Below, one piece after another: positions 1 to 64,000 of a stretch of DNA of 64,000 nt. The DNA is from Sipunculus nudus (Eukaryota; Annelida; Sipuncula; Golfingiida; Sipunculidae), in the NCBI GenBank assembly GCA_026874595.1, contig CM049309.1, positions 69,484,926 to 69,548,925 on the forward strand. The letters run 5' to 3'. Each line of letters opens with the position of its first letter. The first letter of the stretch is position 1. The notes beneath the pieces were generated by a model that worked only from the letters and a program-made list of their open reading frames with translations, searched no databases and was not told the origin of the DNA. The translations under genes and the position numbers were made by a program.

Positions 1-1218
1 CAGCGTGTTTTATCAAGTCTTCACCTGATTATGGTTATCTGCTTAAAAGATCATTCTCAACTTGTTGTGAGAATTAAACATACCTATCAAGGGTGTCATA
101 TTTTATTTAACTCTGCTAGAAAACCATGTATCTGAGATATCACTCATGACTTTGCGACTTTTATGCTAAAAACAGAACTGGGAATAAGACAGGATTATCG
201 GCATTTACCATAAACTTTGCCATGTTGAGCGGCTATTTCATCATTTTCAAACTGGGTTAGTATATGCTTGGGAAAACAACAACAAGCCCTGTAGGACAAA
301 ACAGGCATTTTAGACCACGCATTATTCAGTCGGTGTACAACTTTTATACAATTAGGACAGGTCAATATGATGTCCCCATGGATATTTAATGTTTTGTGAG
401 TACAGAACACTAGGTTATATTCACGAGTGCAAAGCCCTTGATGGTGCCTCTTCAATTATGCATGTTTGGAGAGCCCTGACATTACAAATTATACATTTGT
501 GTCAGTGCTGTAAGAATGGTGTACCTCAAAATATATATTCATTAATAGATACGGTAAAATTCCTAAAACATCTCTGCACTATCTTGGGTTCATTGAGTGA
601 AACAATTTTTCAGTTAGCCATAAAAACTGATAATTCCGTTGTGATTTTTTATACATTTGAGTGGATTGCCAAAGAGAATACATCATGATTCACTGCCTTG
701 AGTGGAAATATGATTAATGCTAAATTTAATCAAAAAGATTTAATCAAAAAAGTTCTAAATCATTCAACACTTGAATACTAGATGATGCTGAGAAATAAAA
801 GTGGTTCGTGCCAGAAATAATAATTTTGTTCATAGATATCCCATTGTTAAGGGTCTTTCTAATGTCTTTCAAAAGTAAAACAAAATTTCTTTTGGGAACC
901 ATTTAGCTTTGACCACATGTCAGTTACAAGCATGTGATTACATTTGATTTATAATGTACTTTATTTATTTTTCTAGTTTCTGACTTCTGAATTGGGGGCA
1001 TAAACTTGACTGTGTTTGTTTTTCTGGCTGTCCATCACATTTTGTTTCTGAATGGAAACTTCCCAAATTATTATCCTATTTCATTTCTCTTAAACCGAAG
1101 TTATAGAATTACACTCAAATTTTAGAATGAAATTCAAATACCAACGTTCATGAATACTTTTGTTACAGAAAAAAAGCATAAAACCATGGTGTGATTTTAT
1201 CTTTTCTGTAATTGCCAG
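1..1218 (+). other. Intron upstream of exon A; no other gene seen
   Basis: This is AT-rich sequence without a recognisable exon or repeat. Two short open frames, at 195-455 (- strand) and 389-688 (+ strand), show no family signature and overlap on opposite strands. By the phase of exon A it is the 3' part of an intron. Confidence 0.6.
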
Positions 1219-1332
1219 GACCCTTCTGGATCTGTGCCACCCTCGTGTTCACAACAGCCATCGCTGGTAACCTTGCCAACTATTTTGCTTTTGCTGGCCA
1301 GAACTACACCTGGCACTATGACTTTCATAAAG
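1219..1332 (+). CDS. YIPF1: YIPF1/YIPF2 homologue, exon A (first exon in window; first membrane segment)
   Basis: This is the first of five exons of a Yip1-domain protein of the YIPF1/YIPF2 type, a five-span Golgi membrane protein linked in the family to Rab binding and Golgi trafficking or structure. The acceptor is CTGTAATTGCCAG and the donor is AAG|GTAGGT. Two leading bases finish a split Gly codon (phase 1) and one trailing base starts a split Val codon. The peptide begins GPFWICATLVF, matching the conserved start of the Yip1 domain (human YIPF1 has the same GPFWICATLVF stretch, from memory). PFWICATLVFTTAIAGNLAN forms the first membrane segment. The following loop holds an N-glycosylation sequon, NYT, which is lumenal if the N-terminus is cytosolic as in the family. 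The N-terminal cytosolic part is encoded upstream of the window. YIPF1 and YIPF2 cannot be separated here; invertebrates usually have one gene. Confidence 0.93.
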
Positions 1333-1639
1333 GTAGGTTGGTTCATGGTGTGAGAGTACTCATAATAAAAGATGAATTTGTGCAGTTAATATTTCATATC
1401 AGCAAGGTCAGTTGTGATTCCAGTCTGCAGTGACCATTATATGGTTTATGTTGTGAAAGTGCTCACTGTAAAATATTAATTTATGCAGTTTAAACTTCCT
1501 ATTTCAGTAAGATAATACATAAAGACATTCAGTTTTACTGTCAATCAGACTGTGAACAGTGTTTGCAGTGAACATAATATAGTCTACAGCATAAAATTTC
1601 TCCCCATTAAATGTGAATCTGTGCATTTAAACAACTCAT

Positions 1640-2560
1640 TTAAATCTTTTAAATTTTTTAAAATATTAGCAAAAATAAAAAATTTGTACCTTAAATTTTG
1701 CCCAACTTTGACCTTGACACATTTTTTCCTGTAACTGCTGTGGATTTAATTTTAACAGCATGTTTTTGTAAGCATTTCATCTGTTAACACCAAAAATTTG
1801 AAACCACTTGATCAAAAACTGTAGATTTTATTTAAGTTTTCAAGCACCATGTCACATATCGTTTACATCAAGCTATTGTTATGCAGTTTGCTAGGGCTCA
1901 GCTCCCCAGCTTCAGCTCTCAGTTCCTGAAATTTGGTTTACAGTTTGATGTCTCCAAAATCCCCTACCATGCCAAAAATTTGGTCACTAGAACTTAATTC
2001 CTTCGAGATATTAATGAAAAACTTCATTTTTCCATTAAAAACTCATTGTTACACTTCAAGACTGCCTAATATCAAAACCACTGATCTGATTTTGATCATA
2101 TATAAACTACATATTTTTCTATATATTTGCTATGCACATGCCAGAAATGATGTCAGTATTGCGTAACTGTTTTAAGTTATGGGCCCAAACATGATGCACT
2201 TTGTAAAAAATCAAGAAATATATTTACTCCCTTAACAAGAGGATTGCTGAAGCTAGAGATTTTTTTGTCAGTGATGTAACATTATTTAATCAAGATTCAA
2301 TTGAATACCCAAAATTAGTTCTGTATTTTTCAAATTTTATAAGTTATTAGTATAAATATAAAATTAAACTTAAATTTTGCCGTAAATTGGACCATGGCAC
2401 ATTTGTTTCCTGTAAGAATTGTTGATATAATTTTCATATCATGCACACATAAGGATTTCAGCTTTTTAGTTTAGAAAGCTGAAAGATATTGGCCAAAAAT
2501 TATAGCTTTTAATGTTTTTTTGAGACCATGTCAGACCAAGGCTCTCCCCAGCCCCTCTTC
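1640..2560 (+). repeat. Degraded tandem core, same family as the 13.7-15.0 kb element
   Basis: Phrases recur about 640-690 bp apart: the block with AAATTTTGCC followed by GGCACATTT(G)TTTCCTGTAA at about 1695 and 2370, and GGCTC...CCCCAGC at about 1895 and 2541. The segment with GACTGCCTAATATCAAAACC (2061-2080) and ATGGGCCCAAA...TGCACTTTGTAAAAAA (about 2178) also appears at 13926 and 14035, linking this copy to the 13.7-15.0 kb element. No intact head is visible. Confidence 0.6.
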
Positions 2561-3720
2561 AGTCACCTGTATGTTGACCTGGTTGACCTTTCAGCAAATT
2601 ATGCATGCTTGAGGCGAGGCATACACTGGGGCAGCCAGGCAGCTTATGGCCAGCCACAGTTGATCCAGGTGTCCAACCCAACTCATCTAGTAGTTGTTTT
2701 GACCAACAACATAACAATAAATTATAAATTAATAAATTATTATTGGTTTTTAATAACAAATTAAGAAAAAATTAATAGAAAAGGAATCTGTTAGTTGATG
2801 AGTAACAGGAAATTAACTTGCAGTTACTGATGATGTAAGAATCTTGTTTGGATGGATAGAATGTCACGTATTCCAAATAACACCATTCAGTCACCTATGG
2901 TATTTTTCAGTTCAATTTTAATGATAACAAAAATTAATCATAATATTCATTACTAATCATTAGGGATCATATGAAGGAAATAAATGATAGACAAAGATGC
3001 AGTTGATAATTTTAATCTAGATTCCTACTGTGTCTAGTGTGTAGATTGATGTGAAAGTAGCCCAAAGTGAATATATTACATTAATTGTTTTTAATATAAA
3101 TAAAAGCCATAACACCAGGTACTTATGATCATTATTTAAATTTGTGAATTTTGTATATTCTGGATTCTCAGCATCATTGTTTGGCTAAAACTGAATAAAT
3201 ACCAGACATGGTGTGAATACTTTGCAAATGTATTTGAATACGAATATGAATCATTATAAAATTTCTTGCATAAGAATGGGAACTCAGGTAAAATAAAATA
3301 TTTGAATACCAGTGCAAATACTTTCAAAATGTATTCATGAATGCATTCATGAATATATTCTATAATATTATTTTAATAATCATTTCAGTTGTATTTCATT
3401 TTAAAAAATCATATGATTCTCTTATAATTTTTAATAAAAATTATATTAGGCACAATATTTGTTATTAAATTTTAATGAATAGTTAAACTCTTATATCATA
3501 TGTGCTGCTTATAAGTTATATGACGAAGTCAAAATCTGTGCGACAATAGCACTCCATTTGTTAATAAAATAAATGAAATCAATCCTCTTACCTGTCTCCA
3601 AAGATACTATCAAAATCATACATAAGCTAAACACCAACAACTCATAATACAGCTTATATTTATTACCACACAAAACCAGCATGTGCCTCATTTCCAAATC
3701 ATATTTTTTTGATCATATAT

Positions 3721-3755
3721 AACAGCTGAGTGCCGTGACCCATGCGTCCTTTGTT
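3721..3755 (+). repeat. Isolated element tail (CAGCTGAG ... CTTTGTT)
   Basis: CAGCTGAGTGCCGTGACCC followed by ATGCGTCCTTTGTT closely matches the tail at 15001-15031 (GCTGAGTGCCGTGACCC then ATGGGTCCCTTGTT). In this copy the terminal palindrome GACCCATGGGTC is broken by one base. It may be the 3' end of the degraded copy upstream. Confidence 0.6.
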
Positions 3756-4119
3756 GTTGTTTTTGATGAATGAGCACCAATTCATTGGTATTAATATTGT
3801 TAATATTTTTTTGCTCTTGCAAACGTCCCTTAAAAAAATTTACATATGTATTGATAATGCAATTTTTTGTTCATCAGAGTATCATTAAAAATGGATTCTA
3901 CATCATATTTTATTTCTACAATTATATTAGTTGATAGCATTTTGTATCCAGCTAGCACTTTCAGTAAATTTTAAAAAAAAAATTCCCATATTTGTTTTGT
4001 CTCAGAGCCTGTAGAACATTTTATTTCAATTGTATAGCCTAATCTGTTACTCTGCTTCAGTGGCAAATGCTGTACTCACAAAACATATTTTCATCATCAG
4101 CTCCATGTTTTATTTTCAG

Positions 4120-4274
4120 TAACATTTGCTGCGTCTGCAATATTTGGGTACTGGTGGTTGATTCCAACCTTGTTATGGGTTTTGTTATGGTGGAGGGGGA
4201 GTCAGGCTGGATATAGTTTCCTGGAGATGGTGTGTGTGTATGGTTACAGTCTGGCAGTCTACATTCCTATATCA
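4120..4274 (+). CDS. YIPF1: YIPF1/YIPF2 homologue, exon B (membrane segments 2 and 3)
   Basis: The acceptor TTTTATTTTCAG and the donor TCA|GTAAGT are both strong. Two leading bases complete the split Val codon from exon A, followed by 51 codons, and the exon ends in phase 0. Membrane segment 2 covers ASAIFGYWWLIPTLLWVLLW. After a short loop comes YSFLEMVCVYGYSL, the most recognisable YIPF1/2 signature (YSFLEIVCVYGYSLFIYIP in human YIPF1), which starts membrane segment 3. The exon ends in YIPIS, just before the conserved Ile-Leu-Trp that opens exon C, so no coding sequence appears to be missing across the 38-kb intron that follows. An open frame from 4158 to 4373 covers part of this exon but reads through the donor into the intron. 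Confidence 0.95.
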
Positions 4275-4286
4275 GTAAGTACCAAG

Positions 4287-4357
4287 TATATGTGTATGTC
4301 CTGTATATGTGTAAATACCATATATGTGTATGTACTGTGTATATGTGTATGTACTGG
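4287..4357 (+). repeat. TATATGTGTATGTAC-type simple repeat
   Basis: Imperfect tandem copies of a 15-20 bp unit (TATATGTGTATGTACTG and variants) begin a few bases after the exon B donor. Confidence 0.7.
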
Positions 4358-5029
4358 GGTTCATTGGATTTAGGTTCATGAGAGTTTTGATTTCCTGAAT
4401 ATTTGTTAAAGAGAAATTATCAGGAAAATTAAATGATTTTGGTTAAGATACTCCTTCAACACAGGTGAACAGCCATTTGTCTATATGCTAATTTATTTCT
4501 CATGTCTGTTATCCATGCACATTTAATCAGTAATTGAAAAGCAAAAGATTTATAGTTTAGAAAATAACAGACCTTTTATGTTACCTGTAAATTAGAGATC
4601 AGTATTATGGATAATAAATGATCTTTTGTATTAACTTTCAGTGAAAGAGAAATTTCACTCATAAGATGATCCCTCAACTCCTTGTTATATTGTTAAAACT
4701 TAGCATGAATATATAAATCCAAAGCAAAGTAATTAAACTTCAGGTACATTATTTTGTAATCCTGCATGGTGAGACCATGAAAATGGAACACACACAAAGC
4801 ACTGAACAAGGGAAAATTGTAAATAATATAATCAGATAAATATAAGAAGCGAACCACAGTATGTGTATGTGTATGACTTGATCATGTATTGTTTGACATT
4901 TATGTGATGGTTTATATTCCTACCGGTCATACCTGATGAAGGATGCTGTGTTATCTGATGGTTAAACTGCATTAGTATACAATTCCTAAACTGATCTGAG
5001 ATAGACTAACATAGCTAAAAGTTATAGAT

Positions 5030-5537
5030 TTTAAGTTGTTAGATAAGTTAGAAAACCAGTGACCTTGACCAAATGCAGGATAATGGTGAAGGTCATAACT
5101 TTTAGAAGTACTGCATATTGTTTTCCAAGTTGTCCAACATGTACATGATCTTGGTTACCTTGATCTTCAAGTTCAGATCTGCAAAATTATAGGATTTTTG
5201 TAAACGCCAAAGTACATTTGAAGTACTACATATTTTTTCTTCAAATTGACAAATATTTATTTCAACCAAGATCTTGGACATGTTTGAAGACTGGTGACCT
5301 TCACCTAGTTCTTCAAGTCAAATCTTTGGAAATATATGGGTTTTTTATCCTCAATTTTGAAGTATTGCATATTCTTTACTGAAATTGTTTCAACCAAGTT
5401 AAAATATCTTTGACCTTCACAACGGTGACCTTCACCATGTTAAGTATTAATATATGCTTCAGAAGAAGGGGGCCTATTTTAACGGGGGTATGCCCTGTCT
5501 TGGGATAATAAGCTTCTCCAATGCCAGAAATTTCTAG
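5030..5537 (+). repeat. 3' part of a Helitron-like element (relative of the 7.9-9.5 kb family)
   Basis: The core shows repeated phrases on a scale of about 240 bp (ACCAGTGACCTTGACC, GAAGTACTGCATATT, CAACCAAGATCTTGGA and variants). The tail at about 5467-5537 (GGGGGCCTATTTTAACGGGGG, then TGTCTTGGGATA, then CCAGAAATTTCTAGTT) parallels the tail at 9415-9490 and ends with CTAG at 5534-5537. The head is not recognisable. 4358-5029, upstream, holds nothing I can identify. Confidence 0.55.
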
Positions 5538-6339
5538 TTAAGAACCCTTGATATGTGTAAACTATGTCTCAAACAAATTTTAAAAACAGCAAATACATAA
5601 AAGTTTGTTGGTGGTGATGGTGCTGTAATGATATGTTATCCCACTTGTAGAAGCATTTGTAGCAGGTATTTTATAGCAAACAGTGGAATTTGATACATAT
5701 TTCATTATCATTCATCAGATTGAGCAATCTGATTGATGATTTATTGAAAATTAATTATTTTCAAGATCTGTGAACCTGGAAAATGTTTGGAGCATTTTGA
5801 TACTGTACCATCCATACTATGCTTTTTAAATCCCAGCTAAAACTTATTATTTAAAACTGCTTATTTTCAAGTTCATTCTCAAGTTAATTGCTCAGATTTT
5901 TAATGAGATTGTCATAAATCTTGGATCTGTTATTTATGGTTGGTAGGGTTGCTTAAAAGATCCTTTCACCTTATTGTGGTGTAATTAATAGTTAACTTTG
6001 TTATTTGAGCACCTGAAATTGAAAAAAAACAACAAATTTTATGCTCGCTCCATCACTTGTTATAGCTTAGACTGCAAACCAGTGTTCATCCTTCTTTATA
6101 GAAAGATAACCAAAAATCCTCCCTGATAGTCTTATCCAAGATGTTCAACTCAAAACTGACTACCGGTAATCATGTCTCATTTTTCATGCCTTTTATGGGA
6201 CAGAGAATGAAGGACTATAATTAAAATGGCGCATCTAATCAGATAATTAGATCTTCACATGCAGAAACATCTGAGAAATTGATAATACCAATGCAAATAT
6301 CAATATTTGACTTTATTATCATTATATATCAGTGTATAG

Positions 6340-6600
6340 TAAATTTCAGGCTTGGGTCAAGTACATGTACTTGTACTTGGTACTTGTACTCAAGTACAAA
6401 ATTTTCAGTACTTGGCCTGTACTTGTACTTGGTTGGTACTTGTACTCAAGTACAAAATTTTTTTCAGTACTTGGTCTGTACTTGTACTTGGTACTTTTTA
6501 CCAAGTACAGTACTTGTACTGTACTTGTACTTGCTAAAAATGTACTTGAAAAATCAAGTACATTTCAAGTACTAGTCAAGTACATGTATTTTTTTAATTA
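6340..6600. repeat. TACTTG/CAAGTA hexamer-like repeat with inverted blocks
   Basis: Dozens of GTACTTG and CAAGTAC words occur in a patchwork of both orientations, so the region can fold on itself. Three overlapping open frames here are low-complexity artefacts of the repeat. Confidence 0.85.
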
Positions 6601-6629
6601 TTTTGAATAAGGGGCTCACAGGAAGTAAT

Positions 6630-6735
6630 AGAAAGTAATATGTATTACTCTATTACTTTGCCTTCTGTTTCTATTACTATTACTATTACAGCTCAAATTT
6701 TTTATTCTATTACTATTACTATTACTATTACATGG
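6630..6735. repeat. TATTAC trinucleotide-type simple repeat
   Basis: Runs of (CTATTA) and (TTACTA) words occur in two blocks, separated by a GCTCAAATTTTTTATT spacer. Confidence 0.8.
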
Positions 6736-6891
6736 AAAAAGCTGTAATAGTCTATCCTCAGACCTGATTATATGAACAGCTCGTGGAAACACTACCCTCT
6801 TTATAGTTCTGCTGATTAAGTTTGTCCCAGGTTACATCTGCTTATGCACCAGGCTAATTAGCTGTGGTAACTGAGAAGGTCAGGTTGGTAT

Positions 6892-7785
6892 TAGTGGTGG
6901 GAGTCAGTTCCTTTTTCATAATCAATCATCGATTTAAGCAATCCGATCGATGATCGATTATTAATCGGTTCAGGCAAATATAAAGAAATGTGCAATTATC
7001 TGTGAGACTGTACTTTCTTAACCCAACCCGCATGTCTTAGTAATTCTACCTAAAGAAAAGAAGTTTTGCCTTATTTATATTTTCCTATTATCAGTAAGAT
7101 ATGCTTTTCAAAATTTCATTTTAATTATTTATGATTAAAAAGAATTAAACCACTACCCAGGACATCTACTTGCTGCATAGAACTAGAGAATTTATGGAGC
7201 ATTTTAACTATAGTTGGTGCTGTAGTGCTGTGGTGCTGTAGTCAAGTCTTATAATATAATACTGATTGTTTTAAAAAAAACTTTCACCCTATTTTTTATC
7301 AGTTGAATGTACTTTTGATTAATATACTCATAAACAAGTACTCCTTTTCTGAATCATCATAGCTTATCATGATTGTGATATACATGTACCGCATTCAGTA
7401 AGTATGAATTATCTAATTTTTGTTTTTATATTTAGTATCTAGGAATGGTAGGGATTGGTTTTAGAATCATAATTGATGATTGAAAAATCAAATTATTAAT
7501 AATCAGTTATTTTATATAGTATCTATATTACTTTGAATATAGTATATAGTATACTACTACCTAAAATATTGACCCCAATAATACATGTACAGGGGTATTC
7601 ATGATAAACCATCAATCCATCCACATCTGAGGTTGACTTGCTGTCATATATCTTTGAGAGGATGACATTTTATGCATGTGCATACATAATCGTTTTTAAT
7701 CGATAATGAAAAATGCAATCGATTTCATCAGTTTTTAAAGAAAAGGACCAATCATTGATTAAATCTATCAATCTGCACACCACTA
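6892..7785. mobile_element. Possible hAT-like non-autonomous element with ATCGAT-rich arms
   Basis: TAGTGGTGGG at 6892-6901 faces CACCACTA at 7778-7785, an 8-bp inverted match to the TAGNGGTG type of hAT end. Both arms contain interrupted ATCGATTAAT words (6925-6970 and 7690-7765). The eight-base flanks do not match, so the two ends may belong to different insertions. No transposase frame is present. Confidence 0.3.
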
Positions 7786-7884
7786 GTACCTAGAAAAGAT
7801 ATCAGTGTTTACATCAGTGTTAAGATATCAGTGTTGACATTGGTAGACCATCAGAATATATATGACAGAATTTTTTCAACTTCA

Positions 7885-9490
7885 CTCATAATTAATTGTA
7901 TCCCCAGACAAAGTCAGGAGATACTATGTTTTCATACCGGTCCCGCCGCCGCCGCTGCATATAAATCTTGTTGCCTCAATAACTCAAAAAATATTTCACG
8001 GATCTTTACCAAACTTGGTATATGTATAGATATTGGTGAGAGGACGACGCCTAATTAAAATGAGGTCATGACCTTGAATAGGTCCAGTTTGGGGGAAAAT
8101 CACACAAATTCTTCAATATCTCAAGAAATCTTGGATGGATTGATCCCAAAATCAAGTTGATGGAAGATCATGGATAAATATTGTCATGTTCCAGAAACTG
8201 GTGGCGCCACCTATTATTCTTTACTTGTTTTTGTGCCGTTTAACACCCCCAAAAGTGCTTCTTGACAGCACTGTGAGCATTATAAGTCAAAAACTAATGG
8301 ACAGATTTCTTTCATATTATGCATATACATAGATATAGGTTATGGGATGATGTTTATTTAAATTGGGGTCATGACCTTTCCAGTGAGAGTGGCTTTGACC
8401 TTGAATATTGCCATATATGGTGAAAATCACACAAAATCATTAATTTCTCAATAAGGGATGCATGGATTGGTCCAAAAATCAACTTGATCAAAGATCTTGG
8501 ATAGTTGTGTCATGTACCATAAACAGGTGGCACCACCTGTTATTCTTTTACTTGTTTTCGTGCCGTTTAATACCCCCATCATTGCCACTTAACAGTACTG
8601 TGAGCATTATAAGTCAAAAACTATCAGACAGATTTCTTTCATATTATACATATACATAGACATGGGTTATGGGATGATGTATATATAAATTGGGGTCATG
8701 ACCTTTCCTATTAGAGTGGTCTTGACCTTGAATATTGCCATATATGGTGAAAATTGCACAAAATCATTAATATCTCAATAAGGGATGCATTGATTGGTCC
8801 AAAAATCAACTTGATCGAAGATCTTGGATAGTATTGTCATGTACCATAAACAGGTGGCACCACCTGTTATTCTTTTACTTGTTTTTGTGCCTTTAATACC
8901 CCCATCATTGCCACTTAACAGTACTGTGAGCATTATAAGTCAAAAACTATCACACAGATTTCTTTCATATTATACATATATATAGACATGGGTTATGGGA
9001 TGATGTATATATAAATTGGGGTCATGACCTTTCCTATTAGAGTGGTCTTGACCTTGAATATTGCCATATATGGTGAAAATTGCACAAAATCATTAATATC
9101 TCAATAAGGGATGCATTGATTGGTCCAAAAATCAACTTGATCGAAGATCTTGGATAGTATTGTCATGTACCGGAAACAGGTGGAGCCACCTGTTATTCTT
9201 TGACTTGTTTTCGTGCCGTTTAATACCCCATCATTGCCACTTAACGGTACTGTGAGCATTATAAGTCAAAAACTAATGGACAGGTTTCTTTCATATTATG
9301 CATATCCATAGACATGGGTTAGGGGATGATGTATATTGAAATTGGGGTCATGACCGTTTCTATGAGAGTGACCTTTTCTATGAGTGTGGTCTTATATTAA
9401 TTGTTGCTGAAGATGGGGGGGCCTATTCTTGAAGGGGGGGACTAATTGTCTGGGGATACGATGGCACCTGCGGTGCCAAGAAATATCTAG
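7885..9490 (+). mobile_element. Helitron/Helentron-like tandem-core element (family A)
   Basis: GTATCCCCAGACAA at 7898-7911 and its exact reverse complement at 9446-9459 form a 14-bp subterminal inverted repeat. The tail continues with a hairpin, GGCACC-TGC-GGTGCC (9463-9477), nine bases, then CTAG (9487-9490) and a T run, the layout of a Helitron 3' end. A CCGCCGCCGCCGCTGC stretch lies just inside the head. The core has about four units of 325-330 bp, marked by GTGAGCATTATAAGTCAAAA at 8271, 8601, 8928 and 9253. Each unit carries GGTGGCGCCACC or a one- or two-base variant (8200, 8526, 8853, 9179). There is no helicase or Rep frame, so it is non-autonomous. Confidence 0.75.
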
Positions 9491-9566
9491 TTTTGATTGA
9501 TTTCTCGACCAAACAGATGTGTGGGAGTGCAAGTCCAAGATAGCAAAGTCTGATCTGAGTCCTTGG

Positions 9567-9800
9567 TCTATGAGCACTGTCAACTCGGCAGTGACGTCAC
9601 ACACTGGGAAATCCCCTGTGACTAAAAATTCTAGATCTCAGTAAAAGCACAGTATTTCTGCCACTGTCAGTCCAGAATTTTCATGAGGGAATAAGAACAA
9701 CATGCATTACTAGGGCTGAGTTGTTGATAAAATTCAGTCCATGTTGTTACATGTGTACAAGTCAATCAAATCAGGGCAAAGTCTGGGATCTGGATGAAAT
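9567..9800 (-). repeat. 234-bp repeat, copy 1 (3' end of a piggyBac-like element?)
   Basis: It aligns without net length change to 47004-47237, starting TCTATGAGCACTGTCAA and ending GGGATCTGG(A/G)TGAAAT. Identity looks high, roughly 85-90% by eye. It contains the end of the minus-strand Cys-rich frame described next. Confidence 0.85.
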
Positions 9801-9955
9801 CCTCCATTCACACAACAAATGCATGTGGTATAGGTTTTCTTAACCTTCAGTGCTACATCACACAAGTGACACCTATCAAAAACAGATGGTACTAAATGTT
9901 CCTGTGCCTCTGAACATTTTGCCTTCAGTGGCAATGAATGGTTTTCCCTCAACAA
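9734..9955 (-). pseudogene. piggyBac-like transposase C-terminal zinc-ribbon fragment
   Basis: The minus-strand frame of 73 residues contains RCHLCDVALKVKKTYTTC then ICC and GGFHPDPRLCPDLIDLYT. The order CxxC, about 12 residues, CxxC, then HxDxxLC near the C-terminus resembles the Cys-rich domain that ends piggyBac-type transposases (RCxxC...YYCxxC...LCxxxCFxxYH). The DDE catalytic region is absent, so this is at best a terminal relic. The frame end is retained in the second copy at 47.0 kb. Family assignment is by motif layout only. Confidence 0.45.
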
Positions 9956-9959
9956 GAAA

Positions 9960-12900
9960 CCTCAATGATCAGTTAATTGTTAATTTTTTTTATTGATATC
10001 ATGTTTTTCTTGTTGCAAAAGGTCACTAGGCTTATTTTTTGTTTGTTTCTAAGGTAGCATGATGTATCTATGTCATCAACAAGGTCACATGACTTCCATG
10101 AGGACACAGGTGCATTGAAATGGAGTGACTGTCTCACGCCATTGGTGCTTGTCATGTTGAACATATATATATAGAAAATACCCTTGAAAGGATACACTAT
10201 ACCTTGGCTGAAATTTTACCCCAGGTCCCTTAAAGCATATATGATGATTTCTGTGGGCGGTGTTCGCCAGGGATCCTATATCTAATGTTTTTGTTGTGAT
10301 CTGTTTCTTTGTCTAAGAGGTTTCATCATTGTATCATAAGACCTAAAAAAAAGGATGGGTTTCTTTTCTCAGAAATCAGTAAAGAGGGGTGAATTTTTAA
10401 TTACCTTTTTATTATAGGTTTTCGATTAAAACATTTTTGGCTTAACAGGTAAAAGCTCAACATAAATAAGGGAAATTGTATCAAAATTGTAGGCTTTATT
10501 TTCATAAAAGAAATGTCTTCACTTCTAGAGCTTTAAATTATAAACGTCTTTTGAAAATTAAAATAAAAAAAATGTGGATGGGGGGGGTGGCCGTCAGAAT
10601 TGATGCACAGTGCCTGGGAAACAACCTTTTTATGGCTTTATTTACATCTCTGAGCTTCAAAATGAGGAAATGTATTTTAAAAGGGAGTATGACTGGGAAA
10701 TACTCTTATATCCGTGGAGACAGAAATGTGTAGTTATTTCATGGATTCATAAATTCATTCTAGTTTTTTAAACTTGAGAGATTAAATCCTCAGTGAACTA
10801 ATCTCAGTATCTCAGAATCAAAACAAGCTTATAATAACTAATGACAGTTATTCAGCTTTAGTGTGAACACACTGTAAGGAATTGCAGCAAGGAGTCAATG
10901 TTTATAATAAAACAATCAACATGGAATGATTCCATAAAATAAGAATAGAACCTGCGCAAGCTATTGGAAAATTGTTCTGTAGTGATATCTGCGGGAATTT
11001 ATAATGTAACCACTGATATGTAAGGGTACAGGAGCCCTGCTATACAGTTTAATATTTTTGAAAATGAAACCCTTCACCTTGTGGTTGCGAGTATGGGATT
11101 TAATTTGGGAGTTTGTTAAAAAAATTTGCTGCAGTTTCAAATGGAAATTTGGTTTAAAAAAGAAATACAGTTACCCAGATCTATACATGGGCATATTATA
11201 CCTGAATCAAGTAGATGTCATGTTAAATGTGCAGATTTATTGCAAAGGTTCTTTTGGGGAAAAACTTCAAAATCTTAAATAATTAAAAATTTGTGGGTTA
11301 AGTACCATTAAGTCAGCAGTTGTAGGCAGACAGGAGGTTAATGAATGGGGTTCAGAGTATGTTATGACAGGTCACATGAAGAAAAAAAAACAGAAGTGAT
11401 TAACCCTCAAGATCCCAAGGCTTCCGTAATAATGTGATTAACAGATGAGAAAATGATGATAAGCCACTTCCTTCAAGAGTAATCATCATTACATTTAGGT
11501 CACACCAAAAACAATTGTTCTACTGAGTCACACATCCTATTTTTCACAGATCAGGTTTTTTTTGTGAATGAGTGCAAAACCCTTTGTATTAAAGCCAACT
11601 ATATTCTTACCTTATCTATAGAATTTATGTGTTTTCTGACTTACACTGAGTACATATTAATGAACTCTTGGATATTCCTGTAAGATTAGTCCTCATAATG
11701 CCTATGTAATGGATGTTTGAGCTTGTTTATCTACAAGCTGTGAGTAAACATGGCAGTGTTAACAAATGAAAAAAACATGTATTCTTAGGTGTTTGATTGC
11801 TTAAGTGCAGAATTTTAATGTACAGGTACCTTGAGGGCACCATGCAAATATAGCCAAAAATATTGATTTTACTCCCCATAGGGGCCCTGTAGGCTATGTG
11901 ATAGCTGCATAAATAATGCAATAGTTTCATTTCTTGAAGTTTTTTTGAAAACAGGTGAAATTTTCTGTTGTTCATACCATTTTGAAATTGTTGCACATTT
12001 TTGCATCCATCCTGTGAATTTACCAAACTTAAAGCTCATGTTTAGTTACCTATTCGTTCCTTATTTTTGTCCCTGAGCCCTTTGAACAGTGAATTTTTTG
12101 GTGTGGCCTGGAAAAAAAAATTTTGTAACTTTACAGCAATAAACATTCTTATGTACCAGAGGAGAATATTTTGAAATAATTGTGTAATTTAATGGATTTA
12201 GTCAATTTTCACAATCAAGTCAAAGGTTCGTCACATAAAGATTTGATGGTCATGCTCCTATCCAGTAGTGACACCTTGGGAGCATTAGTGAAACTACACT
12301 GTGGAACAGTCATTGATTATTTGTGTTAACATAGATCTGGCAGATGGGGGAACAGCCACTTTCAGATAGTTATAACCCCATCATAAAGAAGTACGTTCCT
12401 TTTCATTTCCTTAACACATCTCAGTATGGTCAACTTGCACTAATTTTGCTTCTTTAAAGTGCAGTTATTCTCATTGTGGTGGGTGGCCCCGAGACCCTCA
12501 TTATCCTGCCAATGGTATGATGACACAGCATCTCAGTTCTGGTTTCCATCCACATTTTCCCCTTGGGTGTCCTACACCTGTGTACTAGTTTTTTAAAAAA
12601 AAACAACCACATGATTTTCACAAAAAAATTTTTGATCTTACAGAAAATGGGTATTAAAGACAATTTAAAATTTAACTTTTCACTTATGACTGATTTTCAT
12701 TAGATTTAAATACAGTCAAGGGTCTATATCCAAGAAAAGTTTTTTTTTTTGGGGGGGGGGAAGTCACAGGGTTTTTGTTCAGATGAATGATTGTTCTGAT
12801 AAATGATTTTGCAGAATGCACCATGATTGCTAAGTACTGGATATTATCAGATGCTGACAGGCACAAATTATTTAAGCTATGCCAAGATAACCTTTTGGAG

Positions 12901-13690
12901 CAAATATGTTTGTTACATTTTCCATCAATTTTATCAACGATCAAGTCATATGAAATACATTAATGTTATTGCTTATTAGCTATTGTTAATTTATCTGCAT
13001 TATTTATCCCTGCTAATCTCTGTAAACTTGCTTGGAATTACACAATCTTTTATAACAAACTAAAGAATGTGGTTATTGTTTTAATTTTAGATAAAGTTTT
13101 AGTTCTCAGTTAAATTCAGTCATATGATTAATTTATATAAACAGTTTGGGATTAATGAAGCTATACTATACTTAGAGGTTGAGTGCTAGTCTTGATTTAA
13201 ATGAATTGTATGGCATTCATATTATGCTTTCAGTTAACACTGACAAAAATACTCTCTGTCTGTTTATCTGTCTGTCTTTGTGTATGTCAGTGAATCCTTT
13301 AGCAGTGTACAATAATAATTATGTGGCTGTTTTTTGCCCATTGTGGCATACTGCCAATTGTGGAGTGCTGAGCTAGAAGAAAATGGGTTAAAATTAATCT
13401 CCAACATGTGACAGTCTCAAATGTGGTATTTTTTGTATTTATATTGTACGTCTAGGTAAACTACATGAAGAAACTGTGTTGCACTTACAGTCAATATATA
13501 GAAAAATTGATAACACAACTTTCATGGTAAATGAGAGCTGAAAAGTCTATGCCCCCATTATCTTCAAGTTAGGGATGGGGGGGGGGAATTTCCCACATCA
13601 GGTTGTTCATATCACAATAGTTTTTGTATTCAACCAAGTGTATGTACCCCAGAAAAGGACAAGTGAATTTGTATGTGTCTCTCTGTCCAT
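9960..13690. other. Intronic sequence, no gene or element recognised
   Basis: This is mostly AT-rich single-copy-looking DNA with a T11-G10 run at 12740-12760 and a G-rich run near 13575. Open frames are 65-99 residues without family signatures. A stretch around 11717-11800 resembles the start of the duplicated block at 47.45 kb. Confidence 0.5.
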
Positions 13691-13691
13691 C

Positions 13692-15031
13692 TCTCAGCTC
13701 AGCTGACTATAAGTCATCTGAGCTGTAGTTGTGGTCCATTGTCCATCGTCTGTCTGTCCGTAGATGTGGCATGTTTTGAAACTGTAAGACTTAGGAATCC
13801 AAAATTCAGCATAATGTTAGATGTCCCCAAGATATCCTACCAAGCCGAAAACTGGGTCTTTGTGACTAAGTTCCTTTGAGAAATTAAGGAAAAACCTCAA
13901 TTTTTTATGAAAAACTATTTTCACACTTCAGGACTGCCTAATATCAAAACCCTCATATTTACCATAAATATTCCACATATAGCTCCTATGTACATGCCAG
14001 AAATTAGGTCTCTATTATATAATTTAAAAAAGTTATGGGCCCAAATATATTGCACTTTGTAAAAAAAACAGGAAAAATATTGGCTCACTTAACATAAAAA
14101 AATGTTAAAGCTAGGGATTTTTTTTCAGTAATATAACTTTAATTAAACAAAATTTAAGATCAAATATTAGATCAAAATCTTTTAAATTTTTTAAAATATC
14201 AGCAATAACATAAAATTTGTACCTAAAAATTTTACCTAAACATCATGGCACATATTTTTCTCGTAAGTATATTTAATTTATTTTTCACAGCGGGGATACA
14301 TGTGGATTTAAACTTTTTAAGAAATTATTTCCTTTTAAATAATGAAACAAAACATAATTCAACCCATCAGTAGGCATAATTTGGTAATATATGAAACAAA
14401 TCATGGATAAATAAAGATGCATGTGAATTCCCAAGTATTATTTTCATATATTTATTGCTTTGCAAATTTAAAAAATATATTTTATAAAAAAATGAAATAT
14501 GTCTGTGTGCATAATGTGATGTTACCTGACTAAATTTAGTAAAAATGTTGATGCAATTTAGATTTGTGAATCAGTTTTATTATACAGATATATATAATAT
14601 ACTGTAAATATAAAGTAAAATTTATAAACTTAAAAAAAATTACTCAACAAAAGAAAAAATAGGATCTAATGCAAATATTTGTTCATTATTTTCCTGTCTC
14701 AGTTGAATGGAAATTAAATTTATTTGCTTTTTTTCCATCTCTTTGCCTGTTTTTAAATATTTAAAGATAATTTCATTTTAATTAAATTTTATCCTTTACA
14801 TATATGCAGAGGTGCTGTAACTCCGACCAGTCCCTGTAAGCACCATTGAATTTATTTCTCGTATTCTGTATTTATATCCAAAGGTGTTGTAACTCTCCCT
14901 CCCCCCCAGTCATTGAGCCCTAGTTCCTGAGCACTTAGGATAGTATTTTTATTGCAGCTTCAAAAAATCTATGGTGATGCAGTTATAACTGTCACAATCG
15001 GCTGAGTGCCGTGACCCATGGGTCCCTTGTT
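13692..15031 (+). mobile_element. Helentron-like tandem-core element, tail CTTGTT
   Basis: The head AGCTCAGCTGACTATAAGTC...CTGAGCT (13696-13724) forms a stem-loop and is followed by GTCCATCGTCTGTCTGTCC. The tail has GGCTGAGTGCCGTGACCC with the perfect palindrome GACCCATGGGTC (15013-15024), then CTTGTT (15026-15031). The core shares long phrases with 1640-2560. The same head recurs at 23.8, 24.8, 48.0, 50.3 and 50.8 kb. Confidence 0.65.
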
Positions 15032-15041
15032 CATGCACAAA

Positions 15042-15530
15042 AGGCCTGCCAAATCACTTTTTTAAAAAAATCACATTTTTTTTTTAGGATTTCCTGAAAA
15101 TTATGCTAATCACTCTTTTTTCACTCTTTTTTTTTGGCAGCACTCTTTTGCCTCTTTTTTTTTTTGTGTGAAAGAATTCCTGTATATTCTATTTCTTTAC
15201 TGCTTTCATGGTCCAGTAAGAACAAGAATGGGACCTTTCACAATTTTTATGTATGCATATGTCTTAGAATGTGTCACAACATGAGGAATATGCCCTTATC
15301 TGCATGCAGGGGAATGTTCGCCATGTATGTTTCTGATTTTGGGAACGATATGCCTCAATATATAAACACAATTGTGGTTTGTGAAGTACATGTTTTTTTT
15401 CAGTCTGTGATAAAAAAATGGGGGAATTGACACTTCTTTTACTCTTTTTTCACTTTTTTTTCAAAGAAGTTTATTCTTTTATTATCAGACCACTTACTCT
15501 TTTTTTCAGTCATTCACCTTTGACAGGCCT
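15042..15530. mobile_element. Small MITE-like element with AGGCCTGYCAAA ends
   Basis: AGGCCTGCCAAA (15042-15053) and TTTGACAGGCCT (15519-15530) are inverted with 11 of 12 matches. The interior is enriched in CACTCTTTTTT near both ends. No target duplication is evident. It sits 10 bp after the previous element. Confidence 0.35.
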
Positions 15531-15733
15531 GCGTGACAGCTTATTAAGGAATCATGTCATGGCCATTTAAATTGTATTTTTGCCATTATGTCTATAAACT
15601 GTTATATGAGGGTGTGTGTCATGTGATTATCTATGATTTATATTGGTCTGCTGAAAAAATTACAGGTAAATTGCTCTGTCAGGTAAGATATTGAATATTT
15701 GCAGGGATAGTCAGGACATCATTTTTGCAAGTA

Positions 15734-16542
15734 CGGTAAAGCTTGTTATAACAGGGTCCGTTACAATGGAAGACTCGAGTTTTGAACAAATCTCTAGGGA
15801 GTGATTGAGTGATAGTTAAAATTGGCTTCAATATAATGGAAAACTTGAGTTCTGGATCCTAGCGGACTTACATGAAACAAACTGAACATTGCTCCTATAC
15901 TCATAATCGTTATAAAGAACTGGACTGACGGCAGTCAGGTCCAAGTTTCCCTAATTGTTTGATCTTTTGTGAAACCCAGCCGCCAATGACAAGCTTATTA
16001 ACACTACACATATGAAAGGGCAGGTTTTCACACACAGGCCATAGTTGAATGGTTATGTCACTGCACTGTTTACTCCCAATCTTGGTTAACTACTTGAGTA
16101 TTTGATTGTTTGTATCATTTACATGCGTACACTACTCAGGGTACAGCAAATTCCTTATCAATGATCATCATAGGAAAACAGTTGTGACATGTTTTTCCAA
16201 ACATATATAGATAAAAGCCGAGGACTGCATAAATAATGGACAGAATATGCAACAAATACATTCCAGGCCTGCCAAAGTTAAATGCTCGAAAAAAGTCATT
16301 TAACAAAAGGTTTAAAGCAGTGATCATTCATTTTTGGGGTTATTTTTTATACAAGGGTTGTAAATGATGAGAGCATTAATTATTACAAAGGCGATGTCAA
16401 ATTGGAAACCGGCAGAATGCCAATGAACTTCTTAAGTAGATATAAACCCAGTTAACATTCCCCTAATTTATTGCTATGGAAATTCAATACAACAAACTAA
16501 TTCCCATTGAACAAACGGGATTATTATAACAAGACTTGACTG
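15734..16542. mobile_element. pogo/Tigger-like (Tc1/mariner superfamily) non-autonomous element
   Basis: The left end CGGTAAAGCTTGTTATAAC is inverted against the right end TTATAACAAGACTTGACTG, with one indel and a few mismatches. Both ends are flanked by TA (15732-15733 and 16543-16544), the target duplication expected for this superfamily. Ends reading CAGTCAAG...CTTGTTATAA are typical of pogo/Tigger-like elements. The interior has repeated 'TTCAATATAATGGAAAACTTGAG'-like phrases but no transposase frame. Confidence 0.55.
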
Positions 16543-16544
16543 TA

Positions 16545-19095
16545 CATATACATATATTCCCCATTACATTTAATATTATACAGTTTATAACTGCTTCATT
16601 CTTAAAGGTAGTCTGTTTGAAAGTTTCCAAATGTTGTATTCACTTGTTATTAATATATCACACTGGTAATAAACATCCATGTTTAAAAAAACCAACTGAA
16701 ATGTAGAATCAACTGTTATTATATTTTTTACAAAAACAAAATTATACTGAAATTTTATAGTTTCCACTTGTTATTAATATATCAACAGGTAAAAGACTTG
16801 TTCTTTAATTTAAATGGAACATTCATAATTTAAAAAAAAAAACATGCAATATAAAAAACATTTTCTGATGTGAGCTTGAGTTCTTAAATTATTTTAAATA
16901 TGTCCTGAAGCATATCTGCAGCGTCTTTAGATTTAAATTTATCTCCGATTAATGAGGTTATTAAAGGAAATAGGTGCTTTTTAATACATTAAAAGCTCAG
17001 ACTTTATTAGCCCTGTCATTGTTGTGGATGTTCTACTTGATGTGACTGTTTACTAATGGTAGATAAACTTAGTTACATGTAAAGCACATGTTCGATTAAA
17101 TCTGACACAAGATTCATTTACTGAAGCACACTAGATTAGGATAGCGCCAGGGAGTCTGGAACACATTTAACCAGCCAAATATGATGATCATCCTTGGCTT
17201 GATGCATGCAACCACTTGTGAAAACTTGATTTATGATTGCTAAATGATCCTGTATGCCTGCTTTTTTTAACATTTTCATCCCAAAGTTCAAGTCACTTGA
17301 ATAAATCTGTATGGTAATTTGATGGGATGCATTATTTGACATGACACTCGAGATCGCAAAAAAGTTTCTCGAAGATGGCCTCTCAAACATGATGGGATTT
17401 TTCTTGATTTTTCCCGGACGAGCGTGGACAGCAGCAATATGATGTAAGGGCCTAGAGTTCATGGTGATGAAATCATATGTCAGTCTCACATTCTATTAGG
17501 CAGGAGAATTTTCAATTACATAAAGCCAATGGGCTTTATGATTTCATTACTTGACAAACAGGGACGTCATCCCTGGTCGCCATCAAAAGCCAAACCAGCT
17601 GGGGATGGATAGCCGCCACCACTTCAGATGTAAACTCATATACTCGGCCAAATGGAATTACAGGGCATGAAGGCTTGAAACGGCCCTGGGGTGTTTTCCA
17701 GCCTGGTTTATGTTTCACTTTTGTTGAATTATTGACAGAATTTTGTTAATTGAGGATGCAGCTATAGAAACCACTGTCAGCCTCCAATGCACGGGTAACA
17801 AATGCCTGTCTCGATCCCCGCCTGCCTCACCACTTTCTTTTGGCTCAACCAAATTCAGACACCATTGACTCTTGGTTAATTAACGATTTCTGTAGCTTTA
17901 TTACCCACTTGTCACCTTGGATATGATTAATATTTATTTACTACTTGGGCTCATGTTCCTGGAATGAACACATAGTAATTTGCATCTGACGGATGAAATC
18001 GCCCCAATGACTTTTGTGGTAGCCACTGCCACCAGGAAATAACTTTACCTTTAATGCAGGGCTTGTGCTTCTATAGCTGATGTATTACCTCGACTTCCTT
18101 GTAAACACAATATATTTTCATGCACTGCTTTTCTTGGACTGACTTTTCTCAAGTTTACGATGGAACAAACACCATGTGATGTGAAGCATATGAAATTTCA
18201 TTTATGATTTGTGAAAACACAGCCTGCCAAAATCTCCAGCATATTTGATTTAAAGTGCAAGTATTTCTAGAAAAACAAATGTCCCCCTATTGAGTTAGAA
18301 AGCTAGTTTGTTAAGAGATGTTTGGTGGTTTTCCACTCTCCTCCATTTGGTATAATCAGGCAAAAAACAAGTTAATTTAAGACTGTACGGTCTGAGAAGG
18401 AGGTTACTTTTTCACCCATGTCTGTTGTTTATGTTTGCTGGAATCTTGTATTTGACAAGCATACCTGTCAGTTCATATAAGTATCTTTTTGCATGTCTGT
18501 CTGGTCTCTACAGGTATTGATATTTGCACCAATGATTTTGAAAATTTTACCAGAGATAGATATGAGGAAAGCCTCAAAACCAATGCTTTATCCATCAGAA
18601 TCAGAGCATGAATGATGGCGGGTGCTCACTGCCAGTGCTGACACTCAAGGTCACAAAAATGTTTCTCAAAGGGCGTGACACAAGTGTTAGGAAGCATTTT
18701 GGATGTGCTCACATCCATTGACTTAACCAAGATAAGGTTTGGGTCTCTGTTTGAATAAGTCAGAACATAAAGAGGACCATTGCTCCGATTTGTCTTCATG
18801 ACCTTTTATGACCTCTCTCAAAAATTTTTTTATTAACTTGTGAACTAATGTGGGATGATGGTTGTTTTTACACACTGTTTTTGCCAGTTTGTGTGATAAG
18901 CATAGCTGGTCTCTACAGGTGGAAGCAGTAATGCCAACCTTTGTCAATTATTTCAATCATACCAGTAAATTTAGTGATTAGGATTTCCCAAACTGGCCCA
19001 ATTAAGGAGGAACTCACAATTTAAACCCTATCTAAGATGTGTTAAGTTAGTTTCAACATTAAAAAGGAAAACGCTACCTCTGCTACATATACTCT
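16545..19095. other. Intronic sequence, no gene or element recognised
   Basis: 17.1-18.0 kb is less AT-rich than its surroundings. It holds a 117-residue minus-strand frame (17136-17489) without recognisable motif and a perfect 9-bp stem-loop at 17519-17540 (CATAAAGCC-AATG-GGCTTTATG). The phrase TGGTCTCTACAGGT occurs twice (near 18502 and 18908). Confidence 0.5.
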
Positions 19096-19099
19096 AAAT

Positions 19100-19234
19100 A
19101 CATATATATATATATGTATATATATGTATATATATGTATATATATATATATATATATATAATGTAATATATATCAAACAGTCCGAGAGTTTAGCTCATAT
19201 TCGATTTGTGACGCAAGGTAATGAACCTATTTTA

Positions 19235-19304
<70 letters not shown>
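19100..19304. repeat. TA / TATATG microsatellite
   Basis: TATATG-interspersed TA repeats occupy about 19101-19160. After a short unique spacer, an almost pure TA run of more than 60 bp covers about 19238-19304. Confidence 0.95.
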
Positions 19305-19306
<2 letters not shown>

Positions 19307-20770
19307 ATTTCTTCACATATTCAAATTGGCATCAATGTGCACTGAACACTACTGAGCAATTGTGTATCCAAAATATGATTTGAGCCTAATGGGACCACAA
19401 GAGGTAGCCCTTGTACCACATAGATCATGTTTTGTGTGTACATCTGGCTGTACAAAGGACATGACTAATTAGTTTAAGTGATCTTTAATGTCTACAGACC
19501 TGTGTCTTCTGTTGTTGGCATGGACTTAGTATTATATATAGCTTTACAAAGCACGCAAGTTTGTCATTTGAAAGTCATGCATAATGAACTACACACGCAT
19601 CTTCTATGTAAATCTCAAGATTACAAGGAAAGAAGACCCGGCTTTGGTCTTTGGTGGGCAGATTTTTATTTGGTTGTGTTTTATGCAGATGAATGAAAGG
19701 ATTCTAATTCACTTTACTCGCCGTTTAAATGTCAAGGCTTAGCTAAAAGAAGCGTCGTCTGAAGATGGTGCATGCTCACATTCTGGCTGCAGTCATTTGG
19801 ACAGAACTCATGTTTCAATTGCTACATACCGACCATCTGCTCCTGATGAGGCTTTTGTTCTGGAATGAAAAGCACGCTAAGATGTTTCATGGGCTGGAAA
19901 GTCATCTGAAAAGCAACAGCAGACATACCCATCCCTCCAGTGTCACACCGGTGTAACAGAATATTGTCCTACTATAAAAATATCAATGAATTTTCATCCT
20001 CTCTTCTTACTCTGGGAGCTAATTTACTTTTTTACTTTGCTAACTTGTTTAGTTAGAAACCTTCAGAGTTGTGCAGGTCTTCTTTAATTACAAATGGGGT
20101 TTATCATTTCAGGCAAGTTATTTTCAATTTAGTTTTTTGTGCACAACCTTGTTAGCTTGTTGTACAGTTGAATGAACACCAACCTCTTTGGTAAATGAAA
20201 CAGATGTACAGATACAAGTTTAACAAAATAAAACGCTGTTTAACGGAAATAATTTTGTCCTTTGCATGACCCAGAAGCATCAGTTTACCCAATACAATTT
20301 AATTAATTTGAAGAATTGCTTTTGAATTTTATGTTGGTTGGCATGGATCAAATTTTAAAAAAAATCAAAGAACTCCCATGATAAAAACTCTTTGTAGGAA
20401 TTATTTTTATTTTTTTCAGTGTAATCCCACCAGCTCAACTGAACAGTTGCTATAAATATAATAAATGATTTTTAGTCTGTCTAGTCATCCAGATTTTAGT
20501 CAGTAAAGTTTTGTAAATATTACAGAGGAACACCTGGGATTCAAGCCTTGTTTGTCCATTTTAAATTGGTCTGTATGTAATTTTTCCAGGTTTTCAAAAA
20601 TCCAGTCTAGAGTCTACTGTAAAATTGCCATTATCATAAACATCTAATACACAGATTGTAAAAATTTGACAAAGCAAGTTTAAATGTCAACTATCAGACA
20701 AACCTCAGTTTTTGGTAAGGCCACAAAATATTTTATCAGAAATTGTCCACTCAAATAAATGCCTTTTTTA
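19305..20770. other. Intronic sequence, no gene or element recognised
   Basis: Short frames at 19478-19696 and 19765-19956 have no family signature and no splice or promoter context. Confidence 0.5.
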
Positions 20771-23697
20771 GCGAACCTGTGAGCTTATGCGATGGTGCGG
20801 CGGCGTCCGTAGCGTGTCGTGCGTCCTACGTCGTGCGTCATGCGTCGTCTGTAAGTTAACCATAGCCATCTCAAAAACGGCAGGAGCTAGCATCACGAAA
20901 TTTTTTGCAAATAATCAGTCATCCAAAAAACTATATCGGATTTGTTTATTTTTTTTCAAATTACATTTTCGTAGATTTTATTGGGAAAAAGCTAAAAAAG
21001 TTTTAAAATTTTCTTTTCCGAAATTGTCTAGCCAAATTGTCCAAATATTTCACAGAAATGATCCCTGGAACAATTTTCTCAAGTTTTAGTTCGAATGGTT
21101 CCAGTTCGGAGATTTTTTGGCCAAGTTACAGGAGGTTGAACTTTGTTAACTGTGCAAAAAAGCATATTAAAATTTAAATCTCAGAAACGGCTGGAGCTAT
21201 CATCACCAAATTTTATAACAATATTGGTCACATGAGTCATATAAAAAAATTGAGGTATTGGTGGCGCCACCTGCATCGGCCTTTTTTGTACAGGGTCATT
21301 AATGCCTGTATCATACTGACGGCTACAAAAAACTTCTTCTCTGAAACCATATGGCCAAAATGTTTAATATCGCACAGAAATGATCCTAGGGTAGTGCTTT
21401 CTGAAGTTTGTTCAAATGGTCTCAGTTCAGTGACTTTTGGCTGAGTTATGGGAAGCTGAATTTAGTCATATGCTGTAACAGCCCATTTTAGCTCAGTGGC
21501 TACAAAGATCTTCTCCTCAAAAACCACTGGGTCAAATTCTTAAATCTCACACATTAATTATCCTTAGATGTTGATTATTCAAGTTTGTTCAAATGGTTTT
21601 GGTTCAGTGATTTTTGGCTGAGTTATGGGAAGCTTAACTTAGCCATTTTGCTGTATTTTCCAACGTTTTTTGACTGATGCCACTGAGGCCAATTTGTTTA
21701 ATATTTTACAAGAATAATCCCCTGAATAATTCTTATGATAATTGTCTTTTATGGTTCCAAAGAATGAATTTTGGCTGAATTATAAAGATTGAATTGAGTC
21801 ATTTTACCATATATGTTAGCTGTAGGAAGCAGACACATCTAGCCTGGCACTAGTGTATCAGCATTTATTACATCATGCCTCTAGACATTTAAATTTCAGG
21901 TTATCAATGGTTAATATTGACAAGAATGTTTATCAAAAGCTTTAAAAATTGTAGATTTGATTTGTGAATGGTCCAGCCAAATTGTTCAATATTTTACATA
22001 AATGATCCCAGAGGCAAGCCCTCTAAAGTTTGTTCAAATGGTTTGCATTTGATGAATTTTAGTGAAATTTCACAAATTTGAACAGTCATTTGGCCAAGTA
22101 AGCATACTGACAAAGTACTCTCAGAAATGACAGAAGCTAGCATTACCAGGTATTGTGCAAATGTTGATCACATGACTCATATTTGAAGTTTCAGATTTTT
22201 TGGTGCCACCTACATTGACCTGTTTTTTATAGTTAAAAAAACTCATAATTTTAGCCTCTTTCAGCTTAATGATGAAACTGTCAAGTTGAATTGTTCAATT
22301 TTTCAAAATAATTATCCTAGGACATGGTCCTTTCAATCATATCAGAATATACTGAGTTTGTTGATTTTTGGTCGAGTTGTGAAAAGCGTAAGTTGGTCTT
22401 ATGGCCATTATTATGTCTTTTTCAAACTGAGGACTACAATAGTGTTTTTCTACAAAATTATTGTTTCAATTATATCTTCTGTACCATTGCACAAAAATTA
22501 TTCTTAGGTGGCCTTTGTTCAAGTTTACTAGAATGATATTTGGCAGAACTATTGGACCTTTCACAATGAAAGTACTGCATCTTTTATTATTCTAGATATT
22601 TTGATAAAAAGTTTATGAATATGTAGGCTTGAAAAAAAAAACATTTTAGCCAAAGTCTTTCAGTATGTGTAAACAGATAAACCAACAGGCCAAGATTGAA
22701 TCCGTATCATTAAATAGGTTGAGAAACTGCCAACTGTTTCAGCTTTGGCAACAGATCAAGAGTTCATTGAGTGCAGTTAGATATAGGTCAAGAGTTCAAT
22801 CAGTGCAGTCAAGCACAAGGCATGTGATCACTTCATGGGTGACATGTGAACACCTCATGGGCACCATGTGATCACATCATGGATGTCAAGCCCCTCAGGG
22901 CAGGGCCCCTGCATAAGTATATGCAATGGTGTGGCTACTATTTCAGATTTGGCAACAGGCTTGAGGTCAGTCTGGATCTATTTATAGCTTTGGCAGACTG
23001 CCAACTGTATCAGATTAGGCAACAGGTCAAGAGTTCACTCAGTGCAACCAGGTATGGGTCAGGAGTTTACTCAGTGCAGTAGCTGCATTCTATTTATAGC
23101 TTTGGCAGACTGCCAACTGTGTCAGATTATGCAACAGGTCAAGAGTTCACTCAGTGCAGCCAGGTACAGGTCAAAAGTTCACTCAGTCTAGCCAGGTGCA
23201 GGTCATTAGTTCACTCAGTGCAGTAGCCTGAGCAAGCAATTTGTCACAGTTCACTCGGGGCAACAGCCTTTCTCTCCTAAGCCTGGTCAGCCCCATGCAT
23301 CAGACTCATGATAAGTTTGATGTACTGGCCTAATATTTTGACCTGTCTATGTATCTTTGATGGCTTTCTGGCTCACAAGACAGGTGTCGCCATCTACAAT
23401 GACTTTTGCACAGTGTGTGTCCCTGCGTTTTTCTCAGGAGGGGTTTGATATATCAGTCTGATATTGGGCATTTGTATATATCTCTGATAGTTTCGTTGTA
23501 TACAAGACTAGTGGTGCCAGCTACAATCTTTTTAGTGTTGTGTGCACCCATGCCAGAATTTCAGCAGTGATGTTTGTGTAAATGTTTCTTTTCAAAATGT
23601 TAAGTACTTGCATTGTTCATATGCATGAAAAGTAATGGTCCAGAATTGAAGCATTATACCTGGTGCACAGGTTCGCATTAGGCCTGTAGGCCTTGTT
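20771..23697 (+). mobile_element. Helentron-like tandem-core element (family B)
   Basis: GCGAACCTGTG (20771-20781) and CACAGGTTCGC (23666-23676) are perfect inverted subterminal repeats. The tail ends with a hairpin, AGGCCT-GT-AGGCCT (23680-23693), then TGTTTTT. Just inside the head is a CpG-rich stretch (20787-20850, GCGGCGTCCGTAGCG and similar). The first core part repeats phrases such as CTCAGAAACGGC(T/A)GGAGCTA and GTTCAAATGGT...GAGTTATGGGAAGCT. It carries GGTGGCGCCACC at 21260-21271 and decayed versions near 22200 and 23385. A second tandem type at 22660-23260 repeats GGTCAAGAGTTCACTCAGTG. No transposition gene is present. Confidence 0.7.
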
Positions 23698-23827
23698 TTT
23701 AGATAATCAGTGATGGCCAACAGTTAATACTATGAATACAAACTGTAAGAAATTGACATGGAGTAATAAATAATTCATATTACAGTTTGTTTTAAGGCCA
23801 CGCCAGAAACAAGGCTTCTCCTCTGTT

Positions 23828-26758
23828 TATTGCTGACTGAAAGTCATCTGAGCTATAGCGAACACACTTTGTCCGTTATCTGTCCAGCCATTAGCAGGAC
23901 ACAAATCATAACCACTGGACCTAGAAATGTCAACTGAAAAACCCGAAGAGTTCCAGGGCTTTCAGGAACATGGGGGTAAGAGTCTGAGATGCTCAAAATC
24001 TTATATGGATGCTTGACTCTTGGGGTCCAAGTGTCTCATCTGACACACAATTTTCTGACTGTAGGACCAAGAGGATCAAACAATGCCCTTGTAGCAGTCA
24101 CTGAATATTGTTTGCTGTCTCAAACAAACCAGAAAGTTGTGTAAACTCTCCACTGACAACTAACCCTTACAGTTCTCTTTAATGGAATCATATAATAACA
24201 CAATTTTTAATCATATAATGACACAATAATGCATATATAAAAAAATGATCAGTTTTCAAATAGTATCTCCCATTGGGACGCACCAAACTTAGATGGGACT
24301 TTCCAACATTTTGACCTGAAAGTCCTTTTGAAATACCTAGGAACTTCTAACTGTACATCCAGGAAGGTCTTAGGCAAATCTCCTTGGAAACCTGAAATTA
24401 AGTCATGGTGACCTATATTTTGCAAACCACAGGCTAAAAATATGATTTTGAGCACCCAGTCAGTCAGATGGAGCACAAATTGTATCTGCTAAGCCTAAAA
24501 TATTCTAGCCTTACATCCATGGAGGTCCATAAAAATCTCATGGGAAACCTAAAATTTAGTCACTGTGACCTATATCCTTTGACCTATGGGGCTTGAAAGT
24601 ACATGCCAGAATAAGTAAATATTTGATACAAAAGCTCCAGTATCTGAATAACTAATGCATTGATTGCCATGATTCTTTCCATGCATTTTGATCATGGAGT
24701 GTTTCATCATTTCCTGAAGACTGGTGGCGCCACCTGTATTTTATCTAATTTTTTAGCTCAGCTGACTGTAAGTCAGCTGAGGTTTAGGAATGGCGCTTTG
24801 TCTGTCGTCCGTCTGGTCATCCGTTAGCAGGGCACAAATCATAACTGCTGGTCCTAGAAACTTCTAAGTGAACATCCAGGGAGGTCAATAAAAAATCTCC
24901 TCGGAAACCTGAAATAAGGTCACTGTGACCTATATCCTCCGAGCTATTGGGCTTGTAAATACCCCCAAGAATAATCAATAATTTGATATAAAACCTCCAA
25001 TATCTTGATAATTAATGCATGGATTGTCATGAAACTTGCCTTTAATATTGACCATGACTATTTTTGTCAGTTCCTGAAAAGTGGTTTCGACACCTGTATT
25101 TTTTCTTATTTTTACGAATATTTTTTTATTTTTTTTTTACTGTAAAATGACAACAAATATGTCAGTTTCTCAGCTATGATTCCATTTAGTGTCCCAAAAC
25201 CTGCTGTGTTTATTGATCACAAGTGGTGCCCTATTGTAATCACCCTGTCTGTTTGTTCATCTGTCAGTCTGTCTGTCCATCCGTCCATCCACACAAATTT
25301 GTTTCCAGATGATATCTTCAGGTTAGATTGACATCTGGATTTCAGACATGACTTCACATGGCCCATCACTAAAGAAAGATTCTGTATGCTTTTTGGGTCA
25401 ATAGGTCAAAGGTCAAGGTCTCAAGACTCACTTATTTAAAAAGACAATGGCTGCATTTTAATCCCAAACTTTCCATCTTGCACATTTAGCTGACTTGACA
25501 GTATAAATGAGCATAAATGAACATGGGATTAAAAGGTCAAAAGTCAAGGTCACAGGAGCCATCTGTTTACAAATTAGTTTCCAGATGATAACTCAAGTTT
25601 AGTTTGACATATTGGTTTCAAACACAACTTTTATGTGGCTCACCACTAAAATAAGAACCCTGTTGATTTTAGGGTCCAAAGGTCAAAGGTCAAGGTCACA
25701 GGACCTATTTCTTTAAATGGAATGTGTATCCATTTCAAGCCAAACTTTTCATCACAAACCTTCCATCTTCAAGATATTACTCACCTGCAAATAGGGGAAG
25801 ATTCTTTTTGATTTGGGGTCACAGGTCAAGGTCACAGGGCCCATCCATTCACAAACTAGTTTATGGATGATAATTCTGCTTTGGCTTGACAGATTGGCTT
25901 CAAACTTGATTTATTAATGACCCACCACTTAAGTTAAAAAATCATTTTGATATTCAGGGTCCAGAGGTCAAAGATGAAGGTCACAGGAGCCATATCTCTA
26001 AAATGATTGTCGATGCAATGTAAATCAAACTTTTCATCACAAACTTTCCATCTTTCACACATGGCTTACTTGCCCAAAGTGGAAGAAATCTGTAGATTTT
26101 GAGGTTACCTGGTCAGAGGTCAAGGTCACTGGACCCACATTTTTTAGCAGATTGTTACAAAAATCTAAATGGTGCAAGTTCAAGGATAATAAGTTCTCAG
26201 ATTTTTGGGTCACAAGGTCATTGGTTTAGGTCACAGGACCATCATTTATAAAAATTTCTTTAAAAATATCCTTATAGACAAATACAGCTGAGCATCGAGA
26301 CCAATGGGTCCCTAGTTCTGTATTTTTGATACCGTTAGATAATGCAGTCCGTTTAGGGCATATATCGTAATGGTTAGTCCTAGATACATCTAATTATCCC
26401 TGATAAACCTGAAATTAGGTCATGGTGACCTGTATTACTGCCCCCAAAAAATTTAAGCAACCCAGACAGTCAGGCAAGGTACAAAACTTTACAGTTGGAC
26501 ATAGAATCTTCAGTCTTGACATCCAGGGATGTCCTAGAAAATGTGCCTGGTCATTTTTAGCTCAGCTGACTGCATACAAAAGGCTAGATTTCATGGGAAT
26601 GGCTTGACATATTATCATGAAACTTTATCATTTTGTTGCTTTTGAAGATTTAATTGCTTCAGCTGAATGGGGATACCACCTACACAATTTGGCATTTAGA
26701 TGATAAAATTTCTGTCATAAATGCCTTCCTGAGCATCATGACCCATGTGTCACTTGTT
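23828..26758 (+). mobile_element. Composite Helentron-like elements (family C), two heads and two tails
   Basis: Heads with the stem-loop CAGCTGACTG(A/T)AAGTCA(T/G)CTGAG lie at 23831 (truncated) and 24754-24783. Tails lie at 26286-26313 (CAGCTGAGCATCGAGACC, then AATGGGTCCCTAGTT) and 26731-26757 (GAGCATCATGACCCATG, then TGTCACTTGTT). Between 25200 and 26280 the core changes to a unit built around AGGTCAAAGGTCAAGGTCAC. The block looks like one element inserted into, or fused with, a related one. GGTGGCGCCACC occurs at 24723-24734. Confidence 0.6.
25400..26230 (+). repeat. Tandem units rich in AGGTCA half-sites
   Basis: About seven units spaced 105-150 bp each carry AGGTCA words. Examples are AGGTCAAAGGTCAAGGTCA at 25680-25698, AGGTCAAAGGTCA at 25403-25415 and AGGTCAAGGTCA at 25823-25834 and 26117-26128. 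Alternate units also share TTTCCAGATGATA and CATCACAAACTTTCCATCTT, giving a dimer of about 280 bp. Confidence 0.8.
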
Positions 26759-26759
26759 T

Positions 26760-29740
26760 ACAAAAAATTGTCTGGATCTGAGATAATGGGAGCTGCAAGA
26801 GTTAATACCGGTGATATGAGATGACACCAGGATGGACTGTGGTTCAGGAGGTTACATCCAGATACAGGATGTGAACCCAATGGTTGTCATAAAAAAAGTC
26901 CAGAACTGGTGATACTGAGTGACAGACCTCTGCCAGCACCAGTCACAAAACAGGTGGAGAATGTTGGCAATCAAATTGATTGCATGGTTTACAGAGTGCA
27001 GTTGCTGCAGGGGAGCTAACCTCCGGACATGACTGGTACCAGCAGGGGGTAACACCTGATATCTCGGTGTAATAAGCAGTGGCCATAGCAATTATTAAGA
27101 AATGCTTGCCATACCTGGTGCAGCAGGACCGATATTACTATGACGATGGATCAGTGAGGGGCAAAAGTTGAGCCCTGTTTTGATCAAAATGAATCGCAAA
27201 AGTTGCTTTAGGGCAGACTACATGAGTTTTCTGAGTATAAGTTTGTCCATTTTGGGGGCAGCATTTTTGTGCCTTTCATAACCTGCACCCCGGGTAGGGT
27301 AGATGTTGATGGCAGAAAAATGTGAATGGGGTTGATATAATATGAGATAATGATGACGGACAACAGCTTGCTGCCTGCCTTCTTGGGATTTTGACAAGTT
27401 CAGATAATAAGGATGATTTATAAGCTGTCTACATGGCAATGAGAATGTATTAACTTCATCTGTCTGCAAGCTCTATGAAATTACGATTCTGAAAAAAAAA
27501 ACTACTAAGATGAATGTGGGTTGAACTCATTTCTAGTTCTGTCAGGCTGGGCCAAAAGACGAAGATTCCATTTAAATTTCCTAGGGAACAGAAGAATTTC
27601 CAATTTTTTTTACTCTCAAGACGTAAGGAAAATGTTTGTTTTTCAGATTCCAGATGAGTTCATAACCACATCGTAAAACAGAATGACCTTGCTTCAAGAT
27701 GATGTAGTTTATATTTAGTGTTTACATTCAGGAAGACCTTAGTTCTTCAGGTTAAATGTCATAAATATCTACTTCTGACATTGGCTGTGCCTATTTTTAA
27801 CCAGGAGACATCTCTGTCTTCCCCTTTGCTGCAATAACCTTTAGCAAATGTTAGAACTCGCAGGATAATCTGTTGTTGAGGCATATTATACTAAATGAAA
27901 AATAGATAGCAATTTAAAAAATAAACCCTTTTAAAAGAAGAGTTAAAACTTAGTTTCCACTCTGGCTTATGTTAAAATGCAGTTTTATTGATAGATAGCA
28001 CTAGCTACATGTACCAACTATGTTTTGAAATATTATTGGTCACTTTGATTATGTCTTGTTTTACATACTTAAGTGAAAATGTAATTACTTACAGCTTGGC
28101 AGGTCCAAAAATATATAAACCTTTCCTCTAGATTTCATTAAAATGAATAAAAATCTTCTATCCATATTTTCTTAACACAGACAGCAGAGAGACTCGAATG
28201 ACAATTAAACCTCCATCTTACTTTTTTACTGAAGGTTAAAAGAAAAACATTTCATGAATTTGTATATTGGGAAGGTATATACGTGTGTACTTATATATCT
28301 GTCATTTACTAACATGTTTGCAAACAGACAAACAGATGATTGAAACTGACTAGTCAACTTTGGACTGTTTTATGTTTGTTACACTCACTTTTTCAGGGTG
28401 GACACAAAACTTTAATATAATATCATATTAAAATATACATTTACTCGATAACCTCTACTGTAAGTAACCTATTCGTTGGCTTTTTATGAATGAATAAATA
28501 TAAAGACAAACAACCATACAGATTGGCAAATGCAGCAAAACAACTTATGTTCAACAGTGTTGGCAGTGGTAATAATGTACCAGCATACAGCTGAATGCTA
28601 CAGTTTTCGTGGCGGTCAGAGGGGTTGGTGATTCATTTTCTCTCAAATGTTCCCAAAGGGTAGAGATAGGATATGTGACCCTCGTGGGAAGCCATTGATC
28701 ACCATTTCTTCCCTTCCTAACAGAAGACCTCTGAGCTATAGAATATTACTTAAAACAAGACTGCAGACCTTTGAGGTGCATTTCTGGCAACTTGGTCAGA
28801 AAATAGCTTTGTGCCTTTCTGTTAAAGTTCTTTTTAGGTAAATTTGTTCAGTTTCCCAGAATTCCTTGCTGAAGGTAGATATATTTACCACTAACTGTTC
28901 CTGTAAAATTGGCATCTCCTGCGTCATTGTATAATGAACTCTTAACTGGGCACTGAGGTCCCTCAGTGGCTTACATGAGAACCTGCATTATTGGCCAGAA
29001 CTGGGCCACTCAAAGTGCAGTCCGTCTGCATATATCTGAATATTATGTCTGGTAATAACACACTTTGTTAAGGATCAGTGGAAAGTTGGCCTACTGTTAC
29101 ATAAATTGAACTGAACGGAGACTACATCCCCTGACAGTTCCACGCAGGTACTGACAAAACCGGTCGTTATCATGTAGTTTATGTATGCAGCAACAGGGGG
29201 CGTTTTTTGTCACCTCTGCCACTCTCAACCGTGGAGTTATATTTACAGATTTATTTATTGACCACGGCACAGTAATCAAGTTTTTTATTCTTCCTGCAAA
29301 ACAGGAATGTCGGAAAATTGCCGAAATTAAACGGGATATATGAGTGTGTCTAATTGCTACTCTTCCACAAAGATGTTTCCATCTGACTATATATATCATT
29401 GTGGTCAGTCACCTGGTGGCTGTTCATATATTTTTATGTCCTCATGTTTTCTTATTATTTCTGTAGTAACTTGAAAGCTGCTTTTATCTTTTAATTTACA
29501 CCATATTTTTATTTTTATCTCAAGCTTCAATTTACTTGTCAGCAAAAAAAAAGTCATATAAAGTTAACATAAATTCACAGTTTTGCTCAGTTATAATTCA
29601 GACACTGAAATCTGCTATGTTCAGCTGAAGAAATGTTCTATTTTTTTAAACCATTTGCACAAGGTCTTATCAGTTCTTATTTTATTCCCAAGTAATCCCA
29701 TACCTTACACTTGAAGAGGAATGGGGAAGAAATTGAAAAG
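26760..29740. other. Intronic sequence; one possible SINE relic
   Basis: No gene was recognised. Around 28606-28695, CGTGGCGGTCAGAGGGGTTG followed by GATAGGATATGTGACCCTCG is loosely spaced like the A and B boxes of a tRNA-derived SINE, but both boxes are poor matches (confidence in that reading about 0.25). The rest has short frames of no evident meaning. Confidence 0.4.
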
Positions 29741-29745
29741 CTTTT

Positions 29746-30840
29746 ATTGTATCCGCCAAAACAAAGTTTTTTCAACGTTCCAACGTCTATGGCGCAACCG
29801 CCGTGGCGTTCGTTTTCAGAGAATTCCTCTTAAACCCTAGATCTTTCCGAAACCAAGCATAGTTATTCCCTCACCTATGTAGTTGTGCCTAACAAAGACT
29901 GGTGGCGCCACCTGCAGTCCTTATTGTGCAGTACAAAGCTGGGTGTCTTTTTTTATAACAGCCCATATCTCAGGATTGTTTCAAGTATTGAGCTGAAATT
30001 TTGCATGTCCATAGATCATGGATCTGTCCATCTTATACTCAAGACTGATGGCACCTACAATGACTTCTGTGTGGTGTCCATCCATGCGTTTGCCAACTGT
30101 TCATCTTAGTAATTGGTTCAACATATTCCTGAAATTGTGCATGTTTATAAACCTTGGATACCTCCATCTGATATTCAAGACTGGTGACGCAATCTGCATG
30201 TGTTTTGTATGTTTGCTTTAGGTGAAAATTGCTCATATCTCAGGAGTGGTTCAGTGCATTGGTCTGAAATTTGGTATGGCCAGTTATCGTGGAGAGTCTC
30301 TTATAGACCAGACAGGTGGGGCCACCTACCTTCCTCTTTTTTGTAGAATTCATTAATGCCCTTTTCTCAGGAGTGATTTGCCCTATTGGCCTGAAATTGT
30401 GCATATCCATTGATCTTCGATACCTCTATGTTGTTTTCAAGACTGGTGGTACCATGTGCAATTGTTTTTGCTGTCCATCTGTCTGTTTGCTTTAGGTAAA
30501 ATTCGCTCATATCTGAGTAGTAGATGGATATATCAGCCTGATATTTTTTTGCATGTTTATCAGTCTGGGATAGCTTTGTTGTAGACCAGACCTGTGGCGC
30601 CGCCTGCTGTTCTATTCTTATAGAATACATTGATACACTTTTTCTCAGTAGTGGATTGGTGTCTCGGCCGAAAATCTTGCAAGGTGTTTCCATCAGTAGA
30701 TCTGTTTTTGGTGAAAATTTCTCATATATGAGGAGTGTAATTGGCATCACTGATGCCACAAATTTGGAATCATGTCATGTCAGGAACATTCCATGCCTTA
30801 CTTCACCCATGCCTTTGTGATATGGCAGATACACAAAGTT
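29746..30840 (+). mobile_element. Helentron-like tandem-core element (family D, degraded)
   Basis: TGTATCCGCCA (29748-29758) and TGGCAGATACA (30823-30833) are inverted with 10 of 11 matches. A CG-rich stretch (GCGCAACCGCCGTGGCG, about 29791) lies inside the head. The core repeats CTCATATCTCAGGA(G/T)TG and 'CTGAAATTTTGCATGTCCAT...GATC'. It carries GGTGGCGCCACC at 29901-29912 and variants at 30184, 30316, 30445 and 30593. The tail ends without a clear CTTGTT or CTAG. The 130-residue minus-strand frame at 30367-30759 is inside this repeat and is not a gene. Confidence 0.5.
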
Positions 30841-30849
30841 GCTTTTCTA

Positions 30850-33800
30850 CTACCTGATTCTGGTTCATTATTCCACACACTAAACAATGTACCAAATCAA
30901 AAAAGAAATATTTTAAGTTTCCAAATTGGCAAATGATTTGGGCCATTGGACAACATATTTTCTTTGTTAGTGTTTACCATCATTAACTCAGGCTTGTAGC
31001 ACTTGTACTTTAGTTAATTAAACCTCTCAGGTTAAAGTGACGGATCTGTGAAGGTCCTCAGAATCAGCAAATTTTTCTCCCATTCAAGACCTAGCCCCCG
31101 TAGTGTTCCTTCGTCACAAGTTTCACTGTAAAAATTAAAGAAAGCTGTTAACACCCTGGGGATAACCAGCTCTGGTACGGCATCAGGGAAGGTCACTCAC
31201 TGTTTCAGGTTTTCAATGAAGGAACCTTATTGGGCTCTGCAGGCAGTGACGACGGGGCTTCTCCTTAAAAGAAGATACAGTGTATTGGTTAGATAACTGC
31301 CTGGTGAAGCCCTCCAGAGAGCCATAAAACATGATTGTGACACAGTTGAAAGACATTAACATCATACGCGATCAGTTGGCATTGTTTGTAAAGCCCACAG
31401 AATTTTCACTCGTTTTAGCTCTTTGCTACTGTTGATTTACCAAAGTGGTCAGTTCACTCATCTTTAGGTTCATGGCACTAAGCGTGTGTGACACAGGAAG
31501 CTTTTTTAGCTCTGCTAGCTGAATGATAGATACATTGCCTGTTGGTCATACCATACTCTGTTCCACCAACCTGTGTTCACCTGTTTCTTTTAAGAGGTAA
31601 TTCTCTTAAAAAGTTCATATTTTTCAATCATTTCCTACAAAGCTGTAATAGGAAGTTTATGCCTAATATAACAATCAATAATTTTAAAATAAATCCCATG
31701 TTTATGTTTCTCATCTCTTTTTACCCTTTTCTGTGTTCTGACAGATCAGATGTGACCATACGTCTTTGTTTTACCCTTTAGAGTATCTACAAGCTGTTAG
31801 TTATAACTGTCTATCTACCAGTGTTGACAAACAAGAAAAAGTCTAACCTATGGTGGTTGGCTGCAAGTTGAATGGTCTCTAGTTGCAAAATGCTCTGTGC
31901 AAAACTCTGCTTTGTCTGAGCTGCTGGCAGATGTTTTTGTTGAATGTGTTTGAATGAATTTAGCAGGCCCCCAGATTATAAACTTGTGGATATAAAAATA
32001 TTACAGGATGTGTGCCATGTGATCAGTGTTTTCTTGATTATACTCAAAAAAATTTCAAGGTATTATCTTTAATTAACAGAAGTCAGATATCAGTATAGGA
32101 CCCTTCTATGAAACTCTACCAGCCAGGCATGCTGCCTAAAAAAGGTAGTTCATGAAATTCTAAACATATGTGGGCACTTAAAACTAACTTTAAACTAAAA
32201 AATACATTATTTACTCCACTTCACCTGAAATTTCCAAAGTGTAGCGTTGATTTGAGAGAGAATGCATGTCATGTGTAGGAGTACTGTTAACGTATCACAC
32301 TGATTGGAAAATTGAGCTAAAACAAATAATGACTCCTGAAAGGCGGGTGGAGTTTAGACAAAAAGTCTCTTTAAAGTTCTCAGCATGAAGAGGAAAAGCA
32401 TTACCCCTCAGAGCAAAAAATAGTGTGGTGCCATTAAGAACCTCAAAAAAGATGGTAGGTTACATGGCTTCTTGCAAGAAAATGGGCAAACAAACAAATG
32501 GCAATAGTATCTTAAAGGACAGAAAACGATAGGTTATTCCTCTCATGTGAAAGAGAGGCTCTGTTTTTTTCCCTCGTTGATTTGAGCCTCTCACAGCCAG
32601 TTGGCCTTTCAGACTCGCTGAACTGTGAGCAGCCGCTGGAATTTTGTAAGAATAATCTAGTCCGGGCATGAAGATAACGGTAATTTAACCAGATTTAGCT
32701 TCTGGGCATCAATTAAAGGAAACTCCATTATGAACAAATGTATTTTGGGCCTCCAATTAAGGCTAATAATGCTGCATACTGTCTTGGGAAATCAGGAAAT
32801 TTCTGTTTGAACAATCACTGTTTGTGGGTCTGTTTGTTGATTTATACGTATGGCTGTACACTGATTAAAGTTTGTGTACATTGTGGCAAAGGTAAATACT
32901 TCCTTAGGCAGAATGTAGTGATTGAAAAAATTAGCCACAGTGATGACACGGCTGCTTAATTTGAGCGTCATGATTCTGTCTGGAAGGGATTAGCTTATAG
33001 TCATTTTGTTGGTTCTTGTGGTCCAATGATGCAGAGCTTGTACTATAGATTATTGCTTAATCAAAATGACTTAGTAATTGCGGAGACTGCTGTGAGCTGC
33101 TGATAATTAATTGCGATCTTTGAAAGCCTCAGGTAAAGGTGGATTATGTGCAGTGAGACAGGATCCGTGGCACTCGGAGCTGGCCAGACATAAAAGAGGT
33201 ACCATTCATGGGTTGCACTATACATTTGTCAGTGTTATGGGACGTTTGTAAAACTATCACCACCGAACAGACTTGACTGTCCATCACTAGTAAACAGCAG
33301 GGACCATGTCTTACAGTCTTTTCTTGTCTATTACAGTATTTTTTTCCTGCTATTTATAATTCTCCCTCAGCCTTCTGCATCACGGCTTGTTTTCATCATG
33401 TTGCACTTTGGCTCTGCTGTCCATTGAATTTTGTTGTTTCTTCTTTATCTTACCACAGTGCATTGTCCATCAGCACTTTGTTCTTAACTAATTACCATTT
33501 GATTGGTTAATTACCATCATTAATTACATAATTTTATCCCCTGTTAATTTCTCCATTGCACTGGTTTAGCAAGTTGTCAAAGTGATGTTTAGAGTTGCAC
33601 TAAGGTATTAATTATCATGATTTTTATCACTGCAATGCTTAATTTTGTTTTTCCTGTATCTTTGAAAAACTAAATGTTACTATGACTGCCCTTGCCCAGC
33701 CACTCTGAAAAACGTTTAGCATATTTTGAAAGCAGTACATAGGCCAAGTTTTATAGAAAATATTATTTTTTTCTCCAATTCAAATGGTGAGTTAAGACTT

Positions 33801-36800
33801 TTCTCACATACATCTCAGAACTTTTTGGGACTTAGAGATGTGCTCATAATATTTCCACCAAAGATATGTGCATCGTATAGTGTTGTGCCGAATAAATTGT
33901 TTGCATTTTAATGTTATTAATCATAAATGGTTATATGTACAGTTAGGTGAAGAATTTGTTTATATGTGAAAATTATCTGGATTCTGTCAGAAACATAAGG
34001 CAGGCAAAAATCAAGATACCAATATCTAGAGGGACCTCTCTTGATGTGTATGATCACAGGTCTCAGTACAGTAAGGTCTCATTACAACATGATTCACAGC
34101 ATGGCTTTAAAATAGGAAGAAAAACTGAGAGTTCCTGGATGCACAGGCCCAAATTTTATCGGTGTCAGATAGGATTTTCGACATGCCAAGGGCAGGGGAT
34201 TTGTGTCTATTTAAAGGGTACTGTAAAATTGAAACCATTTTAAAGTATTTAACATCATTATTGTATCATTTTATTATTGTATACTGTGTCACTTCATTAT
34301 TATTTGATCATATTTAATGTGAAGTTCAGCTTTTGGTTGCCAGTGCAGTGTGTGCTGGTTGATTTGAGGTATATTCAGCAGTGATCAGTGACTGCTAGCT
34401 ACAGGAGCCAGGTTTTATCCTCTAGGGCATACAGCCAGAAATTACACAACCGATCAGATGCTCACACCCTCAGAACTGATCATCTGAAAGGCAATTCAGT
34501 TCTTACCCCTGTGTTCCTTAAAGCCTTGTTTACATTTAGTCCGTCCATTATTACTGCTAACAGTTACTTTTGTCTGCTGATGTGTATTGGTGGAAGGCTA
34601 TAAAATTAGGAAGCACAAAAGTGTCAGTGCTGTCAGCACAACGATTACGGTAGTCCTTAAAATGTTGAAAAAGTAATGACTGGTGATAATGAAAAAGTTG
34701 TTTACTAAATGATCATCGATTGCTCTTGTCTTGTAATTAAAGTTGTCAAACATGATTCAATAACCAGTTTTTAACACTAATATATGATCATGTGAAGTCA
34801 TGCCCTGATTTCAACATTTACTAGTAAAATCATATATGCAAACTAAATCTCTTTACTAAAGCTCCTTCAACTTGTTTTTTCATAGTATCACGTATAGTTA
34901 TATTTTTAAAAAAAAATCATTATAGCAGGGCCATTCTTGATGTTGTTACTCAGCACACAGGAGCTAAAGTGATGGTAGCTGCTGTGTAAAAAAAATGATA
35001 AACAGACAAACAGGTTGAGAACCAACATTACTTATGTTCAGCCTGTTGGTACAAAGGAGCTATGACCATGCTAGGTGCTGTTTCCATCAGATGCTCATGG
35101 GCTTGGACAAGTAATAGCCTTGAGTAACACTGTTGTGCGTTGTCAGTATGCATGAATCCAGCTTATTATTCGGTGTTATCACATTAGACTCCAGATTCAA
35201 TTAAACGAGATGATCTGTATGCTGGTGGCCATGATACCATTAGTCCCTTAGGGGTATTTAGTCTTACCAGTGACTGTAAAGTGCTGTTAAGTCAAGCAAG
35301 CATTTGTGTGCCTATTTGAAGGTACTGGGAATATCTTGCCATTTGCTTGTCATGTTACTGTACAGTGATCCTATTTTATCATTCGTAGCTGTCAGGACAT
35401 ATATCTTAACAAAAAATACCATACTTTACTGGTAATTTTATCACTTTCATTATTTCACTTACTCAAGTTAATTACTGCCAGATGAAAGCAGTGAAAGAGG
35501 TTGCATTCACTTTTCATTTCTTTCATTCATGCCAACCACATATATACTGTCCCATCTACCTTTGATCAATTTTTTTCTTTAATTCTCTGAGAAGCTTATA
35601 TTTTTGTTTAATTTTAGAGAATTGATCATGACCTGCAGTGAAGGAGGTACTTTTAGTATTCACACCAACTATTCTATCCCACCAACCTGTTAACAAATAT
35701 CAGGGGTTTTTTTTTTTTTTAGAACCCTATATTTTTGTATAAATTTAATTGAGGACTGTCTAAGGATAGTCCTATGTCCTGTTGGTGGTACTGTCTGTTA
35801 AATGAAGAACAAGTAACCATACATTTAAAATCTTATATAATTATTGCCATAAGCCATCTGGATTTCAGGTTTTTATATGCACAGAGTTTGGGATAATCCA
35901 GATGTCTAAACCTGTAATTAAGACCATATAAAAGTATGAGGTTCTACCAGTAGTTAACCATTTTGCTACAGAGGGTGTTGTTAAGATCAAAGTAGAACTC
36001 CAATGCCTTAACCACTGGGCTAAGTCCTGTTGCTATTTGAAATGTAAGGACTTCACTGATGTGCTATTTGAAATGTAAGGATTTCACTGATGTGCAACTG
36101 TGTTAGGTTGAGAAATAAAACTTGGCCACTGCATGAGAACAAAAGTATGATATTTCAGGGTAAAATTGTGTCACATGAGTGATAGTTTCTTGGTGGAGAA
36201 CATTGAATTTAAATCTGTAAGTTAATTTTTTTTTTTCAGTCAGACGTATACAACAGTATGTGAACATTTGCTTTGCAGCAAACAATTATTATGTTGATTA
36301 TCATTTTATATTGAACATATATACTTGTCTACTAACATTAAACTGATTTGATGATAAGCGCCTTGTAGTGTGGATGAGTAAAGTAATTCCTCAAGTGTAC
36401 CAATAGGTGTTCCAAATATATAATAACATCTGAGAGTGTGAAGGCACGATTATACAAACTATGGCAGATTGTTTGCAGAGAATAAAATATACATACATAA
36501 CAATGTTTGCATAAGATTATAAATATTTGAAAATCCTCATAAAACTGCTATACATGTATTTTCAATGCCCAGACAGAACTTGAATTAAGCTCAACATGCA
36601 AAGTTCCTTATAATTAGAAAAAAAACATGAATTCGGCTGTACTGATTCCCAATGTCTGTGTGTTCATAAATTGTGTCTAGTCTTGACTATTATGGTTCCG
36701 GTTAGTTTGTAATTGTATTTTGTAAATATTGTCCACTTAATTTATTAAAACTGCATTATTCGTTTAGAGGGAATCACATCTTTCATAATGTAAGAAATAC

Positions 36801-38630
36801 TATTATGTATTTACCATTACTTCATACATTTCTACATTAATGTGCCAAAAAGTTATTTCTTTACACTAAACTAGGAAGAAAACCCTTAAAATGTGCTGAA
36901 TAAACATTTATCCTCAAATAAAATACTAAATTAACATTTATCCTCAAAGCAACCTATTCGCATACCAGGTATGTTATTTATACTTAAAATATAATGTTTT
37001 CTTCTTCAAATATTATGTTGCCTGCCACTAACTCGGTCAAAAACCATTTGCTTATTGCTTTACAAAAATTGAAATAAGCTTGCACCAGGTGTGATCAGTA
37101 GCAAAAAAAATAAAAATAGCACCAAAACCATCTGGTGACAGAACGCACACTTTCACAAGTGAAGATTTTTCAAGCTTCCAATCAGTTGTTCTCCTTTCAT
37201 GATTTTTCCACTTGTTTACAAATCATCATGCATGCGTGTGATTGGACTACTCATCACAAAGTCTTCTTAGAATAACAGACACCCCTGAACTGTGAGAACT
37301 CACACAGATAACCATAACAACATATAAAACAGGTGAACTGGAGATAGTAAGCCCATTTGCTGGATGGTTTGGCTTTAAAAATCCAAATAAACATCCCTGA
37401 AAATATATGATAGACTTTGAAAGCAAACTCTAAATTTGTAGTAATCATGAGAAAGTTGACTTTAGTATTTGTTCTTCTTTATGAAGGTAGTTGATACATT
37501 TCTTTCAGTACACTCATTAGCACACCATGGTGTTGAGACTTTTTCTGAAGGTTCATTAATCATGGAGACATACCCTCTGAGACAACATCAGACAATTCAC
37601 TAATTAACTTTGTAGGATTCTGTTCCAAAGAAATCGAGTGAAAGCATTAATTTAAGGTTTCAGATAACTACATTGTTCTTGTCTTGCTGAATGATTGCAC
37701 ATTAGCCGGGAAGGTCAAGGTCAAATGCAAACTTAATTTTGCATTCAGGTGCTTTGTTTATATGCAAATACATTTTGGTACCATGAAAAAAAAATGAATA
37801 TTTAGGACTTTTCATTATATAGCCAAAATCCAGCAAATCAGATGCTGAGTTCTAAAAAAAGATAAAGAAATAATAAATTGAAAGTATCAGTAATTTTAAA
37901 AAATCAATTTTCAAGATTTTCTAACTGAAATAAAAAATTTGATAAGCCCAAACTTTTGAACATGTCCAAACAATGAAATAGTAATTATAGTGAAAAGCTG
38001 GAAACCACAACATATTAACTTGTCATTACCAAACATTAAATGTGAATAAATAATTAAATAATTTAACTTAATTAATAATTAGTTTGATATCAGTGCAATT
38101 AATAAAGCATTAAATTACTGAACCCACAAATTCATACTGGATTATAGCCATCATTTTGCACTGAGGAGGAGTAGGAGACATTGGTTATGACATGAGCACT
38201 GTTGTCACCTGGTTGTCACCTGGTTGTCTCATAGTTGTCCAAGAGAGACCTGTACAGGAAGGTAACAGGGGTGATATTTCTGTGAAATAGGAGAGATAAG
38301 AGGTGCCTGCATCCTAGATATTGTCTGTAAAATGAGGTATGGCAGATTTTCAAGGGACCAAAATCAGGTGAATGGCAAGTTTATACATCATGTAGGAGAG
38401 GAGATTAGGGGTGTTGAGGGATGGGGTTCTCAACAGCCACTTTTTTGACATACTGTTGTACAAAGCTTATGTAAACCATTGTGCCATTTCATGTTCATTT
38501 GATATTTAATTTCCTGCATTGTATATTTATCATCTCATCTTAACTTTTATATTTTTGCCATGTCCATGTGGTCTTAAATTTTCAATTTTTTTCCCATGAT
38601 TGTCTGGTCCAGCAGCTCATAACTGTTCTC
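30850..38630. other. Intronic sequence with few repeats; no gene recognised
   Basis: This is the longest repeat-poor stretch. It includes the duplicated block at 31790-32100, a TAATTA-rich cluster at 33485-33545 and a direct 31-bp duplication (GCTATTTGAAATGTAAGGA... at 36032 and 36063). There are also short repeats of AACATTTATCCTCAAA (36902 and 36933) and GGTTGTCACCT (38205-38225). Frames here are under 100 residues and show no domain. Confidence 0.5.
31790..32100 (+). repeat. Old duplicated block, copy 1 (partner at 47.44-47.77 kb)
   Basis: Several phrases occur in the same order in both copies: AGTGTTGACAAAC/ATGTTGACAAAC, TTGTTGAAT(G/T)TGTTTGA, AGCAGGCCCCC/GGCAGGCCCCC followed by ATTATAAAC, GTGCCATGTGAT/GTGCAGTGATGT, and AAGGTATTATCTTTAATTAA/AGGGATTACCTTTAGTTTA. 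Divergence looks like roughly 30% with small indels. No terminal repeats are visible. Confidence 0.65.
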
Positions 38631-39738
38631 TTATTAGTTCACTCTGTGAACTTATGTCATGGCGCAGCGTCCGCCGTCCACTGTCAACTGTCCACTGTCT
38701 GTTACCAAATATCTCAACAGCCACTGCAGCTGCCTTCATGAAACTTTGCAGAATTACTGGTCATGGGATGAATATGCAAAAATAAGCTTTTGGTGGCGCC
38801 ACCTGTGTCGACCTAGATTCTGCGGACCAAAATGGTCTTTTTCACTTCTTCCAAGATAAGTCGAAAAGTATAAATATCATGGCCTTCATATCATAGGCAA
38901 AAGTTCCTTAGAGGAAGGGAAATAATTTGGGTGTAAATTGAGTCAAGTCATTTTCAAAATGGCGTCTCTACAGAACTTTAAATTGTGTTGATCGCAAAAT
39001 TTGGCAACTTGATATGTTTCCATACATGATGTATTGTCTGTTACCAAATATCTTAGGAACTGCTGCAGCCTTCAGTTTCAAATTTCACAGTAATATTGAT
39101 CATGTAACTGCTAAATGATAATGAACTCAAGGTGGTGCCACCTGTGTTGACCTACTTTCTGCTGGTTGTAATGGTCTTTTCATCTTTTTCCAAGATAAGT
39201 CATAAAGTATAAATATTTTGGATTTCATATCATAGTCAACAGTTCCTAAGAGGAAGGGGAATAATTTGAGTATAAATTCAGTCAAGTCATTTTCAAGATG
39301 GCTTCTCTACGGAACTTCAAATATGTTTCAATCGCAAATTTTGGCAACTTGATGTGTTTCCATACATGATGTATTGTCTGGTACCAAATATCTTAGGAAC
39401 TGCTGCAGCCTTCAGTTTCAAATTTCATAGGAATATTGATCATGTGACTTTCAAATAATTTTGACCTGCAGGTGGCGCCACCTGTATTGAGTTTCATTTG
39501 CTGTTGTTGAAAATTGCTCATATCTCAGGAGCATTGGTCTAAAATTGGCATGTGCATCAATCTTTGAAAGTTTCCTGTTAAAACTAGACAGGTTGGGCAA
39601 CCTACCTTGTGCAGTAGAATACTGTCCACTTGGAAAGGAATAAATGTTTTTTTCACATTCAATTTTTTTCTTTTTTAATCACCCCCCATCATGCACAGTA
39701 ATTCACAGAGTGAACATTAGACCCCTGGGTCTCTTGTT
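38631..39738 (+). mobile_element. Helentron-like tandem-core element (family F)
   Basis: GTTCACTCTGTGAA (38637-38650) is exactly inverted at 39702-39715 (TTCACAGAGTGAAC). The tail then has the hairpin GACCC-CT-GGGTC (39720-39731) and TCTTGTTTC. Inside the head lies CGCAGCGTCCGCCGTCC. The core has three units of 340 bp, marked by TACCAAATATCT at about 38703, 39043 and 39383. GGTGGCGCCACC occurs at 38792 and 39471, and GGTGGTGCCACC at 39131. Confidence 0.75.
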
Positions 39739-39739
39739 T

Positions 39740-41900
39740 CAATATTCCTTTCCGTCTGAACTTGACTGCAATATTTTTTCTTGTCCATCTGGCCTTGACT
39801 TCTCAGATTTCACTTGTCCATCATGATCTTTTCTTAAATTTGTGTTATTCATGTCCAGTTGGCCTGTTTGATCTTACATTAATTTAGTGTTTTTGCTCTG
39901 GTTGGTATAATTTAAACTTTCCTTTTCTCCTCATGTCCATCTGGTTGCAATATTTTAGTGTTTCCAAGTAAGTCTTAGACGGGATGTATTCTGGTACATC
40001 CACAGACCATCTGTCCATTAACCAGTGTAGCCATGATAACTTACCAGGGCTTTGATGGATTTTTCCGAAACTCATCAGAACTACTCACCAGAACTATTTA
40101 TCAATGGCTGATCTCCCCCAGTTTTGATGAGCAGCCAGGCAAAATGCATGTATATTTAATGATGTCAGAGTTCACCAGACTTTGCTAGTTTCATCATGAT
40201 GTACCAAAAGTATGACGGCTTTTCATTAAACTCTTGTAAATATTTACCAATAAAGTTTATGGCCTGAATTAACTACTCGCAAAATCCACATATTTAATGA
40301 GGTCAGAGATCATAAGACATACAACAGGTGGATTATGAACTCTTGCTATGCTCCTATTACTTATGTTCAGTGCATGTGTCAAGTTATTATTTTCTTAACT
40401 GGTGCAAGGACTCAGTTTTCATTGATACAGATTGCATGTTGAATTCCTGTGACAGTAGTCACTTAAAAACTAACCTCTGGAGATAGGATTTGGATGCTTC
40501 ATGCACTAAGAACACTTGGGATAACATAAAAATGACTGTATAATTACCTGGATCATTCTTTACAGACAAAACTCACTTATGTTTCCATGGAGTCATCTGG
40601 TCACATGGATGATTGATATATGTAATTAACGTGCATTGATAATTCATAATGTAGATTAATTTATTTACTAATTATATTACTTGGTGAGTTTGTGGAAATT
40701 GATTTCTTTTGTCATAAATTATTCAGGAGAAAAGAACTTCTGTTGTTCAGAAGACCATTCCTTCATTAAAGACCAAAACAAAAAAGATCATTAAGAAGAA
40801 ATAAATAGATTTACTCCCATATCAGTGAAGAAATTAAAAGTACAACGGTTTCCTAATTGATGTACAATTTCTGTTACCTACCTGACCATTAACTTTTTAT
40901 TAAGAAAGAGGAAATGTAACAGGATTTAATATGCTTTCAGAGTTTCTTGCTTAACATTAAAAAGTCACAATAATGCAATTACTACCTTATTTTCAATTCG
41001 GTAATCATATTTCCAAGTGCATAAATTTTTTCTTTAAATTCTACAGAATCAAACTTTGTGTGCAAATAACATTTGGAAGTGAAAAAATAAATTGATTGAT
41101 GCTCTACATTTGATTGATAATGGTAAACACAGAGGGATTGTAACCTGATGATTAAATTAGCATTATTTATACATAAATATTTCCATAAGTGCTGTTGTTG
41201 CTATGATGACTTGTCCTCTATAACCTTAGGAACATTAACAGTTGTAATATGGCCTGGGTGCAGTTGTGACTGTTTATTATGTTGCTGTAAGTTTTGAAAT
41301 TTATTCACTAGAGGACAGCCACATGTTTTCATTAAGGCCTGCAAATCTACAGCCAGTATGAGACAGTGGGACAATGCGTGCAGTGCCAAGCTGAACCTGT
41401 GTGCTTTCCATTAAATAACTTGAACCGAGTTTAACTATGTGTCCAGCCATGATGCATTGTATTTACAATATGAAAGAGATGTGTCCTGTAGCTATCATGT
41501 CATATCCATACATACAAATATAAGGGAATGCACAATCTTCTTCAACTTTCACATGACATACTTTTATACTTTCTCTTTAGTATTTGTACACATGAACGCA
41601 GAGGTTTTGAAGATAAAGAGGTTTTATCATTATTACTTCATATTTCCAGGAAAGAAATTAGATAACTGCAGTTTGGTTAAAACCTATCCATTTTTGATAA
41701 AGGTTTATGTAGGACCCATTTGTCAAGTCAGGCAGGCAAGCAGCAGGTGACTTATGATTGCCTTCCCACCATTTTCTGTAACTTTTACTTGGCCCTAGCA
41801 AGCAATTAACCGTCAGTGTCTAGCTCTGTTGCTTCTGATTTTACAACTGCTTAAAGGGAATTAAAATACAGATACCTGTACCTACATTGATTCTTACTGT
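39740..41900. other. Intronic sequence, no gene or element recognised
   Basis: 39735-40075 contains TGTCCATCTGG/TGTCCAGTTGG-type phrases spaced about 60-80 bp, possibly a decayed repeat. The remainder is AT-rich without signature. Confidence 0.45.
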
Positions 41901-41904
41901 ATTT

Positions 41905-42400
41905 TAAAGTGAACCTGTGAGCCTATTCCATATGGCACCCATACATTAACCCATACTATCTCAAAGAAGGCTGAAGCTAGTATCACCAAATTTTGTGCAA
42001 AAATCAGTCACATGTCAAACATTGTTGAATTGTGGGGACATCTGCATTGTCTTACATTTTACATGGAATAGCTATGAAATCTTCAAAAAATTTTCTCAAA
42101 AGATGTCAAGCCAAATTGTTTAAAATTTCACCCACAAAAAACTAGGAATGAGCTCACTCAGGCTTGTTCGAATGTTTCCAGTTTGATGATTTTTCTCTGA
42201 GTTACAGATGGCTAAACTTAGTAATTTTTCCAAATAAGCATTCTAAAATTACAATCTCAGAAACAGCAGGAGCTAGCATCACAAAATATAATTATGCGAA
42301 AGTTGGTGACACCTGCGTCAAACATTTTTTTGTATGGGGTCATCTGTAATATATGAGAAGCTGAAATAAGTCATTATGCCAAGTAAACATACTATGATTA
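41905..42400 (+). mobile_element. 5' portion of a second family B element abutting exon C
   Basis: The head GTGAACCTGTGAGCCTATTCC (41911) matches family B (GCGAACCTGTGAGCTTATGC). It is followed by CTATCTCAAAGAAGGCTGAAG, AGCATCACAAAAT and related family B phrases. GCCAAGTAAACATACTATGA (42379-42398) matches GGCCAAGTAAGCATACTGA at 22091-22109. No tail is present; the repeat ends about 15 bp before the exon C splice acceptor. Confidence 0.65.
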
Positions 42401-42413
42401 TTATATGTTACAG

Positions 42414-42533
42414 ATTCTTTGGCTGATACAGCTGAGCTGGTTACAGTGGCTGCTTGTGATGCTAGGGATGGCGTTGTCTGGAAGTGTGCTCCTCATGGTC
42501 TTCTGGCCAGCAGTGAAAGATGATGACAAAAAG
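42414..42533 (+). CDS. YIPF1: YIPF1/YIPF2 homologue, exon C (membrane segment 4)
   Basis: This exon has 40 codons, phase 0 at both ends, with acceptor TTATATGTTACAG and donor AAG|GTAGGA. It starts ILWLIQLSWLQWLLVMLG and continues into the helix ALSGSVLLMVFWPAV, followed by the acidic/basic KDDDKK. It aligns with the family's ILWIIP...SGSLLAMTFWPAV segment; FWPAV followed by a charged loop is diagnostic of YIPF1/2. The upstream intron is 38,139 bp. The acceptor's pyrimidine tract is poor, and repeat-derived DNA (a second copy of the 20.8-23.7 kb family) reaches to within a few tens of bases of it. The exon is certain from protein similarity; its inclusion efficiency cannot be judged from sequence. 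Confidence 0.94.
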
Positions 42534-42705
42534 GTAGGAGGGCTGTAGAAACCAAACAAAGTACTCATAGACATTGATATTGTGTAGAAACCAAACAAAG
42601 TACTCTCAGACATTGATATGGATATGGATAGAGCATAGAATACATGATGACATGCAGAGGCAGCAGGCTCCTGCATTGGTTCAATATTTGTGATTGCTTG
42701 TGGTT

Positions 42706-44376
42706 TTTTATGCCCCCACCACAAAGTGGCCGGGGCATATAGTTTTACCCATGTCCGTCCTTCCGTCATTCCGAAATCAAACAGTTGTACGGATTTTTTT
42801 TCGCAATGCCTGCAGATATTGGCCTGATTTTTTGTGTGTGGGCAGATAATGACCAGTTACTGATCGAGTTTGCGTTTTGTCCCGGTTGACCTACTTTAGA
42901 CCGTTTTACGGCTCCTAAACTTAGAAAATTTCATGAAAAATAGAAATTTTCATGACAAATACACATGTACGGACTTTTTTTCGCAATGCCTGCAGATATT
43001 GGTCTGATTTTTGGTATGTATGCAGATTATGACCAGTTACAGATAGAGTTCGCGTTTTGTCCCAGTTGACCTTCTTTTGATTGTTTTACGGCTCATTAAC
43101 TTAGAAAATTTTATGAAAAATAGAAATTTTTATGACAAATACACATGTACGGACTTTTTTTCGCAATGCCTGCAGATATTGGCCTGATTTTTGGTGTGTA
43201 TGCAGATATTGACTAGTTACAGATTGAGTTCGCGTTTTGTCCCAGTTGACCTACTTTTGACCGTTTTACGGCTCCTAAACATAGAAAATTTCATGAAAAA
43301 TATAAATTTTCATGACAAATACACATGTACGGACTTTTTTTTTGCAATGCCTGCAGATACCGCCCTAATTTTTTATGTTTGGGCATATAATGACCAGTTA
43401 CAGATCAAGTTAGCGTTTTGTCCCGGTTGACCTACTTTTGATTTTTTTACGGCACCTAAACATAGAAAATTTCATGAAAAATATAAAATTTCATGACAAA
43501 TGTACATGTACAGCTGTTTTTAGCCCTCAGCTCATAGGATGATGGGCTATTGTCGTCACCCAAGCTGTCCGTCTATCTGTCCGTCCATCTGTCTCTCAGG
43601 AACCATTGTGTGGATTTTCACAAAACTTACTTTGCTCATTGGGACTGATGGTCTGTAGTTGCTGCACAATTTTGGTGGCGTCACCTGTAATTTCTGATTT
43701 TTTAATGAAATTTTATCGAATTTTTAAATTTTGGCCTTTTGTGCGGGATATCTCCAAAGGTATTCAACTAAGGAACTTCATTACTTCAGTGCTTTTGCAT
43801 CATATTTACAAAATCTTGGTCAAGTTCAAAGATGGGTGGTCTTGACTTACTTTTCTAGGTCACAGAGCTTAGTATAGAAAAAAACTTAGGGGGATATTTC
43901 TCAGGAAGAATTTGGTGGATTGTTATAAAACATGGTACATACCTCTCCAATTTGAATTTATAACTGATTATCAACTTTTGCTAATATTCTAGTTTCGCAG
44001 TGCAATGCTTACAGATACTGGCCCAATGTTTGGTGTGTGGGCGCATAATGACCACTTACAGATCGAGTTCGCGTTTCGTCCCAGTTAACCTATTTTTGAC
44101 CAAATGACAGATCCTGAACATAGAAAATTTCATGAAAGACAGAAATTTTTATGAAAAATGCACATGTATGAACTTTTTTTCACAATGCCTGCATACTGGA
44201 CTGATTTTTGGTGTGTTGCTTGATAATGACCTGTTACAGATCCAGTTTGCATTTTGCCCTTCTTGACCTACTTTTGACCATACAACAACTCCTGAACTTA
44301 AAAAATTTTACAAAATTTAACAAATGTTTCTAATTTGCCCCAGGCGGGGGCATTCGTGTCATTCCAACACATCTAG
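42706..44376 (+). mobile_element. Helitron-like element ending CTAG (family E), interrupted
   Basis: ATGCCCCC (42710-42717) is inverted as GGGGGCAT (44346-44353). The tail continues GTGT-CATTCCA-ACAC (44356-44370) and AT-CTAG (44373-44376) before a T run, as in Helitron 3' ends. The core has a 180-bp unit marked by CGCAATGCCTGCAGATA at about 42803, 42982, 43162 and 43343, and decayed units after 44000. The array is split by the insertion described next. No coding sequence for a transposition protein is present. Confidence 0.7.
43521..43992 (+). mobile_element. Element nested inside family E
   Basis: The family E unit breaks after a T run at about 43520 and resumes at TTTCGCAGTGCAATGC (43993). 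The intervening 472 bp begins TAGCCCTCAGCTCATAGGATG and runs to ATGGGCTA, with a possible AGCCC/GGGCT stem. It then has (GTCCGTC/TATCTGTCC) words and GGTGGCGTCACC at 43673-43684, and ends with CTAG (43989-43992). Confidence 0.55.
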
Positions 44377-46990
44377 TTTTTCCAAATTCCAGTAAAATTA
44401 TAATAGCCAAGCCTTTGTTCAATGAACATGGAATGATACTTTTTTACTCAGTTTTTGAAGATAATGACCAATTTCACATGTTCTCAGAGGCTGATGAGAA
44501 CATTTCAAAACAATTCAAAATTCAATTAGTATATCTGATAGGCCATTGTGTAACACATTATTACATCATTTTTAGATGAGCTTTGTGGGCCAAGGGTCAG
44601 TAAGAACCTGCTTGCACAAAATAATGACAGATGTTTCACCAAGAGATTTATATGAGTTAATGCTAAAAATATCAATTCAAATAAGACAGGAAATTAGTAT
44701 CAAAATATGTTATGACATCATAATAACAATAGTCCAATACAGTTGATTCTAGTAATTCCATTCAACCAATGCTATAGTCATGTCTGGATCCAACCAGTCT
44801 TATAGACATGCAAGTAAAGGGGTAATTTATAGTTTTCATCAGGTTTAAATCTTTTTAAAGAATATACACTTTAACATGAGTATATAGTATGATGACAGGT
44901 ATACCGGTAATCATATTTGGAAGAATAAATGAATAACAGCAGTGAGGCCTCTAAAAGAAAGTGGAGAATTTTCAGCAAAACTGTTTTAATTAATCTAAAT
45001 AGAAGACACTATACAGTCACACAACAAGTATAATGAGGAAGAGCCAGTTGTACAGATCATTCCATCAAACAACAAAAATAAAAAAGAGACAAACAAAAAA
45101 AGAAAAAAAAAGAAGGAAAACATCTCTGAAAAGCTTGGATCATTTGCTTCTGGTAGCTATATCTGGACCACTTTTCAACAAGATTCACATCGGGTAGATT
45201 TGATGGCACTGAAACCAGGCTGATTAAGCATCTTACCATTCATGTTCCTCACATCTAGTAATTTAGCGGGCTGCAGAAACGGACAGCAGCAAGCCTACAT
45301 GTTAGTTAGGCAGTGCTGCTGCTGGTATAGCCCTTAAATTGTCTACAGCTTCCAGACAGCAGGGACCTGTAAGTTGTACCGTTGTCGTAGAAATAACTGG
45401 ACTTTGATCGCTCCTCGAGCGATTCTGAGTGATCTAACGCAGCCTGCCTGTGGTTATGTCCCTTTTATCAGTCCCTTTGTGAAGGTTCTTTCATTGACAT
45501 CATCATTGAGCCCAAATTGTCCACATCCATTAAAGTTTTCAATTACAGACTTCTGACAAAAGTTCTCAACTCAGATCACCAGGGCTAGCTATGTGCCAAG
45601 AGTTTGTGGTGATTTTTTTTTTTGCACTTTCTTCTTATTGCTTCAGTCAGGAGGGTACTTGTTCATTTCCATTTGTGTGTGTGTTTGTATGTGTGTTCAT
45701 AACAGAACTCTTTCAATCATGAAAGCAATCACATGAAAATTCCCAGGCATCTCAGGAATGGGCCATGGAAATAGATTATATTTTGGCGTAGGTCTGGCTC
45801 ATGATCCAGGTACAGGAAGGACTTCCAGGAATTTTTACAAATGTGCAGTCACATATGCCCGATTGAACATGGGAATCTTGGCAAATAAGTGAATGCAAAC
45901 ACTTGTTTGTTAATATATACCAATTAAAATGGGAATATTGGCCAGTGAATGATTGGAAACACAAGTTGTGGAGTACTTCTCATTAAGGACTGCTCACATG
46001 TTGGAGGCCTGCATTCTTATCATGCATATTTCAAATTTTTATGATACTTTTTGCCATATAGTGATTCTACTATTATTGTTATAATCATAATAATAATAAT
46101 TAACAAACATATCAGAAATGAATAAAGAATAAAATAAATGTTTATTTCATTATTTTAAAGTTATATACCATCTTACTGTTAACATTAAATATATAAGTAA
46201 TTTCCTTCCTGACAGCAATTTATTTTTCATTTTTTAAGTAAGAAGTATAGAAGAGCTATTCATGATATAAGCAATGAATTTTCAGTGAAAATGTAAAAAA
46301 AAATTATACAGCTTGTAAATATTATTTGATTTAAGGTACCAAGGGAATTGATATCAGACTTACACACAGCAACTCCATTCGAGCCTTTGTCCCAAAGGGA
46401 GCAACTACTCAAACTCTAATTTTTTACAGAAATGTTTTATATGTGACAAGAAATCAAGACAAGTTATTTATTTAATTACATGTTAAAATCTGTTTCTTTT
46501 ATGTTGAACTGGACCATTCCACTTATCAGTATTTTTCATATGATCATGCAGTTTGCTTTACATACTCAGAATTTAATTTTTTTTCTCCAGTTTCTCTTTG
46601 TAAATTCTTCTTTTGAACATACCATGAAATGTTTTCTGAGTTTAGTGTGTTGTTTATCTGGTCACTCTTCATTACTTTCCATGTCACTCTTAAATCTTAA
46701 AAATATATTTAATCTCGCAAATATTCACTTATCCCACAGTATAGTGGTTGTGAATACATGGCTCAGTAGGAAATCATATTGGACTGATAGGGCAATCTTT
46801 AGTTGTGACAAAAGTCATTATTAAGGTCAAGCAAACATATTCCAAATCTCATTATATTATCATATAACATAATTGCATATGAAAAAAATATTAATATAGA
46901 TTTTACATAAAATGAGCCCAATTCCTGGAGGAAAAACATTTTTTTATCTATTTTTCCACTAAAAACATGAGGTTGTGTGATTTGTTCAAA
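44377..46990. other. Intronic sequence, no gene or element recognised
   Basis: This is AT-rich with an A-rich tract at 45068-45115. The 114-residue plus-strand frame at 46480-46824 is hydrophobic only because the DNA is T-rich; no domain or splice context supports it. Confidence 0.5.
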
Positions 46991-47003
46991 AACTATGGGC
47001 ACA

Positions 47004-47237
47004 TCTATGAGCACTGTCAAATCGGCAGTGACGTCACACACTGGGAAATCCCCTGCGACTAAAAATTCTAGATCTCAGTAAAAGCACAGTATTTCTGCCT
47101 CTGTCAGTCCCAAATTTTCAGCAGAGAATAAAAACAACATGCATAACTAGATCTGAGTTGTTGATAAAATTCAGTCCATGATGTCACACGTGTACCAGCC
47201 AATCAAATCAGGGCAAAGTCTGGGATCTGGGTGAAAT
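47004..47237 (-). repeat. 234-bp repeat, copy 2 (piggyBac-like 3' end)
   Basis: This copy has the same length and order as 9567-9800. On the minus strand the end of the Cys-rich frame is still readable as FHPDPRLCPDLIGWYTC. Flanks differ from copy 1 on both sides, so this is an independent insertion or internal-deletion derivative. Confidence 0.8.
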
Positions 47238-47439
47238 TACTTAACCTTATGAGAAAACTGAACTGCAACAACCATCCATCCTACTTCATTAATTGTTAAC
47301 AGCCAGTAATTTATTATTAAAGGTGCCCATTCACCTACCTTTTGAAAAAAAATTTGTGATTTTTGGTTTCCTCTGTATATATATTAATGTTCTAAGGGTA
47401 GTTTTATTTTTTTAAAGTTTTTATAAGGCCTTAGTTAAG

Positions 47440-47775
47440 GATGTATGAACTTGTTTATCAACAACCCTTTTGTTGACAGAGAAATGTTGACAAACGGGAA
47501 AAACATGTAACATAAGGTGGTAGGTTGCATATATTCATAGGTAGAATTAGAAAGGTCACTTGTTGTAAAAGGCCATTTGCAAAGCTCTGGCTTATTTGAC
47601 TTGCTAAAAAAGCCCTTGTTGAATTTGTTTGATTATTTTGGCAGGCCCCCACATATTATAAACATGTTGATATAAACAAACATGCAGCCTGTGTGCAGTG
47701 ATGTGTGCATTTTCTGGACAATTTTAATAAAAGCTCCAAGGGATTACCTTTAGTTTATGAAGGTCAGATGGGTGA
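47440..47775 (+). repeat. Old duplicated block, copy 2
   Basis: It is collinear with 31790-32100. Its first part (AACTTGTTTATCAACAA... AACATGTAACATAAGG) also resembles 11717-11800. Confidence 0.65.
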
Positions 47776-47960
47776 TTAGGCCCCTTCAAGCCGAGAGTCC
47801 AGAAATAAGATAAAGAATACAGTTGAAGTGTAAATGCCCATCTATATGGTATATGTTGCCATTTCCTGTTCTGGTAGGATTTAGCTGTTTGGAAGCCACA
47901 GGAAACATAGCATGTTTGTCTGCAGTCAGAAATTCAACAAACATTTACTAGGATAGGCAT

Positions 47961-50900
47961 TTTTAGCTCAGCTGACTGAAAGTCATCTGAGCTATAGCGA
48001 TCACTCTTTATACGTTGTCCGTCTGTCTGTCCGTCTGTCTGCCTGTCTGTCCGTCTGTCTGTCCGTTAACCAGGCACAAATGGTAACCGCTAGAAATGGA
48101 ATCTTCTTACTTGACATCCTGGGAGGTCCATGAAAAATCTCCTTGGAAACCAGAAATTAGGTCTCTGTTACCCATATCCTTTGAGCTATGGGGCCCCAAA
48201 GTACCCCCCAGAAAAGTCCAAAATTTCAAACAAAAACTTCAATATCTCATTAACAACTTGACTGATGGTCATGATTTTTGGCATACATATTGATCATGAG
48301 AGGTTCCATCAGTTCCTGAAGACTGGTGGCGCCACCTGTATTTTTCGATTTTTTACGAATTTTTTTCTCTATTTTTGAGACCTTTAAAAATGTGAACATC
48401 TGTTAACAAGGCACAAATCGTAATGACTGGACTTAGAATCTTCATTCTCAACACACTGAGAGACCTATGAAAAGTCTCCATGGAAACCAGAAATTAGGTC
48501 TATGTTACCCATATCCTTCCAGCTATGGGGCCCCAAACTACCCCCCAGAAAAGTAAAAAATTTCAAACAAAAACTTCAATATCTCATTAAATACTTGACT
48601 GATGGTCATGATTTTTGTCATATATATTGATCATGAGATGTTCCATCACTTCCTGCAGACTGGTGGCGCCACCTGTATCGTTCAACTTTTTACGACTTTT
48701 TTTCTCTATTTTTGAGACCTTTCAAAATGTAAACATCTGTTAACAAGGCACAAATCATAAAGACTGGACCTAGAATCTTCATTCTTGACACACTGAGAGA
48801 CCTATGAAAAGTCTCCATGGAAACCAGAAATTAGGTCTCTGTTACCCATATTCTTCGAGCTATGGAGCCCCAAAGTACCCCCAAGAAAAGTAAAAAATTT
48901 CATACAAAAACTTCAATATCTCATTAACTACTTGACTGATGGTCATGATTTGTAGCATAACTATTGATCATGAGATGTGTCATCACTTCCTGCAGACTGG
49001 TGGTGCCACCTTTATTGTTTGATTTTTTACAATTTTTTCCTCTATTTATGAGACCTTTAAGGATGCTGTCATCTGTTAGCATGGAACAAATCGTAACGAC
49101 TGGACCTAGAATCTTCATTCTTGACACACTGAGAGGTCCATGAAAAATATCCTTGGATCCAGAAATTAGGTCTCTGTTAACCATATCCTTCGAGCTATGG
49201 GGCCCCAAAGTACCCCCCCCCCTGAGTAGTCAAAAATTTCATACAAAAACTTCAATATCTCATTAACTACATCACTGATGGTCATGATTTTTGGCATACA
49301 TATTGATTATGAAATGTTCCATCAGTTCCTGCAGACTTGTGGCGCCACCTGTATTGTTTGATTTTTTACGATTTTTTCCTCTATTTTTGAGACCTTTAAG
49401 GATGCTGTCATCTGTTAACGTGGCACAAATCATAAGGACTGGACCTAGAATCTTCATTCTCGACACACTGAGAGACCTATGAAAAGTCTCCATGGAAACC
49501 AAAATTAGGTCTCTGTTACCCATATTCTTCGAGCTATGGAGCCCTAAAGTACCCCCAAGAAAAGTAAAAAATTTCATACAAAAACTTCAATATCTCCTTA
49601 ACTACTTGAATGATGATCATGATTTGTGGCATAACTATTGATCATGAGATGTGTCATCTGTTCCTGCAGACTGGTGGCGCCACCTGTATCGTTCGATTTT
49701 TTACGATTTTTTCCTCAATTTTTGAGACCTTTAAGGATGCTGTCATCTGTTAGCATGGCACAAATAGTAACGACTGGACCTAGAATCTTCATTCTCAACA
49801 CACTAGAAGACCTATGAAAAGTCTCCATGGAAACCAGAAATTAGGTCTCTGTTACCCATATCCTTCGAGCAATGGGGCCCGAAAGTACCCCCCCAGAGTA
49901 GTCAAAAATTTCATACAAAAACTTCAATATCTCAATAACTACATCACTGATGGTCATGATTTTTGGCATACATATTGATTATGAGATGTTCCATCAGTTC
50001 CTGCAGACTGGTGGAGCCAGCTATGTTATCTATCAAGAGGGTACAAATTGCAACAACTGGACCTAGAAACTTCATTCTTGTCATGCAAGGAGGCCCATGA
50101 AGAGTGCCTGTGGAAACTTGAAATTAGGTCTCTGTTACCCATATCCTTCAAGCTATAGGACTCTGAAGTATCCCTCAGAATAATGGACAATTTGATACAA
50201 AAGCTGAAGTATCTGAACAACTAATACGGAGATCATCATGATTCTTTGCATGGATATTGACCATTAAGTGTTTTTAGCTCAGCTGACTGTAAGTCATCTG
50301 AAGTATCCCTCAGAATAATGGACAATTTGATACAAAATCTCAAGTATCTAAACAACTATTGCAGTGATCACCATGATTCTTTGCATGGATATTGATCATG
50401 GAATGTGTCATCAGTTTCTGCAGTATGGTGGCGCCACCTGTATTTTTTTTATTTTTATGAATTTTTTTCTCTATTTTTGAGACCTCATAAGATGCAGTCA
50501 TCTGTTAACATGGCACAAATTGTAACAACTGGACCTAGAATCTTCTCTCTTGACATCCTGAGAGGCCCATGAAAAGTTTCCTTAAAAACTTGAAATAAGG
50601 TCTCTGTTACCCATAACCTCTGAGCTATGGGGCTCCGAAGTACCCCCCAGAATAATGGAAAATTTGATACAAAAACTCAAGTATCTGAACAATTATTATA
50701 TTGATCACCATGATTCTTTGCATGGATATTGATCATGAAATGTTTCATCAGTTTCTGCATTCTGGTGGCGCCACCTGTATTTTTTCAATTTTTAGCTCAG
50801 CTGACTGAAAGTCATCTGAGCTGTAGGGATCACCTTTTGTCCGTCGTCCGTCCGGCCATCCAGGCGTCTGTCTGTTAACAGGGCACAAATCGTAACCGCT

Positions 50901-51991
50901 AGACCGGGAATCTTCTTACTTGAAATCCTTGGAGGTCTAAGGAAATTCTCCTTGTAAACCTGAAATTAGGTCACTGTGACCTATATTCTTTGAGCTATGG
51001 GGTTCTGAAGTACCCCCCAGAATAATGCAAAATTTAATACAAAAGCTCAAGTATCTGAACAACTTATGCATTAATCACCATGATTCTTTGCATGGATATT
51101 GATCATGGAATGTTTCATCAATTTCTGGAGATTGGTGGCGCCACCTATATTTTTTTTATTTTTTACGATTTTTTTTTCTCTACTTTTGTGATCTTTAAAC
51201 ATTTGGTCATCTGTAAACAGGGCACAAATCATAATGACTGGACCTAGAATCTTCTGTCCTCACCTCCAGGGAAGCCCATAAAAAGGTCTACATGGAAACC
51301 CTAAATAAGGTCCCTGTTACCCATATTCTGTGAGCTATGGGGCCCTGAAGTACCCCCCAGAATAAAGATTTGGTCATATATAAACAGGGCACAAATCATA
51401 ATGACTGGACCTAGAATCTTCTGTCCTCACCTCGAGGGAAGCCCATAAAAGGTCCACATGTAAACCCGAAATAAGGTCCCTGTTACCCATATCCTTCATG
51501 CTCTGGGGCTCCGAAGTACTCCCCAGAATATAGATTTGGTCATCTGTTAACAGAGCACAAATTATAATGACTTGACCTAGAATCTCCTTTCTTGATATGC
51601 TGGGAGGCCCCTGAAAAGTCTCCTTGTGCACCTGAAATTACATCTCTGTTACCCATATCCTTCATCCTATGCGGCTTTGAAATACCCCCCAGAATAAACA
51701 TTTGGATTTGTTAACAGGGCACAAATCATAATAACTGGACCTAGAATTTTATTTTTTGACATGCTGGGAGACCCCTGAAAAGTCATCTTGTAAACCTTGA
51801 AAATAGGTGTCTGTTACCCATATCCTTCATGCTACAGAGCTCCATAGTACCCCAATGAATATTGGATGATTTTATACAAAAGGTCAAGTTTGGAAAAAGT
51901 ATTTCATTCAAATTTGACATTCAGATGATAAAATTACTTTTGTCAATGTCTTCCTGGTCAGCTGAGCGTCATGACCCCTGGGTCACTTGTT
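47961..51991 (+). mobile_element. Large tandem-core Helentron-like array (family C)
   Basis: The head TTTTAGCTCAGCTGAC...GTCATCTGAGCT (47961-47992) forms a stem-loop and is followed by (GTCCGTCTGTCT)n at about 48018-48064. The tail has GTCAGCTGAGC (51957-51967), inverse of GCTCAGCTGAC in the head, then the palindrome-like TGACCC-CT-GGGTCA (51972-51985) and CTTGTT (51986-51991). The core has six 335-339 bp units, marked by GGTGGCGCCACC or variants at 48325, 48662, 48999, 49338, 49673 and about 50010. Extra internal heads at about 50275 and 50793 precede units at 50427, 50764 and 51134. After 51200 the unit shortens to about 167 bp. No transposase is encoded. Confidence 0.75.
51200..51720 (+). 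repeat. Shortened (about 167-bp) family C units
   Basis: Copies begin AACAGGGCACAAATCATAAT at about 51216, 51384, 51551 and 51713. Each keeps the first half of the 337-bp unit up to CCCCCCAGAATA and lacks the half with the GGTGGCGCCACC palindrome. Confidence 0.75.
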
Positions 51992-54900
51992 AGAAAGTAC
52001 ACAGACATATCAAATGGACAGTCTGGTTTATTTCAAGGGAAAGCATGCCTGTAAGGCATGAGGAAAAACTTGCAAAACTATATGCATTCTCATTGAGATT
52101 TCCCATAAGGTTCTCAACATTAGAGGGCATTCCACTCTGACAGATGTCGGATTGACAAAATGTCGCTTACAGCAGTAGAGCTCGCAAAAATGTTAAAAGG
52201 GATAACATTTACCAATGAATTACAAAATATATAAAGAGCTGTATACCAAGGCTCATGGGTTAGTAGCACTAATCCAAAACGAGAAACAAAAATCTTTTAT
52301 ACAACTGATATATAGAAAAAGGCTCTGTCTCATATTGGATGTTCACCATATAAGAAGTACAGATGTGACTTACTTGTCTGAACTGTCGGGAACAATTTGT
52401 CACTTGTTTTTACTCACCTTCGGGGAGAATTAGGAAAAGAATTAACTGTTGCCTTAGGCAAGGTTCCCACGGAAAAACCGCCATTCTAGGTATTTTTGTG
52501 AAGATGTCAGATGTTTTCTGGTATCTGATAACATGGTCTTGAGTCATGACATAGCAGTCACAGATCAGAATTGAGACCTTTGTTGTCTGGTACACACACA
52601 CTAATACAACTGTACTCGATCTTTTACACAGTTTAATATTTTAAAAAGAATGCATCTCTACAGTCTGCCAACAGAATATAAAAATATCTTTAGAACTTAG
52701 AAGCATCCTGCAATCACAGCATCCAGCATGGTAAACTTTTTTTTCTGCCAGAGAACACTTGAAACCCTGAAGTAAATGAACAAATATTTTCATGCATGCA
52801 TGTATACATAACTTACTTTATTACCACATTTTTTTCTTGCCGGGTGCCTTATAGAAGTATCAGGGCTTTCAATAGAAAGTGGTTTTTGAGAGTCTAGGAT
52901 GCCTAGACCAAAAGTATGAAGAGTCATGTGGGAATTTGGAGCGTCCCCGGGGGGGGGGGGTGTCCTTGTCAGACTTGAAAGGATTTTTTAAATATCATTA
53001 CCGGTAACTATATTATCAAGTGCTATTAGTCAATTATAAGAATTGTAAGGGTCAATTTTCAATTGTCAGTGCAGTCTTTACAGAATGGACTGGTTTGTTT
53101 GAGCTAGTCAGCAATGGTCAGTGGCTGCTGCAGCAGCTAACTTTGGTTCTCTGTATCCTTCAGCCAGTTGCTCTAACCACAATACGATCAATTGATGATT
53201 AATCAATTATCAGTTGCCTTTTCCTTTGTGTCAGAATTAAAATATTGGTTCTTAGGACCATACCTTGAACTACCTCATTCTAGCAGTCATTCTAAAGTCC
53301 AATATACTGCACATTTTATTTTCTGTTCTAAAGATTTCCATGAAACATAAAGCAAACCCTCTGTGTTGTAAATGTGGAAATTTGGTTAAGAAACAGTGAA
53401 ATCAGAACAATGGATCACTTGTAATAGAAATGTGAAAGAATGTAAGTAATTGTTCAGAATGTACAATAAATCTGAGCAGTACAGGGTTGAAATATATGTC
53501 TTTTTGTGTATATCCCAATTTAAAATTTAAAAAATGTATCAATTCTCATTAAATAGACACATTATAGATCTCTGTATCTTAGCAGAGCAAACAGCTTGCT
53601 TGATCCCCCTAGTGTCCTGAAAATGGTGTTCCAGTGACACTGTGTTAAATGTCACCAGCTTTTCATAAAGGGATAGACGGTGGGGTGGGTATGTTGTCCA
53701 CAAGGTGCTGACAAGATCTCACCAGAGAAAGCAGTCTCTGGAACTACAGGGGACAAAATCCTATTACTTTTGCTCAATTTATTGGCCAGGTTCTATTAAC
53801 GGTGGCCATGGCAGACCGCTGGGTTAGGATCTCTGAGGCCCCCAGTGAGATACAGTGTCATGTGTCCAATGGAAACTGTCACGTCGTCCTTATGTAGCAT
53901 AATGACGAACACTTCAGTTTTGGCCAGGGATAGAATTTTTTACCTGTGTGTGTTTTGGTCTAAAACCGTTAATGTAAGTCAAGAGTTTTCCCACATGCCA
54001 GCACCCCCCTGAGGGGACCTTTTTTCACAGCTGTCATTAACGTTTGTGATTTCCTCAACACTCAAATGAGTTATGGTGTGAAACCCCAGTGCATTGCAGT
54101 CATAAAAACCTATGCGTTTTTTTTAGTTCAAATTTTAACACGTACATCATGTGATATGGCTTATTTAAACATTAAGGTAAGGTTACAAACTGTTGCACGT
54201 TAACTTGAAGTTTATTATACCAGTAATTTTGTTTTTCATTGCCGCATTACAAGCCATTTTTCTGTGTGGCAGAATTTCCACTGACTCCTGTATTTTTCTC
54301 ATTAAAAAAAAAATTCTCCCTAAATTTCCTATATTTCCAGTATTAGATTATAATCTCCTGTATTTTCCTATATTGTTTTCATAGCACAGTTCTGTTTCTG
54401 ATATAACCCATATTACTGAATAAGTATTCTTATACATATCCCTATATTATTGAACACAACCAGCTCCTTAATAGAATGGTCCATGTATGTGTTGCAGGTG
54501 TACAGAAACAGCCCTCTAAACCAATTAAACAGACCTTTACATGTTGTTTTGAGAATTTATGGTCATATTATGTAAACAAGTATAACATGGTTGTGCAGTG
54601 AAAATTCCTGTGTTTTTTCTGTATTTTTGGCTGAAAATTCCTTTAAACTTCTATAATTTTCCTCCTCACATTTCTTCAATTGTTACCCCTGACCCTATGG
54701 GGGGGGGGGGGTGACTATGCAGTCAGGTCTGGATGTGTGTCGGTGTATGTTTCTCTTTGTCTGTATTATGCTACACTTAACTGCAAACTTGAGATGGTTA
54801 AACAAATATACAACACATCATGATTAATAAACTGTTAATTATGTAAACTACCATTCATTCTATATTGAATAATTCAAGTACTTTGGTTCATAACTTGAAG

Positions 54901-55671
54901 ATTTTAACACCAAATCTTGTGATAACATGGAAGAGGCTTGCATTCTTTAGAATGCAGATTTCTAATTAATTTAAGTGAAAAATATTCAAGTTCTGGTGCA
55001 TACTGTTATTTTTTCATTAATGAATATATGACAAGTGTGGATATTTAATTTATGTTGCAATAAAAGCCTAGTACAAGACATGTTGGAATAAACTGCTCTT
55101 AAAGCTTGTTTTATTAAAGCAAAAGGTACTGACAGAAAACTTTAAATGATCTGAAATTTGATGCAGAGGGGTTAATTACCTTGATGTTATATCAGTAAAC
55201 ATTTTATTGGCTGTACAGCTTCTGACATAGAGATAGGCAGGGTATTAGGCTTAAGTGAGTTTTATGTTTTAGTGTATTTAATTCAGTATGAAGATTTCTA
55301 ATACACAGGATGTCTGCAAGTCATTTACTGGTATCTCATTAAGAAATGCTTTGAGGAAAAAATAATTTATTCTCATTAAAATTATTAGACTATGTCAAAA
55401 TAGGAGGTTTGTAGAAAATTATATTACCTGAGGGTGATGAATGCTAAATACAGATTAAAGATTTTGTTGGATCATTTCCATGGAGAGTAATGAGACTAAC
55501 TTAGTGAATATATGTTGTTAGTGCAGATGTCAAATTAACTGTTTATACCTTGTGGCTTAGTCAGATTTAATTAGTACCTACCGCTTCCAGCTCTGTTTAT
55601 TTCAGTGTGCAGACAATACAGGATTTATTTTAGAGCCAGAGGTTTTCATTGGACATTTTTGTACTTTACAG
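51992..55671. other. Intronic sequence, no gene or element recognised
   Basis: Notable only for long G runs at 52949-52960 and 54699-54711 and an AT-rich composition. Open frames are 60-73 residues with no signature. Confidence 0.5.
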
Positions 55672-55734
55672 ATTGCATTGTCAACGATGGTATTGATAAT
55701 GGTATTCCATGGGCTCCTTGCCGTCGGGTTTGTG
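55672..55734 (+). CDS. YIPF1: YIPF1/YIPF2 homologue, exon D (membrane segment 5)
   Basis: This is a small exon of 21 codons, phase 0 at both ends, with acceptor TTTTTGTACTTTACAG and donor GTG|GTAAGT. The peptide IALSTMVLIMVFHGLLAVGF is the final membrane helix and matches the family's short ALATIVTIVLLHMLLSVGCL segment, including the conserved His followed by Leu-Leu. It lies 13.1 kb after exon C and 1.5 kb before exon E. Exons this short are often missed by gene finders, but the frame, splice sites and similarity agree. Confidence 0.9.
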
Positions 55735-57261
55735 GTAAGTACATTCCATAATTTCATCAACCCCAAGCAAACATTAGATTCATAAAGGCCAGTCAGTCTT
55801 ATTATGAATAATGAACAGGGGATTATGGGAAAACCACTTCATAGACAGTTTGAGGCATGAATACATCTCCACACACAAGTTTATGCTCGCGTTAAATGTG
55901 GAATAGGAGATGCATATTCGTGCCTGTACAGTTATTACTCAGCACCAATCTGCAAAAATGTTTGACCACTGGAGCTTGTCTGTAGTAACACTATATATCA
56001 GTCAATGAAAATGCCAAATAGCGATCTATTAGTGAGGAATAGGTGTCCCTGTGTCAATTTGCCCACCACGTCAGTAGCATTGATTTAACCATCCAGTTCA
56101 GGGATTTGTCCAGCAGGGTGCCCGGCATGTGCTCAGTCTCTTGAGGCCGGTGTCAGTTTTTCACTAACACTAAATAAATGGCACAATTAAAGCACGCCAT
56201 GCTTCTAATCTTCCCTGCCTGAAGATTAAAGAACAAAAGAACAAACCTTCAATGGTGGGGCTGTCAGTGTTTTGTTTCTGAAGTCTGGTGTTAATTACAC
56301 TTTCCACTGTTTGTCCTCTCTGCCTTGGCCTCCCGGACTTACTGACTTGAGGTGCTGAAGTTCCCATAAATCTTTTTGCAATTGATTTTTTTCAATTACC
56401 ATACATCCCCCTGGCTTGAACCCCCTGAGTGGTAAAAAAGTACTGAAACTCTAACACTGGGCTATTCCTACATATGTTATTTATATAGGGTTACTATAAT
56501 AACTCATCAGTAAAGTTTATTACTGACTTTACTGACTTCCTTGGACAATAAAATTGGACTGAAGCTTTGAGTTAGCCTTGTTATTAATTTAAAGGACTGA
56601 ACTGTTCATCAGATACATACATATATGTATATATATAGTCACAGTACTTAAAGAGCAAGCTATGTATTTCTCTTGTTGTAAGCCCTCAAAGCAAGATTCC
56701 ATTCCACTTCTAAAATTAGATCACTCTGTCCTCATTTGTGACACTTCACTCAGAAAGTTGGTATTTAAGCTGTTATCTGCTTTATGAATCCTCCATACTC
56801 AACATATTGTGTAGGTAACTTCAATAATTATAAGTGGCTACACATCATTTGGAGGAATATCCAAAACGATTTTAGCTTTGAATTTTAGTACCTTTACCCC
56901 ATTAGTAAGAAGCGGTTAGAGTGAAATGACAAATTTTCAGATGATTTTTATTTATCTTTAATAAATTTCATTAATAATATCTTTAACATTAACTTTAATT
57001 TTTTATTTATCTTTATATTCATTTTCAAATCAGGCCTAAAGCTAAATATATCTCTTTAACTATGCATATTTACTTTTGTTTAGGAAGTAAAATGAATTTT
57101 GAGTACATCTTATCATTTAAGTATGCCACAAGTTTATTTACTTTCAGAATTTAAAAAAAAAGTATATAATATTATCATGTTATATGACTGGTTATGTGGG
57201 TCATGTATTGTTATTGGTTTCAAACAGTATTAATTCATAGAGTTTTGATTTTTTTTTGCAG
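55735..57261 (+). other. YIPF intron between exons D and E (1.5 kb)
   Basis: Borders are GTAAGT and TTTTTTTTTGCAG, phase 0. No repeat or gene was recognised; a short TA-rich ATATATGTATATATATAG stretch lies near 56620. Confidence 0.85.
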
Positions 57262-57387
57262 CTGTACTTTTTCCATGTGCCTGCTACTGAAGCTCCAAGT
57301 CTCATGACCAACTCAACCACACTGTCAGCAGCTGTGTCACATCCCAGTGTCACATTGACATCAACACCCATGACTCTAACTACCTGA
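57262..57387 (+). CDS. YIPF1: YIPF1/YIPF2 homologue, terminal coding exon E and stop
   Basis: The acceptor is an excellent pyrimidine tract (GATTTTTTTTTGCAG). The frame continues in phase 0 as LYFFHVPA, matching the family's YFF at the end of the last helix, then runs 41 codons to TGA at 57385-57387. The tail after the helix is about 36 residues and very rich in Ser, Thr, Pro and Ala, with one N-glycosylation sequon (NST). With an N-terminus in the cytosol and five spans, this tail is lumenal. The human YIPF1 tail is also low-complexity and Thr-rich, but the exact sequence is not conserved, so this part rests on reading frame and splice sites rather than alignment. Confidence 0.88.
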   Translation: MYFFHVPATEAPSLMTNSTTLSAAVSHPSVTLTSTPMTLTT

Positions 57388-58292
57388 TGTCATTGTCTGA
57401 CCTACTAGAAATCTCAGTCACAGAGACACTCACTCAGTCTACCTGAGTACATATCTAGACATAATATCAATAATTCACAGAGTCATATAGACTCACTAAA
57501 GTCAATATTAAGTCTTTGTTACCTATATAAAACGTTAAGAATATACAAGGTACTCTAACTATAAAAAAATACAAGGTTCTCTGATTCTTAGAGTCACAAC
57601 AGTCTCACTATTAAGTTAATGTTATAGGATATGAAGGTATTTAAGTTTTTCTAGAGTATCATTGATTTCAAATATTAAATGTGGTGTACCTTGATAAAAA
57701 TGTGAAGATCGTTGAAGGTACTCTGATTATGAAAGAAATAGAAGGCACTCTGAGAGTCATGCTTGTAAAACATGATGGCATAGCAGGTTTTTCAGGGAGT
57801 CCCATAGACTTTAACTCTTAAGAATGTTTGATTATTATACAATATGAAGATAATACAATATATTCATAAGATTTTGGAGGTTTGGAAGTTCTTGTATGTA
57901 TTTAAAATCTTAAGATACAAGTTGTAACGAATGTCCTATTAGACATGAGGTATGAGTACCTTCTCAGTGTATGAAAAAGAAGATAGTGCAAGATATTCCT
58001 AGAATCATGTTAACGTAGTTACAGGTATTATGTCATATGTGAGATGATATCCTTTGAATTTAAACTCACATCCACAGAGGTGTATGCATGAATTATACTT
58101 AAAATTAATAAGATTCTTCTGGTGATGTCTATGTGAAAAAGTTCATGGATATTGATAACAACATGTTTCTCAAATAATTTAATTCATAATAACATCTCAT
58201 AATGACATCTTTTTTTTGTAAAACAGACAATAGGAGCTGGCAGAACTCAGATGTGTGACATGTATAATTATATAAGTTTAACTAATAGTATA

Positions 58293-58762
58293 CTGTGGTT
58301 GGCTTTATATTCAGGATTGTTTTATTTTCACGATATTCTGGAATGGGATATAATTGTGAATATGAAACTCTCGGGAATTTGATGTCCATCAACCAAGATG
58401 AACAAATGGGCTTGTGCATCTGCACAATTGTATAAGCTTTCAACCCTCTAGAAACATGTTATATTTATCAGTAGACCTTATCTATGATAGCATTGGAACT
58501 GGCATATGCAAACACTAATTAATTATTGTTAAACATGTGGTTATATCAGGGATATATTGACTGTGCGACAGGTCATAACAGAATGACTCTGACAGAAATG
58601 AGTGAGATATTGTGGATTTTGTTCTGATATTATGATAAATGCAAATACTGCTGATTAAGATGTTATATGTTCTGGTGTATTGAGGAAAATAAAACCATGA
58701 CAAAAACTTCAAAATAAATAAATTGCGAAATGTCAGCCTCGCGAATATAAAGCCAACCACAG
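58293..58762. mobile_element. 470-bp MITE with TA target duplication
   Basis: CTGTGGTTGGCTTTATATTC at the left end is the exact inverse of GAATATAAAGCCAACCACAG at the right end (20 bp), and both sides are flanked by TA (58291-58292 and 58763-58764). This fits a Tc1/mariner-type non-autonomous element. The minus-strand open frame at 58515-58760 is inside it and shows no transposase motif. Confidence 0.85.
58688..58722 (+). terminator. Cluster of AATAAA polyadenylation signals inside the MITE
   Basis: AATAAA occurs at 58688-58693, 58713-58718 and 58717-58722. A GT/T-rich stretch (TTGTTTGTAATCAGTGT, then GGGGCTTTTTCTC) begins about 60 bp downstream, as expected near a cleavage site. Confidence 0.35.
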
Positions 58763-60543
58763 TACAAGCTTCCAGGTATTGCGTTCAAATTGTTTGTAAT
58801 CAGTGTACCTTGGGGCTTTTTCTCTTTGGCATTTTCACTGTGGAAGATGGATTCTGAGTGAGGTAACCTTATTAAGTTTCTACATCTCTTTGTACAGTTA
58901 TGCCGGGTGTGGTTAGGTAATAAGTGGGGTAAAATGACTTGTGGTGATAGTTTAAAATGTCAATGCATGTCAAACCACTGCACTATTTCCTTGACAGCAG
59001 ATTAGGGATTTGTTAAGAACAGTCATGATATAATACAGATTTCATCAACAGAGTTCCAGGTATTGTTCTTACTATTGACACTCTAACATAAGGAAAGTTA
59101 CTGGTCATGAATGACTGTGGATTTTTACCATGAAAACACTGTATTATGAGTGAGATCAGCTTAAAAAAAATATTTCTTCAGAATTGTCAATCTGAATTGA
59201 AAATCATTTTTCTGAACAAGTATAAAGTTCTTTGTAATGTTTCTAATTTATGTCCATGCCTCAGTCCCTAAAAAAATAACTGCAAGTGTGAAAGGAGTCT
59301 GAGAAGATGGGTTGAATTTGGTGTTGCTCATGTGGACCATTTCAGGAACAGAAGCTATTTTTTGTATTCTTCATGCAAATTTGCTGAATCTCTTCAGTTT
59401 TTCTTAGTTTTTGGGAGTATTTAAAAAGATAAAAAAAATAGCATAAAAATCATTTCACTCTCGATTCTCATTATTTGGTCTCAGAGCAAATAGAATATTT
59501 TTTTGTAGGGGTGTTGCCTAACTGAGATTTATTTAGGACTGTCATGATGGTGATTGCATGAGGAATGTATTGTCCTGGTCATTCTGGGGTGGATCCTGGA
59601 TTTATAAAAAGGAAGGGTCCAAACAATTGGGAGGACTGATGACAAAACTTCAAAAAGTTCCTTTGGTCCCCTCTCGGATCCACTTCTTGGTTGTGTAGTG
59701 ACTTGTCATGGATATTTACATCATCAAGCTTCTTGATACATTTATGATAACTTTGCTATCTTGCATCTTGACCATCTTTGCACAGACTGTGGATCAGGGC
59801 TCCCCTAAAAAGTTTAAATGTATTTACAGTGCCTTGAAAGTGGGAAAGTTCTCATGAAAAGACCTAAAATTTTCCTTAATGGCTGGCTATGAAAGACCAA
59901 GAAGACCAAAGCATGCTTAAACATATTAATAATATTCATTGATTATAAACTTGTCTTGTTTTTGAAAACCGAAGGGTCAGACAGCTGAAGGTAAAGGAGT
60001 CTGTTAAAAACCAATGTCTTCAAAAATAAAATTCTTTTAAAAAAACTTCATATACTTCTCAGAAACATGTGTAAGTTTTTTTCATCTGGCAAATAGTGGT
60101 TTCAGAAAATTTGTCTTCAAGAAAAGATCATAGGGTCATGGTCCTTAACATAACAGAAAAAAATTAAGAGAGATGAAAGAATCAGTAATATATTTGTTAA
60201 CATTGGTGTAAGAAAAGTTGAAAATTCACCAATGCATTCAAAAGTTTGTTTCTGTCCTTTTCTTTCATTCCTGTCCTTTCATGTTCTCTTATGATACAAA
60301 TATAATTGAAATTATAAAGAATGATCAAGAATATTTCATGAGAGGAAATTGTAATACAAATTTCTAATACATTGAGCTTCACGAGTTCTGTTAAGTTTAA
60401 ATTGTTAAAAAGTTACCAGTTATTTCATACTGCAGCACAACAAAATATTAAGTGGGTTACTGCATGTGTTTGAACATAATCTGTATTTCTGTATTGTTAC
60501 ACTGAACATATTTGTTTGCTATTTATGCATGTATATTCATGAT

Positions 60544-60549
60544 AATAAA
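60544..60549 (+). terminator. Distal candidate polyadenylation signal AATAAA
   Basis: AATAAA in GATAATAAAATATATGG is followed within 30-50 bp by CTGTATTTTTTCCTTAAG. It is the last such signal before the 35-bp repeat array, so it is a reasonable distal end for the YIPF transcript. Confidence 0.35.
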
Positions 60550-60684
60550 ATATATGGCAAGGCTGACATCTGTATTTTTTCCTTAAGATTGTTACTTTGA
60601 TTTAGGCTAACAGGAGAGCTCTTATAAATGTGTTTACCATAGTATGTGACTAATTTTAAGCAGTAGTTAATGCTGCTGCCTTTT

Positions 60685-63060
60685 TAATGGTTTTAAATCA
60701 ATGAGCCAGTCAGGTGAAAACATGTGAAAGCGAAAAGATAATATGACATGCCCAAATAATGTCAAGGCTGGGCGACTGATTAAACAAATGTCATAACATG
60801 ACATATCTTGTATGCATGATTAAATGATTTTAAATGAATGACCAAGTCAGGTGAAAGAGAAAAGATAATAAAGACGTGCCGAAATAATGTCAAGGCTAGG
60901 TAACTGATTAGACAAATGTCAAAACATGACATATTGTGTATGAAAGAATGTCAAGACATGATATTAAGCTGGTTGGCATGAAATGTCCAGATATATTGGT
61001 GTCAAAAGAACAACAAGACATGGCAGCTGGTTTGTGTCAAATTAATGTCAAGTCATAACAGCTAGTTGGTGTCAGATGAATTTCAAGTCATGGCAGCTGG
61101 TTGGTGTTAAATGAATGTCACGATAAGGCAGCTGGTTGGTGTCAAATGAATGTCATGTCATGACAGCTGGTTGGGGTCAAATGAATGTCAAGATATGACA
61201 TCTGATAGATGTGACAAGAAAGTCAAGAACAAAGTTGTCAGTTTGTGTCAAAGGAATGTCAAGACATGACAGCTGGTTGATGCCAAATGAATTTCAAGAC
61301 AGGGCAGTTGATGCAAAATAAAATGCTAAGGCTAGGCAACTGATTGAACAAATGTCAAAACATGACATATCTTGTATGCGTTAAAGAATATCAAGACATG
61401 ATATTAAGCTGGTTGGCATAAAAAATGTCCAGACATGGCAGCTGGATGCTGTCAAAAAATTGTCAAGATATGGAATTCCAGTTGGTGTCAAAAGAATATC
61501 AAGACATTGCAGCTGGTAGGTGTCAAATAAATGTCAAGTCATGAAAGCTGGTTGGTGCCAAAAGAATTCTCATGACATGACACCTGGTAGGTGTCAAAAG
61601 AAAGTCAAGACAGGGTTGTCAGTTTGCATCAAAAGAATGTCAAGACATGGCAGCTGGTAGGTGTCAAACCCATGTCAAGACAAGACAGCTGGCTGGTGTC
61701 AAACTAACGTCAAGACATGACAGGTGGTTGGTACCAAAACAATGTCAAGACATGACATCTGGTAGATGAGACAAGAAAATCAAGACAGGGTTGTCAGTTT
61801 GCATCAAATGAATGTCAAGACATGACAGCTGGTTGATGCCAAATGAATTTCAAGACAGGGCAGTTGGTGCCAAAATAATGCCAAGGCTAGACAACTAATT
61901 GAACAAATGTCAAAACATGACATATCTTGTATGCGTGAGATAATGTCAAGACGTGATATTCAGCTGGTTGGCATAAAAAAAGTCCAGACATGGCAGCTGG
62001 ATGCTGTCAAAAAATTGTCGAGATATGAGAGCCAGTTGGTGTCAAAAGAATAACAAGACATGGCAGCTGGTAGGTGTCAAGATGAAGTCGAGATCAAGCA
62101 GATGGTAAATGTCAAAATTAAGTCAAGACATGGCAGCTGGTTTGTGTCAAATGAATGCCAAGTCATGACAGCTGGTTGGTGTTAAAAGAATGTCAAGACA
62201 TGGCGGCTGGTAGGTGTCAAATAAATGTCAAGACATTGGAGCTGGTAGGTGTCAAATGAATGTCAAGACACGGCAGCTGGTTTGTGTCAAATGAATGTCA
62301 AGTCATGCCAGCTGGTTGCTCTTTGATGAATGTCAAGACAGGCAATCTGGTTGATGTCAAAATGATGTCAAGACAGGGCAGCTGGAGGTGTAAAATGAAT
62401 GTCAAGACATGAGAGCTGGTAGGTGTGACAAGAAAGTCAAGACAAGGTTTTCATTTTGCGTCAAAAGGATGTCAAGACAGGAAAGCTTGTTAATGTAAAA
62501 TGGATGTCAAGACAGGGCAGCTTGTTGGTATTAACAAAGTGGCAAAACGTGGTTATTAGCTTCTCAAAGACGATAGCAGTCAGATGTCCTAATACTTTTC
62601 AGACGTAGCACCTTCTTGGTATCAAAAGAAAGGGCCAAGGCGAGGCAGTTAGTATCTGTCAAAAAGATGCCAAGACATGACAGCTGGTTGGGATCAAGAG
62701 AATGTCAAGACATGGCACCTAGGTTTCGTCAAACGAATGTAAGGTCTTGGCACATGGTTGGTATTAAAAGAGAGATCCGGACTCCGCTGATTGTTGGTGC
62801 TAACACAAAACCAGGAAAGTTCTGCTGTTTGCCAGTGCCAGACGAGTGTCAGGAAATGACAACTGGATGATGCCAAAAGAATAGCAAGACATATGGTGGC
62901 ATATCAAGGCAAAAGTTTGTGCAAAACGGATTTCAAGACGAGTCACTTCGTAGATCCAAAATTCTGTCAAGGCAGCTTGTCAGTGTCAAACGTCCGTTCA
63001 TGACAGCTGTTTGAAGCGAAAACGAGTGTCAAACAATGGCACCTGTATGGAGCCAAAAGA
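60685..63060. repeat. Diverged tandem array of ~35-bp units (minisatellite)
   Basis: The unit consensus is about ATGTCAAGACATGGCAGCTG followed by GTTGGTGTCAAATGA. Several dozen copies are present, degenerating toward 63060. There is longer-range order: a block with GAACAAATGTCAAAACATGA and ATATCTTGTATGCGT recurs at 61346 and 61901 (555 bp apart) and, in variant form, at 60783 and 60910. The first 260 bp are two copies of a 137-bp unit. The 35-bp unit is not a multiple of three, so the array is not coding. Confidence 0.92.
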
Positions 63061-63560
63061 ACGCTGAGTATCTGAACTGGAGCAATAAAATACAAGTATA
63101 TCGCAGACGTGTTTCACTGAAGAGAACCCACATTTCCAGACCTCCGAACGCAAGATACGAAATCTATTAGACCCAGTTGTGGCTGTTTACTTTTTACTAC
63201 AGAGCAACAGCTGGGTCTAGAAATTTACCAAACGGTTACTAATAGAAAACAAAATTTAGTACATGTCCGGATATTTTGACAGCAAACAGGTTACTGGTTA
63301 TATATTAAGGGGAAAACTGAGATGAAACACGTTCGACTTTCTTTGAGAGTTGTAAGTATTCTAATCGTGGGAAGAACATTGGGTGACCCAATAAAGAGAA
63401 GAAAAAAAAAAACGGAAGTATTATAATTTGTCTGTTGCTGCCTATGCCTTTCCTTCACCACAATATGCATAGAAGGGTTTACATGTGGTTTTGGTATACT
63501 TGTTGAGTCTTTGTTACGTAATTCGTCCATGGACTTAATTTTTTGCCTAAATATAACTGG
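63061..63560. other. Downstream flank, nothing recognised
   Basis: TAGACCCAG (63168) and CTGGGTCTA (63211) form a 9-bp inverted pair. The frame at 63291-63530 (- strand) has no signature. Confidence 0.4.
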
Positions 63561-63594
63561 TGTAACCAGTTTTCTCCTGCAACTTTGGTTCTGG

Positions 63595-63782
63595 ACAGTC
63601 GGGTAAAACGTTCAGCAATCCCCGGTTAGGACCCGAGTTACATCCCCGGCGTGGCTATGAGAGAGGGCTGAAGTGATCCGTTATAAAAGGCCATTGGTTT
63701 CTCCGTGTTCTCCAGTTTTTCCTCATTCCAGCACCGCTACAGAGTAGCGAACGCCACCAGTTGAGCTATGCCCATTTCGAGT
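63595..63782 (-). repeat. Possible tRNA-derived SINE relic
   Basis: On the minus strand, GGGCATAGCTCAACTGGTGG (A-box-like, TAGCTCAACTGG) is followed by a CGCTAC...GTAGCG stem. Then comes the complement of GTTTCTCCGTGTTCTCCAG, a phrase I associate with common mollusc SINE bodies. No convincing B box is present, so the tRNA relationship is tentative. Confidence 0.35.
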
Positions 63783-64000
63783 GACTCGATTATTTAAAAT
63801 AACTATTTGTACAATCCAGGCAAATAAATAAAGTTTATAAACTTTTCTTAGATTAAAGACTTCAGAGAGTCGCTACCAGCCAATGTTTTAAAGAGAATCG
63901 ATGTCACATACTGGCACGGCCAAATCACCAGTACCACTCAGTGTCGTAGTGCCACCTGCAGAAGAAATCTTAAACTACAACCTTTGATAGTTTATGTGAG

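Follow-up and report, generated by a model that had tools for sequence, protein, structure and literature searches.

A conserved 12-bp palindrome in the central tandem repeats of HINE families with unlike ends in Sipunculus nudus

The window, i.e. the whole 64,000-nucleotide stretch of the S. nudus genome analysed here (contig CM049309.1, positions 69,484,926 to 69,548,925 of assembly GCA_026874595.1), contains several element families, A to D and F, whose repeats carry the 12-bp palindrome GGTGGCGCCACC, hereafter the box. The box is perfect at all 12 coordinates given for it in a preliminary description of this DNA, and variants with one or two mismatches were found at 11 further sites. It belongs to a module of about 120 bp, in which the order described earlier, i.e. 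ATATCTCA, (C)ATGAAATTT, GATCATG and then the box, is visible in alignments. The features are as follows:

7898..9490 (end approximate), + strand: HINE family A, with 5' subTIR GTATCCCCAGAC at 7898 and 3' subTIR GTCTGGGGATAC at about 9448
8095..9370, + strand: tandem array of family A, 3.9 copies of 326 bp
8200, 8526, 8853 and 9179, + strand: boxes of family A, the first perfect, the others with one change each
About 9462-9478, + strand: hairpin of family A, TGGCACC-TGC-GGTGCCA
20770..23700 (end approximate), + strand: HINE family B, with 5' subTIR (A)GCGAACCTGTG, 3' subTIR CACAGGTTCGC at 23666 and hairpin AGGCCTGTAGGCCT
21169..21283, + strand: module of family B, perfect box at 21260
23305..23531, + strand: two diverged modules close to the end of element B, box variant at 23383
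24622..24740, + strand: module of family C, perfect box at 24723, with a family C head about 20 bases further on (24755)
29749..30620, + strand: F units, with head GTATCCGCCAAAACAAAG, whose subTIR start is shared with the 280-bp family; a matching tail was looked for and not found
29901, 30315 and 30593, + strand: boxes of the F units, the first perfect, the others variants
38636..39735, + strand: HINE family D, with subTIRs GTTCACTCTGTGAAC and TTCACAGAGTGAAC (about 39703), hairpin AGACCCCTGGGTCT and 339-bp units
38792, 39131 and 39471, + strand: boxes of family D, the second with one change, the others perfect; an F-type unit follows the last box
43592..43693, + strand: single diverged module, box variant at 43674
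47965..51992, + strand: HINE family C, with subTIR AGCTCAGCTGAC, IR, GTCC/GTCT microsatellite and 337-bp units
About 50277 (partial) and 50795, + strand: extra family C heads within 47965..51992, which has one tail only
48223..51155, + strand: modules of family C, perfect boxes at 48325, 48662, 49673, 50427, 50764 and 51134
48999, 49338 and 50010, + strand: box variants of family C
51957, + strand: 3' subTIR GTCAGCTGAGC of family C, with hairpin TGACCCCTGGGTCA

Judged by their anatomy, the window repeats are the central tandem cores of several families of HINEs, i.e. non-autonomous Helentrons. HINEs have subterminal inverted repeats (subTIRs) of about 11-15 bp. The arrays of A, B, C, D and the 280-bp family are flanked by subTIR pairs and then by a 3' hairpin, and the central repeats keep a fixed orientation relative to the element ends. 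The subTIR arms are exact over 11 bp for A, B, C and D in the window and for the 280-bp family in loci L012 and L054; the scan, run without a shuffled control, gave 10 rows in the window (six from these families, four from others) and four in the loci (two from these families). Hairpin stems measure 6-7 bp in all five families, the hairpin being a condition of the scan. Nine C-type heads with an IR and a GTCY-type microsatellite were found, four of them in the window; A, B, D, F and the 280-bp family yielded none in that scan. HINEs are characterised by insertion between T and T without target duplication, and a run of T precedes seven of the nine C-type heads. HINEs of mites are also described without an IR and with microsatellites in only some copies (PMC4067079), and the combination of IR and microsatellite is therefore not defining for HINEs. 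The Cg_HINE elements of the oyster Crassostrea gigas are described as having subTIRs at both ends, a 3' hairpin and central repeats of fixed orientation, as here, and T-rich insertion sites, which the runs of T before C-type heads would fit; they share with family C the IR and the GTCC/GTCT microsatellite (PMC7492417). HINEs with satellite-like cores are already known. No Rfam family among 4227 matched positions 7800-52100 of the window at its gathering score. The preliminary description had recognised no named SINE or MITE core; what was seen indeed fits neither a SINE nor a classical MITE, and the assignment is corrected to a HINE (Helentron) anatomy.

Helentrons are thought to copy by rolling-circle transposition, and four Helitron_like_N elements were examined as possible autonomous partners, which would carry Rep/helicase and like ends. 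One of them, L063, with an open frame of 2,342 aa, is 94 % identical to the 3' end of family C over 35 bp, and another, L064, has a 3' subTIR-like word without a hairpin; matching 5' ends were not found in the four elements, nor was a partner seen for the families other than C. Their 9.9-kb pieces, which cover some but not all of the 5' ends, contain no box at up to one mismatch, which counts against the box as a required transposase site. Boxes do occur upstream of the C17 Helitron_like_N element, but in a distinct HINE, a 280-bp family member that has ends of its own.

The box is far more frequent than expected, both locally and genome-wide. In the window, 23 sites lie within two mismatches of it, compared with 0.26 expected per shuffle (maximum two in 100 shuffles), and the genome holds 111,729 perfect sites versus 14 for the same word reversed. 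The genome-wide ratio of one-mismatch to perfect sites, an estimate, is about 0.98, higher than in the module sample (40 to 70). Among viral contigs there was one match; it lies in a phage-like contig, within an open frame, shows no likeness outside the box and was judged to be due to chance.

With a profile built from the 23 window units, every clear match falls on the + strand; minus rows are weak or confined to the box. While the window modules are on plus, those of the first 20 loci from C1 (0.12-0.57 Mb) are on minus, with weak plus rows at the box end only. Chromosome-arm polarity as a chromosome-wide rule was rejected because the strands are balanced (111/98 and 7,541/7,767), and strands clump weakly along C1 (21 runs versus 26.4-28.4 expected, p 0.03-0.08 depending on merging distance). 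Unexpectedly, all 42 modules close to kinase exons point with the gene, these coming from only five gene regions.

The module is related across five subTIR pairs, which bears out the earlier statement that families with different ends have it in common. Units of 280 bp contain two boxes and those of 326-339 bp one. The families do not reduce to a single recent one, since the modules form 14 clusters at 75 % identity. The dissimilarity of the ends, also claimed before, holds between the groups {A, 280-bp, F} and {B, C, D} (heads z ≤2.5, tails z ≤0.4, single representatives) but not inside them, where several heads or tails are alike. With single representatives throughout, heads are alike in A and the 280-bp family (z 17.8), F and the 280-bp family (z 8.0) and B and D (z 6.3), with A and F compared directly reaching only z 1.0, and tails are alike in C and D (z 7.4) and B and D (z 4.0), those of A and the 280-bp family being unlike (z -0.3). 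With the box omitted, modules from different end groups still resemble each other at z ≥3 in six of 12 pairs (highest: C-A 5.9, C-F 5.5 and G1-B 5.2), the remaining six being at z ≤2.2. Likeness of heads goes together with likeness of modules for 280-bp and F, as well as for B and D.

Family identity before and after the box is the same in 132 of the 139 assignable units; it differs in seven, one of them a clear switch, and the box is therefore not, as a rule, a switch point between families. This analysis covered 145 units, six of which were unassignable on one or both sides, after dropping six of 153 modules without a box at up to four changes and two with short flanks; neighbours from the same array were retained.

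Within the module, the least variable stretch is GGTGGCGCCACCT, i.e. the palindrome plus the following T. In the window and loci L021-L060 the minority rate within clusters is 0.071 for the box versus 0.173 upstream (39 of 49 modules, in clusters of at least four members). Loci L001-L020, which had been fetched for perfect boxes, were excluded from this smaller set, while the window was kept although the box was first noticed there; hence the rate was repeated without it, giving 0.072 versus 0.183 (19 modules before the cluster-size filter). For all modules it is 0.059 versus 0.157 (139 of 153). Agreement among the 14 cluster consensi is 0.917 for the box versus 0.659. When 111 twelve-column windows were ranked, first place went to the box moved one column so as to take in the T, and second place to the box itself. 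In clusters of at least six members with ungapped boxes, 70 of 131 modules carry a box identical to the consensus of their own cluster, whereas the corresponding share averages 0.213 over 88 upstream windows and peaks at 0.44 there; for the smaller set, the most intact window upstream reaches 0.48, nearly the level of the box (14 of 27). The profile used for module detection includes the box. The palindrome is thus better kept than the neighbouring core positions both within and between families, contrary to the possibility, raised in advance, that it would be no better kept. Seen in a single species, this conservation suggests a constraint that is not fully separable from shared descent.

Our preferred reading, to which we give a probability of roughly 45 %, is that the box, handed down from an ancestral HINE core, serves as an internal site for a putative DNA-binding protein. 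In favour of this reading, the two half-sites vary alike and the central palindromic double, described below, is scarce; the central CpG, which is not specially protected, speaks against it. An ancestral HINE with the box already in its central repeat would have given rise to the present families, the ends diverging or being replaced while the core was retained. The reason for retention may be that the box is the site of a putative dimeric, sequence-specific protein, encoded either by the host or by a Helentron, which would help copies to persist or multiply; intact boxes would then have spread by rolling-circle copying and exchange within arrays.

The box might instead be simply the slowest-changing part of an ancestral core, kept alike through repeated rounds of rolling-circle copying and through exchange between arrays, and without a function, which we regard as improbable although it fares best among the alternatives. 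Other module positions are also well kept, e.g. ATCTC and GAAATTT, and one 36-mer of family C recurs unchanged at 209 places, a sign that amplification is, or has been, recent. Nor does the central CpG enjoy special protection: it is kept in 89 of 133 cases versus 74 of 119 for other module CpGs (20 of 28 versus four of 12 in the window and L021-L060), and 53 of the 119 changes found in 145 boxes fall on it. Copying, however, acts on the whole unit, yet, within clusters, the box varies about 2.4 to 2.7 times less than the sequence upstream.

Rather unlikely, in our view, is that the palindromy itself matters, with the self-complementary boxes of adjacent units pairing in single-stranded DNA or intron RNA to form unit-length loops that aid array growth or processing. 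Minimum-energy DNA folds, computed without a control, pair box with box over 10-12 bp in ten of ten two-box segments, but such folds follow from self-complementarity and are therefore no independent test. Palindromic double changes gave a mixed outcome: GATGGCGCCATC, at 431 sites, is about twice as frequent as the hand estimate of 203, leaning towards palindromy as such, whereas the central double GGTGGTACCACC is scarce, with 633 sites (control 64) against hand estimates of 2,000-5,000 derived from single-change counts. A further control is inflated, since a single array (C1 10.74-10.83 Mb) accounts for 29 of its first 100 sites listed. In clams, 13 of 16 array breakpoints of another satellite are reported to fall in a 12-bp palindrome, and DTC84, an element of Donax, has a conserved palindrome close to its repeat junction (PMC5139131); in the present families, switches at the box are rare.

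Repeated capture, i.e. one module taken up several times by unrelated HINEs, had been proposed before, with constraint as the other option. The related modules of A and C, despite unlike ends, and the F-type unit directly after the last box of D would fit it; nevertheless we consider it unlikely because the flanks of the box so consistently belong to the same family and like heads go with like modules.

The CTCF core motif is AGRKGGCRSY. The opposite strand, AGGTGGCGCCACC, holds this core, and on this reading HINEs would spread insulator-type, CTCF-like sites; the conserved A adjoining the palindrome fits, molluscs have been reported to possess CTCF orthologues (PMC10658182), and a guide used for deletion of the mouse HS+44 site, GAAAGCCAGTGGCGCCACCT, has 12 of 13 bases in common (PMC13083895), although the guide overlaps the site and contact bases are thereby not proven. 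We find this very doubtful, as the half of the palindrome dispensable for CTCF varies no more than the other (64 and 53 changes in the half-sites of 145 boxes) and CTCF degeneracy fits 32 of 100 box changes versus 23 of 101 when the reading is mirrored, without clear preference.

Several known systems resemble the box in part. As described, group 2 of Cg_HINE has like ends and unlike repeats, group 3 differs throughout and only group 1 shares two segments, in contrast to the unlike ends seen here, whose related repeats have one box in common, a comparison of descriptions rather than of sequence letters (PMC7492417). Oyster Helitrons also have conserved boxes, Box1 and Box2, used for recognising elements, but these lie in the flanks and contain the subTIRs, whereas the present box occurs in every central repeat unit (PMC11136912). 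By description only, the box can be likened to the palindrome near the DTC84 repeat junction in pearl-type elements of Donax trunculus and to the BIV160 and Cg170 satellites, whose monomers hold two conserved segments amid divergence within HINE-type elements (PMC5139131). This box was not found in the HINE literature searched, a scope outside which the original DTC84 clam description lies, and whether the DTC84 palindrome is the same decides much of the novelty.

The CENP-B box is 17 bp long and has a different sequence. It, too, is a short box across otherwise unlike satellites (also PMC5139131), but the present boxes are dispersed over the genome. It is tempting to speculate, though we think it rather improbable, that HINEs with unlike ends kept one recognition site for a dimeric host protein and planted it in introns genome-wide, oriented along transcription. 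Rolling-circle transposons would then have built a dispersed system, akin to the CENP-B box or to insulators, with over 111,729 sites.

The box bears on why Helentron passengers carry satellite-like cores: as it has outlasted change both at the ends and elsewhere in the repeat, the core is perhaps more than filler. Near exons, the seemingly uniform orientation offers a second test of how the elements insert or are purged. Were the box to serve transposition, it would be an internal cis-element of a kind not seen in the HINE literature searched; were it a chromatin or insulator site, transposons would have distributed it to over a hundred thousand positions. The box may be used as bait for finding the putative protein.

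The 12-bp palindrome GGTGGCGCCACC (the box) occurs at all 12 window positions listed as perfect in the preliminary description, with 11 further sites carrying up to two changes (shuffled sequence yields 0.26 sites). In the genome (1.4265 Gb, 153 contigs, of which C1–C17 total around 1.397 Gb and resemble 17 chromosomes), we counted 111,729 perfect copies versus 14 for the reversed word. A search with 13 bases and up to one mismatch gave 361,045 matches (control 431), with every perfect box matching on both strands. After removal of perfect-copy matches, 137,587 one-change matches inside the 12 bases remained, i.e. by hand estimate around 109,000 sites at 1.26 matches per site, a ratio derived from 41 of the 159 first-listed sites found in both single-change counts. 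On contig C1, box sites at 3.70–3.76 Mb follow a period of around 10.4 kb, resembling a large tandem duplication, and box variants at 10.74–10.83 Mb are dense across around 85 kb with some steps of 1,385 bp, resembling a long satellite-like array.

The boxes sit in the central tandem repeats of several element families (A, B, C, D, F and a 280-bp family). Scanning for exact inverted arms with a hairpin behind them, without a shuffled control, recovered ends of the non-autonomous Helentron (HINE) type for five of them, while 4/10 rows in the window and 2/4 in the other loci were not HINE ends:

7898-9490, window, HINE family A
20770-23700, window, HINE family B
38636-39735, window, HINE family D
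47965-51992, window, HINE family C
Loci L012 and L054, ends of the 280-bp family

The five families are credible since the arms flank box-bearing arrays, and heads and tails (5' and 3' ends) recur between families. Their subterminal inverted repeats (subTIRs) are unlike (GTATCCCCAGAC, GCGAACCTGTG, GTTCACTCTGTGAAC, AGCTCAGCTGAC and GTATCCGCCAAAA) and therefore define five families under the criterion quoted in PMC4067079, which asks for 11 or more identical bases in the subTIR. At 29749, family F opens with the same subTIR as the 280-bp family. The inverted repeat plus GTCY microsatellite known from oyster Cg_HINE (PMC7492417) is confined here to family C-type heads (nine heads). Within the family C element, heads occur at 47966, 50277 (partial) and 50795 but a tail only once, an arrangement suggesting duplication inside the element more than nesting of complete insertions; in this element, at 24755 and in locus L007, heads lie in a T run around 20–30 bases past a box. 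Among 143 listed genome matches to Helitron_like_N, a candidate autonomous partner, one of four elements examined (in L063) carries the 3' terminus of family C at its own end (35 bp, 94 %).

Other repeats were also seen in the window. A 180-bp tandem array (42781-44358), found near GTCC words (43565) and a single diverged module (43592), is perhaps a further HINE family. Two copies of a 234-bp repeat (92 % identical) lie directly past element A (9567-9800) and shortly before element C (47004-47237), and a long minisatellite (35/70/105 bp, unit like TTGGTGTCAAATGAATGTCAAGACATGGCAGCTGG) spans 60996-62740.

Repeated capture of the module by unrelated elements fits less well than common descent with change of ends. 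Single representatives of the groups {A, 280-bp, F} and {B, C, D} were compared across groups using mononucleotide shuffles: modules without the box were alike (z≥3) in 6/12 pairs, whereas heads (z≤2.5) and tails (z≤0.4) were not. The flanks on either side of the box were assigned to one family in 132/139 assignable units, the sole clear switch being D to F at 39471; a few old exchanges may have occurred.

The palindrome had been proposed for comparison with its flanks, and it is indeed the better conserved, both within and between the 14 clusters (75 % identity) formed by 153 modules from the window and loci L001–L060. The minority rate, measuring variation within clusters, was 0.059 for the box versus 0.157 upstream over all modules (139/153; 0.038 without the central CG), 0.071 versus 0.173 in the window plus L021–L060 (39/49 modules), 0.072 versus 0.183 in L021–L060 without the window (from 19 modules) and 0.074 versus 0.142 in the window alone. 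Agreement between cluster consensi was 0.917 for the box versus 0.659 upstream. Among twelve-column windows (n=111) the box was second least variable, after the box shifted by one base to include the T that follows it. It equalled its own cluster consensus in 70/131 modules (88 upstream windows: mean 0.213, maximum 0.44), and in 14/27 modules of the smaller set (window plus L021–L060), where the upstream mean was 0.143 but the maximum 0.48. The central CpG was kept in 89/133 cases, much like other module CpGs (74/119), and absorbs 53 of 119 changes across 145 boxes, which is evidence against special protection of the box centre.

We infer a function for the box, the simplest reading of such a symmetric, specific and kept word being a putative site for a dimeric protein. 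If self-complementarity alone mattered, other palindromes should do equally well. The version with central TA occurs at 633 sites (control 64), whereas by hand around 5,000 would be expected from independent single changes, or around 2,000 if the second change follows the non-CpG transition rate (4.3 %, the rate given by the 9,525 single changes seen at position 2 or 11); the result for the centre counts against pairing as the sole factor. At positions 2 and 11 the balance tips towards pairing, with 431 sites of GATGGCGCCATC against around 203 expected. The non-symmetric double GATGGTGCCACC reached 2,805 against around 2,000, a control inflated by 29 of the first 100 listed sites sharing one array, and all double-variant expectations are rough and mix copies of differing age. 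A CTCF-like core in the box is a lead only.

A possible orientation bias was seen near kinase exons. Of 20 stretches around such exons, four held modules, 14 in all (E up to 0.01) and every one on the exon's strand, L048 contributing a single partial match at its edge. Three added stretches from two of the same regions, hence not independent, gave 28 modules (E up to 0.001) in two, all co-oriented. Combined, 42/42 modules in 6/23 stretches (L041, L043, L048, L054, L068, L069) are co-oriented, i.e. 5/5 gene regions, too few for certainty. L068 probably lies inside a gene, since C4 has a pair of kinase exons, around 31 kb apart, that cover successive parts of the domain. Judged by eye from place lists, a family C copy on C2 shares the strand of a kinase exon (one stop) 11 kb away, and one on C6 is opposite in strand to a kinase fragment (four stops) at a distance of 5.5 kb; L066 holds one weak module oriented against a Helentron frame that lies some kilobases off. 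The bias could reflect purging of antisense copies, as the box plus T reads AGGTGG in antisense, resembling a 5' splice site, and 5/6 elements counted have more AGGT[AG] in antisense than in sense (exception B). Insertion coupled to transcription could likewise produce it.

A literature text match to GGTGGCGCCACC was found in one paper, a chitinase study, and none of the 11 papers matching its inner 10-mer is, by title, about repeats. The box and its count were not found in the openly available Helentron/HINE papers searched, including oyster and clam studies. The phenomenon is real and abundant: HINE families are linked by an internal box of unusually high conservation. According to PMC12628747, the same array type occurs across different Helitron elements, so that shared cores are already known in principle; this box and its count may be new.
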